Positions 1 through 64,000 of a DNA stretch of 64,000 nt are shown here, piece by piece; within the stretch, counting starts at the first letter, position 1; the number at the start of each line of letters is the position of its first letter. The DNA is taken from contig JAIUML010000015.1 in the NCBI GenBank assembly GCA_022565595.1, positions 1-64,000 on the forward strand, read 5' to 3'. A program made the translations under genes and the position numbers. The notes under the pieces are model-generated. The model was not told the origin of the DNA. It searched no databases and saw nothing but the letters and a program-made list of their open reading frames with translations. The stretch is from Saccharospirillum sp. Lineage in GTDB: Bacteria > Pseudomonadota > Gammaproteobacteria > Pseudomonadales > Natronospirillaceae.

Positions 1-398
1 CGCCGGGTATGACGGCAAACGAGATCATGCAGCGCGTCAGTGACTGCATTGAACTGGCCTGCCAGAAAGACTCGGCCTTTGCAGAAGAGCGCCCGGTGTT
101 GCGATTCCATGGTTTCAGGTCCGAAGGTCACCTGGTCGACCTGGGCAACCCGGGTATCGAGTTGCTGTCGCAATGCCATCACAGCCTGACCGGCGCCGAC
201 CCGGAACCCTACTGGTCGACAGCGACCACCGACCTGCGTGCCTTTCATTTTTACAACCGCACCGGTGGCACCTGTTATGGACCCGTTGCAAAGAATATTC
301 ACGGCGTCGATGAGTGCGTCAACATCGAATCCATTCGTCATGTGCTGAGAGCCTATGTGCTCTTTATCAGTCGCTGGTGCCAACTGGAGGCGTCATGA
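1..398 (+). CDS. M20-family deacylase/peptidase, C-terminal part
   Basis: The reading frame is open to the left edge of the window, so only about the last 130 residues are present. They resemble the C-terminal end of the M20 family (acetylornithine deacetylase / succinyl-diaminopimelate desuccinylase type): a segment with TATTDLRAFHFYNRTGG, then YGPVAKNIHGVDECVNIES, where the G-x-x-x-x-N-I-H-G-x-[DN]-E pattern carries the metal-binding histidine expected near the end of this family. The stop codon overlaps the start of the thiolase gene (ATGA), so the two are translationally coupled. Substrate is unknown. The thiolase, amino-acid importer and amidohydrolase downstream suggest an N-acylated amino acid or amine. 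Family assignment is good; specificity is inference. Confidence 0.75.
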   Translation, partial: PGMTANEIMQRVSDCIELACQKDSAFAEERPVLRFHGFRSEGHLVDLGNPGIELLSQCHHSLTGADPEPYWSTATTDLRAFHFYNRTGGTCYGPVAKNIHGVDECVNIESIRHVLRAYVLFISRWCQLEAS

Positions 399-1576
399 AC
401 CCCGTATATCTGACTCACTATCAGCGCACCGCCTTCAGCCGGGCTCATCCGAAAAAGGTCGGTGTTGATTCCCTGGCAGACTGGCCGGCGGATAGGCTCC
501 TCGCGCTGCTGATTGATCATAGCCTGGAGGTTTCGGGTATAGGGCCGGACCGCGTAGATGATTTGAGCCTGGGTTGTGCCCTGGCGGTAAAGGAACAATG
601 GAGTTTTGGTGGGCGCTACCCGCTGATGCAAAGTCGATTGGGTGACCAGGCCGCGACGAGAATGATCGATCAACAATGCGGCTCCAGCCTGGCGGCATTG
701 CGCTTTGGCATGATGACCATCGGTTGTGGTGCAGCCGATATTGCCCTTGCGGGTGGTTATGAGCAGATGACACGAGTGCCCATGGGGCCAGCCTTGTTCA
801 AGGAAGGCACCCTTGGCGTACCCACTATGCCAGAGCACAACGGGAAAACCTATGAGATGGGCGTTGCCTTGAATATGGGTCTGACTGCCGAGCGGTTGGC
901 AGAACAATCCGGCATCAGCCGAGCGCAAATGGATGCCTTTGCCTGTCGTTCGCACCAAAGAGCACACCAGGCTCAAAAGCAGGGTTTTTTCAAGAATGAG
1001 ATCTTGCCGGTAGCCGTTTCGGGCTCGGAGTCGTTTTCGCAGGATGCTTGCATCCGGCCCGACACTCAGCCAGACGCACTGGCACAGCTGCCTGCCGCTT
1101 TTAGTGAAAATGGTGATATCACCGCCGGAAATAGCTCACCTCTGACCAGCGGTGCTTCACTCGCCATGCTGATGTCTGAAGTCGCCCTGGAGGAGACGGG
1201 TGCAACACCCCTGGCACGAGTAGTGGCCTGTGCAGATAGAGGTACCAGACCGGAGTTGATGGGGCAGGGGGTTGTCCCTGCTGTCCAGCGGTTGTTGTTG
1301 AAAAGTGGTCTGACTGTTTCTGACATCGATCTTTGGGAGATCAATGAAGCCTTCAGCGTGGTGCCACTTTATGCCCAGCAAAGGCTTGGTATAGCCGATG
1401 ACAAACTGAATATACAGGGTGGTGCTCTGGCCCTGGGTCATCCATTGGGGGCAACGGGTGTTCGCCTGGCCGGAACCCTTGCGCGGTCGTTGCAAATAAC
1501 GCAAGGCCGATACGGTATTGCCGCTGCCTGCATTGGTGGCGGTCAGGGTATTGCTCTTTTGGTTGAGCGTGTTTAA
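395..1576 (+). CDS. Thiolase-family acetyl-CoA acyltransferase
   Basis: A 393-residue protein of normal thiolase length. The start at 395 is chosen because it overlaps the upstream stop (ATGA) and has a CTGGAGG ribosome site at 384-390; the frame also extends further upstream. All thiolase landmarks are visible: nucleophile Cys95 in QQCGSSLAAL, N317-E-A-F, the His349 loop GGALALGHPLGATG, and Cys379 in ACIGGGQG. Such enzymes cleave 3-ketoacyl-CoA with CoA or condense two acyl-CoA units. Position in a catabolic operon between a deacylase and an amino-acid importer suggests a degradative role, but the substrate cannot be read from sequence. Confidence 0.88.
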   Translation: MNPVYLTHYQRTAFSRAHPKKVGVDSLADWPADRLLALLIDHSLEVSGIGPDRVDDLSLGCALAVKEQWSFGGRYPLMQSRLGDQAATRMIDQQCGSSLAALRFGMMTIGCGAADIALAGGYEQMTRVPMGPALFKEGTLGVPTMPEHNGKTYEMGVALNMGLTAERLAEQSGISRAQMDAFACRSHQRAHQAQKQGFFKNEILPVAVSGSESFSQDACIRPDTQPDALAQLPAAFSENGDITAGNSSPLTSGASLAMLMSEVALEETGATPLARVVACADRGTRPELMGQGVVPAVQRLLLKSGLTVSDIDLWEINEAFSVVPLYAQQRLGIADDKLNIQGGALALGHPLGATGVRLAGTLARSLQITQGRYGIAAACIGGGQGIALLVERV

Positions 1577-1578
1577 GG

Positions 1579-1598
1579 CGTTCGGCTAACGCCGAATG
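1579..1598 (+). other. Short hairpin after the thiolase gene
   Basis: CGTTCGGC and GCCGAATG pair around a TAAC loop directly after the thiolase stop. There is no T-run, so this is at best a weak terminator or a processing/stability hairpin. A strong AGGAGG lies downstream at 1627-1632 without an obvious gene at the right spacing. Confidence 0.35.
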
Positions 1599-1770
1599 TC
1601 TGAAGTAAAAGAAAACAAGAAAAAACAGGAGGTGACCATAACAACAATAGATGGAATCAATAACGAGAACCTGGATTGACCATCGGATACGGTCATTCAT
1701 CAGTGTAAGAAGGCGCGATGCATCCAATAGTGCATTGCTTTATAAAAACAGTCTGAGCAGGAATAAGAAT

Positions 1771-2574
1771 ATGAAGACATTGACCAAGAAATTCTCTCAA
1801 TCTTTGGTGGCCGCAGCGGTGGTCATGAGTGCCGCTGCCATGGTGGCCATGCCAACCCAGGCACGTGATCTGCCTGAAATTCGCAACGACGTCTTTCAGG
1901 TAGCCAACTCCGGTGCTTACCCTCCCTTCAGTTATGTCGACACCCAGGGCAACCTGGTAGGTTTTGATGTCGACATCGCGGAAGCCCTGGCCGAAAAGAT
2001 GGGCGTTGAAGTCAACGTGCAGACCTCGCCCTGGAACGGCATCATCGCTGCCCTGGCCGGTGGTCGCTTTGATGCTTGCATTTGCAGCATGAGCATCACC
2101 GAAGAGCGTCAGCGTGCGGTCGACTTTACCGACTCCTACTACAGCGCCGGCCTGTCGGTTTGGGTGCAAAGCGACAACGATGAGATCAATAGCATCGACG
2201 ACTTCGCTGGCAAACGCATCGGTTCGACTCTCGGTGAAACCGGTAACCAGTGGGCCGTTGAAAACGGTCAAGGTAAATGGCGTAACCAGACGTTCCAGGG
2301 CTTGCCCGACATGATGAATGCCCTGACCACTGGCCGCGTTGATGCCATGATTGCAGATGACGTACCGGTACTGGTTGCCATGCAGGAAAATGCACCCGCC
2401 ATAAAAATGGTTGACGTCGGAGAACTGCCACGCTGGCCCGCTGCCATTTCCATCCAGAAGAACAAGCCTGAATTGCTTGCAGCCTTGAATACCGCACTGG
2501 CGGAAATCAAGGAAGACGGTACTTACCAGGCCATTGTTGATAAGTGGATTGGTGAAGGTGCCAATATTGAGTGA
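1771..2574 (+). CDS. Polar amino-acid ABC importer, substrate-binding protein
   Basis: A 267-residue periplasmic binding protein of family 3. The start at 1771 gives a clean Sec signal peptide (MKTLTKKFSQ..., cleavage likely after the A-x-A-like PTQA at residue 31) and has AGGA eight bases upstream; a 40-codon longer frame from 1651 has no signal-like start. The mature part shows the family features: SGAYPPFSYVDTQGNLVGFDVDIA, then GRFDACICSMSITEERQRAVDFTDSYY. It delivers an amino acid or related compound to the permeases encoded just downstream. Ligand is unknown; the arginine/ornithine/histidine-type group is the nearest general match. Confidence 0.9.
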   Translation: MKTLTKKFSQSLVAAAVVMSAAAMVAMPTQARDLPEIRNDVFQVANSGAYPPFSYVDTQGNLVGFDVDIAEALAEKMGVEVNVQTSPWNGIIAALAGGRFDACICSMSITEERQRAVDFTDSYYSAGLSVWVQSDNDEINSIDDFAGKRIGSTLGETGNQWAVENGQGKWRNQTFQGLPDMMNALTTGRVDAMIADDVPVLVAMQENAPAIKMVDVGELPRWPAAISIQKNKPELLAALNTALAEIKEDGTYQAIVDKWIGEGANIE

Positions 2575-2639
2575 GGGTGGTTTTTAATTGGGCTCCCTCG
2601 CCTTGACCCCCTCATCTTAACCAGGGCCCCTTAGCCAGG

Positions 2640-2690
2640 GCCCCCTCACCCTAACCCTCTCCCCAGGGAGAGGGACGGGGTGAGGGGCTG
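2640..2690. repeat. GC-rich boxC-like palindromic repeat
   Basis: CCCCTCACCC and CCCTCTCCC are followed by GGGAGAGGG and GGGGTGAGGGG, so the two halves form a long imperfect hairpin. Sequences of this kind (CCCTCACCCTAACCCTCTCC...) are scattered in many proteobacterial genomes and resemble the boxC/REP class. It lies in the 159-bp gap between the binding-protein gene and the first permease gene, the usual place for an mRNA-stabilising or attenuating hairpin that keeps binding-protein expression above permease expression. Confidence 0.7.
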
Positions 2691-2733
2691 GGGGGTGGTG
2701 AGGGAAAACAACAACAGCAACCAGGGCAAAGCC

Positions 2734-3390
2734 ATGGATTTCAATTTGATGGTCGAAGTCACTCCTCTGTTGATCAGAGCAGCCTGGGTGACGATCGATA
2801 TTTCCTCCCGTGCAATCTTCTTTGGATTCTTTGTTGCCTGTGGGCTGGTGTTCCTGCAGACTTTTCGCTTCGGGCCCATTCGATGGTTTGCCCGTGGCTA
2901 TATCAGCGTAATCCGTGGGACACCCTATTTCGTGCAACTCTTGCTGGTGTTTTACGGTGGGCCGAGTATCGGTTTGCGGTTGGACCCCCTGACCTGCGGC
3001 GTCGTCGTCGGTGCCTTCAATATTGGTGCCTACATGAGCGAAGCCATTCGTGGCTCTATTGAGTCTGTCGATAAAGGTCAAAGCGAAGCAGCACGTTCTC
3101 TGGGCTTTGGCAAGATACGAACCATGGGTTACATCGTGTTGCCACAGGCCGCGAGCCTGATGATTCGTTCCGTGGGTGTGCTGGCCATTGTGTTGGTCAA
3201 GAACTCCTCACTGGTGTCCATAATCTCCGTGGTTGAGCTCACCTATCAGGCACAGCGTTTGATCGGTTCGACCTACAAACCCCTGGAAATATTTACCATC
3301 AGCGCACTGATGTACATCATCATCGTTTATGCGGTGATGGGCATCATCGAGCTGGCTTATCGTCGTGCCACTCGATACACCACCCAATAG
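2734..3390 (+). CDS. Polar amino-acid ABC importer, permease 1
   Basis: A 218-residue inner-membrane protein of the HisM/HisQ type. The start at 2734 (MDFNLMVEV) is chosen over an upstream start lying inside the palindromic repeat. Several hydrophobic segments and the cytoplasmic EAA loop (EAARSLGFGKIRTMGYIVLP) that docks on the ATPase are visible. It forms a heterodimer with the next gene product. The binding protein lies upstream and the ATPase two genes downstream, in one operon. Confidence 0.9.
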   Translation: MDFNLMVEVTPLLIRAAWVTIDISSRAIFFGFFVACGLVFLQTFRFGPIRWFARGYISVIRGTPYFVQLLLVFYGGPSIGLRLDPLTCGVVVGAFNIGAYMSEAIRGSIESVDKGQSEAARSLGFGKIRTMGYIVLPQAASLMIRSVGVLAIVLVKNSSLVSIISVVELTYQAQRLIGSTYKPLEIFTISALMYIIIVYAVMGIIELAYRRATRYTTQ

Positions 3391-3402
3391 GAGGTCGCAT
3401 CC

Positions 3403-4056
3403 ATGGAATTTGATTTTACTCCCGTTGTTACCTACTTCCCGACCTTGCTGAAGGGTGTGGGCGTGGGCACACTGGTTGCCATAGTGGTGGCGTTCATGTC
3501 CATCGTAGGAGGCCTGATCGTCGCGGTGATCTCCATCTATACCAACAAGGTTGTGAGCTGGCCATTACGTTTCTTTATTTGGCTGTTCATGACCACGCCG
3601 TTGTTGTTGCAACTCTACTTTTTATACTTTGGTTTGGGTGAGTGGATTCTGATACCGGCCATCGTTGTTGGCATATTGGGGTTGGGTTTTCACTACATGG
3701 CCTACAATGCCGATATTTTCATCGCCACCATCAAGTCGGTGTCAAATGGCCAGTACGAGGCGTCTCGGTCACTGGGCTTTGGGCACTGGAATACCATTCT
3801 CTACATCATTGTTCCTCAAGCCTTTATTCGCTCAATCCCTCAGTTGGGTAACAACATGATTCTGATGGTGAAGGATACCTCGGTGTTGTCCGCCATTGGT
3901 GTGGCTGAATTGGTTTATGCCTCTCAGTACGCGATCAGCGTGTCTTTCCGGCCGTTCGAGTTCTTTATTGTTATCGCCATAATGTATTACGTGATCAACA
4001 TCCTGATGGAACTGGGGCAGGCCTGGCTGGAACGGCAGACAGCCTATCGTCGCTGA
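3403..4056 (+). CDS. Polar amino-acid ABC importer, permease 2
   Basis: A 217-residue inner-membrane permease, partner of the preceding gene and separated from it by 12 bases, with AGGAGG directly upstream of the ATG. It has an EAA loop (EASRSLGFGHWNTILYIIVP) and several membrane spans. With permease 1 it would form the translocation channel. Length and motifs are typical of the polar amino-acid transporter group. Confidence 0.9.
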   Translation: MEFDFTPVVTYFPTLLKGVGVGTLVAIVVAFMSIVGGLIVAVISIYTNKVVSWPLRFFIWLFMTTPLLLQLYFLYFGLGEWILIPAIVVGILGLGFHYMAYNADIFIATIKSVSNGQYEASRSLGFGHWNTILYIIVPQAFIRSIPQLGNNMILMVKDTSVLSAIGVAELVYASQYAISVSFRPFEFFIVIAIMYYVINILMELGQAWLERQTAYRR

Positions 4057-4094
4057 ACTGACTCTTTAAAAGAATACAATACTGGAGCTTTAGT

Positions 4095-4880
4095 ATGAGC
4101 ACAGAAAAACAAACCGACACACCCATGGTCGAAGTGCGCAATGTGCACAAGCGTTTTGGTGATCTGGAAGTCTTGAAAGGCATCAACCTGACGGTCAATC
4201 GCGGCAAGATCATCTCCATTATTGGGCCATCTGGTTCGGGCAAAAGCACTTTGTTGCGATCGGTAAATCACCTGGAAGTCATCGACGAAGGCGCTATTCT
4301 GCTGGATGGTGTTCAGGTCAATCGACCTGATATGAAAGGCCTGGCCTTTGAACGGCACATCAATAATATTCGGCAGAATATGGGTATGGTGTTTCAACAC
4401 TTCAATCTCTTCCCGCACCTGTCGACCATCGACAATGTGACTCTGGCACCACGCAAACTCAAAGGCATGGACAAAAAAACGGCTCGTGACCTCGGCATGG
4501 AGCAACTGGAACGCGTTGGACTTGCCGAGAAAGCCGATGTATTTCCGAATTGGCTATCGGGCGGGCAAAAGCAGCGTGTGGCGATTGCCCGAGCACTGGC
4601 GATGAAACCCAAGGTCATGTTGTTCGACGAAGCGACCTCGGCGTTGGATCCGGAGCTGGTCGAAGAAGTCAACCGGGTGATGCGTAGCCTTGCCGATGAA
4701 CATATGACCATGTTGATCGTGACGCACGAGATGGGTTTCGCGCGAGACGTTTCCGACTGGGCCCTATTCATGGATGGCGGTGTCGTAGTCGAAGAGTGTA
4801 CCCCGGATAAACTCTTCAGTAATCCGGATCAGGAACGTACTCGCAATTTCCTGCAAAAACACCTTGGCAATAACCACTAG
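4095..4880 (+). CDS. Polar amino-acid ABC importer, ATP-binding protein
   Basis: A 261-residue ATPase of the GlnQ/HisP type. Visible motifs in order: Walker [10 protein letters not shown]-loop [11 protein letters not shown], signature LSGGQKQR, Walker [13 protein letters not shown], and H-loop VTHEMGF. All catalytic residues are intact. It energises the two permeases encoded directly upstream. The start at 4095 has CTGGAG upstream. The next gene begins about 10 bases after the stop, so the amidohydrolase is probably co-transcribed with the importer. Confidence 0.93.
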
Positions 4881-4890
4881 GCGGTGCATC

Positions 4891-5928
4891 TTGAAATGTT
4901 TTTACCATGAAGCGCAAAACGACCACGCACCCAGGCATTTTTTTCTGCGTGGGCAGCCAGCTCCTTCGCCAGAGCAGCCTGTGCGTGCCGAGCGCCTGAA
5001 GGCGGCCATAGACGCAACAGGCGTCAGCCTGACGCTATTGCCAGCCCTGGCCGAAGATGCGCTACTGCACGCCAGACTGGCGCGGGTACATTCACAGCGT
5101 TATCTCAGCTTCCTCGAAACGGTGGTAGAGCGCTGGCGAGCCTTGCCTAATGCTTCAGAAGTGGTGGCACCCAACGTACACCCCTGTGGCCATGCCAGCT
5201 TCTACCCGCGCCACATCATTGGCCAGACAGGCTGGCACATGCACGACATGGCTTGTCCGATGGAAGAGGGCAGCTACAGGGGTATAATCGCCAGCGCAAC
5301 AACGGCCCAGGCAGCGGCCGAGGCCGTGCTGCAAGGCGAGCCTGTGAGCTACGCTTTATGCCGGCCGCCAGGGCACCATGCAGGGCCAGAGCGAGGTGGT
5401 GGCTTCTGTTTTCTGAATAATTCGGCATTGGCCGCAACGGTGTTGCGTGAACGTTACGAGCGCGTTGCCATCGTCGATGTCGACCTCCACCATGGCAATG
5501 GCACCCAGGACATCTTCTGGAATCGAAACGATGTCTGGACCGGCTCTGTGCACGTTGACCCGGCGGACTTTTATCCCTTTTACTGGGGTGCAGCAGACGA
5601 AATTGGAGAAGGCGATGGCAAAGGTTTCAACCGGAATGTGCCGCTGCCTTTGGGAGCCAGCGGAATAGAATTTCTGCAGGCGCTGTCCAGGCTATTGTCG
5701 GCTCTGGCGGAGTTCAAGCCCCAGGCCATTGTCATCGCACTAGGGCTCGACGCTCACAAGGACGATCCTCTGGCCGGGATGACCCTGGAGACCGAAGACT
5801 TTTACCGAATCGGCCAACGCCTGGCTCAGGTCAAGGGCCCGAAAGTGATCGTGCAGGAAGGAGGCTATCCTACCGACAGCCTCGGTGATAATCTTGCTGC
5901 CTTTTTGCAGGGCTTTCGGCGTGGTTAA
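4891..5928 (+). CDS. Histone-deacetylase-family amidohydrolase (acetylpolyamine amidohydrolase-like)
   Basis: A 345-residue zinc amidohydrolase of the arginase/deacetylase fold. The likely start is a TTG at 4891, giving the family N-terminus (start)-K-C-F-Y-H-E; an in-frame TTG at 4864 would overlap the ATPase gene. Catalytic motifs are intact: RPPGHHAGPERGGGFCFLNN with the tandem histidines, the zinc ligands in VDVDLHHGNGTQ and GLDAHKDDPLAG, and the tyrosine in QEGGYPTDSLG. Bacterial members of this length remove acetyl groups from acetylated polyamines or other N-acyl amines. Co-location with an amino-acid importer and RidA fits catabolism of an imported N-acetylated amine. Family is secure; substrate is inference. 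Confidence 0.85.
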   Translation: MKCFYHEAQNDHAPRHFFLRGQPAPSPEQPVRAERLKAAIDATGVSLTLLPALAEDALLHARLARVHSQRYLSFLETVVERWRALPNASEVVAPNVHPCGHASFYPRHIIGQTGWHMHDMACPMEEGSYRGIIASATTAQAAAEAVLQGEPVSYALCRPPGHHAGPERGGGFCFLNNSALAATVLRERYERVAIVDVDLHHGNGTQDIFWNRNDVWTGSVHVDPADFYPFYWGAADEIGEGDGKGFNRNVPLPLGASGIEFLQALSRLLSALAEFKPQAIVIALGLDAHKDDPLAGMTLETEDFYRIGQRLAQVKGPKVIVQEGGYPTDSLGDNLAAFLQGFRRG

Positions 5929-6019
5929 AGGGGTCATGCTTGTTGCCAGAACCCTTGCCCACGGTGGCATCCGGTAGAAATACACTTCACCCTCATTCCC
6001 AACCAATAGAGAGTAAAAA

Positions 6020-6373
6020 ATGAGCGACCGTTATATCGACAGTAACCACCGTATGAGTCAGGCCGTTATACATGGCAACACGGTTTATCTGGCTGGCCAG
6101 GTAGCGCCGGACGCCAGTGCCGGAATGCGTGGGCAGACTGAGCAGATTCTGCAAGGCATTGACCAACTGCTGGCTCAAGCCGGTACCGACAAGTCACACA
6201 TTCTGTCGGCGACCATCTGGGTGACCGACATGGCCGAATTCAGTGAAATGAATGCTGCCTGGGATGCCTGGGTTGTACCAGGGCGCACCCCGGCCCGGGC
6301 CTGTGTCACTGGCAATCTGGCCAAGCCGGAATGGAAGGTCGAGATTATGGTGATTGCCGCCCTTCCCGCCTGA
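6020..6373 (+). CDS. RidA-family enamine/imine deaminase
   Basis: A 117-residue protein of the RidA (YjgF/YER057c/UK114) family. Seen: GNTVYLAGQVAPD near the start, the middle helix GQTEQILQGIDQLLAQAG, and WVVPGRTPARACVTGNLAKPEWKVEIMVIA with the conserved arginine of the active site. RidA proteins hydrolyse reactive enamine/imine intermediates made by PLP enzymes, and members of this subgroup often sit in amino-acid catabolic operons. AGAGAG precedes the start. It fits as the last gene of the upstream catabolic cluster, though it may have its own promoter in the 91-base gap. Confidence 0.88.
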   Translation: MSDRYIDSNHRMSQAVIHGNTVYLAGQVAPDASAGMRGQTEQILQGIDQLLAQAGTDKSHILSATIWVTDMAEFSEMNAAWDAWVVPGRTPARACVTGNLAKPEWKVEIMVIAALPA

Positions 6374-6419
6374 TTTTTTAGTCGTCTGGTGCCGAGCTGT
6401 CATGTCCTCGTTGAGGGTT

Positions 6420-8480
6420 TTACGACGGTGATGCTGGCTCGGTAATAAAGCGCTCTACGGAGCCTTCCAGTTCGTTGGCCAACACGCCCAGTTGTTGGCT
6501 GTATTCCGAGGCCGTAACGGCGTTACTGCTGCTCTCCTTGATGATGTCCGCTATAAGTACCAGACGATGGCTTATGTCTTCGGCCGTCGTTCCCTGTTCC
6601 TGGGCGGTTTGTGCTATGCCGCTGTTCAGGTCGTTTATTTCCAGTATACGATTGCGAAAACTGCCGATGGATTGCACCGCCTGCAATGAGCAGGCATGGG
6701 AGGATTCTACAGCCGAGCGGTTGTCTTCCATTGTTGAAGACAAGCTCGAATAGGCTCGAATCAGGCTCTCTACAGTGTTGCGGATCTCCGACGTCGATGC
6801 CGCTGTGCGACTGGCGAGCAGACGCACCTCATCGGCGACTACGGCAAAGCCTCGCCCCTGATCCCCGGCTCGTGCTGCCTCGATGGCCGCATTCAAGGCA
6901 AGCAGATTGGTTTGTTCGGCAATGGACTCGATGGTACTCGATACGGTTTCTATGCCTTTCATTTCATCGGTCAGATGCGTCATTCGTTCTACTGTGCTGT
7001 GAATGCTTTCTTTCAAAGCATTTAATGCGCTCAGGTTGCGATCGATGTCCTCGTTGGTCTGCTCAATTTCCACGGTCGATTGCTCTGTCAGCTTCATGCC
7101 TTGTTGCGCGATGGTCGCCACTTCCTTAACGGTAGCGCTCATTTCTACCATCGAAGTCGAAATGGAATCCACCTCTCGGCTTTGTTCGATTGATCGTGAT
7201 TTCAGTGTGTCGCTTAACTGCTCATTGTCCATGGCAGTGCGTTGCACGAGCTCGGCTTTACCCTTGATCTCTCGTACCATGTCGCCGAGTTGTTGTCTCG
7301 TTTGCTCAACGGCCAGCGTCAGTTCCCCGATCTCATCTTGAGAGTGATGGTCGATTGCCTCGGTGAGGTTACCTCTTGCTAAGGCACCCAGAATGGTTTT
7401 TAGCGTGAGAAGTGGCTTACCGAGAGACTTCAGCAGCAGGAGTAACACCGATATGGATACTGCCAGAGTGCAGAACAAGGCAATGAGAATGTAGCGACCG
7501 GTTTGACTCAACTGGCCCTGTATGTCAGCCTGGGTCTGGGCATTGTACTGCGTCGACCATTGATTCAAGGTACGGATGGGTCTTGAAGCTGCGCTCTGTT
7601 GCTCAAAGAAAAGTGTCAGGTTTTGTTCGTAGGCACTTTGCAGTGCCAATATTTCTTCACGCAGCAAGATAAGGCCGGGTGATGAATCTGTCCCCAGGCT
7701 GATCTCCATTAGCTGATTCGTATAGCCCTCGGTGCTTTGCATAAAGGCTCTGGACTCGGGATAGCTCATGGCCAGTGAGGTAAAAGCAAAAAATTGGGTT
7801 TGATGCGATTGCTGCCACAGATTAAACCGGTCGATCAACACAGACAGGCTTTCGGCATCCTGTGCCAATGCAATGTCCTTGATGGTCATGATACCTTGCA
7901 GAAAGGACGCATAGAACTCATTGGCGGTGGCCAGAGAATAGTCGTCATCCAGACTGAACAGCAACGTTTCGAACTCAGGGCTGAATTGGCGCTCAATGTT
8001 GTCTGTGTCACGAATCAGTGCGTAAAAGGCCTGGCGTTGTTCAATGCTGTTCTTGTGCAGCCCAAGGGTGTTGTCTATTACAGACGCCAGAGACTGGTTC
8101 AAATCGGATATTCGCTCGATGGAATCAACAGCCGACTCAGCCTGAGACAAGGGGGCCACCAGGGCAGATGACTCCTCTAGCAGGCCCCCCAGCGCTGCCT
8201 GTCGATCTCTAAGGTTGGATTCCAGAGGGCTAATGGACTCGTGGTCCTGTTGAGCGAGTATTTGCTGGAAATCACCAGCAATTTGCACCAGCAGCAGTTC
8301 GATCTGTTGTGATGAAGTCAAAACAGGTGTTGTATGGTTGGTGAGTATATAAACTCTCTCGGCTGTACTATTGCCATTGCGGATGCTATTCAATGCTGCT
8401 AACAGCACAACGAGGAAAATGGCGCTGAAGCCAACCACTAACCGCATTAAAATTGAATGAAATGGCTTAACCTTGTGCAT
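6420..8480 (-). CDS. Methyl-accepting chemotaxis protein
   Basis: A 686-residue membrane chemoreceptor. Start taken at ATG 8480 with a GGAG/GGA-rich leader; a GTG nine codons upstream is the alternative. Order of parts: N-terminal membrane span (about residues 10-31), a large periplasmic sensor of about 300 residues, a second span ([20 protein letters not shown]), a HAMP segment, and the cytoplasmic signalling rod. The highly conserved tip is intact ([20 protein letters not shown], then [13 protein letters not shown]). The sensor domain is long and helical-looking, and its ligand is unknown. It lies downstream of a periplasmic binding protein gene on the same strand, separated by 53 bases, so a binding protein-receptor partnership is possible. 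Confidence 0.92.
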
Positions 8481-8533
8481 GGTTCCAATCTCCAATGTGC
8501 GAGCCACAATCGGCTACGCTGTTCTTCATGCAA

Positions 8534-9325
8534 TCATTGACCTGATGAGCTGAGTTTGTTAATGGCCGTTGCTTTGCTCCATTGAATACTGTCCCAGATG
8601 CAATGCGCAATGGCGCGATGACGGCTATAAAAGTCTTCCGAAAAGGCGATGTAAAAGGGTGTGGCAGGAAAGGTGAAACTGGAGGCCTGAATACGCTGCT
8701 CGCTATCCAACCTGGCGATCACATTTTCAAATTGAGCTTCATTTACAAGGAGGTAGTCCAGCCTCTCACGCAACAACATCAAAACCAGACTCTCGGGCGC
8801 ATTTCCTTCGAAGGTATTCAGGTTCAGACTGTTGGCCAGTCTGCGAGAGTGATTGTCTCGCTCTATACCAACCTGCCCTTCCAGGGTGTCGACGTCGCTA
8901 TGAGCTATGGATGACAAGCTGTACAGGCGATAAGAGTTGTAGAGTATGGCCCGACTAACATCCAGGACGGAATGCAGCCTGGGGAACTGATTGGTTGCCT
9001 GCTCAGTGTAGTCTGGAACAGTAATAATTCCGTCAACATGGCCGTGCTGAACCGAGTGAAGCATTCTGGCCCAGGGTACGTAGAAAACATCGATCACCAA
9101 CCCACATTGGTTTGATGCCGCCTCAAGGATGACGGACAACTGCTGTCGATTGGTGTTGGCGTCCTCATGAAAAGCACTGGCAATTGTAAGGCGCATGTAT
9201 TCCACATTCGCAATGGCATGGATTGCGCTAGTAATCAACGCCGCAGTGACCAGCGATTTCAACAGTCCAGCAAGTGAGGGCCTGTTCAGTGCCGCATTTT
9301 GATGTTGTTCGGAGTGGTCGTTCAT
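8534..9325 (-). CDS. Periplasmic solute-binding protein (family 3-like)
   Basis: A 263-residue exported protein. Start chosen at 9325 because GGGAGG lies about ten bases upstream; an ATG at 9352 is the alternative. A hydrophobic segment near residues 24-42 could be a signal peptide or anchor. The body resembles amino-acid-type binding proteins: MRLTIASAFHEDANTNR, then a lobe with VFYVPWARMLHSVQHGHVDGI, and SRAILYNSYRLY. There are no transporter genes of the matching type next to it. It sits between a sugar-binding protein and a chemoreceptor gene, so a sensory rather than transport role is plausible. This is inference. Confidence 0.65.
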   Translation of the reverse strand: MNDHSEQHQNAALNRPSLAGLLKSLVTAALITSAIHAIANVEYMRLTIASAFHEDANTNRQQLSVILEAASNQCGLVIDVFYVPWARMLHSVQHGHVDGIITVPDYTEQATNQFPRLHSVLDVSRAILYNSYRLYSLSSIAHSDVDTLEGQVGIERDNHSRRLANSLNLNTFEGNAPESLVLMLLRERLDYLLVNEAQFENVIARLDSEQRIQASSFTFPATPFYIAFSEDFYSRHRAIAHCIWDSIQWSKATAINKLSSSGQ

Positions 9326-9373
9326 GAGACCCTGCCTCCCAAGGCAATCCATCAGAGATTGCTTTAAATAGAG

Positions 9374-9409
9374 CGCTCGATGAACTGTCTGTATGGCCTC
9401 TATCGAGCG
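9374..9409 (-). terminator. Possible weak terminator hairpin
   Basis: CGCTCGAT (9374-9381) pairs with ATCGAGCG (9402-9409). On the minus-strand transcript the hairpin follows the second sugar-binding-protein gene and is trailed by only a short, interrupted T-run, so partial termination is the most that can be proposed. Confidence 0.4.
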
Positions 9410-9429
9410 TCAAAAGATAAGGCCATAGG

Positions 9430-10779
9430 TTAAAACGCATCGATATCCCGCTGTCGCAAGTATTCAGCTACGTTGTACGCTGAACGAGCAAAGTCATTAA
9501 CCTGGTTCAGGGTTCTATTGAGATCGTATGATTTATCGGTCAGGTGTAGGTGCAAAGTCTCTGCAAGCTTTCGTCCAAGAAAGTCCCCAATTTGTTGAAA
9601 CTCCGTGGTCAACACATACTGAACGCCCCGATAAGGGATGTCCTGTATGCTGGAGCGTTCGAAGTCTGCCGACTCAATGGCTGTTAAGGTGACCCTGGCA
9701 AAGGGCGCTACATCGGTGTAATCGGGGTTGGTGTACAGCGATCTGCGGGTGCCGGGAGGCACCTGTACGATGCCGTATTGTTGTTCAACAGCGTTATGAT
9801 ATTGATTAGAGGTAGCCCATTCGACAAAGCGCCATGCGGCTTCCTGGTGCCGGGACTGCTTGGGAACCGAAAACCCCCACGACCAGAGCCAACTGGTACC
9901 CGTACGAGTGATCTGCTCAGGGGCGTGGCTGTAGCCTATATGTTCAAAAAAAGGGGTGTTGGCCAGTGAACTGGCCGCGGCGGTCGAGTCTACCCATAGG
10001 TCGCAGTGGCCATGAGAGAAGGCGTTGAGGTTTTCTGCATAACCATTGTGCCAGGCTTGAGGTAGGCCATGGGTCTTCTGTAGGTCCAGATAAAAAGTAA
10101 GCGCTTCCTGCCATTCCTCGGAGTTAATTTGCGGGTTCCAGTCCATATCGAACCAGCGCCCTCCAAAGGCGTTGATCATGGTCGATACCAGCGCCATATT
10201 CTCACCCCAGCCAGGCTTGCCGCGCAAACATATCTTGCCGTGTTGGCCGTCAGAACGAGTGGCAAGGATGGACAGTGTCTGCTGGATGTCTTGCCAACTC
10301 GGGTGCAAGTCGATGTCCAGGCCATAACGATTCAGTACATCCTTACGGTAGTAGGTTATTGAACTCTCACCGTAGAAGGGCAGGCCATAGTGCTGGTCGC
10401 CATCCGAAAAAGCGTCAAGCACAGTTTCAATCATGTCATTGCCCTGGCTCAGATACTCGATGATGCGACTGGGTACCGGGCTCAGTCTGCCACTGTTACC
10501 CCAGGTTGGCGCTTCAAGGATGCCGATGGTATAAACATCGTACCTTGGTTGGGCTCTTTTGCTGTCGCGAGATAGCGCTAGCCTGAGTACCGACTCGTCC
10601 AGAAAGTGCCAGTTCAGTTGAATGGATGGATTCGCCTGAGTGAATTGACTTGCCAATAGCTGCATACGCAGCATGTCGCTGTTGTCGGCCGTTGCGATAT
10701 TCAGGACAGTCGAATGAGCGTTGATTGATACCATGCAGGCAAGAAGGGTTATGATAGAATGTGCGATTTTATGTTTCAT
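9430..10779 (-). CDS. Sugar/polyol ABC transporter substrate-binding protein (second copy)
   Basis: A 449-residue exported binding protein of family 1 with a signal peptide (MKHKIAHSIITLLACMVSINAHS). It is a clear paralogue of the protein at 14425-15741: shared blocks include YGLPFYGESSITYYR (LPFYGESSMTYYR in the other), KICLRGKPGWGENMALVSTM, GGRWFDMDWNPQ, GTSWLWSWGFSVP, and PPGTR. The two have clearly diverged. No permeases or ATPase accompany it, so it may share the adjacent permeases, extend ligand range, or serve as a ligand reporter for the downstream chemoreceptor. Ligand is probably a polyol by association with the dehydrogenase genes. Confidence 0.85.
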   Translation of the reverse strand: MKHKIAHSIITLLACMVSINAHSTVLNIATADNSDMLRMQLLASQFTQANPSIQLNWHFLDESVLRLALSRDSKRAQPRYDVYTIGILEAPTWGNSGRLSPVPSRIIEYLSQGNDMIETVLDAFSDGDQHYGLPFYGESSITYYRKDVLNRYGLDIDLHPSWQDIQQTLSILATRSDGQHGKICLRGKPGWGENMALVSTMINAFGGRWFDMDWNPQINSEEWQEALTFYLDLQKTHGLPQAWHNGYAENLNAFSHGHCDLWVDSTAAASSLANTPFFEHIGYSHAPEQITRTGTSWLWSWGFSVPKQSRHQEAAWRFVEWATSNQYHNAVEQQYGIVQVPPGTRRSLYTNPDYTDVAPFARVTLTAIESADFERSSIQDIPYRGVQYVLTTEFQQIGDFLGRKLAETLHLHLTDKSYDLNRTLNQVNDFARSAYNVAEYLRQRDIDAF

Positions 10780-11069
10780 ATCGAGTACACTTTTATTGTA
10801 TTAGTTAGTGTCCATCCGAAAAACAACCAGATGTACCTTATCTGGATGGTCTCCTGTTAATACTAACTGTGACTCTGTCAATAAACAGTACTCAGATCTT
10901 GAATATCAATACTCTATATCAGTCGATAGTAAGGCCTTGAAATCCATTGAATGGATTCTATTGCATTCTATAAAAAGACGCGTCCATGCGAATCCGCTCA
11001 ATGTAACTGGGGTAATCCTTGAGGAGAGTCACTGCGGTGAGAATTGACTCGGGGGTGAGCTGTCAAATG

Positions 11070-12542
11070 CTATGAGCAATATTGCTTAATGATATGATCA
11101 AGTGGCATGTGATCCAGGTCACGCAACAGTCGTTTTACGGTGGCGCAAAAATCCTGTGTGGCGGTATCATTGCTCTGACCAAAGAATTTTTCATGTTTTA
11201 GCAGGGTGTCCGGGTTCGATGAAAATTTTACCCGAAGGCGTTCACTCAAGTTGGGCTCTGCTACATCCAGCGGGTTTCCTGCAAGGTCCTTGCCTTCAAG
11301 CTTTTTCAGGAAACAGGCAAAGGCCAGTGCCATTCTCGGTGATACCTTGCTGGCTTTCAGTTGTTGGCGAACGATCGGCATCAGGAAGTTTTTCAGACGA
11401 CTGTAGCCATCGGTGGCGACACGCTTGACGCTGTCCTGGACCACAGGATTGCTGAAGCGTTGGATAATCTTCTGGATGTATCTATCCTTGGTGTTCTGAT
11501 CAAAGTCGGAAATGGAGGGGGCTGCGTCCTGCTGCATGTAGTCGACGGCGAGATGGTGAATGTCGGGATGCTGCATTAAATCATGAACATAACGCAGACC
11601 CATTAGGTAACCAACCTGGGCCGTTAAAATATGAGTGCCGTTCAGAATGCGTATTTTTAGTCGTTCGTAAGGTTCGACATCGGCAACAAAGTCCACACCG
11701 ACATCCTCCCACAGGGGCCGGCCGGCGATGAAACTATCCTCAACGACCCATTGAGTAAAGGGTTCAGCCAGCACCGGGCATTGATCAACCAGGTTGTCGG
11801 TCAACGCAGCGATCCGTGCCGAAAGGTCGGGCGGTGTTACTGGAGTAATGCGATCGACCATTGAATTGGGAAAGCTGACATGAGCAGCCATCCAATCGAT
11901 CAGGTCGTTTTCACCCGCCAGTTGTAAGTAGGCCGTCAGGGCGGCTTTGAATACCGAGCCATTACCGGGAACATTATCGCAGGACATCAGGGTTACCGGT
12001 CCAGCATCGTTGGATTTTCTCAAGGCAAGCGCCAGCCGAAGAAAGCCAAACAGACTTTTCGGGTGCTTCGGATTGTTCAGATCCTCTAACACGCTTGGGT
12101 GCTTGCTCAGAAAGCGGTTCTGTTCGAAATCAAAGAGGTAGCCACCTTCTGTTATGGTGGTGCTGATGATTCGAGTTTGTTCAGCGGCCATAACCTCAAT
12201 GGCTGCCCTGGCGTCATCCGCCGCCGCAATCAAACGCGTGATGGCGCCAATGGGCATCAAGTTTTCGGTGGTCTGATCGGCTTCGACCAGAATGTAGAGG
12301 CCATCTTGATCCTGGAGCTGCTTCAACAGGGGTTGGTCGGAGGGAAGCAGGCCGATACCCGTAATTGACCAGCCGTGGTTTGGATGCACTCTATTGACGA
12401 GTTCCTGGTATCGGGCCATGTGAGCACGATGAAAGTTGCCGACGCCAATGTGCACAATGCCGGGTGTCAACTGTTCTCTGCTATAGTCTGAATTTGGCGC
12501 GACCGAAGCCGCTGCGCGATAGTAGTCGCTCAGTGAACGCAT
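11070..12542 (-). CDS. Mannitol-type polyol dehydrogenase
   Basis: A 490-residue member of the long-chain polyol dehydrogenase family (mannitol 2-dehydrogenase, arabinitol dehydrogenase, fructuronate reductase). Seen: the nucleotide-binding start GIVHIGVGNFHRAHMARY and the catalytic K-x4-N-x2-H pattern in LKIRILNGTHILTAQVGYL. The enzyme oxidises a polyol such as mannitol or arabinitol to a ketose with NAD. AGGAG lies seven bases before the ATG. It is the last gene of the binding protein-permease-permease-dehydrogenase operon, so it most likely acts on the imported polyol. Confidence 0.88.
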   Translation of the reverse strand: MRSLSDYYRAAASVAPNSDYSREQLTPGIVHIGVGNFHRAHMARYQELVNRVHPNHGWSITGIGLLPSDQPLLKQLQDQDGLYILVEADQTTENLMPIGAITRLIAAADDARAAIEVMAAEQTRIISTTITEGGYLFDFEQNRFLSKHPSVLEDLNNPKHPKSLFGFLRLALALRKSNDAGPVTLMSCDNVPGNGSVFKAALTAYLQLAGENDLIDWMAAHVSFPNSMVDRITPVTPPDLSARIAALTDNLVDQCPVLAEPFTQWVVEDSFIAGRPLWEDVGVDFVADVEPYERLKIRILNGTHILTAQVGYLMGLRYVHDLMQHPDIHHLAVDYMQQDAAPSISDFDQNTKDRYIQKIIQRFSNPVVQDSVKRVATDGYSRLKNFLMPIVRQQLKASKVSPRMALAFACFLKKLEGKDLAGNPLDVAEPNLSERLRVKFSSNPDTLLKHEKFFGQSNDTATQDFCATVKRLLRDLDHMPLDHIIKQYCS

Positions 12543-12635
12543 GGATGTCTCCTGTAAGTACTTGCTTACTTGTCTCTTCGGGGGCTATGTATTTGCGCAG
12601 CCAGTATTACGTAACTCATTCGACATCTGGCCAGC

Positions 12636-13466
12636 TCACTTGACGGCACCAAAGGTCAGCCCCCGAACCAATTGTTTCATGCTCAACCAACCAAAGATCA
12701 CTATTGGGGCCACGGCCAGGGTTGAGGCAGCCGATAGCCGTGCCCAGAACAGCCCTTCCGGGTTGGAGTAGGATGCGATAAAGGCGGTCAAGGGCGCGGC
12801 TTTTGAGGCCGTCAGGTTCAATGACCAGAAAGCTTCATTCCAACTCAGGATCACCGCCAACAGGAAGCTGGAGGCTATGCCGCCCATGCTGATGGGCAAG
12901 ATGATGGTCATGATTTCCTGTCGGGTATCAACCCCATCCATCCGCCCTGCTTCGAGAATTTCTGTCGGTATCTCGCGGAAATAGGTGTAAATCATCCAGA
13001 TCATGATGGGCAGGTTCATCAGTGCAAAAATAATGATCAGGCCCAGGCGAGAATCGAGCAGACCGGTATCTCTAAATAACAAATAAATAGGGATCAAAAC
13101 CCCAACCGGAGGCATCATTTTGGTGGACAGCATCCATAAGAGAGTACCCTTGGTGCGTTTTGAAGGATAAAACGCCATGGCATAGGCCGCCGGCACAGCC
13201 AGCAACAAGCCGATGATCGACGAGCCCAGAGCAATGACGACAGAGTTCCAGGCAAAGCGCGTGTAGTTTGAGCGCTCAAAGATGCCAATGTAGTTCTCCA
13301 GTGTAGGCTTAAAAAACAACTGTGGCGGCATGGAGATGGCTTGAATCTCGGTTTTCAGGGAGGTGAGTACCATCCAGAAAATCGGGAAGAAAATCAGCAG
13401 CGCTATGGCCCAGCAAAGTACAGTGGCGGTTAATTCCTTGGCGACTTTTTGGGAATGCAGTTTCAT
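12636..13466 (-). CDS. Polyol ABC transporter permease (MalG type)
   Basis: A 276-residue inner-membrane protein with about six spans and an EAA loop (EAGRMDGVDTRQEIMTIILP) typical of MalG-type carbohydrate permeases. The N-terminal span is AVLCWAIALLIFFPIFWMVL. Its start lies nine bases after the stop of the partner permease. It resembles permeases of sorbitol/mannitol (SmoG/MtlG) systems in gene order and size. Confidence 0.88.
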   Translation of the reverse strand: MKLHSQKVAKELTATVLCWAIALLIFFPIFWMVLTSLKTEIQAISMPPQLFFKPTLENYIGIFERSNYTRFAWNSVVIALGSSIIGLLLAVPAAYAMAFYPSKRTKGTLLWMLSTKMMPPVGVLIPIYLLFRDTGLLDSRLGLIIIFALMNLPIMIWMIYTYFREIPTEILEAGRMDGVDTRQEIMTIILPISMGGIASSFLLAVILSWNEAFWSLNLTASKAAPLTAFIASYSNPEGLFWARLSAASTLAVAPIVIFGWLSMKQLVRGLTFGAVK

Positions 13467-13475
13467 GGTGTGTCC

Positions 13476-14372
13476 TCAATGCTCTGCCAGGGTCTTGCCG
13501 ACCACACGAATCAGAAAGATGGCGACAATGTTGGCCAGGATGACGGCAACAATGCCCCCGGCGGACGCCATGCCGACATCGAATTGCAGCAGGGCTTGCT
13601 GGAAAATCAGGTAAGCGAGGTTGGTTGTTTGCGTACCTGGGCCGCCACCAGTGGTGATATAAATTTCCGCAAAGATGGTCAGCAGGAAGATGGTTTCGAT
13701 CATGATGACAATGATCAACGGCCGTTGCAGATGCGGAATTGCTATGTGGCGAAAAATATCTACAGGGCCAGCGCCTTCCAGCCGGGCCGCTTCAACCTGA
13801 TCCTGGTCCATGCTTTGCAGTGCTGTCATCAGAATAAGAATGGCGAAGGGCATCCATTGCCAACTGACAATGATGATAATGGCGAGCATGGGGTATTGTG
13901 AAAACCAGTCGATGGGTGTGGTTCCAATCAGGTTTGAAATAAAGGCGGACAGACCATTGACCGGATGGAAGATCAGGTTCTTCCAAATCAGTGCATTGAC
14001 CGTCGGCATAATGAAAAAGGGGGCGATGATTAGAACCCTGGCAATGTTGCGCCCGTAAAAGGGTTGGTCGATGACCACAGCAATCAGGGTGCCCAGAACG
14101 ATGGTGATCAGCAGTACAGAACCGACCAGGACCAGTGTATTGGTCAACCCTGCGATAAAACTGGGGTCGGAAAAGAAGTACTGATAATTCCCGAAACCGG
14201 CAAATTGACGAAACCCCGGCATCAGGAGATTGTAATCCTGAAAGGAGTAATAGATGGTCATGCCGAGTGGTACGGCCATCCAGATAAACAAGGCAACTAC
14301 GGATGGGATCAACAGCCAGCGTGCAATTCGGCGGTTGTGGTCTTGAGCGTTCATAGCGGTACTTCCTGGCAA
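13476..14372 (-). CDS. Polyol ABC transporter permease (MalF type)
   Basis: A 298-residue inner-membrane permease, partner of the next gene. Visible: an N-terminal span (WLLIPSVVALFIWMAVPLGM), five further hydrophobic segments, and the EAA loop EAARLEGAGPVDIFRHIAIP. It lies between the binding-protein gene and the second permease, the standard order for sorbitol/mannitol importers. No ATPase gene follows within the locus. Confidence 0.88.
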   Translation of the reverse strand: MPGSTAMNAQDHNRRIARWLLIPSVVALFIWMAVPLGMTIYYSFQDYNLLMPGFRQFAGFGNYQYFFSDPSFIAGLTNTLVLVGSVLLITIVLGTLIAVVIDQPFYGRNIARVLIIAPFFIMPTVNALIWKNLIFHPVNGLSAFISNLIGTTPIDWFSQYPMLAIIIIVSWQWMPFAILILMTALQSMDQDQVEAARLEGAGPVDIFRHIAIPHLQRPLIIVIMIETIFLLTIFAEIYITTGGGPGTQTTNLAYLIFQQALLQFDVGMASAGGIVAVILANIVAIFLIRVVGKTLAEH

Positions 14373-14390
14373 TGCAATCGAACAGTGATG

Positions 14391-14414
14391 GGCGCCTGCC
14401 TGGAGGCAGGCGCC
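14391..14414 (-). other. Intercistronic hairpin between binding-protein and permease genes
   Basis: GGCGCCTGCC and GGCAGGCGCC form a perfect 10-bp GC-rich stem with a TGGA loop, 10 bases past the binding-protein stop. No T-run follows on the minus strand. Such hairpins usually protect the upstream mRNA from 3' decay so that binding protein outnumbers permeases. Confidence 0.7.
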
Positions 14415-14424
14415 AGGACAGGCG

Positions 14425-15741
14425 TTAATCGATATAGCCGCCGCGCACCATTTCCCTGCGAACCAGTTGCTGGGAATTATTCAGTGCCTGGTCAACCGTT
14501 GTGCTTCCCGCCAGGGCTCCTGACAATTGTTGACCAACAACAGTCGCGAACGCCTGGAAGCGGGGGATGGCCACAAACTGAACGCCGGTGTAGGGCGATG
14601 GATCCAGGGTGGAGTCACTCGGATCAGCCTTCTCCATTTGCTTCAAGGTCATTTCAGCAAAAGGGGCTGCCGCAAGGTATTCGGCGTTTTCGTAGGTTGA
14701 GATACGAGTGCCCGGTGGGATGGCGGCAATGCCATGCTCTTGAGCGACCAGATCGGAGTACTCTTTCGATGTGGCCCAGGCAATGAACTTCTTCGCCTCT
14801 TCTGCATTGTTGGAACTGCTGGGAATGGCCAATGACCAGGCCCAGAGCCAGCCACTGCCTTTCTCGGTGACCTGACTTGGTGCCGCTGCGAAGCTGACTC
14901 GATCATGGACTCGGCTCTCGCTGGTATCGGTCACGAAGGCACCGGCCACAGTCGCATCGACCCACATGGCGCAGTTGCCACTGTTAAAGAGAGCCAGATT
15001 CTCGTTGAAACCATTGGAGCTGGCGCCGGGAGGGCCGTAGCTGCGCACCAGGTCGACGTAAAACTCAATGGCGTCACGCCAGGGTTGACTGGTTAACTGG
15101 GGCTCCCAGTCCATATCAAACCACTGGCCACCGTGGGCGTTGACGATGGTGCTGATGATGGCCATGTTCTGGCCCCAACCGGCCAGACCACGCAGGCAAA
15201 TCCCATATTGGTTGTTGCCGGGATCGTGCAGCGCTTCGGCAAAATCCCTCACCTGATGCCAGGTCGGTTGTTCCGGCATAGTCAGGCCCGCCTGATCAAA
15301 GAGGTCGGTGCGGTAGTAGGTCATGGAGCTCTCACCGTAGAACGGCAAGGCGTACAGAGTGCCTTCGTGTGACAGGGCTTCCCGAATGGAGGGGAAGAGG
15401 TCGTCCACGTCGTAACTGGCGGGCAAGTTGCCCATTTCAACCAGCCAGCCATTGCCACCCCAGATGGGGGCTTCATAGCTGCCGATGGTCATGATGTCGA
15501 ACTGCCCGCTGCCAGCTGCGATGTCCGTGGTCAATCGCTGACGCAGCACATTTTCTTCCAGGACGACGAAATCGAGCTGAATATTGAGATTGGCGTCTTC
15601 ATAAGCACTGGCCAGGGCTTCCATGCGAACCATGTCACCGTTGTTGACGGTTCCAATGGTGAGCGTGGTCTGTTGTGCAAAAGCACTGGAGGCCAGAGTG
15701 CAAATCGCGACTCCGATCAGTGTCGGGTTGTACTTGATCAT
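14425..15741 (-). CDS. Polyol ABC transporter substrate-binding protein
   Basis: A 438-residue periplasmic binding protein of the carbohydrate family 1. The signal peptide runs to about residue 22 (MIKYNPTLIGVAICTLASSAFA). Blocks include LTIGTVNNGDMVRMEALA, LPFYGESSMTYYRTDLF, NQYGICLRGLAGWGQNM and GGQWFDMDWEPQ. It is first in the operon with the two permeases and the polyol dehydrogenase, so it probably captures mannitol, sorbitol or a related polyol. A divergent AraC gene is upstream. A diverged paralogue is encoded at 9430-10779. Confidence 0.9.
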   Translation of the reverse strand: MIKYNPTLIGVAICTLASSAFAQQTTLTIGTVNNGDMVRMEALASAYEDANLNIQLDFVVLEENVLRQRLTTDIAAGSGQFDIMTIGSYEAPIWGGNGWLVEMGNLPASYDVDDLFPSIREALSHEGTLYALPFYGESSMTYYRTDLFDQAGLTMPEQPTWHQVRDFAEALHDPGNNQYGICLRGLAGWGQNMAIISTIVNAHGGQWFDMDWEPQLTSQPWRDAIEFYVDLVRSYGPPGASSNGFNENLALFNSGNCAMWVDATVAGAFVTDTSESRVHDRVSFAAAPSQVTEKGSGWLWAWSLAIPSSSNNAEEAKKFIAWATSKEYSDLVAQEHGIAAIPPGTRISTYENAEYLAAAPFAEMTLKQMEKADPSDSTLDPSPYTGVQFVAIPRFQAFATVVGQQLSGALAGSTTVDQALNNSQQLVRREMVRGGYID

Positions 15742-15892
15742 AATGTAACTCCTGGAATGGTGTTGAGTTCGTTGTTTTTGTCAGTCGTTGGATCAGGAGG
15801 CCAACGGCTGCTTGAATCCCCTTCGAGGAACACCCCCATTAAAGCGTTGAAAGCAAGACCGGTCTAATACACAAGTCAGGGAATACTGATAC

Positions 15893-15946
15893 TTTTTCTA
15901 ACAACCCTGGGTGGATCGGGAATGCATTTACTTTGCGTTAGAAAAA
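15893..15946. promoter_or_regulatory. Spaced inverted repeat, candidate AraC-type operator
   Basis: TTTTTCTAAC at 15893-15902 and its exact inverse GTTAGAAAAA at 15937-15946 lie 34 bases apart in the 399-bp gap between the polyol operon and the divergent AraC-family gene. A perfect 10-base match at this spacing, in a divergent regulator-operon gap, is what paired regulator half-sites would look like. The rest of the gap shows no other clear element. Confidence 0.5.
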
Positions 15947-16140
15947 AATCCATATCAGCACAAATCGGCTAATATATGGGGTAATTCAGAGGTTTTCTGG
16001 CGAGGTGCTGTCGCCAGGTCGTGGTGTTCGAGTACTCAGCCTGTGCAGAATAGTATCAGTATCCGAGTATTGTGGTATTGGATTGTACCCGTCGACTGAA
16101 CTATTGTTGAAGGCAATTCTGGCTCGCCAGGAGTATAACA

Positions 16141-17046
16141 ATGATAAAGCGAAACGCCTTGGCCCCCGTAGTCGAGTTCACAGATCAAGCTGCTGGCACT
16201 GTGCGTTATCTGGAGCACGGTTCACCGAGCAAGCGGATTCACTGGCATTTGCACGACGACTATGAATTGCACCTGATCGTCAGAACCCAGGGCAAAGTCT
16301 TTGTGGGTGATTACCTGGGGCCTTTCCGACCGGGGCAGTTGATTTTGACCGGGCCGGGTTTGCCGCATAACTGGATCACGACCACAAACGAAGCGGTAGA
16401 CATTCGCGATATGGTGCTGCATTTCAGCCCAACGGTGATGACCAGCGCCATGCAGGCATTGCCCGAGCTGATTGAGTTGAAGCCAATGCTGGAGCGCTCC
16501 CGATCCGGACTGGAATTTGAAGGCATTGATCTTGGCCAGATGAAGCGACGGTTTCAGCTTATACGGGATGCTCAGCGTCTGGAGCGGTTGCACCTCTTCC
16601 TTGAATTGATGCATGAACTGAGTCGCTGGCCCAACTATCGGCTGCTGTCGACGGTTCAGGTCGTATCGGCTGCCAATGAGCACGCGCAGAAAAAAGTCAG
16701 CGCGGTGATCGATTATGTCATGGAGCATTACGCCCAACCCATCACACTCAATGACGCGGCGCAACTGGTCAACATGACCGATACCTATTTCTCCCGGTTT
16801 TTCCGGCAGTCTACCGGCCATCGTTTTGTCGACCTGGTGAACCGGGTTCGCATCAGTCGCGCCTGCTCCTTGCTGGTCGAAACCGACCAGAATATCACCA
16901 CCATCTGCTACACCGTGGGTTTCAACAATGTCGCCAACTTTAACCGACGATTCCAGGAGCTCAAGGGGGTGACACCGCGTACTTACCGTAAAACCGCGAC
17001 CGTGCGTGAGGTTGAGGCCGGCAGCCTGCCGATGCCGACGCGCTGA
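16141..17046 (+). CDS. AraC-family transcriptional regulator of the polyol locus
   Basis: A 301-residue regulator with an N-terminal cupin-like sugar-binding domain (HWHLHDDYELHLIVRTQGKV, then FRPGQLILTGPGLPHNW) and a C-terminal double helix-turn-helix (QPITLNDAAQLVNMTDTYFS, then TTICYTVGFNNVANFNRRF). This architecture matches MtlR-type activators of mannitol/arabitol operons. It is transcribed divergently from the ABC importer-dehydrogenase operon and most likely activates it when the polyol is bound. The assignment to a polyol is from context. Confidence 0.88.
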   Translation: MIKRNALAPVVEFTDQAAGTVRYLEHGSPSKRIHWHLHDDYELHLIVRTQGKVFVGDYLGPFRPGQLILTGPGLPHNWITTTNEAVDIRDMVLHFSPTVMTSAMQALPELIELKPMLERSRSGLEFEGIDLGQMKRRFQLIRDAQRLERLHLFLELMHELSRWPNYRLLSTVQVVSAANEHAQKKVSAVIDYVMEHYAQPITLNDAAQLVNMTDTYFSRFFRQSTGHRFVDLVNRVRISRACSLLVETDQNITTICYTVGFNNVANFNRRFQELKGVTPRTYRKTATVREVEAGSLPMPTR

Positions 17047-17181
17047 CAGGGGGGTGCCTATCCGGAGGTAACGACTCAGTACAATAAAAAAGTATCGCTA
17101 TTCGGTTTGAACTCGACTGTTTCGGCGATCAGCCTTCCGTACCATGGGGTTATTTTCGACAACTAGAACGGGAATCACACC

Positions 17182-17988
17182 ATGGTAAAACACAGCCCCG
17201 CGAGCCTGAACGGCAAGACACTTTTAATCACCGGCGCAGGAGGCGACATCGGATTAGCCTGCGCGCGTGCCCTGGGGCAGCTCGGCGCTCGCCTGGCCTT
17301 GCTGGACATCGACGCAGAGAAACTCGACTCAGCTCAAGCCGAGTTGGCGGAGCAGTCGATCACCTGCATGACTACCCAATGCAACATCACCGATGCCGCC
17401 GCAGTGTCGCGTAGCCTGGACGCCGTCGAACGCGAGTTGGGGCCGATCCATGGTCTGTTCAACAATGTTGGCTATCAGGGCGAGTTTGTTGCCACCCATC
17501 ACTATTCGTTGGTGGACTTTCAACGCGTCATCGATATCAATGTTACCGGGGCCTTTATTGTTCTCAGTGCGGTAACTGCGCGAATGGTGCAACAGGGTGG
17601 CGGGACAGTGGTCAATACAGTCAGTATGGCCGCCCTGGGCGGGCCGCCTAATATGCTGGCTTACGCGACCTCGAAAGCGGCGTTGCTGGGCATGACCAAA
17701 ACCGCCGCGACCGACCTGGCGCCGCACAATATCCGCGTGAACGCTATCTCACCGGCCTATATGGGGCCAGGCTTTATGTGGACACGCCAGGTCGAGTTGC
17801 AGGCGGCTGCAGGCAGCCAGTATTTTGATGCAGACCCGGCGGTGGTAGAGCAGCAGATGATCCAGTCCATACCTATGCGTCGCTATGGAAATATTGATGA
17901 GATTCCAGGCACAGTGGCGTTTCTGTTGAGTGACCAGTCGAGTTATATAACGGGTGTCAATATTCCCATTTCTGGAGGGATTGGTTGA
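17182..17988 (+). CDS. Short-chain dehydrogenase/reductase
   Basis: A 268-residue classical SDR. Cofactor motif TGAGGDIG near residue 19, an Asp after the second strand (LLDID) suggesting NAD preference, the NNVG motif, catalytic Ser in NTVSMAALGG and the Tyr-x-x-x-Lys in YATSKAALLG. The C-terminus ends in TGVNIPISGGIG as usual. Being next to the polyol regulator and importer, it may oxidise a second sugar alcohol or an intermediate; the substrate cannot be read from sequence. Confidence 0.82.
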   Translation: MVKHSPASLNGKTLLITGAGGDIGLACARALGQLGARLALLDIDAEKLDSAQAELAEQSITCMTTQCNITDAAAVSRSLDAVERELGPIHGLFNNVGYQGEFVATHHYSLVDFQRVIDINVTGAFIVLSAVTARMVQQGGGTVVNTVSMAALGGPPNMLAYATSKAALLGMTKTAATDLAPHNIRVNAISPAYMGPGFMWTRQVELQAAAGSQYFDADPAVVEQQMIQSIPMRRYGNIDEIPGTVAFLLSDQSSYITGVNIPISGGIG

Positions 17989-18044
17989 AGCAATCTGGGT
18001 CCAGGTATCGAATACCATTTAGCGCCCATAGTCCGCGTCGGCTA

Positions 18045-18208
18045 CCGGTGATGCCTCCGCAGGGTCGTCGTGGATAGGTCCCTGTAGACTAGACCGCAGG
18101 ATATAAATCCCATCCATGGGATTCACCCTTCGGGTTCGCTGCGCTCATGCTAAAACGCTCCCGGCGTTTTAGTCCATGCTGCGGACTTCCCTGCAGAGGC
18201 ATCACCGG
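18045..18208 (+). repeat. Degenerate copy of the structured palindromic element (copy A)
   Basis: Arms at 18045-18064 and 18189-18208 pair over 20 bases with one mismatch. The first 35 or so core bases (GTCGTCGTGGATAGGTCCCT and on) align with the core of the copies at 22933 and 35446. The inner part differs: it carries a perfect AATCCCAT-CC-ATGGGATT hairpin and an AAAACGC-GCGTTTT hairpin (about 18152-18170). It fills most of the gap between the dehydrogenase and rsmE. Confidence 0.65.
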
Positions 18209-18287
18209 CATCCGCCGCTCAAACTGTATCTGGTTCGAAAATTGTTCCAGTGAATCTGTGAGGCGAGGTCCGGTGCGAGAGTCTGTT

Positions 18288-19013
18288 TTAAAAGTCCCCC
18301 CAACGCTGCTGCAGTATGGCGAGCATGGCCACTGGCGCGGTTTCTGTGCGGAAGATGCGCGGTCCGAGTTGCCAGGCCTGGTAGCCCTGTTGGGTGGCTG
18401 TGGTGATTTCGGCTTCTGTTAAACCGCCTTCTGGCCCGACCAGAAAGCGCACTCGTTGCGGTGCCTGCTCGGGCCAGGCCGGTGCGGTGGCGCTGGTGTG
18501 CAGCACCAGTTTGAATGCATCGCTGTCCTGCTGGAGCCAGTCCAGCAGGGAGGTTGTGGGGTTCAGCAGGGGGACTGTATCGCGCCCGCATTGTTCGCAG
18601 GCGCTGGTGATCACGCCTTGCCAGTGTTGCTGTTTTTTCTCCTGCCGGTCGGCTTTTAAACGCAGGTCGCAGCGTTCGCTGTCGAGCGGTGTGATGGTGC
18701 TGACGCCGAGCTCTGTGGCCTTTTGCAGGGCGTAGTCGAAGCGGTCGCCCTTGGACATGACCAGGCCCAAATGAGTGTGCAGCGGGGATTCCGGCAAAGC
18801 GTCGAGTGCCTCCACGAGGAGGGCGCTGGCCTGCTTTTTGCCGACCTCAGTCAGTTCGGCGCGAAAACGCTGGCCCTGGCCGTTGAACACTTCGAAGGGG
18901 TCGCCTGCACGTTGACGCAGTACCCGAACCAGGTGACCAAAGGCGCTCTCCGGCAGGGGGGTGATCTGGCCGCTGTGTTGCGCTTCAGGCAGGTAGATTC
19001 GGTGGGTGCGCAT
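18288..19013 (-). CDS. rsmE: 16S rRNA m3U1498 methyltransferase RsmE
   Basis: A 241-residue SPOUT methyltransferase that methylates N3 of U1498 in 16S rRNA using SAM. Seen: the N-terminal PUA-like part (LVRVLRQRAGDPFEVFNGQG), ALQKATELGV, CEQCGR, and the knotted SAM site LVGPEGGLTEAEI followed by LGPRIFRTETAPVAML. Length and motifs are standard. It follows the small secreted-protein gene with a gap of two bases, and argC before that, in one minus-strand transcript. Confidence 0.94.
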   Translation of the reverse strand: MRTHRIYLPEAQHSGQITPLPESAFGHLVRVLRQRAGDPFEVFNGQGQRFRAELTEVGKKQASALLVEALDALPESPLHTHLGLVMSKGDRFDYALQKATELGVSTITPLDSERCDLRLKADRQEKKQQHWQGVITSACEQCGRDTVPLLNPTTSLLDWLQQDSDAFKLVLHTSATAPAWPEQAPQRVRFLVGPEGGLTEAEITTATQQGYQAWQLGPRIFRTETAPVAMLAILQQRWGDF

Positions 19014-19015
19014 GC

Positions 19016-19384
19016 TCAGTTCCGGTTCTGGCAGAGGTTCATACGTACCGGTTCAACCAACCCAGTGCGTTGCAATTGCTGGTACACACATTGTCGGTAG
19101 TCACGGCTGTAGCGCAGGGCGTTTTCCTGGTTCTCCTCAAAGTCCTGCGGCCAGCTCTGTAGCAGCTGAGATTGGCAGGCTTCAGCTGCGGTTTGGACGG
19201 CTGTAATGCATTCGGCCTGGGTCAGATCCATGCATTGGTTCAGTGCTGCATCGCTGCACATGACCTGGGGAGCGTTCTGGTTCAGGTACTGCAGAAAGAT
19301 CACGCCGGGTACGCGCGATTGAGCGTCGCTCAGACTCGCGATCAGACTGCCCAGTGCCAATATGGGGATAAAGCGAGCGCGCAT
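19016..19384 (-). CDS. Small exported Cys-rich protein, function unknown
   Basis: A 122-residue protein with an N-terminal signal peptide (MRARFIPILALGSLIASLSDA). The mature part has six cysteines (about 43, 51, 59, 70, 99 and 118), an even number that suggests disulfides in the periplasm. I do not recognise a family. Its ATG overlaps the argC stop (TAATG) and it ends two bases before rsmE, so it is translated with argC and rsmE. Codon use looks like that of its neighbours. Confidence 0.65.
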   Translation of the reverse strand: MRARFIPILALGSLIASLSDAQSRVPGVIFLQYLNQNAPQVMCSDAALNQCMDLTQAECITAVQTAAEACQSQLLQSWPQDFEENQENALRYSRDYRQCVYQQLQRTGLVEPVRMNLCQNRN

Positions 19385-20328
19385 TAAAGCAGGCCTGTCG
19401 CTTCATCGAGGCCCAGGCGCACATTCATGTTTTGAACCGCTGCACCGGAGGCGCCCTTGCCGAGGTTGTCGAGCCTGGCCATAAGGTTGATCAGGCCATT
19501 GTCAGCGGAAAACACGAACAATTCGATGCGGTTGGTGCCGTTGCAAGCGGTGGGTCTCATGAAACCGTCCTCGAGTTGGGAGGTGTCGTTCAGTGGGAAC
19601 AACTGAACGAAGGTCTCGCCGCTGTAGGCCGAGGCCAGGCACTGGTGCAACTGACCGGCGGGGCCGTTCAATAGTCGCTCGTGCAAGGGCACCTGAACGA
19701 TCATGCCCTGTTCGAAATTGGCGACCGTTGGTACGAAGACGGGCGGAAATTCAAAACCGGGGACGGTCTGCATTTCAGGCAAGTGCTTGTGCTTGAGGTC
19801 CAGGTTCTTTGGGCGCGCAGCGATGTCTTCTGCACTGCCAGCGGCCTGCGATTGGTAGTCGGCAATCATCGCCTTGCCGCCACCGCTGTAGCCGGTAATG
19901 GCATTGACGACCAGGGGGTAATTCTTTGGCAACAGACCCTCACGCACCAGAGGTGTCGTGAGCAGTGTCATGCCTGTGGGGTAGCAGCCGGGGTTGGTGA
20001 TGCGGTTGCTGTCACGAATGCGCTGGCGTTGTTCGGGCAGCTCAGGCACCCCGTAAACCCAGTTCGGGTCTACCCGGTGAGCGGATGAGGCGTCAATGAT
20101 GACGGTAGTCGAATTGGTAACCAGGCTGACCGCTTCGCGCGAAGCATCATCCGGCAGGCACAGGAATACGACGTCGGCTTCATTCAAGCATTGTTCGCGC
20201 AGCGCTCGGTCACGACGCTTGTCTTCCGCGATGGTGATCAGTTCAACTTCCGGGTGGTTTTCGAGACGTTGTTGAATCTGTAGGCCAGTGGTGCCGTGCT
20301 GACCATCGATATAGACCTTGTATGACAT
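19384..20328 (-). CDS. argC: N-acetyl-gamma-glutamyl-phosphate reductase
   Basis: A 314-residue ArgC of the shorter type. It reduces N-acetylglutamyl phosphate to the semialdehyde in arginine synthesis using NADPH. The start at 20328 (MSYKVYIDGQHGTTGLQ) matches the family; a longer frame upstream gives an unrelated N-terminus. Seen: HGTTG near the start, catalytic Cys in NPGCYPTGM, and GYSGGGKAMI. It heads a minus-strand group with the small secreted protein and rsmE and is divergent from the PilZ gene. Confidence 0.92.
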   Translation of the reverse strand: MSYKVYIDGQHGTTGLQIQQRLENHPEVELITIAEDKRRDRALREQCLNEADVVFLCLPDDASREAVSLVTNSTTVIIDASSAHRVDPNWVYGVPELPEQRQRIRDSNRITNPGCYPTGMTLLTTPLVREGLLPKNYPLVVNAITGYSGGGKAMIADYQSQAAGSAEDIAARPKNLDLKHKHLPEMQTVPGFEFPPVFVPTVANFEQGMIVQVPLHERLLNGPAGQLHQCLASAYSGETFVQLFPLNDTSQLEDGFMRPTACNGTNRIELFVFSADNGLINLMARLDNLGKGASGAAVQNMNVRLGLDEATGLL

Positions 20329-20480
20329 GCCGTGCTCTTCTGAAAGGAAACTCAGTGCATAGGGTACTACGGCAGGGCCTTCTGGGTAAGCTTTGTAGGT
20401 CATTAACGTGGGGCTCTGGCGCCTGAAACCGAGAAAATAATGGTACACTGCGGCCACGAGAACCAGACGACGAGGGTTGG

Positions 20481-22028
20481 GTGAGTACAGAAGTTGAAGG
20501 CGAGATCGTCACCAGGCGTCCTGACATTGTGCGCATGTTGCGTCATGCCCAGTCCGAAATGGTACCGGTGATACTGGTCTTTCCGCAGTCCCATCGCACC
20601 CTCTCGACCTACATCCTTGAGGTCGACCCGGACCGTCAGTTGCTGATACTCGACGAGCCTGTTCCCAAAACCCTGGCCCGAGTGCTGGAGGCGGATGAGC
20701 CCTGTAACCTGGAAACCCGCTACCAACAGGTGAATGTACGTGCCCGGCTATTGCGCGTCAGGATCGTGACCGGCACCGATGGCGAACGCCGTTATCAATG
20801 TGATTTCCCGACAGAGCTTTATTACCTGCAGCGGCGCAAGAGTTTCCGAGCCCAGGCTCGGCACAGCCTCTATATTGAAGCCAGCATTCAATTGGAAGAG
20901 GGGCGGGCCGTCAGCGCTCTGCGAGACCTTTCCGTAACGGGTTGCCGACTGGCATTCGATGGCGACCAGCGCGCCACTCTTGATGCGCTGAAATCAGCTC
21001 CTTTTGAGCTCGAGTTGAATTTCCCCAATGGTTCCAGCATGTCGCTCATGGCTCAGTTGGCTCGGCTGGCCTTTGATGCTGGCACGCGCAGTACCGATGT
21101 TGGTTGCCAGTTTGAACAACTGACGGTGCAAGTTGAGCAGCAGCTGGCGCAGGTGGTCACCGACCTGCAACGGGACCAGATCAACTTCGCCAAAAACGGC
21201 GGTAAAAAAGAAGAAATACCCGAGCGGTTTCTGTTGCCCAATGGTGACTTGCCGCCTGTGCGCAAACCGGTAACGGTCAAGGCGAATACCAGGCCGGAGA
21301 AAACGACCAGTGATTCTGTACCAACAACGCCGATCGACCTGGAAACGCTTTGGCGTAATGCCCTGGCCGCCGTACGCAAGCAGGAGCTGATCAGCCGGGC
21401 AGAGCCTGGTCCAGAATTGAGCGAAGCCCTGGTTCGTCTCGACCAGGCCTGGCGACAGCAACGGCAGGCATTGATGGTGTTCAGTCGCATTCGGAGCCCG
21501 GACAATTCAACAATAGAGCATCGACTCGCCACCAGCCTGGTCTACGCTGACCATCAGATGCAGACGGGAACAGCCTCAGAAAACTACACCACCTGGCTGA
21601 CCCGGGCCCTGTTGAAGCGAGTGGATGAGCAGGACAAGCCTCTGATGTCTCTGATTCAGACCGTCGACCGCCTTGCCTACAAGGTGGTCGAGCAATGGGT
21701 CTACTATCGGCCCACAGCAGCCCTGGGGGCTTTGCACAAGCAGGGCAGTTTCGACAAATACCTGATTCGCAGACTGGTCGGCACTCAGGGTCTATACCCT
21801 CTGGGCAGTTGCGTGCGGTTGAGCGATGACCATGCAGGGATGGTGTTGCGGCAGGATGACAGTAACAAGCCAGTCTGGGTGCGTCTGCTTTACAAGGTGA
21901 GTGATGAGACCTCACTGCCGCCCAGGGATGTGAAACTCAATGCAGACAAGATTCAGGCCGAGGGTGCGGCAGACCCAATAAAACTGGATCTGCCGGTAGA
22001 GCTACTGCGGCCACCATTGCGAGATTAG
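20481..22028 (+). CDS. PilZ-domain protein with HD-GYP-like tail
   Basis: A 515-residue cytoplasmic protein starting at GTG 20481 (CGAGGG upstream). Residues 1-110 look like a YcgR-type N-terminal domain. The PilZ domain follows, with the c-di-GMP motifs RRKSFR (118-123) and DLSVTG (149-154) in intact form. The remainder has no full HD or GYP signature that I can see, but residues about 437-470 (LYPLGSCVRLSDDHAGMV, then VWVRLLYKV) resemble the tail after HD-GYP phosphodiesterase domains. It may be a degenerate phosphodiesterase fused to PilZ, acting as a c-di-GMP effector. It overlaps the convergent metF gene by four bases. Confidence 0.75.
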   Translation: MSTEVEGEIVTRRPDIVRMLRHAQSEMVPVILVFPQSHRTLSTYILEVDPDRQLLILDEPVPKTLARVLEADEPCNLETRYQQVNVRARLLRVRIVTGTDGERRYQCDFPTELYYLQRRKSFRAQARHSLYIEASIQLEEGRAVSALRDLSVTGCRLAFDGDQRATLDALKSAPFELELNFPNGSSMSLMAQLARLAFDAGTRSTDVGCQFEQLTVQVEQQLAQVVTDLQRDQINFAKNGGKKEEIPERFLLPNGDLPPVRKPVTVKANTRPEKTTSDSVPTTPIDLETLWRNALAAVRKQELISRAEPGPELSEALVRLDQAWRQQRQALMVFSRIRSPDNSTIEHRLATSLVYADHQMQTGTASENYTTWLTRALLKRVDEQDKPLMSLIQTVDRLAYKVVEQWVYYRPTAALGALHKQGSFDKYLIRRLVGTQGLYPLGSCVRLSDDHAGMVLRQDDSNKPVWVRLLYKVSDETSLPPRDVKLNADKIQAEGAADPIKLDLPVELLRPPLRD

Positions 22029-22858
22029 GAAAGTTCTTCCAGAATCGCCAGACTCGCCTCGGAGCGGTTCATGGTATAGAAGTGCAGGGCGGGTGCGCCG
22101 GCTTCGAGCAGTTCCTGACAGAGCGTGCTCACCACTTCCAGGCCAATGGCCTTGATGCGGACGGTATTGTCGCTGCAGGCTTCGAGTTGCTTGCGCAGCC
22201 AGCGCGGAATATCGGCACCACAGGCGTCTGAGAAGCGCACCAGGTTGGAGACGTTAGTGATCGGCATGATGCCGGGCACAATGGGAATCTCACAGCCGCG
22301 TTTGCGCACTTCCAGCATAAAATGCTTGTAGGCATCGACCGTATAAAAATACTGGGTAATGGCTCTGTTGGCACCGGCGTTGGCTTTGGTGACGAAGTTA
22401 TCAACGTCTTTGTCAAAGTTGGGTGCCTGGGGGTGCATTTCCGGGTAAGCGGCCACTTCCAGTTCAAACTGGTCGCCATAGTGGCTGCGAATAAAGCTCA
22501 CCAGGTCTGAGGCGTAACGGAAGTCACCTCCGGTGTGACCCATGCCGGAAGGCAGGTCGCCGCGCAGGGCAACAATGCGGCCAATGCCGGCGTCTTTATA
22601 ACGATCCAGCAGTTCCACTACGGTTTCTTTGGTAGAACCAATACAGGACAGGTGCGGTGCCGTAGGCACGCCACGCTGGTTCAGTTCAATCACGGTGTTG
22701 ATGGTGCGCTCCTGAGTGGAGCCACCGGCACCGTAAGTAACGGAGAAAAATTCGGGCTCAGCTTGCTTGAGTTCGTCATACACCTTGAGCAAGGTCTGAT
22801 GACCCTGGTCGGTTTTGGGCGGAAAAAACTCAAAGCTGACAGGTACTGGCGTTTTCAT
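22025..22858 (-). CDS. metF: 5,10-methylenetetrahydrofolate reductase
   Basis: A 277-residue FAD-dependent TIM-barrel reductase that makes 5-methyltetrahydrofolate for methionine synthesis. Seen: VSFEFFPPKT at the start, VTYGAGGSTQERT, ALRGDLP, AAYPEMHP, ITQYFYT and PGIMPI, all standard. It lies downstream of metK and ahcY on the same strand, separated by a 446-bp gap that holds two palindromic elements, and is a probable member of the same regulon. Confidence 0.95.
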   Translation of the reverse strand: MKTPVPVSFEFFPPKTDQGHQTLLKVYDELKQAEPEFFSVTYGAGGSTQERTINTVIELNQRGVPTAPHLSCIGSTKETVVELLDRYKDAGIGRIVALRGDLPSGMGHTGGDFRYASDLVSFIRSHYGDQFELEVAAYPEMHPQAPNFDKDVDNFVTKANAGANRAITQYFYTVDAYKHFMLEVRKRGCEIPIVPGIMPITNVSNLVRFSDACGADIPRWLRKQLEACSDNTVRIKAIGLEVVSTLCQELLEAGAPALHFYTMNRSEASLAILEELS

Positions 22859-22932
22859 TGTTAGTTTCGACTCTGGTTCTTTTATCGACAGTGGTCTGCA
22901 ATTTGTTGGGCATGCTTATTCGGCGGTGGCCC

Positions 22933-23047
22933 GCGGTGGCTACCCGGTATGCCTATCCGGGGGACGCCGTAAATACATCCCTGTAGGCTCGACTGCGGCC
23001 TTCCTGGCCGCAGACGCCCCCGGATAGGCATACCGGGCATCCACCGC
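22933..23047 (+). repeat. Structured palindromic element, copy B
   Basis: Arms 22933-22963 and 23017-23047 pair over 31 bases with two mismatches (GCGGTGG...TATCCGGGGG). The core between them contains CGCCGTAAATACATCCCTGT and an inner hairpin CTGCGGCC-TTCCT-GGCCGCAG. The core matches those of copies C, D and E, while the arms are unrelated to theirs. It lies between ahcY and metF and forms an inverted pair with copy C, 104 bases away. Confidence 0.85.
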
Positions 23048-23151
23048 TTGTTGTTCGATTGGTTCTACATCAATGAGAAGCTTGAGTGGTTTGCTCACGC
23101 ATTCGTTTTGACGGTCGGTTCATTTCCTCAATGTTGTCGAGAAGTCGGCCT

Positions 23152-23267
23152 GGCGTCGGGGGTCAGGGTGCCCTGCTCGGGGACGTCTGCGGCCTGGACG
23201 GCCGCAGCCGAGCCCCCATGGAGGGGTTCACGGCGACCCCGAACAGGGCACCCTGATCACCGGCGCC
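23152..23267 (-). repeat. Structured palindromic element, copy C
   Basis: Arms 23152-23182 and 23237-23267 pair over 31 bases with about four mismatches (TCAGGGTGCCCTG...). The core carries CTGCGGCC-GTCCA-GGCCGCAG (read on the minus strand) and CCCCTCCATGGGGG. Core orientation is opposite to copy B. With copy B it fills the ahcY-metF gap; apart from these two elements I see nothing there. Confidence 0.85.
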
Positions 23268-23304
23268 CTTCGAGAACCAGACCCAGCAAAGACATACGAA
23301 TGGA

Positions 23305-24705
23305 TCAGTACTTGTAGTCGTTCGGCTTGAATGGGCCTTCGACTGGTACACGAATGTACTTGGCCTGGGTTTCGGTGAGGCGGGTGATGACGCCACCGAA
23401 GCCGCGCACCATCTCTGCAGCGACTTCTTCGTCGAGCTTCTTGGGCAAAATTTTGACGTAGATGTTCTGGGCTTTTTCGTCGGCCGGCAGGTCTGCGAAT
23501 TTTTGCTCGAACAGGTACATCTGGGCCAGCACCTGGTTGGCGAAGGAGCCATCCATGATGCGGCTCGGGTGGCCGGTGGCGTTGCCCAGGTTGACCAGGC
23601 GGCCTTCGGCCAGCAGGATCAGATAATCGTCGGCGTCGTCGCTGCGGTAAATCTGGTGTACCTGGGGTTTGATTTCGTCCCAGCGCCAGTTCTTGCGCAT
23701 GAAGGCGGTGTCGATTTCGTTGTCGAAGTGACCGATGTTGCACACCACGGCACCGTTTTTCAGCGCTGCCAGCATGTGGGCGTCGCAGACGTTGGTGTTG
23801 CCGGTGGTGGTGACGATCAAGTCAGTGGTGCCCAACAGGTTGGTATCGACTGACTGGGCGGTGCCATCGTTGATGCCGTTTTTGTAAGGCGAGACGACTT
23901 CGAAGCCGTCCATGCAGGCCTGCATGGCGCAGATCGGGTCGATTTCGGTGATCTTGACGATCATGCCTTCCTGACGCAGTGAGGCAGCAGAGCCTTTGCC
24001 GACGTCGCCGTAACCGATGACCAGGGCTTTCTTGCCGGCCAGCAGGTGGTCGGTGGCGCGTTTGATGGCGTCGTTCAGTGAGTGACGGCAACCGTACTTG
24101 TTGTCGTTTTTCGACTTGGTGACGGCATCGTTGACGTTGATGGCTGGCACCTTCAGTGAGCCTGCTTCCATCATTTCCAGCAGGCGGTGTACGCCGGTGG
24201 TGGTTTCTTCCGAGATGCCGTGGATGTCGTTCAGCAACTGTGGGTATTTGCCGTGTACCATCTCGGTCAGGTCGCCGCCGTCGTCGAGAATCATGTTGGC
24301 GTTCCAGACGTCCTTGCCGTCCTTCTCGGCCAGGATGGTCTGCTCGATGCACCACAGGAATTCTTCTTCGGTTTCACCTTTCCAGGCAAAGACCGGGATG
24401 CCGGCAGCAGCGATGGCGGCAGCGGCGTGGTCCTGGGTGGAGAAGATGTTGCACGATGACCAGCGCACCTCGGCGCCGAGCTCGACCAGGGTCTCGATCA
24501 GCACGGCGGTCTGGATGGTCATGTGAATGCAGCCCATGATGCGCGCGCCTTGCAGCGGTTGCTCGGCCTTGTATTTGTTGCGCAGTGCCATCAGAGCGGG
24601 CATTTCACGCTCGGCAATGGCAATTTCCTTGCGGCCGTATTCGGCCAGGCTGATGTCAGCCACTTGGTAATCGGTAAACTGGTTCAGATCGACTGCGGTG
24701 GTCAT
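23305..24705 (-). CDS. ahcY: Adenosylhomocysteinase
   Basis: A 466-residue SAH hydrolase, cleaving S-adenosylhomocysteine to adenosine and homocysteine and so relieving product inhibition of methyltransferases. The start at 24705 has CAGGAG eight bases upstream. Seen: [27 protein letters not shown], the NAD site [31 protein letters not shown], and the terminal PFKPNDYKY. It lies 70 bases after metK in the SAM-cycle operon. Confidence 0.97.
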
Positions 24706-24775
24706 GGTGTTCTCCTGGTGGACGTTGGTCAGAACGGGCACGCCTGGTGAGGTGCCGGTTCCAAAAATCGATGCC

Positions 24776-25927
<1,152 letters not shown>

Positions 25928-25957
25928 GGGCAGAAGGTCCTCAAATAAGCGGGGTGG

Positions 25958-26944
25958 TTAAACAGCCACAGCGGCCGGAGCCGATGGGCGGTGTTCAGAA
26001 ATCAATGTTTGGGGCGCTTTGCGGTAAAGCTGGGTTTGCACCTGAAAACCATTGCGCAGTGCCAGGAAGCGCCCCTGTTCGTGTTCCAGGCCAGCAACAC
26101 TTGCCCAGCCGTGCAGTTCATCGGGCTCAAAACCCAGCCATTGGTCGCCGCATTCACTGTGCGCCCACTCCTGGTCGTGGCGACACAGATCAGTGACCAC
26201 CAGCAAACCGTTGTCACTCAGCAAGGCCGCGCACTGCTCAAGCTCTTGTTGCGGTGAGGGCACATGGTGCAACACCATGGTGTACACCACGACGTCAAAT
26301 CGTTCGGCCTCGCGTGCCAGTTCGGCGGTGTTGCCTTCGCGCAGCGTGATACCGGTTTTACCCTCTATACGTTGGCGCGCCTGCTCGAGCATGGCTGTCG
26401 AGATATCCAGGCCCACGACCTGGGAAAAGCGTTCGCTCAGGGCGGACAAGAATTCGCCCTTGCCGGGGCCAACTTCCAGTGCACGCTGGTGGTGCGGCTG
26501 GCGCAGGCTGTCAAGCAGGGTCAATGTCTCTGGCCCGTACTGATGAAACAGGGCGATGCGTTCCTGTTGAACTTCAAACTCATCCGCATGGTTGGCGAAA
26601 AACGCCTGAGCTGCCTGCAAGCGGGCAGCACGGATATTGGCCAGTTTTCGCTGCAGCGGCTCGGGCAGATCGTGTTGGTCGAGCGAGCGGAAGACCTGCT
26701 GTTGAATGCCCAATTCATCGCCCAATGAACGCCGGTAATAGATGCTGTTGCCTTCGCGGCGACTTTCGACCCAGCCTGCCTTGCTCAAAATCTTCAAATG
26801 GTGGCTCATGCCGGATTGCCGTACTTCGAGCAGATCGCTCAGTTCAAGCACGCCAAAAGCCCCCTGACCCAGTACCTGCAATACGGTCAGGCGGATCGGG
26901 TCGCCGATGGCTTTAAAAAAAGTAGGCATAAGGTCTAATTTCAT
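25958..26944 (-). CDS. sahR: ArsR-family repressor fused to a SAM-dependent methyltransferase domain (SahR-like)
   Basis: A 328-residue two-domain protein. Residues 1-90 form an ArsR winged helix (FFKAIGDPIRLTVLQVL, then SDLLEVRQSGMSHHLKILSK); from about residue 140 there is a class I methyltransferase fold with motif I LEVGPGKGEF and VVYTMVLHHVPSPQQELEQ. It is the first gene of the metK-ahcY operon. SahR, an ArsR-type regulator of the SAM cycle, is known from Proteobacteria, and the methyltransferase-like domain could sense SAH or SAM. The start at ATG 26944 lacks a strong ribosome site; a TTG at 26980 is possible but would overlap the operator. The symbol rests on context and architecture. 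Confidence 0.78.
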   Translation of the reverse strand: MKLDLMPTFFKAIGDPIRLTVLQVLGQGAFGVLELSDLLEVRQSGMSHHLKILSKAGWVESRREGNSIYYRRSLGDELGIQQQVFRSLDQHDLPEPLQRKLANIRAARLQAAQAFFANHADEFEVQQERIALFHQYGPETLTLLDSLRQPHHQRALEVGPGKGEFLSALSERFSQVVGLDISTAMLEQARQRIEGKTGITLREGNTAELAREAERFDVVVYTMVLHHVPSPQQELEQCAALLSDNGLLVVTDLCRHDQEWAHSECGDQWLGFEPDELHGWASVAGLEHEQGRFLALRNGFQVQTQLYRKAPQTLISEHRPSAPAAVAV

Positions 26945-26981
26945 GGCGGCAAGACTAGCAGTGGTTACGCAGCCTGACAAT

Positions 26982-27009
26982 ATCTATATCAAAATATTTT
27001 GATATAGAT
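26982..27009. promoter_or_regulatory. Perfect 28-bp palindrome, probable SAM-cycle operator
   Basis: ATCTATATCAAAAT is followed immediately by its exact inverse ATTTTGATATAGAT. It lies 37 bases upstream of the regulator start, between the SAM-cycle operon and the divergent transketolase gene. ArsR dimers bind such AT-rich palindromes, so autoregulation by the SahR-like protein is the natural reading. Confidence 0.8.
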
Positions 27010-27186
27010 TGGAGGGTGATGCTGAGAAGGGGCTTTTTTGATCTTTTTTTGGCCCAAAGTCGCTTTCACTTTGCCCCGGTCGGCTATTTTTGGGACAATC
27101 GGCGCCCTCTGAGCGGGTGGCTAGTGCAGTGCAGCCCGATCAGCCGCCGATACCGCCAGCTAACACCAAGATTCGAGGATTCTTCG

Positions 27187-29178
27187 ATGCCGTCACGCAG
27201 TGATCTCGCCAACGCGATCCGCGCTTTGAGTATGGATGCCGTGCAGCAAGCCAAATCCGGTCATCCCGGTATGCCCATGGGCATGGCAGACATCGCCCAG
27301 GTACTCTGGTGCGATTACCTGAAGCACAACCCCACCAATCCCCAGTGGTGGGACCGCGACCGTTTCATTCTGTCCAACGGTCATGGCTCCATGCTGCAGT
27401 ATTCACTGCTGCACTTGTCGGGTTACGACCTTGGCATTGACGACCTCAAGCAGTTCCGTCAGTTGCACTCCAGAACCCCGGGCCACCCGGAATATGGTTA
27501 CACCGCCGGTATTGAAACCACCACCGGCCCTCTTGGTCAGGGCCTGGCCAATGCCGTTGGCTTTGCGCTGGCCGAAAAAACTCTGGCGGCGCAGTTCAAC
27601 CGCAAGGGGCACAGCATTGTCGATCACTACACCTATGTGTTCCTGGGCGATGGCTGCCTGATGGAAGGTGTATCACACGAGGTTTCCTCACTGGCCGGCA
27701 CCCAGGGCCTTGGCAAGTTGATTGCCTTTTATGATGACAACGGCATTTCCATTGATGGGGAAGTTGAAGGCTGGTTTACCGACGACACCGTCAAGCGCTT
27801 CGAGTCCTACGGCTGGCAGGTGATCCCTCGTGTCGATGGCCATGACCCGGAAGAAATTCTGCAAGCGATCGAAACGGCACGGGAAAATACCGATCAGCCA
27901 ACACTGATTTGCTGCCGCACCATTATTGGCTTCGGTTCGCCCAACAAGGGCGGCAAGGAAGACAGTCATGGCGCGCCTCTGGGCGACGAAGAAATTGCCC
28001 TGACTCGTGAAAAACTGGGCTGGAAACATCCGGCGTTCGAAATCCCGCAGGACATCTACGACCGTTGGGACGCCCGCGGTAAAGGCCGCAAGGCCGAGAA
28101 CGAGTGGAATGACCGCTTTGCCGCCTACAAGGCCGCACACCCTGAGTTGGCATCCGAGCTTGAGCGCCGCATGAGCGGTGAGTTGCCCGCCAACTTTGAG
28201 CAGGTCGCCAACGACTTCATCCGTCAGGTGAACGAAAAAGCCGAAACCATCGCCAGCCGCAAGGCTTCACAGAATGCCATTGAAGCGTTGGCACCCAGCC
28301 TGCCTGAACTGTTCGGTGGATCGGCGGATCTGGCCGGCTCCAACCTGACCCTGTGGAGCGGTGCGCGTGGCGTCAGCCCGGCCGAGCCCGATGGCAACTA
28401 CTGCTTCTACGGTGTGCGTGAATTCGGCATGACCGCCATCATGAATGGCATGCAGTTGCACGGCGGCTTCCGCCCTTACGGCGCTACCTTCCTGATCTTC
28501 ATGGAATACGCGCGCAATGCGGTGCGCATGTCGGCATTGATGAAGCAGCCGGTGATTCATGTCTACACCCATGACTCGATCGGCCTGGGTGAAGACGGCC
28601 CGACGCACCAACCCATCGAGCAATTGGCCTCCCTGCGCCTGACTCCGAACCTGGACACCTGGCGCCCGGCCGATGCCGTCGAGAGCGCCGTGGCCTGGAA
28701 ATCGGCCATTGCCAGCACCGACAGACCCACAGCATTGGTGTTTTCACGCCAGGGCTTGCCGCATCAGGTTCGCTCCGAACAGCAACTGGCCGATATCGAA
28801 CGTGGTGGCTATGTATTGAAAGACAGCGACAACCCGGCAGCCGTGCTGATCGCCACTGGCTCCGAGGTGGGTCTGGCCATGACCGCCGCCGAGCAGTTGG
28901 CGGGCAAGGGCGTTGCCGTGCGTGTTGTCTCCATGCCCTGCACCGAGCGTTTTGATGCTCAGGACGCCAGCTATCGCGATGCTGTTTTGCCTCGTGGAGT
29001 GAAGCGCTTCGCCGTAGAAGCCGGCATGCGGGACTTCTGGTACAAGTATGTTGGCCTCGACGGCGACATTCTGGGCATGAGCAGCTTTGGTGAGTCGGCG
29101 CCAGCCGGTGACCTCTACCAGCACTTCGGCATCACCGCCGATGCCCTGGTTGAGATGGTGCAAACCAACCTCGGTTAG
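27187..29178 (+). CDS. tkt: Transketolase
   Basis: A 663-residue thiamine-diphosphate enzyme transferring two-carbon units in the pentose phosphate and Calvin-type pathways. The start at 27187 ([14 protein letters not shown]) has GAGG upstream and matches the family; an open frame reaches 27016. Seen: [34 protein letters not shown], the TPP motif [14 protein letters not shown], and [20 protein letters not shown]. Complete and of standard length. It is divergent from the SAM-cycle operon. Confidence 0.97.
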
Positions 29179-29190
29179 GCCCATGAATGG

Positions 29191-29235
29191 TGCGTTGAGT
29201 CGGATTCTGATCTGGCTCAACGCATCCGTTGTTTT
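29191..29235 (+). terminator. Terminator after transketolase
   Basis: TGCGTTGAG (29191-29199) pairs with CTCAACGCA (29215-29223), followed by TCCGTTGTTTTT. A nine-bp stem with a nearby T-rich run just after tkt. Confidence 0.65.
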
Positions 29236-29361
29236 TCCTCGAAAGCCGCCCCTTTCCCTTCTATAATCCCACCCTTATAACCATCCGGTCAGAAAATGGC
29301 TGGTGGCTCTTTGCTTACAACCAGGCACCTGATCAGGGTAAATTGCCCCGAATTCTTGAGC

Positions 29362-29377
29362 CTGACAAAACGGTCAG
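29362..29377. promoter_or_regulatory. Imperfect inverted repeat, RutR-like site 1
   Basis: CTGACAAAACGGTCAG. It matches the inverse of the site at 29502-29517 at 13 of 16 positions. Position and similarity suggest a second, weaker binding site for the same regulator upstream of the nucleoside importer. Confidence 0.4.
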
Positions 29378-29501
29378 AAAATTGCATTGGCAAAGAGCGC
29401 AATTCAGGCTACCTTGGCTGAACCTGACATGAATCGGGGCTGGACAGTGGGCAGCTACCTGAGTTGCTCTGCTTTATACTGTTCGTAAGCTCGTCAAGGG
29501 C

Positions 29502-29517
29502 TTGACCGTTTGGTCAA
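29502..29517. promoter_or_regulatory. Inverted repeat TTGACC-N4-GGTCAA, RutR-like operator
   Basis: TTGACCGTTTGGTCAA is a perfect 6+6 inverted repeat, and it differs at one specified base from the RutR consensus TTGACCAnnTGGTCAA as I recall it. RutR-type TetR regulators control pyrimidine and purine use in gammaproteobacteria, which fits the nucleoside importer gene starting at 29607. The rest of the 428-bp gap shows only the tkt terminator and site 1. Confidence 0.6.
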
Positions 29518-29606
29518 CTTTGAATAAAGTGTGCGCACTCGGCTCTTTTTGAGCTTGTGGCGTAGACACAACAACCAAAACACTCAACGCTGAAAGGGGA
29601 TTCTTC

Positions 29607-30602
29607 ATGAAACCATTGTTCAAGGCTATTGCTGCGGCCTCCATTACCTTAACCGCTGGATACGTAGCGGCGTTCCAACCGGCTGTGGTTTATGACACAG
29701 CAGGCAAATTCGACAAATCGTTCAACGAAGCCGTTTTCCGTAACGGTGTTGAGCCGTTCAATGCCGACAAGGGCGTTGTGGTTCGTGAATTTGAACCTCA
29801 GAACGAAGAACAGCGTACTCAGAGCTTGCGTCGTCTTGCTCAGCAAGGTGCGTCACCCATCGTTGCTGTGGGCTTCAACTTCAGTTCCTCTGTTGAGCAG
29901 GTTGCTGCTCAATTCCCGAATACCCAGTTCGCCATCATCGACTCCGTTGTCGACCTGCCTAACGTTCAGTCAATCATCTTTGCTGAGCACGAGGGTTCTT
30001 TCCTGGTAGGTGCCCTGGCCGCCATGGCGACTGAATCCAATGTGATCAGTTTTGTCGGTGGTATGGACATCCCCTTGATCCGTAAATTCGCCTGTGGCTA
30101 TGAGCAGGGCGCCAAGTACGTGAACAGCGATGTGCGTTACATCCAGAACATGACTGGCTCTACTCCTTCAGCCTTTAACGACCCGGCTCGTGGCTCCGAG
30201 TTGGCCAACTCGCAGATCACCCAGGGTTCTGATGTCATCTTCGCTGCTGCCGGTGGTACCGGCATCGGTGTCTACCAGGCCGCTGCGGACGCCGGCGTCT
30301 ATGCCATTGGTGTGGACTCCAACCAGAACTACCTGCAGCCAGGCACCATGCTCAGCTCCATGGTCAAGCGTGTAGGCGTAGCCGCTTACCAGACCTGGGA
30401 AGAAAGCCTGAATGGTGAGTGGGAAGGCGGCATCAAGGTGCTGGACCTGGCCGCTGGCGGTGTAGACTGGGCACTGGATGAGTTCAACGAAGATCTGGTC
30501 TCTGCGGAAATGCAAAGCCGTATGGCCGAGATCCGTCAGGCGATCATCGATGGCGAAATCCAGGTACATGACTACAGTTCCAACAACAGCTGTGATTACT
30601 AA
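29607..30602 (+). CDS. BMP-family nucleoside/nucleobase ABC transporter binding protein
   Basis: A 331-residue periplasmic binding protein of the BMP (basic membrane protein / PnrA) family, with a Sec signal (MKPLFKAIAAASITLTAGYVAA) and no lipobox. Seen: the family start VVYDTAGKFDKSFNEAVF, FISFVGGMD-like ISFVGGMDIPLIRKF, FACGYEQGAKYVN, and VIFAAAGGTGIGVYQAA. Family members bind purine nucleosides or related compounds. It is followed by a terminator hairpin and then the ATPase and two permeases of the same system. GAAAGGGG precedes the ATG. Confidence 0.9.
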   Translation: MKPLFKAIAAASITLTAGYVAAFQPAVVYDTAGKFDKSFNEAVFRNGVEPFNADKGVVVREFEPQNEEQRTQSLRRLAQQGASPIVAVGFNFSSSVEQVAAQFPNTQFAIIDSVVDLPNVQSIIFAEHEGSFLVGALAAMATESNVISFVGGMDIPLIRKFACGYEQGAKYVNSDVRYIQNMTGSTPSAFNDPARGSELANSQITQGSDVIFAAAGGTGIGVYQAAADAGVYAIGVDSNQNYLQPGTMLSSMVKRVGVAAYQTWEESLNGEWEGGIKVLDLAAGGVDWALDEFNEDLVSAEMQSRMAEIRQAIIDGEIQVHDYSSNNSCDY

Positions 30603-30629
30603 GATCGGCGTTTTTGTCTGATCGAATGG

Positions 30630-30661
30630 AAAAGGCACCGTCCTCAAGGCGGTGCCTTTTT
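30630..30661 (+). terminator. Intrinsic terminator between binding-protein and ATPase genes
   Basis: AAAAGGCACCG (30630-30640) and CGGTGCCTTTT (30650-30660) form an 11-bp stem ending in a T-run. Partial termination here would make binding protein in excess over the transporter core. Confidence 0.9.
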
Positions 30662-30736
30662 GTTGGCTCAACCAGTGTCTGGTTCGGGCTAACACAGCGA
30701 GACACCTTTCTATTCACGATTTAAACCGGGTGACCC

Positions 30737-32305
30737 ATGACTGCCCAGACTACAGACCTGGCGCTGGAGCTGCGCGGCATTGACAAGCGCTTCGGTGCTG
30801 TGCATGCCAACAAGTCCATCGATCTTCGCGTTCCCAAAGGCACCATACACGGCATTGTTGGTGAAAACGGGGCCGGCAAGTCGACCCTGATGAGCATCAT
30901 CTACGGCTTTTACGAAGCCGATCAGGGCGAGATCCTGATTGATGGTAAGCCAATACAAATCAAAGATTCCAAATCCGCCATTGCTGCGGGCATTGGCATG
31001 GTGCATCAGCATTTCATGCTGATCCAGAATTTTACGGCGGTCGAGAATGTCATTCTCGGTGCCGAAGATGGCGCGGTCATTAACGAGAGTATTGGTCGAG
31101 CCACCAAAGAGTTGAAGCACCTGGAAAAAGAGTACGGACTGAATGTCCCTCTGCACCAGCCGGTAGAAGAGCTGGCGGTTGGCTATCAGCAACGTATCGA
31201 GATTCTGAAAGCCCTGTACCGTAATGCCAAAATACTGATCCTGGATGAGCCCACTGGCGTTTTGACACCCCAGGAAAGCGAGCACCTGTTCAAGGTGCTC
31301 AAGACCCTGAAAGATCAGGGCACCACCGTGATTCTGATTACCCATAAGCTGCGCGAGATCATGGCGGTAACCGACAATGTGTCGGTGATGCGCCGCGGCG
31401 AAATGGTTGCCCATGTGAAAACCAGCGAAACCAGCCGAGAAGATCTGGCCGAGTTGATGGTTGGCCGCAAGGTGCTGCTGAGAGTGGAAAAGGGCGAGTC
31501 CAACCCTCAGGACGTCAAACTGAGCGTTGATCATGTCTCGCTGACGGACGATGCGGGCGTGCAACGACTGAAAGACATCTCCTTTCAGGTGCGAGCGGGT
31601 GAAATTGTTGGCATCGCTGGTGTCTCAGGCAACGGCCAGTCGGAGTTGATCGAAGCACTGGCGGGTATTCGCAACATCAATGAGGGTGAGATCAACCTCA
31701 ATGGCCAGAAGGTCACAGCCAAACACAATCTGAGCCCGGAGCAGGTAAGACACGCCGGTGTTGGCCATATTCCTGAAGATCGGCATCGTATGGGCCTGAT
31801 CAACTCCTTTTCGGCCTATGAGGCTTTTGTGCTGGGTTATCATCGCAAGCCAGAATACAGCGGTGCCTTTCTGGTCAAACGGGACCACATCATCAAGGAC
31901 TGTCAGGCCAAAATGGAGCGCTGGGACGTGCGGCCACCGGATCCGTTTTTGCGCACGGCCAACTTTTCCGGCGGCAACCAGCAGAAGCTGGTGATCGCGC
32001 GCGAAATTGAACAGGGCCCGGATGTGCTGCTGATTGGTCAGCCCACGCGCGGTGTGGACATCGGTGCCATTGAATCCATTCACAAGCGCATTCTGGAAAT
32101 GCGCGATGCGGGCAAAGCCATATTGCTCGTTTCCGTCGAGTTGGATGAAATTCGCTCGCTCGCTGACCGCATTCTGGTCATGTTCGACGGCATCATCGTC
32201 GGTGAAGTACCGGCCGACAAGGCTGATGAAAAAACACTGGGGTTGATGATGGCCAACATCGTTCCCGAAGAGATCAAGGCACTGCAGGCGGAGGGTCACG
32301 CATGA
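30737..32305 (+). CDS. Nucleoside-type ABC transporter, double ATP-binding protein
   Basis: A 522-residue protein with two ATPase domains, as in sugar/nucleoside importers. Domain 1: Walker A GENGAGKST, Q-loop MVHQHF, a divergent signature LAVGYQQR, Walker B LILDEPTGVL. Domain 2: GVSGNGQSE in place of a canonical Walker A, signature FSGGNQQK, and IGQPTRGVD where the catalytic Glu is replaced by Gln. This asymmetry is normal for the BMP-linked (YufO/RbsA-like) subgroup, where one ATP site is degenerate. It overlaps the next gene by four bases (ATGA). Confidence 0.92.
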   Translation: MTAQTTDLALELRGIDKRFGAVHANKSIDLRVPKGTIHGIVGENGAGKSTLMSIIYGFYEADQGEILIDGKPIQIKDSKSAIAAGIGMVHQHFMLIQNFTAVENVILGAEDGAVINESIGRATKELKHLEKEYGLNVPLHQPVEELAVGYQQRIEILKALYRNAKILILDEPTGVLTPQESEHLFKVLKTLKDQGTTVILITHKLREIMAVTDNVSVMRRGEMVAHVKTSETSREDLAELMVGRKVLLRVEKGESNPQDVKLSVDHVSLTDDAGVQRLKDISFQVRAGEIVGIAGVSGNGQSELIEALAGIRNINEGEINLNGQKVTAKHNLSPEQVRHAGVGHIPEDRHRMGLINSFSAYEAFVLGYHRKPEYSGAFLVKRDHIIKDCQAKMERWDVRPPDPFLRTANFSGGNQQKLVIAREIEQGPDVLLIGQPTRGVDIGAIESIHKRILEMRDAGKAILLVSVELDEIRSLADRILVMFDGIIVGEVPADKADEKTLGLMMANIVPEEIKALQAEGHA

Positions 32306-33435
32306 GCCAGGAAAGAATACCCGTCTGGATTACAGTTGTTGTCATTCCGATTACCAACGTACTGTTGGCTGCTATTGCTGCTGGCTTTATTTTCTGGTTT
32401 CTCAACATCAACCCCCTGGATGCTCTGAGGGCCATGGTTTATGGTGCCTTTGGTAGCAGCTACGGCTGGGGTTACACCCTCTACTACATGACTACTTACA
32501 TCTTTACCGGGCTCGCCGTAGCGGTGGCCTTCAAGTGTGGCATGTTCAACATTGGTGGTGAGGGGCAGGCCTATATTGGTGCCCTGGGCGTCGGCCTGGT
32601 CTGCCTCTGGTTGGGTGGCAAAGTGCCCTTTCTGGTGCTGTTGCCGATCAGCATCATGGCGGCAGCGGTCTTTGGCGCGCTCTGGGCGTTAATACCCGCC
32701 TGGTTGCAGGCCTATCGCGGTTCACACATCGTGATCACCACCATCATGTTCAACTTTATTGCGGCATCCTTGATGAACTATGTGCTGATCAACCATCTCA
32801 AGCCGGAAGGCCGGATGTCGGTTGAAAGCGCTCAGTTCCATCCAGACGCCTGGATTCCCAAAGTGCACGACGTACTCGGTGCCATGGGCATACAGATGGG
32901 TTATTCGCCGCTGAACCTTTCCATCGTCTTTGCCTTGTTGGTTGCCTTTGCGGTTTGGGTGTTCCTGTGGCGCACGCGTTGGGGTTACGAGATTCGCGCT
33001 GTTGGCAGCAACCCGAGTGCTGCCAAATATGGCGGTATCCATCTGCCCAAGGTCATTATTCTTACCATGCTGGTGGCGGGTGCATTGGCTGGCTTCCTGG
33101 CGTTGAACGTGGTGCAGGGTGAGGCACATCAGATCAAGTTGAACCTGGTCAACCAGATGGGCTTTACCGGCATTGCGGTGGCGTTAATGGGACGCAATCA
33201 TCCCTTTGGTATTGTATTGGCGGCGCTGTTGTTCGGCTTTTTGACTCAGGGCGGCAGTGAGTTGCAGTTCGAGTATTCGGTGGATGCCCGCATCGTAGTC
33301 GTGTTGCAAGGTCTGGTTATTCTGTTCTCTGGCGCACTGCAATACATGATGAAGCACCCGATCGAGAAAGCCTACTTACGCTTGCACCACAGGTTTGGCC
33401 GTAAGCCAGGCACCGACAAGACAGCGGAGGCCTGA
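32302..33435 (+). CDS. Nucleoside-type ABC transporter permease 1
   Basis: A 377-residue inner-membrane permease of the BMP-linked branched family. Multiple hydrophobic segments are visible, with family motifs FNIGGEGQAYIGALG, GSHIVITTIMFNFIA, and RAVGSNPSAAKYGGI, and GFTGIAVALMGRNHP late in the protein. It overlaps the ATPase gene and is followed three bases later by the second permease. Confidence 0.92.
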   Translation: MSQERIPVWITVVVIPITNVLLAAIAAGFIFWFLNINPLDALRAMVYGAFGSSYGWGYTLYYMTTYIFTGLAVAVAFKCGMFNIGGEGQAYIGALGVGLVCLWLGGKVPFLVLLPISIMAAAVFGALWALIPAWLQAYRGSHIVITTIMFNFIAASLMNYVLINHLKPEGRMSVESAQFHPDAWIPKVHDVLGAMGIQMGYSPLNLSIVFALLVAFAVWVFLWRTRWGYEIRAVGSNPSAAKYGGIHLPKVIILTMLVAGALAGFLALNVVQGEAHQIKLNLVNQMGFTGIAVALMGRNHPFGIVLAALLFGFLTQGGSELQFEYSVDARIVVVLQGLVILFSGALQYMMKHPIEKAYLRLHHRFGRKPGTDKTAEA

Positions 33436-33438
33436 TTC

Positions 33439-34428
33439 ATGGAAACCTTTGTTACTATCATCCTGATTCTGGACGCCATGCTGCGTAACGCCACGCCGCT
33501 GATCTTTGCCGCCATGGCGGGCATGTTTTCGGAGCGCTCAGGCATCGTCAACATTGCTCTGGAAGGCAAGATTCTGATCAGCGCCTTTGCCGGGGCTGCG
33601 ACTGCCTTTGTAACCGGCTCCCCCTGGATGGGGCTGCTGGCCGGTATATTGGCGACCATCGTCTTCGCTCAGCTCCATGCTTTCGCCACTGTGACTCACA
33701 ATGGCGACCATGTGGTCTCTGGCCTGGCGATCAACATTCTTGCGGCAGGCTTGACGGCAGCCCTGGGTAACTACTGGTTCGGGCAGGGCGGCAACACCCC
33801 TAACCTGGTGAACCGGGCCGAAGAATTGAATGCCCGTTTTCAGCCGATTACCCTGCCACTGGCCGATTGGGCCAACCAGAACATTCCCTACCTCGGCTAC
33901 ATTTATTTTGAGCTGATCAGCGGCCACTACGTTCTGGTCTATCTGGCTTTTGCGGCGGTGCCTTTGTGTTGGTTTATCCTGTTCCGCACACGTTTTGGTC
34001 TGCGTTTGCGTGCCGTTGGTGAGAACCCTCAGGCGGTAGACACCGCCGGTATTTCTGTCACCAAAATACGTTATGCAGCGTTATTGATGTGCGGCATATT
34101 GGTCGGCTTTTCGGGGGTCTATCTTGCCGTTGCGCTGACTGCTCAATTTTCGCCAAACATGAGCGCAGGCAAAGGCTATATGGCACTGGCGGCATTGATC
34201 TTCGGTAAATGGCGACCGCGCCCGACACTGATTGCCTGTCTGCTGTTCGGCTTCCTGCAGGCCATCGCCGACCGGAGTCAGGGTGCCGAGGTGTTCGGTA
34301 TGGCGGTACCGGTGCAACTGGTCGAAGCCTTGCCCTATATTTTGACCGTGGTACTGCTCGGTGGCTTCATAGGCCGCGCTGTCGCGCCGAAGGCAATCGG
34401 CAAGCCCTACGTCAAGGAACGCGAGTAA
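33439..34428 (+). CDS. Nucleoside-type ABC transporter permease 2
   Basis: A 329-residue membrane permease, partner of the preceding gene. Typical blocks: MLRNATPLIFAAMAGMFSERSG (part), VNIALEGKILI, HVVSGLAINILAAGLT, RAVGENPQAVDTAGI, and GYMALAALIFGKWRP. It completes the importer: binding protein, double ATPase and two permeases. The dioxygenase gene follows 57 bases later. Confidence 0.92.
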   Translation: METFVTIILILDAMLRNATPLIFAAMAGMFSERSGIVNIALEGKILISAFAGAATAFVTGSPWMGLLAGILATIVFAQLHAFATVTHNGDHVVSGLAINILAAGLTAALGNYWFGQGGNTPNLVNRAEELNARFQPITLPLADWANQNIPYLGYIYFELISGHYVLVYLAFAAVPLCWFILFRTRFGLRLRAVGENPQAVDTAGISVTKIRYAALLMCGILVGFSGVYLAVALTAQFSPNMSAGKGYMALAALIFGKWRPRPTLIACLLFGFLQAIADRSQGAEVFGMAVPVQLVEALPYILTVVLLGGFIGRAVAPKAIGKPYVKERE

Positions 34429-34485
34429 CACAACAGGGCGGGGCATGAACCCCGCCCGACTCTCCATTGCTCAGGATTCATCCCT

Positions 34486-35421
34486 ATGTCAATTAATGCC
34501 ATTCCCACACTCGATGTGTCCCGCTTTGAAACCAACCCGGAAGCCTTCGTCGCTGAACTCGGTGCCGCCTACCAGGCCTGGGGCTTTGCCGGCATCCAGG
34601 GTCACGGCATCGACCCATCCGTTGCCATCAACGCCCTGCGCGCCAGCGAAAAACTCTTCTCTCAACCCGATGAGGTGAAGAAACACTACTTCAAGGACAA
34701 CGGCGGTACCCGAGGTTACACCCCCTTCGGCACCGAAATCGCCAAGAACGCCCAGCATGTCGACCTGAAAGAATTCTGGCACGTCGGCCGTGAAATTGAG
34801 GGCGAACCCCCTTTCAAGAACCTGACTCCGAACATCTGGCCAGAAGAAGTGCCCGAGTTCAAAGACGCCATGCTGACGCTCTATACCGCGCTGGATAAGC
34901 TCTCAATCACGCTGCTGCAAGCTTTTGCACTCTTCATCGGCGAAGATCGCCACTATTTCGACGAGAAAGTGAATTTTGGCAACAGCATCCTGAGGCCACT
35001 GCACTACCCGCCCATCACCGACCCGAACCTGCCCAACGTTCGCGCTGGCGCACACGAAGACATCAACCTTATCACCTTGCTGGTCGGCTCCGAACAGGAA
35101 GGCCTGGAGGTGCTGAACAAGCGCGGCGAGTGGGTTGGCATTTCAATGATCGAAGGCACCATCATTTGCAACGTCGGTGACATGCTGCAACGCCTCACCA
35201 ACCACGTTCTACCCTCGACCACCCACAGGGTCGTCAACCCCAAAGGCGAAGCCGGTAAGGTCTCCCGCTACTCCATCCCCTACTTCGTACACCCCAACCC
35301 GGGCACCTCACTCGACGCCCTACCGCAGTGCGTCACCGCGGACAACCCCAAGCGCTACCCACCCATCACCAGCGACGAATACCTGATGGAGCGGCTCCGC
35401 GAGATTGGGTTGGTCAAGTGA
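34486..35421 (+). CDS. 2-oxoglutarate/Fe(II)-dependent dioxygenase (isopenicillin N synthase-like)
   Basis: A 311-residue non-haem iron oxygenase. The N-terminal DIOX_N-like part starts IPTLDVSRFETNPEAFV. Iron ligands His190-x-Asp192 (AGAHEDINLITLLVG) and His247 (STTHRVVNP) and the 2-oxoglutarate-binding Arg261-x-Ser263 (SRYSIPYFVHP) are all present. Family members hydroxylate or oxidise small molecules. Placement at the end of a nucleoside-importer operon with a RutR-like operator suggests a purine or pyrimidine base or nucleoside as substrate; that is inference. Confidence 0.85.
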   Translation: MSINAIPTLDVSRFETNPEAFVAELGAAYQAWGFAGIQGHGIDPSVAINALRASEKLFSQPDEVKKHYFKDNGGTRGYTPFGTEIAKNAQHVDLKEFWHVGREIEGEPPFKNLTPNIWPEEVPEFKDAMLTLYTALDKLSITLLQAFALFIGEDRHYFDEKVNFGNSILRPLHYPPITDPNLPNVRAGAHEDINLITLLVGSEQEGLEVLNKRGEWVGISMIEGTIICNVGDMLQRLTNHVLPSTTHRVVNPKGEAGKVSRYSIPYFVHPNPGTSLDALPQCVTADNPKRYPPITSDEYLMERLREIGLVK

Positions 35422-35445
35422 TGGGCTAGTATTGCGGCTTAACCC

Positions 35446-35559
35446 GCCATGGCACCCGGGTAAGTGTTTTCAGGGTCGCCGTGTACCCATCCATGGGGGC
35501 TCGGCAGCGGCCATCCAGGCCGCTGACGTCCCTGAAAACACTTACCCGGGCCCCATGGC
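35446..35559 (+). repeat. Structured palindromic element, copy D
   Basis: Arms 35446-35475 and 35530-35559 pair over 30 bases with two mismatches (CCCGGGTAAGTGTTTTCAGG...). The 54-base core includes CCCATCCATGGG and the inner hairpin CAGCGGCC-ATCCA-GGCCGCTG. Core matches copies B, C and E; arms do not. It lies downstream of the dioxygenase gene and could also act as its transcript end. Confidence 0.88.
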
Positions 35560-35663
35560 TAATCCTCTCGACAAGTCAGTGTTCAAACAAGAACCTTCAA
35601 ATTGAATCTCTGTGCAACCCCTAAATTTTAACGATTCGGAATTTAATGAAGCCGAAATTGTAA

Positions 35664-35777
35664 GTGCCGGATGCCCGGTAGGCCTTTCTGAGGGCGTCAG
35701 CGGCCTGGATGGCCGCTGCCGAGCCTACATGGATGTATCTACGGCGACCTCAGAAAGGCCTACCGGGCAGCCTGCAC
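35664..35777 (-). repeat. Structured palindromic element, copy E
   Basis: Arms 35664-35693 and 35748-35777 pair over 30 bases with two mismatches (GCCCGGTAGGCCTTTCTGAG...). The core is in the opposite orientation to copy D and contains, on the minus strand, TACATCCATGTA and the same CAGCGGCC...GGCCGCTG hairpin. D and E are separated by 104 bases, as are B and C. The rest of the 527-bp gap before the aspartoacylase-like gene shows nothing I can name. Confidence 0.88.
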
Positions 35778-35948
35778 GGACCATAGTCAAAAAGCTCCGC
35801 CAAGGGAGATGAGGCAGCCAGCACGGACCACTGTCGCAGTCACAAAGCAACATCAGAACTGACCACAGTCGACAAACCGGAATAGACAATGGAACATTCC
35901 ACCGGGGATTCGTTATGATGAAGCAAAGCGCAACGAGAGTTTCATGGA

Positions 35949-36851
35949 ATGCAGAGGATCAAGCATCTTGCCATTACGGGCGGCACGCACGGTAACGAAC
36001 TCACCGGGGTGCACCTGCTCAAGCATTGGCGGAACAACCCGGAAGAGATCTGTCGGGACAGCTTTACTACTGAATTGCATTTGGCCAACCCCAAGGCCAA
36101 CCAGTGTAATCGACGGTACCTGGATGAAGACCTGAATCGGCAGTTTGGGTGGGATGATCTCAATGACCATGCGCTTTGTGGTTACGAGCAGAACCGGGCC
36201 AAGTCGCTGAATACCCTTTTGGGCCCCAAGGATGACCCTCGGGTCGACTTTGTGCTTGACCTTCATACCACCACCGCCAACATGGGCGTTACCCTCGTCA
36301 TCAAAACAGATGACCCCTTCCTGGTCGGCATGGCGTTTTATGTGAAACAGAAAATGCCCGAGGTGACGCTCTTTTTTGAGCCAGCGGAACGCATGGCTGA
36401 TAACTTTCTGGTGTCTCTGGGTCGGCACTTCGGCTTACTGGTCGAAGTCGGGCCGGTGCCCCAGGGATTGCTGCGTTGGGATGCCTACGAGAATACCCGT
36501 CAGGCGACATTGCATTGCCTCGATTACGTGCAGCAGGTTAACGAGACTGGAGAACTGCCGGAATTACCGGAGGTTCAAAGTGGCTTTCATTTTGTACGCA
36601 AGGTGAACTTGCCGGAAAACGAACGCGGCGAGTTGACCGCCATGGTGCATCCCAATTTGCAGGATGCCGATTATCAACCCATCAAGCCAGGTGAACCCTT
36701 GTTCATGTCACTGGATGGCAAAGCCATTCCCTTTGACAGCGACAGAACCTTGTATGGTGCCTTTATCAACGAGGCGGCCTATTACGACCGCCACATTGGC
36801 TTGAGTCTGATGGAACCGGTCGAGATCAAATTGAACCGAACTGGAAGGTGA
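35949..36851 (+). CDS. Aspartoacylase-like zinc deacylase
   Basis: A 300-residue protein of the aspartoacylase/succinylglutamate desuccinylase family. Zinc ligands are visible as His14-x-x-Glu17 in GGTHGNE and His106 in DLHTTT; RRYLDEDLNRQF and VEVGPVPQGLLR match the aspartoacylase substrate site better than the AstE group. It would release an acyl group (for example acetate) from an N-acyl amino acid. It appears to be a single gene. Its 3' end overlaps the convergent outer-membrane-type gene by 26 bases. Confidence 0.83.
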   Translation: MQRIKHLAITGGTHGNELTGVHLLKHWRNNPEEICRDSFTTELHLANPKANQCNRRYLDEDLNRQFGWDDLNDHALCGYEQNRAKSLNTLLGPKDDPRVDFVLDLHTTTANMGVTLVIKTDDPFLVGMAFYVKQKMPEVTLFFEPAERMADNFLVSLGRHFGLLVEVGPVPQGLLRWDAYENTRQATLHCLDYVQQVNETGELPELPEVQSGFHFVRKVNLPENERGELTAMVHPNLQDADYQPIKPGEPLFMSLDGKAIPFDSDRTLYGAFINEAAYYDRHIGLSLMEPVEIKLNRTGR

Positions 36852-37413
36852 TCACCAGGCTCGGGCCGGACAGGTCCTGAGCTTTCAGTCCATCGATATT
36901 GGGGTGTGTCGTCTGACGATAAGCCGCGCCGACGCCGATTTCGAAGAAGTCGGTCAGGTTGACCTCGCCCATAATGCTGACTTCACTGACGAAAATGGCG
37001 GCATCGTCCTGACGATTGCCGTCGAGATCAACGATGGTTACCCCACCAAAACCCAGCAAAAGCTTGGTTTCCACATGCACCAACTGGTCTGGCCTATGGG
37101 TGTAGCCCAGGATCAGGCCACCGTAGCCCAGCTCCAGTTTCTCGTTGTTGCCAAAATCGGGCTCATTCACCAGACCGTAACCGCCGCCGCCAATAAACAG
37201 CGAGTGGTCGCCAGCGGTAAAGGTAGCAGCGCCTTCGCCGCCGATCATCACGGAACTGGTATCCAGGATAGGCCCTATTTTGACCACGGGGCCGCCAAAG
37301 CCACCGGCTCTGGCGTTGTCCATATCGATCAGGGTGTCTTTGGCCAATGCAGGAGTTGTCGCCGCCATCAAGGCCAGGATGGCTGTGGTACAGAGTGCTG
37401 AACGCCGAATCAT
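36826..37413 (-). CDS. Exported protein, probable outer-membrane beta-barrel, function unknown
   Basis: A 195-residue protein with a signal peptide (RRSALCTTAILALMAATTPALA) and a mature part rich in Gly and alternating hydrophobic residues (GGLILGYTHRPDQL, LLLGFGGVTIVDLDGN, FFEIGVGAAYRQT), ending in the aromatic-hydrophobic pattern VITFQFGSI. This suggests a small beta-barrel. The start at 37413 has AAGGGAG upstream; a longer frame reaches 37446. I do not recognise a named family. Confidence 0.65.
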   Translation of the reverse strand: MIRRSALCTTAILALMAATTPALAKDTLIDMDNARAGGFGGPVVKIGPILDTSSVMIGGEGAATFTAGDHSLFIGGGGYGLVNEPDFGNNEKLELGYGGLILGYTHRPDQLVHVETKLLLGFGGVTIVDLDGNRQDDAAIFVSEVSIMGEVNLTDFFEIGVGAAYRQTTHPNIDGLKAQDLSGPSLVITFQFGSI

Positions 37414-37483
37414 GCCGAGTCTCTCCCTTGCTATTTTAGTTTGCATTATGAGCGTTGCGCTGCTCCCGCACCAGAGACGGAAG

Positions 37484-37744
37484 TCATGGCTGTGAGGAAT
37501 TGTTCATTTTGTCTTCCAGGCTCTTCAGCTGCGCTTCCAGTCGTTCCAGTTGCTCGCGAGTACGCAGCAAAACCGCCTGCTGTGCTTCGAATTCTTCGCG
37601 ACTGACGACATCGAGTTTGCTGACTTGCGACTGAATCAGGCTGCGCATGTTGTTGCGAATGTCTTCGCGCGCCTGGCGCCCCTGGCCTAGCAGGTCAGTG
37701 GCTTGTTGGCTGATCTGGTCGAGCAGGTCTTCGGGTAATTTCAT
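37484..37744 (-). CDS. ubiK: Ubiquinone biosynthesis accessory factor UbiK
   Basis: An 86-residue coiled-coil protein of the BMFP/YqiC family. The conserved centre KLDVVSREEFEAQQAVLLRTRE aligns with E. coli YqiC/UbiK (TRLDLVSREEFDVQ...LLRTRE). UbiK assists the aerobic ubiquinone biosynthesis complex. Its position divergent from glnK-amtB is common in related gammaproteobacteria. Confidence 0.88.
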   Translation of the reverse strand: MKLPEDLLDQISQQATDLLGQGRQAREDIRNNMRSLIQSQVSKLDVVSREEFEAQQAVLLRTREQLERLEAQLKSLEDKMNNSSQP

Positions 37745-37849
37745 CTCTGCTTCCTCGTCAAGTCGATGCTAATAAGGTCTGTCGAATCCGCGTCTGATTT
37801 GAGTCAGGACAGTGTCAGTGGATTCGACCCATATGAGTGCACAGAAGAC

Positions 37850-37864
37850 GCACACTAATTGTGC
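37850..37864. promoter_or_regulatory. NtrC-type binding site
   Basis: GCACACTAATTGTGC, the GCAC-N7-GTGC form of the NtrC consensus, 83 bases upstream of the sigma-54 promoter of glnK. Related half-sites lie nearby, such as GGTGCGC about 37879-37885. Confidence 0.7.
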
Positions 37865-37922
37865 GTCGCCCTTTATTGGTGCGCAAGTTTTGATCAATCG
37901 CTATGCAGTACCGCCTAACTTA

Positions 37923-37936
37923 TTGATATAAATCAA
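37923..37936. promoter_or_regulatory. Perfect FNR/ANR box
   Basis: TTGATATAAATCAA matches TTGAT-N4-ATCAA exactly. It lies ten bases upstream of the sigma-54 -24 element of glnK and on the ubiK side of the same gap, so it could affect either gene. Confidence 0.6.
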
Positions 37937-37946
37937 TATTTCGAGT

Positions 37947-37963
37947 TGGCACGCGCTTCGCTA
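37947..37963 (+). promoter_or_regulatory. Sigma-54 promoter of glnK-amtB
   Basis: TGGCACGCGCTTCGCTA matches the -24/-12 consensus TGGCAC-N5-TTGC with one change in the -12 element. With the NtrC site upstream it gives the classical nitrogen-starvation promoter. The leader from here to the glnK ATG is about 150 bases. Confidence 0.75.
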
Positions 37964-38094
37964 TAGAACCCGAGACAAGTGACACCAATCGCGACCAACC
38001 GTTGCGTTGGTCATTGTAACCCGGCTGCAAGCCAGTGGCACTGGTTCTGCAGTCACCCTTCGGGCCGGCGCTGACGTTCAGTGTTTCGGTGTAA

Positions 38095-38451
<357 letters not shown>

Positions 38452-38481
38452 GCCGATTGAATTAACGGGAGAGTCCTAACA

Positions 38482-39699
38482 ATGAACGAAATTGCCGAAC
38501 TGTCATACGCGCTTGATACCTTCTACTTTTTGATCTGCGGTGCTCTGGTCATGTGGATGGCCGCTGGTTTCTCCATGTTGGAGTCTGGCCTTGTACGCGC
38601 CAAAAACACCACAGAAATCCTGACCAAGAACATCTCCTTGTACGCCATCGCCTGTATCATGTACCTGGTCTGTGGTTACGCCATTATGTACGAAGGCGGC
38701 TTCTTCCTGGCCGGTATCACCGATGCCGGTGATGATTATTACTCGCCTTCTTCAGACTTCTTCTTCCAGGTGGTCTTTGTTGCTACCGCCATGTCCATCA
38801 TCTCTGGTGCCGTGGCTGAGCGTATGAAGCTGTGGGCATTCCTGGCATTCGCCGTGATCATGACTGGCTTTATTTACCCAATGTCAGGTTCATGGACCTG
38901 GGGTGAGCTGGACGTGTTCGGTATGTACAACCTGGGTGATCTTGGCTTTAGTGACTTTGCCGGTTCAGGCATCGTACACATGGCCGGTGCGGCTGCGGCT
39001 CTGGCGGGTGTTCTGTTGCTGGGTGCTCGTAAAGGCAAGTATGGCAAGAATGGCCAGATCAACGCCATCCCCGGTGCCAACCTGCCGCTGGCGACCCTGG
39101 GTACCTTCATCCTGTGGATGGGCTGGTTCGGTTTCAACGGTGGTTCTGTATTGCAAACCTCCACTATCGATACTGCAAACGAAGTGGCCATCGTCTTCCT
39201 GAACACCAATACGGCCGCCGCTGGTGGTGCTGTTGCTGCCCTGATTCTGGCGCGCCTCTGGTTCAAGAAAGCTGACCTGACCATGGCCCTGAACGGTGCC
39301 CTGGCCGGCCTGGTGACCATTACTGCTGAACCTTCAACGCCTACTCCTTTCGTTGCGACCTTGTTCGGCATGATTGGTGGTCTGGTGGTGGTGTTCAGTA
39401 TTGTTACCCTGGACAAACTGAAAATCGACGATCCCGTTGGTGCCATCTCCGTGCACGGCGTGGTGGGTCTGCTGGGCTTGCTGCTGGTGCCAATCACCAA
39501 CTCTGATGCCAGCTTCTTCGGCCAGATCATCGGTGCTCTAACCATATTCATCTGGGTCTTTGTTTCCTCGCTCATCGTCTGGGGTATTATCAAGGCGGTC
39601 ATGGGAATTCGCGTCAGCGAAGAGGAAGAGTACGAAGGGGTCGATATTGCCGAATGCGGTATGGATGCCTATCCTGAGTTTACTACCAGCGGCAACTAA
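38482..39699 (+). CDS. amtB: Ammonium transporter
   Basis: A 405-residue membrane channel of the Amt/Rh family. Twin pore histidines appear in GSGIVHMAGAAAALAG and ISVHGVVGLLGLLL, and the signature-like block GIVHMAGA is present. Eleven spans are expected. No cleavable signal is evident at the N-terminus, which starts directly with the first span region. The short C-terminal tail would contact GlnK. A strong terminator follows, separating it from the second PII gene. Confidence 0.95.
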   Translation: MNEIAELSYALDTFYFLICGALVMWMAAGFSMLESGLVRAKNTTEILTKNISLYAIACIMYLVCGYAIMYEGGFFLAGITDAGDDYYSPSSDFFFQVVFVATAMSIISGAVAERMKLWAFLAFAVIMTGFIYPMSGSWTWGELDVFGMYNLGDLGFSDFAGSGIVHMAGAAAALAGVLLLGARKGKYGKNGQINAIPGANLPLATLGTFILWMGWFGFNGGSVLQTSTIDTANEVAIVFLNTNTAAAGGAVAALILARLWFKKADLTMALNGALAGLVTITAEPSTPTPFVATLFGMIGGLVVVFSIVTLDKLKIDDPVGAISVHGVVGLLGLLLVPITNSDASFFGQIIGALTIFIWVFVSSLIVWGIIKAVMGIRVSEEEEYEGVDIAECGMDAYPEFTTSGN

Positions 39700-39721
39700 G
39701 TTGACCGACAGGTAAACGATC

Positions 39722-39751
39722 AAAAAGCCCCGACTCGTTCGGGGCTTTTTT
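39722..39751 (+). terminator. Intrinsic terminator after amtB
   Basis: AAAAAGCCCCGA and TCGGGGCTTTTTT form a 12-bp stem with a five-base loop and a T-run. Confidence 0.95.
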
Positions 39752-39842
39752 ATGCCCCAGGACTCATATTCCCGTTTTGAACACTGCCCAGAGTGCGCTA
39801 TCCTTGGGGTGAACCCCTTTGACTGGCCTATCTCCGAGGTAA

Positions 39843-40184
<342 letters not shown>

Positions 40185-40269
40185 CCTGGGCGTGATCCGT
40201 TAGCAGGGGCGTCAGCGATGCCCTTGCGCCTTAATGCTACATCTCCTCAATATTGCCTGATGGTCAGCC

Positions 40270-41220
40270 TTATTTGTACTGCTCAATCAGCCCCCGATAC
40301 TCTTCGACCTGGCTGTCAAAGAGCGTATTCAACTCGTCCTCATCCATATAGACAACAGGCATGCGTATAACGTCATTGGTGACCTCTATGAATCTCGGGT
40401 CTCTTGTTGCCGTCTCCAGTGCGCGTGACAGGATTTCGACCTGTGAGTCCGGTGTATTGGCGGGAACGGCGACGACTCGAACGGCGTGCATGCTGACGTC
40501 ATAGCCCAGCTCACGCAAGGTCGGTACATCCGGGTAATAGACGAGGCGATCGTCTGCGAGGCTAGCCAGTACCCGCATCTGGCCGGAGTCTGTGTAGGCG
40601 CTATGAGTGCCGCCGCTGAAAGCAACGTCAGCATCCCCCGATATGATGAGTGGAGCCATACCAGCACCACCAGTGGTCGGCACGATTCGAAAAGACAGGC
40701 CCTCCTGATCTGCGATCAGGTTGATCATGAAACGATCCTGAATATTCTGTGAGGCATAAATCATGTTCGGGTTGCCGCGAGCGTAGTCCAGCAAACCCTG
40801 CCAATCGGAAAAGGGCGTGTCTGGGCCAGTCACCAGAGCGGGCTGATCCAGAGTAATACCCGCGACATAGCGAAAACTCTGGTAATCATAGGAAGCTGGA
40901 GTCGCCAGAGGTGCGAAGGTGAAAGGCAGTGACAAGCCATATTGAAAGAGGTAGCCCTGCTCTGGGCTGCTGGCGAGCATGGCCGCAGCAATGCCACCAC
41001 CAGCGCCGGGTTGATGCAAGAGATTGACCGGCTGGCCCAATAATTCTGCCAGGATGGGCGCCAGAACTCGGGCCTGCACATCGGTGCTGCCGCCGGGGTT
41101 AAAGCCAATCAGTAGAGTCAATGGACGGTCAGGAAAGTCTGAGTTGGCATGACTGGCAACGGGCAAGGCCAAACACAACAGGATGGCCAGAAGGGTACTT
41201 GAAATGACATCGTTGTTCAT
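40270..41220 (-). CDS. Tripartite tricarboxylate-type (Bug family) binding protein
   Basis: A 316-residue periplasmic protein of the TctC/Bug family, with a signal peptide after the start at 41220 (NNDVISSTLLAILLCLALPVASHA). Seen: DRPLTLLIGFNPGGSTDVQAR, GQPVNLLHQPGAGGGIAA, and TPDSQVEILSRALETA. Bug proteins bind carboxylates or amino acids for TctAB transporters or signalling. No TctA/TctB genes are beside it, which is common in this family. Ligand is unknown. Confidence 0.85.
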   Translation of the reverse strand: MNNDVISSTLLAILLCLALPVASHANSDFPDRPLTLLIGFNPGGSTDVQARVLAPILAELLGQPVNLLHQPGAGGGIAAAMLASSPEQGYLFQYGLSLPFTFAPLATPASYDYQSFRYVAGITLDQPALVTGPDTPFSDWQGLLDYARGNPNMIYASQNIQDRFMINLIADQEGLSFRIVPTTGGAGMAPLIISGDADVAFSGGTHSAYTDSGQMRVLASLADDRLVYYPDVPTLRELGYDVSMHAVRVVAVPANTPDSQVEILSRALETATRDPRFIEVTNDVIRMPVVYMDEDELNTLFDSQVEEYRGLIEQYK

Positions 41221-41475
41221 CGCTGTACTTCCACTCAGATCCAACGCCTTCAGATCCTTTGTGGCACGTCAGAAACAATTCAACAGGAGCCTGCTGGAGT
41301 TGAAGCCGACACTCAGTTCGGGGTAACTGCTGAAAGTATAGCATTGCACCGCCAGGTTGCCATTTTTGACATCCCGACGGTTAGGAACGCTCTGGCACGG
41401 CGATATTTGCTGTGGGGCGAAAGGCGTTACCAGCGAGTCGTCATGCTGGCGGGAGGTGCCTTAGGCTTGCTTGCG

Positions 41476-41510
41476 CTAACGCAGAGGCCTATGGGCTGCA
41501 TCTGCGTTAG
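41476..41510. other. Hairpin downstream of a lipoprotein gene
   Basis: CTAACGCAGA (41476-41485) and TCTGCGTTAG (41501-41510) form a perfect 10-bp stem with a 15-base loop, 13 bases beyond the lipoprotein stop. No T-run follows on either strand. The rest of the 302-bp gap to the Bug gene holds nothing that I can name. Confidence 0.5.
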
Positions 41511-41522
41511 GGGTATCACCTC

Positions 41523-43391
41523 TTAGTCGTCTTCCTGCTCGTCGGTGTCCGGTATGACTCTCCACACTGCGGTGCAATTGGAGCAAGTTCCTGCGGGGCT
41601 GGCGGTAAACCAGAGCGCATTGCCCACCAGCGTCAGGTTGTCGATAAAACGAAAGGACTGCTCCAGACGAAGATTACCGCTACTTTGCCCCGAAATGGCG
41701 TAGATTCCTTGGCGAGCGGAATCGGTGACCCAGGCAAATTCACCAGCGGATACCGAACGCTCGCGGTTTGATTCGGCCCATACTGTTTCATCGTCGACCA
41801 GAACCGGAAGGGTACCACTGACGGTGCCATTGCTGATCCACCAGCGATTTCTCAATTCCTCGTCAGCATTGCTGGGGGATTGAAAAATGAAGCGATCACC
41901 GACAGCTAGCGTATTCCGGTTCAGAATATCCTGAACGGTCCAGCCAGCACCCAAACTGCTTTTCCAGTAGCCAGCGGTGCTCCCGATTGTGCCGTCGCTG
42001 TAGGCCAGCCTGGCATCAAAACGCCAGCCATTATTGGTGGTCATGTCCTCGTCATAGTGATTGGCGAAGAAATACAGGCGATCATTGGCGACGGTGACGT
42101 TATAGGCATTGCGAATGTCGGCGTTGGCAGGTTGATCCGGGTCGGGATTGAACAGCCGTGTTGTTGCTCCTGTACCAGACAGGTACCGCCACAGGGCCGG
42201 GCCATCGTCGTCGATCGCCTTGAAGTAGATACTGTTGCCGACACTGATCATTTCGGACGGCGCGCGACGATTCGTTGAGCCGCTGTCCATGCGCCAAACT
42301 TCGGTGGTTGCGCCGGTTTCCGGGTTGATGCGGTGCAAACTTCTGTGGCCGCTTTCCGTGCTGGAAGCATAAAACGCCCCCTGATGCCCAATGAGTTTGT
42401 TACCCACGCCGCCATTGTAAGGTTCGAAGGAGGGCAGTCTGAATGCTCCTCCATCGGACGCCGCGTCAATGAAGAAGATCCGGTCACGGGTATCTGCTGG
42501 GTAGTAAGCTACAAAAGCCACGCGATCTCCGACCGAAGCGAACTGGCGCACATTCGGGTTAGTGCTCAGCCCCAGGGTATTGCCTGAAACAGCAAGCTGG
42601 GTACCTTCGGGGGTTCCGTCCGTCACCCATATATCGGCGCCGCCTCCGGCATCACTTGTCCGATCTACCATAAAGTAGAGTTTGCCATTGTGTTCGTGTA
42701 CCTGGTTTGTATTTCTGCGAATGGTGGTATAGGTTTCGTCGTCAAGCGCAATTTCGGTGGTGCTTTCCAGGCTCCCCAGGCTAGCCCAGAATTCCAGCCC
42801 ATAGAACTTTTTGACGATAGCATAGGCGCCCGCAGAGAAAATCCGATTGGGATTTTCAAATCCAAGGTCCCTGCGCTCAAGCACACGATCGGCTGCAGTG
42901 CCCGGTGCTGCATCCGGGTCTTCCGGCATGGCTGTTAGAATGCTGGAGAGCCTTGTTCGGCCATCTTCCGCAGCGGCTTCAAGTTGCACCCAGTAGGGCT
43001 GATTGTTGGTCAAGTCGGCCAGGATGTAGGGTGAGGTAATGTCGTCCTTGTATTGAGCACCATTGTGAACAAGGCAGTTTTCCACGCCCCCAGTCAATGG
43101 CTCTTCAGCCAGGCAGAGATTGAATGTGACATCTGTGAAACTTGCCTGATTCCAATCGACGGTAATGGTTGCATTGCCTTCTGACAGGCTCATGCTCAGA
43201 CTCGGAAGTGGATCTGGATCTGGATCTGGATCTGGATCTGGATCAGGGTCAGTACCATTTTCTATTTCATCTTCTGTGGTGTCACCATTGCCATTGCCAT
43301 TGCCATTGCCATTGCCATTGCCATTGCCATTGCAGGCAGCAAGCGTCAATGTCAGTAGTAATGCGATAATCATGCGCGGGTCTAACGTCAT
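41523..43391 (-). CDS. Lipoprotein 1: ELWxxDGT-type beta-propeller with repeat linker
   Basis: A 622-residue predicted lipoprotein. Start taken at 43391, which gives a lipoprotein signal MTLDPRMIIALLLTLTLAAC; the frame is open for another 73 codons upstream, but these have no signal features. After the Cys come eight Asn-Gly units, then a Pro-Asp repeat, both encoded by hexanucleotide repeats. A fibronectin-like segment follows (about residues 65-150, ITVDWNQASFTDVTFNLC), then propeller repeats such as IWVTDGTPEGTQL and WWISNGTVSGTLP. Function is unknown. It is divergent from lipoprotein 2 across a 754-bp gap. Asn at +2 would allow outer-membrane sorting. Confidence 0.75.
   Translation of the reverse strand: MTLDPRMIIALLLTLTLAACNGNGNGNGNGNGNGNGDTTEDEIENGTDPDPDPDPDPDPDPLPSLSMSLSEGNATITVDWNQASFTDVTFNLCLAEEPLTGGVENCLVHNGAQYKDDITSPYILADLTNNQPYWVQLEAAAEDGRTRLSSILTAMPEDPDAAPGTAADRVLERRDLGFENPNRIFSAGAYAIVKKFYGLEFWASLGSLESTTEIALDDETYTTIRRNTNQVHEHNGKLYFMVDRTSDAGGGADIWVTDGTPEGTQLAVSGNTLGLSTNPNVRQFASVGDRVAFVAYYPADTRDRIFFIDAASDGGAFRLPSFEPYNGGVGNKLIGHQGAFYASSTESGHRSLHRINPETGATTEVWRMDSGSTNRRAPSEMISVGNSIYFKAIDDDGPALWRYLSGTGATTRLFNPDPDQPANADIRNAYNVTVANDRLYFFANHYDEDMTTNNGWRFDARLAYSDGTIGSTAGYWKSSLGAGWTVQDILNRNTLAVGDRFIFQSPSNADEELRNRWWISNGTVSGTLPVLVDDETVWAESNRERSVSAGEFAWVTDSARQGIYAISGQSSGNLRLEQSFRFIDNLTLVGNALWFTASPAGTCSNCTAVWRVIPDTDEQEDD
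43211..43240 (-). repeat. GATCTG hexanucleotide tandem repeat (5 units)
   Basis: Five exact GATCTG units, then a sixth variant (GATCAG), encoding the Pro-Asp repeat of lipoprotein 1 on the minus strand. Unit gain or loss keeps frame. Confidence 0.9.
43285..43332 (-). repeat. CCATTG hexanucleotide tandem repeat (8 units)
   Basis: Eight exact CCATTG units encoding (Asn-Gly)8 directly after the lipidated Cys of lipoprotein 1. Slippage would change tether length without shifting frame. Confidence 0.95.
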
Positions 43392-44008
43392 TGTCGGTAC
43401 CTTTTTTGTAGAATCATGGCAACTGAAAATCACCATCAAAAGATCTTGTCGTGGCCTTTCAAATAGCTCCATAAACTGCAGCAATGCTTTTTTAATGAAA
43501 AGCAGGACCTTTGCCGGGCTTATCAGGGGACAAGTTTGCTCAAGGAATAACGTCCTTATGTTTACTGCTGGTCCGCATTTTGGCCCCGCAGGAACTTCAG
43601 CAAGGCCCAAGCCGGGGGGTGGTACTAATGGCCGACCTTCTGCAGAGAGTCTGTCGCCACCTTTCTATGAATACACCGGCCTAATAATGCAACAAAAGCA
43701 GGGGCAGACAATTACCCGTTTGGGTTAGCCCAGCCCTCACCCAGAGGGCTTTACACTTCTTGTGTAATGCGTGGGTATCTTGCTGATATTGAGTAGCATA
43801 TTGTCGCTGACCCTCAAGTGAGCGATGCACAACTTTCGTTACTTGAGATCGTGAAGGTCGCGTTTATTCGGTATGAACCTCATGCTTTTCAGGATGCTTT
43901 ATGCATGCTTCTGAGCGGGCGAAAACATATTTCAGGGTAGTGCTTGTTTTATTAGATTAACCGCTGTCTTGGGTTAGCCTAAAAAGGGGATTGATTGGCA
44001 GGGGGATG
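43345..44008. repeat. Duplicated divergent intergenic module, copy 1
   Basis: About 664 bases that align end to end with 51630-52298. Shared blocks include GGTCTAACGTCATTGTCGGT, CTAATAATGCAACAAAAGC, GTTTATTCGGTATGAA and GGGTTAGC near the end. The module starts inside the signal-peptide codons of lipoprotein 1 and runs toward lipoprotein 2, so it is a copied divergent promoter region. It contains the 34-bp motif at 43709. The remaining 754-bp gap also has an 18-bp palindrome at 44017. Confidence 0.85.
43709..43742 (+). promoter_or_regulatory. 34-bp shared motif, copy 1
   Basis: Reads CAATTACCCGTTTGGGTTAG, then CCCAGCCCTCACCC. Contains the inverted repeat ACCC-N4-GGGT. The same block occurs at 51993 and 57089. 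Here AGCCCT (43732-43737) also pairs with AGGGCT (43745-43750). Confidence 0.75.
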
Positions 44009-44016
44009 TCTCGCAG

Positions 44017-44034
44017 TATAATCTTAAGATTATA
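44017..44034. promoter_or_regulatory. Perfect 18-bp palindrome upstream of lipoprotein 2
   Basis: TATAATCTTAAGATTATA, 112 bases before the ATG at 44146. It is outside the duplicated module and contains a -10-like TATAAT. It could be an operator. Confidence 0.55.
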
Positions 44035-44145
44035 AAAATCATCTTTCTAATATCCGAATAGTCTTAAAGAAAGCGCCGGATAAACATGCATGGCGTGGTC
44101 AAAATACTGGATGCTCCGATATCCGGAAAAAGGAAATGCGAAATC

Positions 44146-45423
44146 ATGAAACATCACCTCCCCGTTAAATTGTCGATGATGGCTATCATGATTGGCGCTC
44201 TTGTCGGTTGTGACAATGGCTCTTCAAGCTCCAACGAAAACGCGAACGTGACACCGGAAGACACAGAGCAGGAAACCGCCTCACTGCCGGAAACCAAGTG
44301 GCTGAGAGTCTACTCGGGTGACCTCTGCCCGATTGAAGGTGCGAGGGTGCTTGTGAACAACGACCAGGGGGCCCTCGTTGGCGAGCGAACCACTGATCAG
44401 GAGGGTCGCCTAGATCTTAATGACTTACCTGAAGAGGGAAGTCTGGGGGTTGTACGCAGACTGACGTTGTCGACATTTAGCGGAACCAGGACACTAACGG
44501 CCATTCAACACTACGACGTCGCCGTGCTTGGTGACGCTTCGACCATCCATTTTGCTGGTTCCGAACCTGAGTGTGAGGAAGATTCGAATACCAATGCTGG
44601 AGCAATCACCGTGGTCATAGAGAATGCTGCGGACTTTTCCAGCTACAGATATTCCACAGGCAATATTAATGATAGCCCACCAGACTCTCCACTGACGATT
44701 GGCCTTGAAGGGGATCAAGCCGTCATCATTGGCAATATTTCCGGTGGTGGCAGGCGCTACGCGCTGCTTGATATATCGACCCTGGAAGCCGGTGATGAAA
44801 TCGAAATCTCACTTGACAAAGCGATGCGAGAGATTGATGTCACTGCCAATGCCGATGTGAATCCTGGTACAGTCAGCAATTATTGGTTCAGCGAATCGGG
44901 TCACCGCTTCAATCTGGGCAGTACGGGCTCTTTCGGTCCATCTGTGACTGTAGATACTCTGGATGAGCCGGGCAGAGTGGCGATTTACAGTCAATCTATA
45001 CAAGATCCATCTCGCGTCGACGAATCCGTATTCGGTGATGCACAGACGGCTACTGAATTAGTATTTGAAGCGCGCAACAGCGATTTGCAAAGTGTCACGT
45101 TGGCGGATAATCGGTTTTACTACTGGACCTCTGTAGACCAAACCGGATTCACCCTGGGCCAGATTGATTATGGCAACGTTGTTCATGGTTACATGGCACA
45201 GGGAGCGCCTGAGCCATTGGTAATGCCGGATGTCCCATCGGACCTATTGGTGCCTGGTGATGTAGTAGAGAATAAGTCCTTTCTTATCTATACGATGGAT
45301 CCACTTGAATACTCATCATCAATGGCTGCTGCAGGGCTCAGAGTGAATGGCAATCGGGCGACTTTAATTGGACCGGTTGATTACACTGAGGAGCGATCGG
45401 CTGTTTATAGTGCGCGGTGGTAA
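44146..45423 (+). CDS. Lipoprotein 2, function unknown
   Basis: A 425-residue predicted lipoprotein. The start at 44146 gives the signal MKHHLPVKLSMMAIMIGALVGC with AGGA upstream; a longer frame from 44086 is open. The linker is short (DNGSSSSNENANVTPEDTE). The ectodomain begins with a carboxypeptidase-regulatory-like segment (LCPIEGARVLVNNDQGALVG, then TTDQEGRLDLNDLPE); the rest is beta-rich and unrecognised. Asp at position +2 after the Cys is the classical inner-membrane retention signal, unlike the Asn or Gly in the other seven lipoproteins of the cluster. Confidence 0.7.
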   Translation: MKHHLPVKLSMMAIMIGALVGCDNGSSSSNENANVTPEDTEQETASLPETKWLRVYSGDLCPIEGARVLVNNDQGALVGERTTDQEGRLDLNDLPEEGSLGVVRRLTLSTFSGTRTLTAIQHYDVAVLGDASTIHFAGSEPECEEDSNTNAGAITVVIENAADFSSYRYSTGNINDSPPDSPLTIGLEGDQAVIIGNISGGGRRYALLDISTLEAGDEIEISLDKAMREIDVTANADVNPGTVSNYWFSESGHRFNLGSTGSFGPSVTVDTLDEPGRVAIYSQSIQDPSRVDESVFGDAQTATELVFEARNSDLQSVTLADNRFYYWTSVDQTGFTLGQIDYGNVVHGYMAQGAPEPLVMPDVPSDLLVPGDVVENKSFLIYTMDPLEYSSSMAAAGLRVNGNRATLIGPVDYTEERSAVYSARW

Positions 45424-45441
45424 GGCTTTCTTTTCACAGCA

Positions 45442-45621
45442 ATGGTAACCAAGCCAGAAAAACCTTACTTGCATGCATGGATTTCAGTGGCCAGCTGTTC
45501 AATCGGCTTTACCGGCAACAGTGCTGCCGCACAAACAGGTCAGTGTTCGATCTTCCATGATGCCCAGAGTCTTGTTGAGGTGTTTTCTAGCAGTTGCGAA
45601 TGGAATAGATTGAATTCATAA
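45442..45621 (+). CDS. Possible small ORF or gene remnant
   Basis: A 59-codon frame (MVTKPEKPYLHAWISVASCS...) in the gap after lipoprotein 2, ending before a hairpin. It encodes two cysteines in AQTGQCSIFHDAQSLVEVF and SSSCEW. There is no clear ribosome site, and no family is recognised. It may be a fragment of a lost gene. Confidence 0.25.
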   Translation: MVTKPEKPYLHAWISVASCSIGFTGNSAAAQTGQCSIFHDAQSLVEVFSSSCEWNRLNS

Positions 45622-45629
45622 GGGTTGAA

Positions 45630-45649
45630 GGGGTCGTCAGAACGACCCC
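45630..45649. other. Hairpin between convergent lipoprotein genes
   Basis: GGGGTCGT and ACGACCCC pair with a four-base loop between the lipoprotein 2 and lipoprotein 3 genes. It lacks a T-run, so it is a weak bidirectional terminator at best. Confidence 0.45.
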
Positions 45650-45656
45650 AATAGAA

Positions 45657-47231
45657 CTACGGCTCAATACTAATCGGTAAAAAGATATTACCAGGAAAAC
45701 TGACAGAGCCTGTTGCCGCACTTTCGGCTTCAAGGTTATAGAATAACTCAGTACCTTCGTTGGTACCATCCGTTACCCATAATGCAAATCCGATACCTGA
45801 ACGATCATTTCCGGAAAACAGCAAACGACCATCTGGCAGCACAAAGTGCGGTACTGGCCCACTATTTGTGGTGGAGCCACTGCCACCTGTGCCTGGGTTC
45901 AAGTCTTTGACGAGTCGAGTATTGTCGGTTGTACCGTCCGTTACCCAGAGCTCTCGGCCATGAGTGCTATCGTTCGCGACAAAATAGACGCGATCCTCTA
46001 CTGCAACAAACCATTGAGGATCACTGTTATTGAAGGTTCCCGAACGAATGTCTTTCAACAAAAAGGTTCCCTCTGCAGAACCGTCCGTTACCCAGGGTTC
46101 CTGGCCATTTACGCCATCATCGGCTCGGAAGATGGCTTTACCGTCACCGATGGCCGTAATCCTGAACGGGCTTGAGCTGTTTTCACCCGGATTGATGTCT
46201 TTGACCAGGTAGGTACCTGCTTCAGTACCATTGGTTGCCCAGAGCTCAATGCCTTCATTGGGTGTTTGGGCTCGAAACAGAATGAGTTCGTCTGAAATTT
46301 TTGTGAACTGTGCGTCAACACCTTCCCGGTTGTAATCATCTCTGATGGTCTTGACTTTATAGGTGCCTTCACTCGTACCGTCGGTTATCCATGGACCCCA
46401 CTTTCCATTTTCTGCATCCTGAAAGTAGAAAATGGCTCTGCCATCATTGAGAGAGGTTAATCCTTGGGGCGATAGTCTTTCACTGTATATGACCTGTGTG
46501 CCGGCTACGGAACCATCGGTGACCATCAACCCCTGAAATTCAAACCCGGTTTCGGTATCAGGAATAAATAAACCGCTGAAAACAGCTTTACCATTCCCCA
46601 GAGGGGTTAGAAACTTTGGATCAATGTCTTCAGCGAGTACATTAGTACCCTGATCCGTGCCATCAGTCACCCAAAGGCTCCGTTTTGAGTCGCCTCCTGT
46701 GCTTCTGGCTGTAAAAACAACCTTTCCGTCATCGAGTTGGGTAAGGTTATTGGGGGAGGACCCATTGCTGTTGTAGATATTCTTTACCAGGTATGTACCA
46801 GACAATGTACCATCTGTACGGAAAAGTTCAGTTCCGGTATCGTCGTCCTCGCTGCCGGCGAAAAGGTAAACGTTTGGTGCCAATTCAACGGGCTGAGTGG
46901 CTGTAGACACGCCGCCACGGTTGCCAGCGAAGAGGTCAATCGGATAGAGCTCATTCGCGGTACTGTCTACACTGACCCAGAATTCGCTGCCGTACCCTGG
47001 TACGTTGGCTACGAAGAGAATACCCTGTGCCAGTTCAGTGTCGTCAACATTCGTGTCTGAACCGCTATCATCATTTTCCGAATCTTCATTCCCGGGCGGC
47101 ACGGTTTCCGCTTGCGTATTATCATCAGTGTCTTCTGTATCATTTGACGACGAACTGGCAGAGTCATTGCAGCCCTGGAGTGCCAGCACGGTCGTTAGAA
47201 CGAATAGAGTCGACTTTAATTTGAGTGTCAT
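45657..47231 (-). CDS. Lipoprotein 3: ELWxxDGT-repeat beta-propeller
   Basis: A 524-residue lipoprotein. The start at 47231 gives a compact signal MTLKLKSTLFVLTTVLALQGC; the frame opens 12 codons earlier. The linker is Ser/Asp/Glu-rich. The rest consists of regularly spaced repeats of the type W-V-T-D-G-T-x-x-G-T (for example SLWVTDGTDQGTNVL, ELWATNGTEAGTYLV, PWVTDGSAEGTFLL, ELWVTDGTTDNTRLV, LWVTDGTNEGTELF). This is the known ELWxxDGT repeat family, probably a secreted beta-propeller of unknown function. It is related in repeat type, though not closely, to lipoprotein 1. Confidence 0.82.
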   Translation of the reverse strand: MTLKLKSTLFVLTTVLALQGCNDSASSSSNDTEDTDDNTQAETVPPGNEDSENDDSGSDTNVDDTELAQGILFVANVPGYGSEFWVSVDSTANELYPIDLFAGNRGGVSTATQPVELAPNVYLFAGSEDDDTGTELFRTDGTLSGTYLVKNIYNSNGSSPNNLTQLDDGKVVFTARSTGGDSKRSLWVTDGTDQGTNVLAEDIDPKFLTPLGNGKAVFSGLFIPDTETGFEFQGLMVTDGSVAGTQVIYSERLSPQGLTSLNDGRAIFYFQDAENGKWGPWITDGTSEGTYKVKTIRDDYNREGVDAQFTKISDELILFRAQTPNEGIELWATNGTEAGTYLVKDINPGENSSSPFRITAIGDGKAIFRADDGVNGQEPWVTDGSAEGTFLLKDIRSGTFNNSDPQWFVAVEDRVYFVANDSTHGRELWVTDGTTDNTRLVKDLNPGTGGSGSTTNSGPVPHFVLPDGRLLFSGNDRSGIGFALWVTDGTNEGTELFYNLEAESAATGSVSFPGNIFLPISIEP

Positions 47232-47298
47232 GCTACTACCTACCTGTTTGATTTTTAGTAAATCCATTAGCTGAGCACCGAAAGGTGCTCATTGTTTA

Positions 47299-50200
47299 TC
47301 AGTGTCGGTTAACTGCCTGAGTATTGGTTATTACGGTTCGAGTACCCGGAGATTCACCGGTACAGTTGGTTCCTGAGAAAGCTCGGTAAAACTGCAGGGC
47401 ATTATCAAACCCCAGAATTCTATCGCCATTCAATCGGCCAGAAATAATTTCAAAGCCGGTGCGGGTGCAACCACCAGGGGAGACGTCCTCAAAGCTAGCA
47501 AAGACACTGAAGCAATCCCGGTTGCCGGTTATATAAGCTCTACTGGCTATGCCTGTATCACTTTCACTATCGTGCAGGCCCCGGTATTCGTAGTCTATGG
47601 AACCGTCGGGGTTCTGATTGTCAAACTGATATTGATAGCCGCTGATGGTGTCGTTCGGGTCCCGAGTTTCATCGTCGTCATAAACCAGGGACAGGTGGTC
47701 TGCCTGATAGGTACCACTGAGGGCAGGGGGTGTTGTTCCCGGGTGGATGCTGGCGCCCAAAGTCCGGAGTTCTTCGATCAATCCAGGGGTAAACAGCTCT
47801 GCCAGGTCTGATGGCAGGTTGACGGTATCGTTTTCGAGGTTGACCCCACAGCTACGGTTGGCATCGGTAGTCAGAATGTCAAAGCTCCGCTCGTTGCTGG
47901 TATAGCCGATGGAGCGCACACCATTGCGGTTCAAGGCGGATTTGGCAGCGTCCGAGCCGTCGCCGGCTGAGGCTGAGAGAAAGCGAACCGCAAAGGTGCC
48001 GCCTTCATCATAACTCGCAGCGCCGGCATGGACGCCAGCCCGACAGAGGTTGCTGTTTTCACGATAGAGTTCATTGCCCCAGACTTGACGGTTCAAAAAG
48101 CTGTAGGAGGCGGGCAAGGGTGGGCATTGGACGATGGCAATGCCAGGGTCGCCGAGCTCCTGGCGGACCATGGCGCCAGTCGTTACCCAATCGATATCGA
48201 GAGGGTTGTCCAGTGGAATGCGACCGCCCAACGCCATCAGGCCTGGATCAAAAGTACCCTGACGAATGCGTTCGGCCAGTTGAGCGCTGCGCGCGGTGGC
48301 GGCAAAGTCTGGCTCGCCTGTGAATCCGACATCGAAGACGCAGTTGTTGAACTCGACGCTGGGGTTGGTTACTCCTGCCGCCTCGCAGACGGCTTCGGCA
48401 AAGGCCCTTTCTTCTGTTGCAAGATCATCAATGGTGCGTCGAAATTCGGGAAAGGCTGGATCGGTAAAACTGGCAGTGTTTTCACCAGGTGCATAATCAA
48501 ACAATGAGGTGGCATCGGTGATGCGCCAACTGTCGATGAAGTCATCGTATAAGGCGTCGAGGTTGTCAGGATCAATGGCCGCGTCCGAACTCCGCGGGGT
48601 GAAGTCGTCCATTGGGTTATCGCTGACTCTACCCAGCAGGCCTCGAGTATCGGGCAACAACTGTACGTTCTCAATGTCCGGTAAATCGACATAGACATTC
48701 AGGAACTGTCTAGACGGGTATTGAACAATGGAAATCAGGTGGTCTCGCCCGGCGATCTGAAGAGTGTTCCCGACCAGAGAGATTTGCGCATCGGCTTGTT
48801 CAATCGGATAGCGCCCGAGCAATAACGGGTCGATGATCTCGCCATTAATGCGAATGCGCTCAGCCCAGGGGGCTTGCTGTGTGAAGGTGACCCGCGTATC
48901 ACCCAATTGCACGGCGGCGGCTACGGCGGCCGAGGCGTTATCCAGATTGCGCCAGGGCTGCGTGCGAATCTGAACCTCCATGTCAGTGTTCTTTGCCAGG
49001 GTGAACTCACCCACGGCCATCATGTCGTACTTGCTACCGTCGAAAGTGGTCATGTGCGGGTCCCCGTTGTTTTCGCCACAACGCGGAGTCACACAGAGAG
49101 GGCGCCGACGTCGGTTGTTCTCGTTAGGGAGCCCGTAGTTTGGCGGTGGTGGTTTGGGCGTCATGTTCTCCAGCGCCTGGTCGAAGCTGCTCTTCGCCCC
49201 CTGACCAAACTCCTTGAAGAAGTCGGCAACGCATTGGTTGCCAAAGTTGCACCCTTCAAGGCCATCTTTCATGCCGTCGATCATGTCGCTGGCCTTCGCA
49301 GGCACCATGCCTTTGGTACTGCCCTCGCGTGCTACGCCGAGCTGGTTGGTGTAAAGCAGTACTTCTGGTCCGTCGAGTCGCTCTAGTCCAAAAAAGCTGA
49401 TCTGGTTGGCTGCCATGCGCGCCTGTAATAAGGCGATGCCGTCTTCAGTGTCCGGATCCTGTTGCGACGGAGCGCCCTGAGCGAAGGCGTAATCGACCAG
49501 CAAGGCATCGCCAGGCGCCAGGACGGAGGCATCGAGGAAGGTCAAATCAATACTCAATTCATCGTCAAAGGAAATGCCGCGGTTAGCGTCTGCGCGTGGG
49601 GTGGCCAGCACTGCCACTGCAGTCTTGCCATTATACTCCAGTAATCCAGCGACAAGTTCGATGTCGGTACGAGGTTGCAAGTCGGCGGAACCTGACTGAG
49701 GTTGCAGTAACTCTGGCTGCAACACCGTTGACAGAGGCGTAAAGTTAACACCCTCCATCAATTCGATGCGGTCTTCAGGAAAAACCAGGGTCGCCAGATG
49801 GTTAATAATGGCATTTGTTATGTTTTTCTCTGCGTCGTGCGGGCTAAGGCGTCGCCAGCGCTCAAAAATCCAGAAATCCTGAGTGTGCCCAAGGGCTTCG
49901 AGATTTTCTGTTGTGAAGCGCCATTCAGCCGCAGTCTCGAGGGAGGTTCCTGCTTCACTGGCAAGGCCCGACAAAACCCTTGCCTCGTAGGTGGTGTCAG
50001 GTTGGAGAAGGGTTGATGGTGTGAACCGAAGTGTCTGCCCGTCTTCAGTTAAGGCCAGGCTTCCATTGACTGCATCACTTTGATCTTCCGGGCTCAGCAC
50101 AAAGCTGTATTCACCGTTAAGCATGCTGGCATCGATGGGCTGATCAAAATTGGCTTCTACTGATGTGTCAAGTCGCACACTGGTCTCGTTGTTGTTGGGT

Positions 50201-50343
50201 ACAACGGACAGCAACTCAAGCTGGGAGCTGCTTTGATCGATTTCAGACTCGTTGTCTGAATTGCCCGGTCCGCCACAGGCAGAGAGCAACGCACCAATTA
50301 AGAGGGAGAACGAGACTTTAAGGAAAGGGCTACTGTGATTCAT
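47299..50343 (-). CDS. Lipoprotein 4: Ig-like plus von Willebrand factor D domain
   Basis: A 1014-residue lipoprotein, the largest of the cluster. The start at 50343 gives MNHSSPFLKVSFSLLIGALL with lipobox LLSAC. After a short linker there is a bacterial Ig-like (SbsA/Big_5) domain (LELLSVVPNNNETSVRLDTS, then LRFTPSTLLQPDTTYEARVL). About residues 427-565 form a von Willebrand D-type domain: NNGDPHMTTFDGSKYDMMAV and, at the end, DTRGLLGRVSDN. The C-terminal 350 residues have several cysteines and are unrecognised. Likely a surface adhesin or structural protein; this is inference from domain type. Confidence 0.75.
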   Translation of the reverse strand: MNHSSPFLKVSFSLLIGALLSACGGPGNSDNESEIDQSSSQLELLSVVPNNNETSVRLDTSVEANFDQPIDASMLNGEYSFVLSPEDQSDAVNGSLALTEDGQTLRFTPSTLLQPDTTYEARVLSGLASEAGTSLETAAEWRFTTENLEALGHTQDFWIFERWRRLSPHDAEKNITNAIINHLATLVFPEDRIELMEGVNFTPLSTVLQPELLQPQSGSADLQPRTDIELVAGLLEYNGKTAVAVLATPRADANRGISFDDELSIDLTFLDASVLAPGDALLVDYAFAQGAPSQQDPDTEDGIALLQARMAANQISFFGLERLDGPEVLLYTNQLGVAREGSTKGMVPAKASDMIDGMKDGLEGCNFGNQCVADFFKEFGQGAKSSFDQALENMTPKPPPPNYGLPNENNRRRRPLCVTPRCGENNGDPHMTTFDGSKYDMMAVGEFTLAKNTDMEVQIRTQPWRNLDNASAAVAAAVQLGDTRVTFTQQAPWAERIRINGEIIDPLLLGRYPIEQADAQISLVGNTLQIAGRDHLISIVQYPSRQFLNVYVDLPDIENVQLLPDTRGLLGRVSDNPMDDFTPRSSDAAIDPDNLDALYDDFIDSWRITDATSLFDYAPGENTASFTDPAFPEFRRTIDDLATEERAFAEAVCEAAGVTNPSVEFNNCVFDVGFTGEPDFAATARSAQLAERIRQGTFDPGLMALGGRIPLDNPLDIDWVTTGAMVRQELGDPGIAIVQCPPLPASYSFLNRQVWGNELYRENSNLCRAGVHAGAASYDEGGTFAVRFLSASAGDGSDAAKSALNRNGVRSIGYTSNERSFDILTTDANRSCGVNLENDTVNLPSDLAELFTPGLIEELRTLGASIHPGTTPPALSGTYQADHLSLVYDDDETRDPNDTISGYQYQFDNQNPDGSIDYEYRGLHDSESDTGIASRAYITGNRDCFSVFASFEDVSPGGCTRTGFEIISGRLNGDRILGFDNALQFYRAFSGTNCTGESPGTRTVITNTQAVNRH

Positions 50344-50466
50344 TGTTTTACTCAGATCTTGAAGTGACGCCGGATAATTTTTGTCAGCGTTGTAGAGCAA
50401 GCATCCATGCTTGCGGAATAGTCATCCGAGACGGCTATAAGGCGTGCTTATTGAATGACGATTGGA

Positions 50467-51396
50467 TCAAGCCCGTGGATCGAAGGCAGAGTCCGAGTAG
50501 GACTCGGGTGTTTCATCATTAAACTGAATATCAACGCCCGATTGCTTGAACTGAATCGTCAAGGTATTGCCATCAGCCCCTTCAATGATCAACTGTCCAG
50601 TCGTTGGAGAGTCCAAACGGTTGATACCATTGGTGCTAGCGGTTAAGGTGCCGTTGTCTTCTTCATTGGTGTATTCATCTTCAAAATATAGGTTGCCAGA
50701 GAAAAATGCAGATGCTGGCGTGCGCTCGAGTTCAACGTCGTCATAGCGGGTTGATCCAAATTCTCCCTCAACCGTGACATTAATATTGCTGATGCGGTAG
50801 TCACTATCGCTGTTGTATTCGTAAGTGAGTTCACCGCGATACTGTGTTCCGGTTCCATAGTCGAAGAATAAACCCACGATCCAGCCTTCGTTGTACTCAG
50901 TGGAATAAGGTTCCAGGCTTAGGGTACCGTCCATGTGACGATTGTTTCCGAAGTAGGTGGTCCAGCGGCAATCATCGTAGGTGAAAAGGAAACCACCTTC
51001 TTCTGTCTCTGAGCGAATCACATCGCCGGAAGATGGGCACAAAGATGCCAGTGAGTCTCCTTCGGCCAAAGTGGCATCCGGGCTTTGTGTTGTGTAGTCA
51101 TTGTGCAAACGAGCAAGATTGGCCAGAAGGTAGGCGTCACGATCATCGGTAGTTGTCCCCCATGACCCAAGATCATTCCAGTACATCCTCCGATAGACAA
51201 ATTGAGCGATAAACAGTTTATTGTCTTTAGTGATGGCGCGCAGCTGGTCAGAGGGTGTTTGACCTCCGGTATTCTGATCATCGCCTGTACTGTGGTCATC
51301 ACCACTGCTTCCTTCGCTGTCACTGTTGCAAGCTGTCAACAGCAGTACTGCGCTGGTGAGTAGTATCAACCCTTTACTGTGAATGGACTTGTTCAT
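50467..51396 (-). CDS. Lipoprotein 5, function unknown
   Basis: A 309-residue lipoprotein with signal MNKSIHSKGLILLTSAVLLL and lipobox LLTAC, followed by an acidic Ser/Gly/Asp linker (NSDSEGSSGDDHSTGDDQNT). The ectodomain is rich in Tyr, Asp and Thr (GGFLFTYDDCRWTTYFGNN, RGELTYEYNSDSDYRISN), probably all-beta. I recognise no family. It is transcribed in the same direction as lipoproteins 3 and 4 but with gaps that allow separate promoters. Confidence 0.65.
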   Translation of the reverse strand: MNKSIHSKGLILLTSAVLLLTACNSDSEGSSGDDHSTGDDQNTGGQTPSDQLRAITKDNKLFIAQFVYRRMYWNDLGSWGTTTDDRDAYLLANLARLHNDYTTQSPDATLAEGDSLASLCPSSGDVIRSETEEGGFLFTYDDCRWTTYFGNNRHMDGTLSLEPYSTEYNEGWIVGLFFDYGTGTQYRGELTYEYNSDSDYRISNINVTVEGEFGSTRYDDVELERTPASAFFSGNLYFEDEYTNEEDNGTLTASTNGINRLDSPTTGQLIIEGADGNTLTIQFKQSGVDIQFNDETPESYSDSAFDPRA

Positions 51397-51613
51397 CGAT
51401 TCTTTCCTTCTATAGATTTTAATTGTAGAGACTGCAAATTTTGTTCAAATCCTTTGCGCAATTGATTGAAACAAACAGAGCCACCTATGGTTCAGGTTTT
51501 TCCGGCAGTGAATGGGTGCTGGTTCGGAACTGAAGGCAGCAAATTAGGCCGCCAGGTCCAAGACTACTCCATGGAACCCTATTACACGTCCATGACGCAA
51601 TCCCTTGTTTGGG

Positions 51614-51676
51614 TTAGCCGATTTCAAGAGCCAGGGTCAGTAATAGTGCGATGATCATGCACGGGTCTAACGTCAT
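51614..51676 (-). pseudogene. Truncated lipoprotein leader, remnant of a lipoprotein 1 paralogue
   Basis: The minus strand from ATG 51676 reads MTLDPCMIIALLLTLALEIG and then stops. It matches the first 17 residues of lipoprotein 1 (MTLDPRMIIALLLTLTL), and its upstream DNA matches too. The lipobox Cys and everything after it are gone. This is the left end of the second copy of the duplicated module, so a full divergent partner gene was probably lost here. Confidence 0.75.
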
Positions 51677-52298
51677 TGTCGGTACCTTCTCTATTTTCGA
51701 ATCATGGCAACTGAGAATCGCCATCAAAAACTTTCCGTTGCCTTCTAAATTGCCTTATAAAATTCGGCAATGCTTTTTTGAGAGAAAAAGCACTTTTACC
51801 CGGCTACTGAAGGGAAATGTTTGTTCAAGGAGTAACGCCCTGTTGTTGACTGCTGGTATGCATTGTGACTCGACATGGGCTTCTCAAAGACCCAAGCAAG
51901 GGGCATTGCTCATGGCCGGCTATTTAGAGAGCGCCGATCACCACTATCCATTAAATTTACCAGCCTAATAATGCAACAAAAGCGGGGTCATACAATTACC
52001 CATTCGGGTTAGCCCTGGCCTCACCCACACTCACGCAGAGGCCAGTACTTTTGTTGTGTAATGCCTTAGCAATCTTGCTGAAACCGGTGAGCCTGGGTGC
52101 TGCACATCCAGCGAGCGGTATACCACTTTCGTTATTTTATATTGTGAAAACTGCGTTTATTCGGTATGAATCTCATGTTTAACCGGAATTTCCATGGTTT
52201 CTTTTAATGAGGTAGGAATATATCAGGTCGCTGCTTGTTCGAATAGATTAAACTTTGCTATGGGTTAGCTTAAATGGATGATTGAGAAGGGAGGTTAT
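51630..52298. repeat. Duplicated divergent intergenic module, copy 2
   Basis: Aligns with 43345-44008 over the full length, with many substitutions and small indels; the best-conserved block is around CTAATAATGCAACAAAAGC and the 34-bp motif. It lies in the 984-bp gap between lipoproteins 5 and 6. The part from 51397 to 51629 shows only TTTGGGTTAGCC at 51608-51619, another copy of the motif centre. Confidence 0.85.
51993..52026 (+). promoter_or_regulatory. 34-bp shared motif, copy 2
   Basis: Reads CAATTACCCATTCGGGTTAG, then CCCTGGCCTCACCC. CTGGCCT here pairs with AGGCCAG about 17 bases further on, where copy 1 pairs AGCCCT with AGGGCT: the hairpin is kept while its bases change. Confidence 0.75.
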
Positions 52299-52380
52299 AT
52301 GGCGTTATATAAAGGAGTTCTCTCAATGCCTTTTTTACAGAGGCATCTCCCCTGAAATAACTCTGACAAATGACAGCAAA

Positions 52381-53583
52381 ATGAGCGCTCAATCTCCCCT
52401 TTTTTGGGCCACCTTGCTTTGTGTATCCAGCCTGACATTGTCTGGCTGTAACAGCAGTAGCGACGGTGGCGCCGCCTCAAACGATCCGCCCACAGGAAAT
52501 GGTAACGGTAACGGCGATGGTAATGGAGGCGGTAGCGGTGACGGCAATAACGACGGTGATGGCGGTGGTGATAGTGGCACCCTCAGTGTTGTTCGAACCT
52601 ATCCAACAGATGGTGCGACCCTGGTGCCCCTGAATGCCATCATTCGCGCCGAACTGAATAATGATATTAACGAGTCGTTTCAGGATGAGTTGATCAAGCT
52701 TTACCAGGGCGCGTTGGAAGTGTCGGGCCAGGGCCGGAGTACCGATTTACCCTATAATGAGATCCGCTTTACCCCAGCAAGCCCGCTAGAAAAAGACACC
52801 GAATACAGTGTTACGCTCTTTGCCGACCTGGAAGACAATGAGTTCAATGAGCTCGGTGTGAATTACAACTGGACCTTTCGAACGCTGGCGAAAGACTGGA
52901 CGACAGAATCCTCCTTAACGGCCGATCTTGAAGCCGCTTATCTCAGTCGTGGTGAAAACAACAGCAGAACAGGTGATCGTTATGATGGTCCCGAAATCGC
53001 GATGAATGTGCAGGGTGACGCCGTTGTCGCATGGTCCAGTGTTTTAAGCCTTGACTCTGGTGTGATAGAGACAGACCTTGTTGTTCGGCTTTTTGATTCA
53101 AGTACCGGACAGTGGTCGTCTCCGGAGGTATTGGGTCGGCATGAGTTTCGGGATAGTGGTGACGGTGGGGCTTATCGCCCTGGCATCGCGATCAACGCAG
53201 GTGGTGACATCCTGGTTGCGTACCCAAGCAATAACGAGACTGGCCAGTCCATGATCGTTTATCAATGGGATGGTGTTGATTGGAGTGATACAATCATCGC
53301 AACAGATAGTATTGAATCAACATTTGATGCTAATGGTTACTACCGGTCGGCGCGTGTGGCTCTGGATGATAGCGGCTCTGCAGCTGTCGTTTGGGGGCAG
53401 CGATTGGATACGTTGGACTCACTAGACGATTCTACGTCTCCTTTTATTTGGGCGTCACACTTTGATGAGGCGTCAGGTGAGTGGGACGATGATCCGACTG
53501 GCCTCAGTCTCGCCATGAGACATGGTGGCACACCAGGCAGTAGTACAGGTCAATCCGCTTTGTACTTCAGGTTGCTTGAATAA
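52381..53583 (+). CDS. Lipoprotein 6: Ig-like domain plus propeller-like repeats
   Basis: A 400-residue lipoprotein. Start taken at 52381 (MSAQSPLFWATLLCVSSLTL, lipobox LSGC), although the frame opens at 52282. The linker is a long Gly/Asn/Asp stretch. An SbsA/Big_5 Ig-like domain follows (VVRTYPTDGATLVPLNAIIR, then IRFTPASPLEKDTEYSVTLF). Then come repeats with the pattern P-x-I-A-x-N-x-x-G-D-x-x-V-A (EIAMNVQGDAVVAW, GIAINAGGDILVAY, RVALDDSGSAAVVW), probably blades of a beta-propeller. Only about three blades are present, so the gene may be short of a full propeller. Function is unknown. Confidence 0.72.
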   Translation: MSAQSPLFWATLLCVSSLTLSGCNSSSDGGAASNDPPTGNGNGNGDGNGGGSGDGNNDGDGGGDSGTLSVVRTYPTDGATLVPLNAIIRAELNNDINESFQDELIKLYQGALEVSGQGRSTDLPYNEIRFTPASPLEKDTEYSVTLFADLEDNEFNELGVNYNWTFRTLAKDWTTESSLTADLEAAYLSRGENNSRTGDRYDGPEIAMNVQGDAVVAWSSVLSLDSGVIETDLVVRLFDSSTGQWSSPEVLGRHEFRDSGDGGAYRPGIAINAGGDILVAYPSNNETGQSMIVYQWDGVDWSDTIIATDSIESTFDANGYYRSARVALDDSGSAAVVWGQRLDTLDSLDDSTSPFIWASHFDEASGEWDDDPTGLSLAMRHGGTPGSSTGQSALYFRLLE

Positions 53584-53593
53584 AGGAAGCTTC

Positions 53594-53620
53594 GACGCTG
53601 GTATCTTTGGTACCAGCGTC
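53594..53620. terminator. Bidirectional hairpin between convergent lipoprotein genes
   Basis: GACGCTGGTA and TACCAGCGTC form a perfect 10-bp stem around TCTTTGG, between the stops of lipoproteins 6 and 7. No strong T-run on either side. Confidence 0.6.
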
Positions 53621-53636
53621 AGTTCGAAGGAATCTA

Positions 53637-54806
53637 TCAGTCTGACTCGCGAGCCAGAATGGTTACACGATTACCGACAGCGATGACGTTGTCGGCATTC
53701 AGGGCATGGACACCTCTCAAGGCCGTATTCTCGTTGAAGCCAGTCGGCAAGTCCGTCACGCTTTCTTCGTACCAGGTGATACCACCATTTTCTGTGTAGA
53801 AGATTTTGGCGACTGCGTTGTCGGACCCTATGCCATTACCAACCAGCCAGCCACGTTGCGCATCGACAAAGGCCATATCATAGATATTCATGCCACCGTC
53901 CTGGAAAGCCAGACTCCATGTCAAACCCCCATCCGTAGTTCTCATTACTCTGGAAACGCCAGCAAGGTAGCCATGATTGTTGTCGACGAATTGAACGAGA
54001 TCAAAGCGGTCAGCATAAGGGCCGATTTGCTCGTAAACACCTGTTTTCCCTGTCTGCCAGTTCACACCACCATCGGTGGTGTAATAGTAGCTGTCGTTGG
54101 TCTCGTCTTCTGTGTCTCGGCCTACAGCCCAGCCGTTCATGGTGTCAACAAAGGAGACACTCAGAAAGGGAAGCCCATTGCCAAAGTCGAATGCGACTTT
54201 GTTCCAGGTGTTGCCACCATCGGTGGTGTGCAGGATAAAGCGGTCACTTTCCTCGACAGTGAGGGCATTGTGGCCGCCTGCTATCCATCCATGAGTAGCA
54301 CTGACGAACTCGATATCGAAAAACGTGCCTTCATCGGAGATTGGGTGGCTTTGTTCGCTCCAGGTTGCTCCCGCATTTTGCGTTCGTAGTATCATGGGAG
54401 GATTACCCGATGAGAGTCCGCCGACAATCCAGCCATTGTTTTCATCCACAAAGTGGACGCCGGTAAGCCTGTTCCAATAGTCGTTGACATACTGCGTCCA
54501 GGTGCCGCCACCATCCGTAGATTTTAAAATGAGGGCACCGATTCCTCCGAACTCGCTGGGTGTTCCCTGTCCCACTGCCCAGAGGGTATTCTTATCGAGC
54601 TGAAAGATGCTGTAGAGTGAAGAGGTTGGTGTCTTGTCTGCATCGATTAGCGTCCAGCTTCTGACATCGGCGTCGGGAGTCGTTCCGTTTCCATTGTCTG
54701 TATCCGATGGATCCGTACTACTGCTTGAACTATTGCAGCCTGACAGAAGTACAGCCGCCGCTGTCAGAATAGAAAGAAATGCGGGTTTTACATAGTGGGT
54801 GTTCAT
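53637..54806 (-). CDS. Lipoprotein 7: Asp-box (YCF48-like) beta-propeller
   Basis: A 389-residue lipoprotein with signal MNTHYVKPAFLSILTAAAVL and lipobox LLSGC, then a Ser/Asp/Thr linker. The ectodomain contains five Asp-box type repeats (KSTDGGGTW, HTTDGGNTW, YTTDGGVNW, RTTDGGLTW, YTENGGITW), alternating with G-W-x-V-G strands (NNGWIVGG, MNGWAVGR, QRGWLVGN). This matches YCF48/BNR-like propellers; in other contexts these help assemble complexes or bind glycans. No catalytic residues of a sialidase are evident. Function is unknown. Confidence 0.8.
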   Translation of the reverse strand: MNTHYVKPAFLSILTAAAVLLSGCNSSSSSTDPSDTDNGNGTTPDADVRSWTLIDADKTPTSSLYSIFQLDKNTLWAVGQGTPSEFGGIGALILKSTDGGGTWTQYVNDYWNRLTGVHFVDENNGWIVGGLSSGNPPMILRTQNAGATWSEQSHPISDEGTFFDIEFVSATHGWIAGGHNALTVEESDRFILHTTDGGNTWNKVAFDFGNGLPFLSVSFVDTMNGWAVGRDTEDETNDSYYYTTDGGVNWQTGKTGVYEQIGPYADRFDLVQFVDNNHGYLAGVSRVMRTTDGGLTWSLAFQDGGMNIYDMAFVDAQRGWLVGNGIGSDNAVAKIFYTENGGITWYEESVTDLPTGFNENTALRGVHALNADNVIAVGNRVTILARESD

Positions 54807-54863
54807 GATTGATGTTTCTCCATGAGTATTGAGATAAGGATCAGTTGTACTCTTTACATCAAA

Positions 54864-54896
54864 ACCGCCTGAAAGGAGGTTTCCTGTTCAGGCGGT
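54864..54896 (-). terminator. Terminator after lipoprotein 8
   Basis: ACCGCCTGAA and TTCAGGCGGT pair over 10 bases; on the minus strand the stem is followed by TTTTGATG. It lies 33 bases after the lipoprotein 8 stop. Confidence 0.7.
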
Positions 54897-54928
54897 ATGG
54901 TTTGACAGCAAGGTTCAACCCTTTATCA

Positions 54929-56899
54929 CTACTGCATTTGTACTTTGAGAATGTGGTTACCCTCGCCAAGCAAGTAAAGCGTGTCATCTTTTCTCGCCAG
55001 CCCTCTCAAGGGGTGACTCAATTCATAGGCTTGCCAGGATTCGCCGTTGTCGCTTACCCAGAGTGTGTTGCGGCCATCGTCTTTCAAGTAGAACCTTTCA
55101 CCATCGTTAAAAATATTGCTGGCGGTGACGACTGCTTCCTCAGGGAATTCGGAAGCAGACCACGTTAAACCACCGTCAGTACTGTAAGCCGTGCGACTGT
55201 GAGATGTTGTAGGCGCAGCTGCGACAACCTTGTTGCCAATAGAAGAAAGCCGTACAAAGCCCATATTGGTCGTATTTATGGCACGTTGAGACGTCGTCCA
55301 TTCGTCGCCATCCGAGCTGAGTCTTGCCCAACCGCCAAAGCTGATGACGAGGTAGCCGTTATCTGTGGCGACCAGGCTTCTGGAGGCATCGGGCGCCTCA
55401 TCGAGGGTGCAGCCGGAGGGTGTGCAGATGGCAAGAACATCATTTGCGAGATTGTTGCCAACCATGGCCATCCAGACGTCATTTCGACCCGCTACATGAG
55501 AGAAGAAAACATTGAGTCCTCCAGTTCGAGGATCTACTACAGACCAACTCTCTCCGTCCAGGCTGTGGGCTACGGTGTTAGTGCCACTGGCAACAAAACG
55601 TGTTCCCGTCCAGGCGATGTCGGTAAGGTAGGGCGAACCAGTGAGCGTGACTTCACTCCAGTCGGTACCGTTATCACTGTAGACGGCGCGACCATTCTCA
55701 CTGATAGCAACCATCCGGCCCAAGTCGTCTTTCGCCATTTTTTGCCAGCCGTTGGCGGTGAGCGTCGTTTCGCTGTCTGTGCTCCAACTAGTGCCATTGG
55801 TAGAGGAGACGATAGCGCCATTGTTGCCCACAGCAAAAAAGCCTTTGGAGGTGTGGGTAATGTCATTGAGCGCATCGGAGTTTACGGTGGTGACGCGCTC
55901 CCAGGTGGCCTCGTCCCCGGCTCTCTTGTGGATAGAGCCTTTATTGTCCGCAAACCAGTATGAGCTATCAGTAAACGTCAGGGAGTTCAGGATGGCACTG
56001 CCTTGAGCCGGGCCCGCGAGTGCGAAAGCGTAGTTGAAGTCAACACCTGTATCGCTCCAGCTCTTTCCTATTGTGCTAGAGCGGAAACCGTACTGGTTGT
56101 AGCCGCCCGATACAGCAAACTGAGAACCATTGAAATGGACATCGGTTACATTCGAATTGACACCCGACGTTATCGACACCTCACGGTTCCAGGTGGCTCC
56201 TCCGTCTTCACTCAGGTGGATTTCATGGCCATTGCCGGTTACCAATCTTGCACCGTTGGAGGCGACGCTTGACGTGGCCCGCGAGGGACCAGCGTTTACC
56301 TTGGTCCATACTTTGCCATCCGTACTGCTGATGTGGGCATTGCTTTGAGCGCCCAGTGCGATGAAATGGTTGCCTGTCCAGGTAACGGCATTCAAGCCGC
56401 CGACATCGTCAGGTAGAGTCGCACTTTCCCAGCTGTTTCCGTCGTCTTCACTGAAAAAGGCTCTGGCTCCAGAATTGGGGTTGTTTCCACCACCGACAGC
56501 GACCAGCGTGGGTCCATTGCTGACGATGTCTCTCAAGGTGGTTGAAGCGGTTTCTGCAGTCGTCCAATTACTGCCGTCTGAAGATATCAGCACAGTGCCA
56601 CGGGCACCAACTGCTACCAGTTTATGATTGTGCTCAATGACAGCATTGAGCGAGTAACCTTGAGGCAGTGGATGTATCCAGGTTGCGGCAAGGATTGTGC
56701 TGCCGTCTTCGTTGTCCTGGTTCCCTGTATCGTTGTCCGTCTGGCCATTATCGGTGTCGGTATGGCCGTTGTCTTGTGAGCCATCACCAGTGCCTGTTCC
56801 GCTATTGTTTTCGCCACCACTGCTGCTGTTGCATCCCGCCAGTGTTAAAGCACTACAAAGTAAGATGTAGAGAGGTAAAGAAGATCGTTTAGAGGTCAT
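54929..56899 (-). CDS. Lipoprotein 8: large Asp-box beta-propeller
   Basis: A 656-residue lipoprotein. The start at 56899 is preferred to 56908 because AAGGG then lies nine bases upstream. Signal MTSKRSSLPLYILLCSALTL with lipobox LAGC, followed by a Gly/Asn/Asp/Thr linker. About ten Asp-box-like repeats cover the rest (SSDGSNW, SEDDGNSW, SSTDGKVW, SEDGGATW, SSTNGTSW, YSDNGTDW, HSLDGESW, SSDGDEW, STDGGLTW, VSDNGESW), consistent with one or two beta-propellers. It is on the minus strand next to lipoprotein 7 and divergent from the two-component genes. Confidence 0.8.
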   Translation of the reverse strand: MTSKRSSLPLYILLCSALTLAGCNSSSGGENNSGTGTGDGSQDNGHTDTDNGQTDNDTGNQDNEDGSTILAATWIHPLPQGYSLNAVIEHNHKLVAVGARGTVLISSDGSNWTTAETASTTLRDIVSNGPTLVAVGGGNNPNSGARAFFSEDDGNSWESATLPDDVGGLNAVTWTGNHFIALGAQSNAHISSTDGKVWTKVNAGPSRATSSVASNGARLVTGNGHEIHLSEDGGATWNREVSITSGVNSNVTDVHFNGSQFAVSGGYNQYGFRSSTIGKSWSDTGVDFNYAFALAGPAQGSAILNSLTFTDSSYWFADNKGSIHKRAGDEATWERVTTVNSDALNDITHTSKGFFAVGNNGAIVSSTNGTSWSTDSETTLTANGWQKMAKDDLGRMVAISENGRAVYSDNGTDWSEVTLTGSPYLTDIAWTGTRFVASGTNTVAHSLDGESWSVVDPRTGGLNVFFSHVAGRNDVWMAMVGNNLANDVLAICTPSGCTLDEAPDASRSLVATDNGYLVISFGGWARLSSDGDEWTTSQRAINTTNMGFVRLSSIGNKVVAAAPTTSHSRTAYSTDGGLTWSASEFPEEAVVTASNIFNDGERFYLKDDGRNTLWVSDNGESWQAYELSHPLRGLARKDDTLYLLGEGNHILKVQMQ

Positions 56900-57088
56900 T
56901 CTGGTCATCCCTTGCTAGTAATGAATACAATCAGATTCTTGCTTTCCATAGTTTTCAGTTATGAGATGGCAAAATAATCTGAATTATTGTGCTGAATCGG
57001 TATCAGAACGCAGCTTATCTGGCTTGGCATGAGGCGCTGGACTCGATTAACTGGTACAGCTATGTAATGCTATTCTCACTACTTCAGG

Positions 57089-57122
57089 CAATCACCCCTT
57101 TGGGCTAACCCTTCTCTCACCC
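57089..57122 (+). promoter_or_regulatory. 34-bp shared motif, copy 3, upstream of the response regulator
   Basis: Reads CAATCACCCCTTTGGGCTAA, then CCCTTCTCTCACCC. It ends 89 bases before the response-regulator ATG in the divergent gap with lipoprotein 8. The flanking DNA is not related to the duplicated modules, so the motif itself is conserved. The rest of this 312-bp gap shows nothing else that I can name. Confidence 0.75.
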
Positions 57123-57211
57123 CCAATATGTTATTGTTATCAACAGCAGGTGTGAGATAGATTCTGTTAAAGTTGTCAGCGAACGTAATTCTCGATTATC
57201 AGGAGCCTGGA

Positions 57212-57862
57212 ATGCAGAAAGTATTTATTGTCGAAGACCATCTGGAAACCAGGGAATGGCTGGTGTCGATCGTAAAAGAGTCTTTTGATAACCCGGACAT
57301 CGCCGAAGCAGGTACCGTAGAGAAGAGCTATCGTTGGTTGGAGCAGAACACCCCTTCGTTAACACTGGTAGATCTAAGCCTGCCCGATGGTAACGGCCTT
57401 GACCTGATCAAGTACTTAAATGAGCATTTCCCGGAAAATTACATCGTTGTTACTACCATCTTCGATGACGATCGCCATTTGTTTAACGCCTTGCGCGCTG
57501 GTGCCAGCGGTTACTTGTTGAAGGATCAGCCGCGCCGCTCCATGGTCGAGAGCCTGTCCGGCATCATGTCCGGTAAGCCGCCGCTCAGTCCGGCCATTGC
57601 TCGGCGCATGCTGAGGCATTTTCAGCAGGATAGTGGTGCGAGCAAGGAAACGCCGTTGTCAGAGCGTGAGGCCGAGGTTTTAACCTTGCTGGCAAAGGGC
57701 ATGGGTCGTAATGATATTGCAGACTTGTTGGAGGTTTCTGTTAATACGGCCGCCAGCCATATCAAATCGATCTATCGCAAACTGAATGTATCCGGAAGAG
57801 CAGAGGCGACTCTGCAGGCGGTCAAGATGGGTCTGGTATCGAGCAATATAAAAAATAGATGA
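57212..57862 (+). CDS. NarL/LuxR-family response regulator
   Basis: A 216-residue response regulator. The start at 57212 (MQKVFIVEDH) has AGGAG upstream. Receiver domain: acidic pair in VEDH, phosphorylation site Asp54 in LVDLSLPDGNG, and Lys in YLLKDQ. C-terminal LuxR helix-turn-helix: LSEREAEVLTLLAKGMGRND and SVNTAASHIKSIYRKLNVSG. It overlaps the kinase gene by four bases (ATGA), so the pair is translationally coupled. Target genes are unknown; the 34-bp motif upstream of its own gene and inside the lipoprotein cluster is the obvious candidate site. Confidence 0.92.
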   Translation: MQKVFIVEDHLETREWLVSIVKESFDNPDIAEAGTVEKSYRWLEQNTPSLTLVDLSLPDGNGLDLIKYLNEHFPENYIVVTTIFDDDRHLFNALRAGASGYLLKDQPRRSMVESLSGIMSGKPPLSPAIARRMLRHFQQDSGASKETPLSEREAEVLTLLAKGMGRNDIADLLEVSVNTAASHIKSIYRKLNVSGRAEATLQAVKMGLVSSNIKNR

Positions 57863-60048
57863 GACCCATTTTTTCTTCACTAAAAACGATGAAACCACTG
57901 GCCCCAGTTCCCGCCATGTTGCTGGGTATGGTTGTTTCGATGGTACTGGTCGTATTGGCCGCTTCCTATGCGGTTTCCCATCCCTGGCTTGGCCTATCGT
58001 TCGATTACGATGAAGTCAGTCAGCGCCCCTTGATTACCCGGGTGCACCGTTCAGATCTGGCTTCGCATCTGAACGAAGGCGATATCATTCGCTCAATCAA
58101 GAGCAAGGATCGCCTCCGGGAGGTCTACCTCTTTGGTTTTGTCCCGGGTATTGAGCCACCAAGTTTTGCCACTTTTCAGGAGCACAACGATTATCTGGCT
58201 CGAGAAGATTCGATTGCCAGGATATTGGCTGGTAACGACGTGCTGTTTGAGCTTCAAAATGGCAGGTCGGTATCCGTTAGCCTGCTGGAAAGCCGACCCC
58301 TGTCGAGCCTGCCTTATGAGTTCTGGCTGTTTAACCTCTTTGGTTTGCTGGCATGGAGCATCGGGCTCGCGGTGTTTGCTGTACGACCTGCCATTGTTGC
58401 AGCAAGGCTGCTTGCGTTGTCCGGGTTCGGGTTTTACCTGGCCACCTTGTTCAACAGCATTTATTTGAGCCGAGAGTTTGCCTTGCCGCAACAAGAGTTT
58501 TTGGTCTTGTCGAGGCTTAATCATTTCGGTTTAAGCGTCATGCTGTTCGCCCTGCTGGCATTGATGGCTTATTTTCCGAGAAGGATCAGTCGTTTCTCGC
58601 CTTTGTGGGTGATCTTTCCAGTCGGCATTGTTATTCAATTGAATGAGTGGCAGCAGTGGTTCCAGTGGCCAGTGCATGCCTACTACCTTCCGATCTTTAT
58701 TCTTTATATGGCAGGCGTCGGTGTGGCCATCTATCAGTGGCGGCTGTCTCGCTCTAATCCACTGGATAGAGCGGCATTGAAGTGGATGTTGCTGGCCATT
58801 TTTATCATTATGGGATTAGGCCTGTCGATCTACTTTGTACCCATTGCACTGGTCGGCACTGAGATATTCCCGCAATGGGCAATGGTGGGCATTGCATCGC
58901 TCCTCTATATTGGTTTCGCCTTTGGCATTGTGCGCTATCGGCTCTTTGACGTTCAGCGTTGGTGGTTGAAAGTCTGGGGCTGGTTTCTGGTGGGTCTCGC
59001 CATTGTGGGTCTCGACTTGTTGATGATCCTGGTGCTGAAGGTTCAGCCCCTCGTCGCCTTGAGTGTGGCCGTTATTTCTATAGGCTGGATTTACTTTCCG
59101 ATTCGCCAGGTATTGCTTAATCGACTGGCCCGGCTGACCGGGACGGATGATCATCGGCTTGTCGATCAGGTCGAAGCCATGGCTCAAACCATCCCGGGGC
59201 GGGATTCGAACAGTCGGTGGCAGCAAGTCCTCGTTAACCAGTTTTCACCTGCTGGCGTTGACTATGATGAAGAAGTCGTTGATGCAGTTCATCTAGAGCA
59301 CAATGGTGCAGTGATGGCGGTGCCATTGGTAGCCGGTGTCGGTACGCTCAGGTTGACTTACCCGGATTATGGACGGCGACTGTTCTCATTGTCGGATGTC
59401 GACTACGTGCAAAGCCTGTTGCAGATTTCAAGGCGAATTCTGGCGGTTCATGAGGTTGAAATACAGGCGGTCAAAGAGGAGCGGCAACGCATTGTGCGGG
59501 ATTTGCACGATGATGTTGGCGGGCATCTATTAACCTTGCTCAGGCAAGCCCCTTCCGAAAGTTACGAGAAACTTACTCGTAATGCGCTTCAGGCCTTGCG
59601 TGAAGCCATGAAGGCCATGGATAGCCAGGCTCAACAACGCTTGATCGATTGCCTGGAGGATTGGCGTGTGGAGCTTGAGCAACGGGTGAATGACCACCGA
59701 ATCAATTTATTGTGGCGCCTTAAAGTCGCGGATTCTGATACTGAAATCAGCGTCCGGCAGGCCATCAATATTGGCAGAATACTGTCCGAAAGTGTGAGCA
59801 ACGCACTGCAGCATGCACAGCCTAGCTACATCATAGTGCAAACAGAGGTGAGTGACACCGCCATAACAATGCGTATCGAAAACGATGGAGTGGCGGCCGT
59901 CCCCGAGGGCAGGAGTGTCGACAGAGGGCGAGGATTGAACAATATGTTGACTCGCGCCACAGAGTTGGGAGGCAAGTTCGATTTCAGTGAAAAAAGGGGG
60001 GTGGCAAAGGCTTACGCCATTTTGCCATTAGCGCAGGTGAATGACTAA
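57859..60048 (+). CDS. Membrane histidine kinase (HisKA_3 type) with periplasmic PDZ-like segment
   Basis: A 729-residue sensor kinase. After an N-terminal span (about 19-40) comes a periplasmic segment of about 100 residues with PDZ-like features (LITRVHRSDLASHLNEGDII). Six to eight membrane spans follow (about residues 150-420). The cytoplasmic end has the NarL-type dimerisation/phosphoacceptor helix with His550 in RIVRDLHDDVGGHLLTLL, the N-box ESVSNALQHAQ, and the G-box GRGLNNMLTRA. Catalytic residues look intact. It pairs with the response regulator just upstream. Input could be a peptide or envelope signal through the PDZ-like part; that is inference. Confidence 0.88.
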   Translation: MRPIFSSLKTMKPLAPVPAMLLGMVVSMVLVVLAASYAVSHPWLGLSFDYDEVSQRPLITRVHRSDLASHLNEGDIIRSIKSKDRLREVYLFGFVPGIEPPSFATFQEHNDYLAREDSIARILAGNDVLFELQNGRSVSVSLLESRPLSSLPYEFWLFNLFGLLAWSIGLAVFAVRPAIVAARLLALSGFGFYLATLFNSIYLSREFALPQQEFLVLSRLNHFGLSVMLFALLALMAYFPRRISRFSPLWVIFPVGIVIQLNEWQQWFQWPVHAYYLPIFILYMAGVGVAIYQWRLSRSNPLDRAALKWMLLAIFIIMGLGLSIYFVPIALVGTEIFPQWAMVGIASLLYIGFAFGIVRYRLFDVQRWWLKVWGWFLVGLAIVGLDLLMILVLKVQPLVALSVAVISIGWIYFPIRQVLLNRLARLTGTDDHRLVDQVEAMAQTIPGRDSNSRWQQVLVNQFSPAGVDYDEEVVDAVHLEHNGAVMAVPLVAGVGTLRLTYPDYGRRLFSLSDVDYVQSLLQISRRILAVHEVEIQAVKEERQRIVRDLHDDVGGHLLTLLRQAPSESYEKLTRNALQALREAMKAMDSQAQQRLIDCLEDWRVELEQRVNDHRINLLWRLKVADSDTEISVRQAINIGRILSESVSNALQHAQPSYIIVQTEVSDTAITMRIENDGVAAVPEGRSVDRGRGLNNMLTRATELGGKFDFSEKRGVAKAYAILPLAQVND

Positions 60049-61019
60049 TCGCAGCGGTGGCGCCGCTCCTGATTCTCCTGTGTCAGCTGGCGCGCCTCGC
60101 TCGGCGTACATTGATACTTTCTCTTGAACGCTCGGTTGAACCATGACAAATCCTCAAAGCCGCTGTCCAGCGCAATGGCGCTGATGGTAATGTGGCGCAG
60201 GCGAGTGTCGGTCAGAAATTGGTATGCACGTTCCAGTCGCTGGTCCAATACATAGTCCGAGAAACGGCAATGTTCGTCGGCAAATAATGCTCTCAAGTAT
60301 CGTTCAGAAATTTGATGTTGTTTGGCAACCAGGCCGGCATTGAGCTGGGGTTGCGTCAAATTGTGTTGAATGTATTGCTTGATTGACCCTAAGCGCGCGG
60401 AGCGCACACCTCGCTGATTCGCCAGGTGCCTGGCATCGGGGGTGCCGCCCAGGAGATTGACGAACAGGTCAGTCAGATGTGTTGAAGACATGGTTTCAAG
60501 CTCAGCAGGCAGTTCTCGTTCTTCTCTCGTCAGGCTGTAGGCATAGTGGGTGAGTAAACCCAGAGCGGGGGTGTCGGGTAAGGCCTGCTTCAGTTTTCTG
60601 TCCAGATTAAGGATGGCGCCTTCCAGGCGCCGTCTGGGCAAGACGATGTCTATGCCCTGGTGAGAAGGAAGGGCCGTGCCGGCGCAATCGGTCGGGGTCA
60701 AGAAGGCACAGCCAGGCCCGTAACTGACCGTGCCCATGCCCTCCATGGTAATCTCGGTTTGCCCTGCGGTATTGATGTAGAGCGCAATATTTTCAGCGTC
60801 GTTTCTGGCTTGAGATCGGGATTTTTCAACCTTGACCGCTGAGCGTTTGACGGCAGCTATGCTGACGTCAGGCAAAAAATTGAAGCGCCCATGGGCTTCG
60901 AACGTTGTCTGATTGAGGGGTTTGATCGTCACCGGCGACACTGCGGAGTAACAGGCCTCGGCCAATTCAATTCGTTCTTCCTCTGGGATCTCGTCGGTTG
61001 AAAAGTACAGCGAAGTCAT
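60045..61019 (-). CDS. AraC-family transcriptional regulator
   Basis: A 324-residue regulator with an N-terminal cupin-like domain of the AraC_binding_2 kind (IALYINTAGQTEITMEGMG, GCAFLTPTDCAGTALPSHQG) and a C-terminal AraC helix-turn-helix (VAKQHQISERYLRALFADE, then ISAIALDSGFEDLSWFNRAF). Its stop overlaps the end of the kinase gene by four bases in convergent orientation. It lies downstream of the pspF terminator and is probably transcribed alone. Target is unknown. Confidence 0.88.
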   Translation of the reverse strand: MTSLYFSTDEIPEEERIELAEACYSAVSPVTIKPLNQTTFEAHGRFNFLPDVSIAAVKRSAVKVEKSRSQARNDAENIALYINTAGQTEITMEGMGTVSYGPGCAFLTPTDCAGTALPSHQGIDIVLPRRRLEGAILNLDRKLKQALPDTPALGLLTHYAYSLTREERELPAELETMSSTHLTDLFVNLLGGTPDARHLANQRGVRSARLGSIKQYIQHNLTQPQLNAGLVAKQHQISERYLRALFADEHCRFSDYVLDQRLERAYQFLTDTRLRHITISAIALDSGFEDLSWFNRAFKRKYQCTPSEARQLTQENQERRHRCD

Positions 61020-61132
61020 TCCATCGTCCCTATTAGGGCGGATACGGCGTCAAGAAGTTGCCATCAAGTCTGACGCCGAAAGCTCAAGTTCAGGATATTT
61101 ACTCTTTTTATCATCTTGGGCGATCGAGGTGT

Positions 61133-61179
61133 AAAAAAATGCACCTTGTGTGATCACTATACGTGAATAGACAAGGTGC
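61133..61179 (-). terminator. Intrinsic terminator after pspF
   Basis: GCACCTTGT (61141-61149) and ACAAGGTGC (61171-61179) pair over nine bases; on the minus strand the stem is followed by A and seven Ts (61133-61139). It closes the pspF transcript 70 bases past its stop. Confidence 0.85.
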
Positions 61180-61250
61180 GCATTGCTCAGGCGGCACTAA
61201 AACACTGCCTGATCGGCATAATAGTGGTGTTGCCCCGCCTATTACGTGCG

Positions 61251-62234
61251 TTACTGTGATTTCTTCAACAGGTTATGTTTGCGCAGCAGGTTACGCAATT
61301 GGTGATAACTGAGCCCCAGACTTTGCGCAGTCTGGCCCTGGTGGTGCCCGTTTGCGTCCAGCGCTTGTTGTAACAGTTCCACTTCCTTTTTGGCCATGAC
61401 GTCGTTGAACTGCAGAGGCAGGTCGATGTTCGAATGCCCTAGTTTGGCAGTTTGCCAGGAGGTTTCGAACGGATCCAGTATCACCTCATCGATAGGGGTG
61501 TCGGCTCTGGCCCAACGATAGACGCTGCGCTCTACCGTATTCTTCAGTTCCCGAACATTGCCGTAGAAGGGGTGGCTCTTTAGTTTATTCAGGGCCTTCT
61601 CGGTAAAGCCAGGAAACCAGTCCCAACCCAGCTCGCTGCTCATGGCAATGGCAAAGTGCTCCGCCAGGATGCGGATGTCTTCCTGTCGTTCGCGTAGTGG
61701 CGGCACGGCCAGTACATCAAACGACAGACGGTCGAGCAGGTCGGCGCGGAAGCGATCCTGGTCGACCAGGGCAGGCAAGTTTTCATGGGTAGCGGCGACG
61801 ATGCGCACATCCACCTGCATCGGTGCCTGGCCGCCCAGGCGCTCGAATTCGCCATATTCGATCACCCGCAGCAGTTTCTCCTGTACCTGGGCCGACATGT
61901 TGCCGACTTCGTCGAGAAAGAGGGTGCCTTCGTGGGCACGCTCGAAGCGCCCCTTGTGCAAACGATTGGCGCCGGTGAAGGCGCCCGGTTCATAGCCGAA
62001 AAGATCCGCATCGAGCAGGGTGTCGCTCAGTGCACCGCAGTTCACCTTGAGGAAAGGGTTTTGCCAGCGCGGTGAGAGGAAGTGCAGGCGCTGAGCGATC
62101 AGTTCCTTGCCGGTGCCTCGTTCACCCATGACCAGAATCGGGCGGTTCAAAGCGGCCGCCCGTGAGGTGTGGTCGAGCAATTCTGATAGGGCCGGGCTTT
62201 CGCCGATCAGCCTTTGGCTGGAGGATTCAGTCAT
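61251..62234 (-). CDS. pspF: Phage-shock operon activator PspF
   Basis: A 327-residue sigma-54 activator consisting of an AAA+ domain and a Fis-type DNA-binding end, with no N-terminal receiver domain, as usual for PspF. Seen: Walker A GERGTGKE, the sigma-54 contact loop GAFTGA, Walker B GTLFLDEVG, LLRVIEYGEFERLGG, and RELKNTVERSVYR; helix-turn-helix GQTAQSLGLSYHQLRNLLRK. It is divergent from the psp operon and activates it when PspA releases it under membrane stress. Confidence 0.95.
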   Translation of the reverse strand: MTESSSQRLIGESPALSELLDHTSRAAALNRPILVMGERGTGKELIAQRLHFLSPRWQNPFLKVNCGALSDTLLDADLFGYEPGAFTGANRLHKGRFERAHEGTLFLDEVGNMSAQVQEKLLRVIEYGEFERLGGQAPMQVDVRIVAATHENLPALVDQDRFRADLLDRLSFDVLAVPPLRERQEDIRILAEHFAIAMSSELGWDWFPGFTEKALNKLKSHPFYGNVRELKNTVERSVYRWARADTPIDEVILDPFETSWQTAKLGHSNIDLPLQFNDVMAKKEVELLQQALDANGHHQGQTAQSLGLSYHQLRNLLRKHNLLKKSQ

Positions 62235-62243
62235 GACTCGTAA

Positions 62244-62285
62244 TTTAGCAAAAAATGCTAAATAAAATAGTGCTAATTGCTAAAA
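62244..62285. promoter_or_regulatory. Two PspF-type upstream activating sites
   Basis: TTTAGCA-AAAAA-TGCTAAA (62244-62262) is a perfect inverted repeat, and TAGTGCTAATTGCTAAA (62269-62285) resembles the E. coli PspF site as I recall it (TTAGTG-N-AATTCGCTAA). They lie just upstream of pspF and roughly 60-100 bases upstream of the psp sigma-54 promoter, a placement that allows activation and autorepression. Confidence 0.75.
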
Positions 62286-62345
62286 ATTACTCCTGACTCA
62301 GGGTTCCTTTTAAAAAAAACGATAAAAATCAAGGCGTTAAAGACC

Positions 62346-62363
62346 TGGCACAGTTCGTGGATT
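62346..62363 (+). promoter_or_regulatory. Candidate sigma-54 promoter of the psp operon
   Basis: TGGCACAGTTCGTGGATT has a perfect TGGCAC -24 element. The -12 element is off consensus, though it parallels the pspA promoter of E. coli in spacing. The PspF sites upstream support it. Confidence 0.6.
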
Positions 62364-62396
62364 AGCTGTCGTAGAACCATCAACAAGGAGCATGAA

Positions 62397-62552
62397 ATGT
62401 TATCAATGAATGGCAAGGTGCCGCTCTATATGGGCTTGATCACACTCAGCGCGGTCCTGGCGACCTTGACACAGCTCTGGGCCGGTATGCTGACCTTTGC
62501 AGCCGTTGCCCTGGTGTTTGAAGCGCTGAGTCAGTTGTTCCGCAATCATTAA
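62397..62552 (+). CDS. Small membrane protein at the head of the psp operon
   Basis: A 51-residue protein (start at 62397 with AAGGAG upstream) made of two hydrophobic stretches (VPLYMGLITLSAVLATLTQL and AGMLTFAAVALVFEAL). It lies between the psp promoter and pspA, 16 bases before pspA, so it must be induced with the operon. It is not PspB, PspC or PspD as I know them. A longer frame from 62277 would run over the promoter and is rejected. Confidence 0.7.
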   Translation: MLSMNGKVPLYMGLITLSAVLATLTQLWAGMLTFAAVALVFEALSQLFRNH

Positions 62553-62568
62553 TTGAAGGAGAGCCGTC

Positions 62569-63255
62569 ATGGGTATCTTTTCTCGTTTGACCGATATTAT
62601 CAACAGTAACCTGAACTCTCTGCTGGACCGTGCAGAGGATCCGAAAAAAATGATCCGCCTGATCATTCAGGAAATGGAAGAAACCCTGGTTGAGGTGCGC
62701 AGCAGCTCAGCTCGGGTCATCGCCGACAAGAAAGAAGCGCAGCGCCGGCTGGGCCGCTTGCAACTGGAAGCCGGTGACTGGGAGAAAAAGGCGCGTCTGG
62801 CGCTGGAGAAGGGGCGTGAAGACCTGGCGCGAGCGGCGCTTTCCGAGAAGCAGGCGTTGCAGGATGAATACGCCCTGGTGGAGCAGGAGTTTGACGCTCT
62901 GGACGATCATCTGGCGCAATTGTCGTCCGAGATCAGCCAGTTGCAACAGAAACTGAACGACGCCAAAGCCAAGCAGAAGTCCATGCTGATGCGTCAGCAA
63001 ACGGTGTCCTCGCGGCTCAAGACACGTCGTCAATTGCAAAAGGACAACCTCCAGGACGCCTTCGAGAAATTCGAGCATTACGAACGGCGCATGGATTCCA
63101 TGGAAGGTGAACTGGAGTCGATGAGTCTCGGTGGCGATGACCGCAACCACCTCGCCAATGAGATCAACAGCCTGGCGCAGGATGATGGCATCAACGCAGA
63201 ACTGGATCGTCTCAAGGCCGAGATGCAACGTGACAAGTCGTCTGCGCAGGAGTAA
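62569..63255 (+). CDS. pspA: Phage shock protein A
   Basis: A 228-residue coiled-coil protein of the PspA/IM30 (ESCRT-III-like) family. The N-terminal membrane-binding helix is [20 protein letters not shown], followed by [20 protein letters not shown] and long Lys/Glu/Gln-rich helices. It binds stressed inner membrane and inhibits PspF in unstressed cells. AAGGAGAG precedes the start. Confidence 0.96.
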
Positions 63256-63302
63256 TGATGACGCACCTGCGAATGGCGAATCGATTCAACAAGGAGTAGA
63301 GC

Positions 63303-63539
63303 ATGCATTTTTTCGAGTTTCTGTTTGTGCCAAGCATTCTGTTTATGGTGGTGGTGATGCCGATCTGGATCACCCTGCATTACCGCTATAAATCGCGCCT
63401 GGCCGGTGGCCTGAGCGACGATGAACAGAAGCAGCTGGACGAACTGCTGCGTACTGTCGATACGCTCGTTGGGCGTATCGACACTTTGGAATCCATACTG
63501 GATGACAGCCAGCCCAACTGGCGTCGTCGAGCGGAATGA
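63303..63539 (+). CDS. pspB: Phage shock protein B
   Basis: A 78-residue membrane protein with an N-terminal span (FLFVPSILFMVVVMPIWITL), then a basic stretch and a leucine-zipper-like helix (LDELLRTVDTLVGRIDTLES). It works with PspC to transmit membrane stress to PspA. AAGGAG precedes the start. Confidence 0.93.
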   Translation: MHFFEFLFVPSILFMVVVMPIWITLHYRYKSRLAGGLSDDEQKQLDELLRTVDTLVGRIDTLESILDDSQPNWRRRAE

Positions 63540-63552
63540 CAGGAGGCTGACC

Positions 63553-63993
63553 ATGGCCAAGTATGAAGATTTTTGGGAGCGTCGCCGAAACGGTTATGGT
63601 ATGAACCTCTACCGTAACAAGAAGGATGCCTGGCTGGGCGGTGTCTGCGCTGGCCTGGCGGACCATTTCAATATAGAGCATTGGGTCGCGCGGCTGATAG
63701 CAGTGGGCGCCTTGATGTTCTTCAATTCACTGGCGTTTTTCGCCTACCTGGCAGCCTGTGTGTTGTTGGCAAAGCGCCCCAAAAAAGCAAAACGGCCGGA
63801 GACGGCTTACGATGAAGCCATTCATGCCGATCGGCCCCGGAATCTGTTTCGCTACCCCGCTAGCCCAAAGGAGCGGTTGCAGACTGCCCGCGAGCGTTTG
63901 AATGAGGTGCTGGCACGGGTCGAGAAAATGGAGCGTTACGTAACCTCTCGACGTTACGATCTGGACAAGGAATTCTCCAAAATCCAGGACTGA
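63553..63993 (+). CDS. pspC: Phage shock protein C
   Basis: A 146-residue PspC. The PspC domain is at residues about 17-80 (LYRNKKDAWLGGVCAGLADH, then a membrane span ALMFFNSLAFFAYLAACVLL), followed by a basic linker and a C-terminal helix. The start at 63553 has AGGAGG upstream; the open frame extends into pspB. It senses membrane stress with PspB. It is complete, ending just inside the window. Confidence 0.94.
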   Translation: MAKYEDFWERRRNGYGMNLYRNKKDAWLGGVCAGLADHFNIEHWVARLIAVGALMFFNSLAFFAYLAACVLLAKRPKKAKRPETAYDEAIHADRPRNLFRYPASPKERLQTARERLNEVLARVEKMERYVTSRRYDLDKEFSKIQD

Positions 63994-64000
63994 GCGTCTA

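Follow-up and report, generated by a model that had tools for sequence, protein, structure and literature searches.

An island of tethered lipoproteins and a ComP-like two-component pair in Saccharospirillum sp. share a candidate operator

Positions 41523–60048 of a 64,000-nt stretch of Saccharospirillum sp. DNA (contig JAIUML010000015.1, termed the window) carry eight lipoprotein genes and a NarL-type response regulator (RR)/histidine kinase (HK) gene pair. The island probably forms the centre of a regulon that is devoted to surface lipoproteins and controlled by the RR-HK pair. An earlier note, made from the sequence alone, had proposed a regulated set of surface binding proteins. Synteny, an operator-like motif before each unit and the recurrence of this motif off the island and in other genera strongly support the first half of that proposal, a regulated set. 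The other half, a possible role in adhesion or contact, is suggested by the types of domain present and by the precedent of BPP43_05035, discussed below.

In the proposed scheme the kinase would use its periplasmic PDZ-like domain and a bundle of membrane helices to sense an envelope or external cue, and would phosphorylate the NarL-type regulator. The regulator would bind the ~34-bp operator before its own operon, each island lipoprotein unit and at least four promoters elsewhere. It would thereby control how much is made of 13 or more tethered, lipid-anchored proteins, many of which contain Ig-like or beta-propeller domains. The majority of these proteins would be destined for the outer membrane, and there they would probably attach to surfaces, polysaccharides or other cells. 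We infer binding by the regulator from the position of the element; the sign of control, the membrane topology and the surface exposure of the proteins are likewise presumed.

Layout of the island

All ten open reading frames are found at the coordinates listed below, with the RR and HK genes at the island end, as the earlier note had described. Lipoproteins were called with a regular expression (hydrophobic signal with a lipobox Cys at its end, plus tether). The signal with its terminal lipobox Cys matches in all eight island proteins, and the plan of lipobox and low-complexity tether previously claimed for them is displayed by eight of eight. The features are:

40185–61250, ~21-kb segment between glnK and pspF with a TctC gene, the island and an AraC-type gene; absent there in two congeners
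41523–43391, minus strand, g1, lipoprotein with an (NG)n and (DP)n tether and a weak resemblance to ELWxxDGT; start probably at ATG 43391
43709–43742, 34-bp candidate operator between g1 and g2; exact pattern match
43971–43993, second candidate operator copy, closer to g2; pattern match
44086–45423, plus strand, g2, tethered lipoprotein, CarboxypepD_reg-like N-terminal part (weak domain match)
45657–47267, minus strand, g3, ELWxxDGT-repeat lipoprotein (TIGR04534)
47299–50400, minus strand, g4, Big_5 + VWD + LCCL lipoprotein (domain models)
50467–51396, minus strand, g5, small tethered lipoprotein; no credible domain match
51598–51619, candidate operator copy before g5-g4-g3; 3 mismatches to the island pattern
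51625–51985, minus strand, relic that duplicates the 5′ region of g1, 73%–88% identical to the g1 upstream region
51993–52026, 34-bp candidate operator before g6 and the relic; exact pattern match
52262–52284, weaker candidate operator copy, closer to g6; 3 mismatches
52381–53583, plus strand, g6, Big_5 lipoprotein, probably starting at ATG 52381
53637–54806, minus strand, g7, Asp-box (Ycf48-type) propeller lipoprotein (domain models)
54929–56908, minus strand, g8, Asp-box/DUF6242 lipoprotein (domain models)
57089–57122, 34-bp candidate operator between g8-g7 and the RR-HK operon; exact pattern match
57173–57862, plus strand, RR, NarL-type response regulator (Response_reg + GerE; domain models)
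57859–60048, plus strand, HK, ComP-like sensor kinase (domain models and predicted structure)

The proposed operons g5-g4-g3 and g8-g7 are grouped by their short intergenic gaps (66, 31 and 122 bp). A promoter scan found 19 sites vs 17.6 (sd 4.5) in shuffles and a terminator scan 30 vs 19.8 (sd 4.5). An Rfam search for a structured RNA leader gave no match at the gathering threshold.

The operator-like motif

The motif consists of CAATnACCC, four bases, the near-palindrome GGGYTARCCC and then CTCACCC, roughly 34 bp in all. The earlier note had linked the RR-HK promoter to lipoprotein promoters by a 34-bp motif, and this link is borne out: at 43709, 51993 and 57089 the first 22 bp agree with the derived pattern at every position and the copies also end in CTCACCC, giving the full 34 bp. 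Copies with three mismatches lie at 51598 and 52263, and a further copy at 43972. The island search gives 5 matches, against a mean of 0.02 in shuffles; the 10-base palindrome alone is found only 14 times over 1.4 Mb, where 5.3 are expected. The motif stands before g1, g2, g5-g4-g3, g6, g8-g7 and RR-HK, i.e. before every proposed transcription unit, and thus all ten genes are covered if short-gap neighbours are co-transcribed.

Part of this region is duplicated. Segments 43340–43894 and 51625–52187 are copies of each other, and the relic encodes a g1-like signal peptide that is broken off after about 20 codons. The motif is not merely a relic of one duplicated promoter, since the copy at 57089 and the off-island and cross-genus copies are outside that duplication. 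Positions 43684–43730 share 91% identity with the promoter of g1/g6 in G010, a genome from a sister genus.

A genome-wide search with a pattern built from the island sites only yielded 10 matches vs 1 for the reversed control. Five of the ten are off the island, and four of these are upstream of tethered lipoprotein genes (L006, L007, L008 and L162; five genes); the fifth is inside an aldehyde dehydrogenase gene. The base rate of tethered lipoproteins in this genome is 3 per 400 kb sampled, and the same sample has 6 bare-core copies, none upstream of an open reading frame with a lipobox. One off-island member (L158) is homologous to a lipoprotein inside a Marinobacter RR-HK locus (E-value = 1e-59).

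A second pattern, tuned on sites already seen, was run on seven genomes and gave 23 matches vs 11 for its reversed control. As this total is only about twice the control, the discrimination comes from the core and the position. The core is intact in 16 of the 23, all of them intergenic and including two in G010 that overlap each other. A script placed 14 of the 16 at the promoter of a lipoprotein or RR gene, and inspection by eye did the same for the other two (L169, L164). The seven broken-core matches are inside called open reading frames, none at such a promoter by script. The shuffles, the genome-wide test, the base rate and this split by core and position lead to rejection of a chance origin of the motif. 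A looser pattern performed no better than its reversed control and was discarded.

Two broken-core matches may be mentioned separately. L171 may be immediately upstream of the point where a transglycosylase-like lipoprotein without a tether really starts, and L156 falls within an rlpA-like gene, at 231 bp upstream of dacA.

The cluster in other genomes

Lack of synteny in any relative had been named in the earlier note as grounds against its proposal. Synteny does exist: G010, although of another genus, holds most of the cluster, namely g6, g1, g3, g4, g7, g8, RR and HK, together with a PQQ-propeller lipoprotein. Identities are 81% for g1 (L029:1760-3640), 71% for g3, 75% for g4, 45% for g7 and 42% for g8. 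In a Marinobacter metagenome-assembled genome (L073) an ortholog of g8 is 49% identical, and a homolog of g2 is beside an RR-HK pair. Neither g2 nor g5 is represented in G010, and among 390 genomes of the order their homologs are found in their own genome only. Full-length g4 is present in 2 of 145 genomes, this one and G010.

The g6 ectodomain appears nearly identical to that of the G010 copy by eye; the nearest relative, the G010 copy, has 271 residues, in frame, that g6 is without. A very recent transfer of g6 was rejected because the DNA is only 89% identical despite the near-identical ectodomain, and purifying selection is thus part of the reason for the likeness.

The motif core is upstream of the RR gene in G010, Natronospirillum (G016), Marinobacter (L073) and Alcanivorax (L076), and upstream of lipoprotein genes in L073, L078 and L088 (the last has no RR directly beside its kinase). 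Among the 17 loci with the closest kinases (L073–L089), an intact core near an RR or lipoprotein gene is listed only in L073, L076, L077, L078, L088 and probably L074. None was found in L075, L079–L087, L089 or L099, a set that includes both Saccharospirillum relatives.

A common candidate operator unites more than 12 tethered propeller lipoproteins of one genome, along with others in Marinobacter, Alcanivorax and Natronospirillum, in one predicted regulon. With a candidate regulator named, the function of these lipoproteins can be tested by a single gene deletion.

Between the ends of the glnK and pspF open reading frames lie 43 bp in S. impatiens and 472 bp in S. salsuginis, vs ~21 kb here. 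By its presence here against an empty site in close relatives, the segment can be classed as a genomic island. The empty site in the two congeners, and the failure to find g4 in five other genomes of the genus that were searched, are inconsistent with an island common to the genus; loss of the block in both congeners may instead have occurred. The block edges share only an 8-base word, and there is no integrase among the ten island genes, the TctC gene or the AraC-type gene. The latter (60045–61019) converges on HK with no gap between them.

The eight lipoproteins

The earlier note had assigned two ELWxxDGT propellers. g3 is clear, with a TIGR04534 score of 280 bits (cut-off 65) and seven stretches (E-value = 2e-85). 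g1 scores 22 bits, under the same cut-off, and shows weak BLAST matches to two ELWxxDGT proteins (E-values 5e-7 and 2e-4); there is thus one clear and one doubtful propeller of this type. TTG 43610, taken earlier as the g1 start, is probably wrong; the in-frame ATG at 43391 places the lipobox Cys at residue 20.

g7 and g8 match Asp-box/sortilin-type propeller models, as predicted, and g4 matches Big_5 and VWD, in accordance with the Ig-like plus von Willebrand D protein proposed, and also LCCL, which had been overlooked. For the Ig-like plus propeller protein, g6, the Big_5 match stands and no model confirms the propeller. The two folds listed as unrecognised remain so: g2 has only a weak CarboxypepD_reg match (E-value = 0.005) and an unusable structure model (pLDDT 38), and g5 has nothing credible, with a C-terminus that resembles an off-island candidate regulon member over 44 residues (E-value = 0.004).

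In E. coli lipoproteins, Asp at position +2 leads to retention in the inner membrane. This residue is found in 3 of 13 candidate regulon lipoproteins (g2, L159 and L160). A SLAM search gave no match in this genome, nor in the control genomes.

The sensor kinase and its neighbours

The AlphaFold2 model of HK (mean pLDDT 92.7) displays a helix at positions 16–39, strands and a helix at 46–141 and helices at 153–393. The predicted plan is helix 1, a PDZ-like domain (46–141), eight helices (153–393), a linker, HisKA_3 and HATPase; the first helix would be TM1, with the PDZ-like domain extracytoplasmic and the helices that follow in the membrane. The PDZ-like part claimed earlier thus agrees with the layout of the model and with PDZ_2 matches in 17 of 67 kinase family members (PDZ in 11, PDZ_6 in 8, and no Pfam PDZ match in the window protein itself). 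Foldseek with the sensor part gave weak seven-helix matches only, none at E ≤ 0.001, and no PDZ entry among the best 50 matches listed.

HK scores 23.4 bits for HisKA_3 (cut-off 24) and 22.7 for HATPase_c (cut-off 26.4). HATPase_c is found in 14 of 14 kinase relatives and HisKA_3 in 11 of 14, with a profile match to DesK structures. Judged by these matches, HK can be classed as a HisKA_3/HATPase kinase with a NarL-type partner. The Met that aligns with most RR relatives is residue 14 of the RR open reading frame.

Kinase loci were collected by a contig scan with an alignment; a scan with the kinase alone confirmed nothing. A tethered lipoprotein is within 3 kb of the kinase in 25 of 80 family loci and absent from this interval in 55, where many contigs end early. 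Such proteins make up 27 of 257 open reading frames of at least 240 aa within 3 kb, vs 1 of 235 located 5 kb or farther away (Fisher 1.8e-7); the non-redundant count is 23/211 vs 1/183 (4e-6).

Three other readings were weighed. PDZ domains of DegS-type proteins bind C-termini, and the PDZ-like domain might read unfolded or mis-sorted lipoproteins, or their C-termini, with the regulator adjusting production; the proteins would then be quality-control clients and not a contact programme. The presence of such a sensor domain is in keeping with this, and lipoproteins of unrelated sequence beside the kinase in many genera fit a class of clients better than one ligand. However, the eight island proteins show no shared C-terminal sequence by eye, and none of the intact-core sites from the two patterns leads to a chaperone, protease or Lol gene, all being at lipoproteins or at the system itself. 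Envelope surveillance of this kind is unlikely.

RcsF and NlpE act as lipoprotein co-receptors for Rcs and Cpx. Here too, one or more lipoproteins could bind an outside cue and touch the kinase, the others being passengers, and a single lipoprotein is often within ~300 bp of the kinase (e.g. L118, L130, L131, L136, L141 and L149). This appears quite improbable, as the adjoining lipoproteins belong to several unrelated families and the operator data point to them as targets, a status not required of a co-receptor. That another regulator (the AraC-type gene product or a global factor) acts at the element, with the two-component pair as one target, is very doubtful: RR binding is judged from position, the AraC-type gene is within the same 21-kb segment and several close kinase loci are without the element, but no match to the AraC-type protein (E ≤ 1e-4) is among those listed in 20 relative stretches, including G010 where the element is conserved, and the element precedes the RR gene in G010, G016, L073 and L076.

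Beyond the regulon proposed for the island, it is tentatively suggested that a Gram-negative family of PDZ/membrane-bundle kinases has tethered outer-surface lipoproteins as standing partners. This would form a portable surface-repertoire switch, with kinase, regulator and operator code fixed and the displayed proteins swapped between strains and genera, the PDZ-like domain possibly reading the lipoproteins in a closed loop.

Comparison with known systems

No description of this system was found among the matches listed in the open-licence literature. The ELWxxDGT, Asp-box/BNR, DUF5122 and PQQ propeller families are carried by g3, g7, g8 and by several members of the regulon or the loci, but these families name domains and not systems, and their descriptions attach no regulator. 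BPP43_05035 of Brachyspira pilosicoli is a surface lipoprotein with a six-bladed propeller and an adhesin whose binding to host cells requires surface N-glycans (PMC11444514). It resembles the island proteins, by description and not by sequence comparison, as a lipoprotein with a beta-propeller; it is from a different organism, and the portion of that source consulted mentions no linked two-component system.

ComA, the partner of ComP in Bacillus, is a NarL-type regulator. The helix 1, PDZ-like domain, multi-helix bundle, cytoplasmic linker and HisKA_3/HATPase of HK, with its LuxR/NarL-type partner, recall ComP/ComA, a likeness of layout made without direct comparison to ComP. In ComP an extracytoplasmic PDZ domain is between TM1 and TM2 (PMC9620489). 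Here the host is Gram-negative and the targets found are lipoproteins, and a ComP-like sensor thus gains a concrete candidate output in Gram-negatives. There is no comX/comQ-like gene among the window open reading frames of at least 100 aa, and no ComP model among the 10 NCBIfam matches listed for HK (the best are MadS and LiaS). The 7TMR-DISM receptors carry a DISMED domain, whereas a PDZ-like domain is predicted here; HK is without a match to the Pfam 7TMR-DISM_7TM model, but this model does match 3 of the 67 kinase family members.

The island and its operator sites

The island at positions 41523–60048 varies between lineages and forms the hub of a regulon of tethered lipoproteins that is predicted to extend across genera. 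The observation is genuine, and it is larger than first reported. The eight lipoprotein genes (g1 to g8, left to right) and the two-component pair, a NarL-type response regulator (RR) and a ComP-like sensor kinase (HK), were found with every open reading frame where the earlier note had placed it (contig C15 of a genome of 4.77 Mb, 66 contigs, 99.94% complete). The proposed common N-terminal plan also holds, i.e. all eight carry a lipobox, and the tether behind it is rich in Ser, Gly, Asn and Asp. The same pattern (a regular expression) finds only three tethered lipoprotein genes in 400 kb sampled elsewhere in this genome; thus a density of eight in 15 kb is very unlikely to be due to chance.

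Pfam and NCBIfam searches show ELWxxDGT repeats in g3, Big_5, VWD and LCCL domains in g4, Big_5 in g6, and models of Asp-box type in g7 and g8, with no credible family for g2 and g5. Of the two ELWxxDGT propellers first described, g3 is thus borne out by its repeats and g1 is weakly ELWxxDGT-like. The g1 tether is partly encoded by two hexanucleotide arrays (43209–43244 and 43285–43333, 6 and 8 copies, coding for (DP)n and (NG)n), and its length could therefore change in frame.

The operator, a 34-bp element with the near-palindromic core GGGYTARCC(C), is common to the island promoters, as had been claimed. Its exact 22-bp pattern occurs at 43709, 51993 and 57089, where all three copies run on to CTCACCC to give 34 bp in total, and weaker copies are at 51598, 52263 and 43972.

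Operator sites of the island and the units they are proposed to serve
43709 and 43972: g1/g2
51598: g5-g4-g3
51993 and 52263: g6 and the relic (a truncated g1-like copy, 51625–51985)
57089: g8-g7 and, divergently, RR-HK

Within each proposed operon the genes lie close together, with gaps of 66, 31 and 122 bp, so that a site would lie upstream of all island genes, the operons being inferred. A hairpin (47272–47291, 8 bp, GAAA loop) inside the 31-bp g4/g3 gap could serve attenuation or termination.

Positions 43340–43894 are duplicated at 51625–52187 with 73%–88% identity, truncated signal peptide included; thus the 43709 and 51993 sites have a common ancestry. The 57089 site is separate from this duplication. 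The segment at 51625–52187 repeats the promoter of g1 and the region coding for its signal peptide, which here stops after about 20 codons; a lost lipoprotein gene similar to g1 left this relic.

Operator matches across the genome

The island-built 22-bp pattern, allowing up to three mismatches, gave 10 matches in the whole genome compared with 1 for the reversed pattern. Five of the 10 are in the island. Four others (contig positions C6:32166, C1:103597, C1:187529 and C26:39978) are about 210–370 bp upstream of a tethered-lipoprotein lipobox, the last of them between a divergent lipoprotein pair that shows no Pfam match. The fifth, C8:145030, is within an aldehyde dehydrogenase gene. The chance of a random site falling within 450 bp of a tethered lipobox is about 0.3%, using the base rate of three per 400 kb (a small sample). 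The bare core occurs 6 times in the 400-kb sample, and none of these copies is upstream of an open reading frame with a lipobox. Among the five off-island lipoproteins are a DUF5122 propeller, a PKD-domain protein and a Calx-beta protein of 2288 residues.

Synteny and insertion

A search for the cluster in relatives, as the earlier note had proposed, found a block in a genome of another genus of the same family (G010), which reads g6, g1, a PQQ-propeller lipoprotein, g3, g4, g7, g8, RR, HK with protein identities of 42%–88%. There is no counterpart of g2 or g5 in G010. The g8, g7, g4, g3 and PQQ genes are co-directional from the g8 operator site. The block is near 850 kb, and amtB is at 225 kb in that genome.

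The ends of the glnK and pspF open reading frames are 43 bp apart in Saccharospirillum impatiens, 472 bp in S. salsuginis and 21 kb in the window. The 21-kb segment was thus inserted here or, with lower probability, was deleted from the two congeners. It also contains genes for a TctC-type solute-binding protein (40270–41244) and an AraC-type regulator (60045–61019). At 38113–40184 amtB lies between two glnK-like genes (named by sequence resemblance).

AmtB of the window and of G010 are 74% identical. The g6 ectodomain is by eye far more alike in protein sequence, with DNA 89% identical; thus selection, besides transfer, is at work. Compared with its G010 copy (L206:1147–3228), g6 (52381–53583) has an in-frame loss of 271 residues, much of the C-terminal half; the rest of the ectodomain is nearly identical by eye.

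The operator in other genomes

Seven genomes were scanned with a second pattern, which had been tuned on already-seen sites and allowed up to one mismatch; it gave 23 matches compared with 11 for the reversed control. Sixteen have an intact core and seven a broken one. Of the intact-core sites, eight are in the window's own genome (five in the island) and two overlap at one place in G010, where the three pattern matches correspond to two promoters, g6/g1 and g8/RR. All 16 are intergenic, and 14 have a tethered lipoprotein or RR downstream by script; the other two, L169 and L164, were assigned by eye, the target of L164 being the lipoprotein at L088:12203–12811. At L088:12121 (Alcanivorax limicola) the full 34 bp is close to the window's 57089 site. 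The broken-core sites all lie within called open reading frames (7/7), and the script assigns a target to none of them (0/7); L171 may sit directly upstream of where an untethered, transglycosylase-like lipoprotein really starts, and L156 is inside an rlpA-like gene, 231 bp upstream of dacA.

The earlier note read the lipoproteins as surface binding proteins under common regulation. Operators before all proposed units and their recurrence across genera strongly support the regulation half of that reading. Binding of the operator by RR is inferred from its position. No operator was seen by RR in the close kinase relatives L075, L079–L087, L089 and L099, which include both Saccharospirillum relatives; thus the operator code is not universal in the kinase family. 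A rival explanation is that another factor controls the operator targets.

The sensor kinase and its lipoprotein neighbors

Residues 1–419 of the kinase gave a confident AlphaFold2 model (pLDDT 92.7, from 67 sequences), with one helix, a PDZ-like domain (46–141) eight helices (153–393) and a further, final helix that may be linker. Pfam detects PDZ_2 in 17/67 and 7TMR-DISM_7TM in 3/67 family members, the window protein matching neither, and Foldseek returned weak seven-helix matches, none at E ≤ 0.001. Bacillus ComP, as described in PMC9620489, has the same domain plan, a likeness in architecture only. In the proposed working, HK would sense a cue, RR would bind the operator at its own and the lipoprotein promoters, and the cell would then alter its set of tethered surface proteins. 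From the domain types and a Brachyspira precedent, a role in adhesion is plausible.

The kinase is present in 15 of 145 related genomes, its own included. A wider scan with one genome per species yielded 222 kinase relatives, of which 80 were kept as loci. Among open reading frames of at least 240 aa, the tethered share is 23/151 within 1.5 kb of the kinase, 4/106 at 1.5–3 kb, 2/124 at 3–5 kb, 1/159 at 5–7.5 kb and 0/76 beyond. A tethered lipoprotein is found within 3 kb at 25/80 loci (21/68 without near-duplicates). These neighbors belong to several unrelated families: ELWxxDGT, Asp-box, DUF5122, PQQ, PD40, fn3 and unnamed ones. In a Marinobacter MAG (L073), the RR-HK pair has homologues of g2 and g8 beside it. 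A protein next to an Alcanivorax kinase looks, by eye, similar to the PQQ protein of G010. The off-island DUF5122 lipoprotein is homologous to a lipoprotein of the L073 locus; motif and gene neighborhood, two lines of evidence, both point to this one protein family. Rival explanations are a lipoprotein-surveillance loop and a co-receptor role of the lipoproteins.

Two Alcanivorax loci have a second, diverged kinase copy right after the first (L074:12107–14311 and L076:12143–14341). In Natronospirillum, a repeat lipoprotein, FG-GAP-like by eye (L030:6430–8340), is about 9 kb from RR-HK, and a fragment similar to it is near the RR-HK pair of S. impatiens (L033:314–859).
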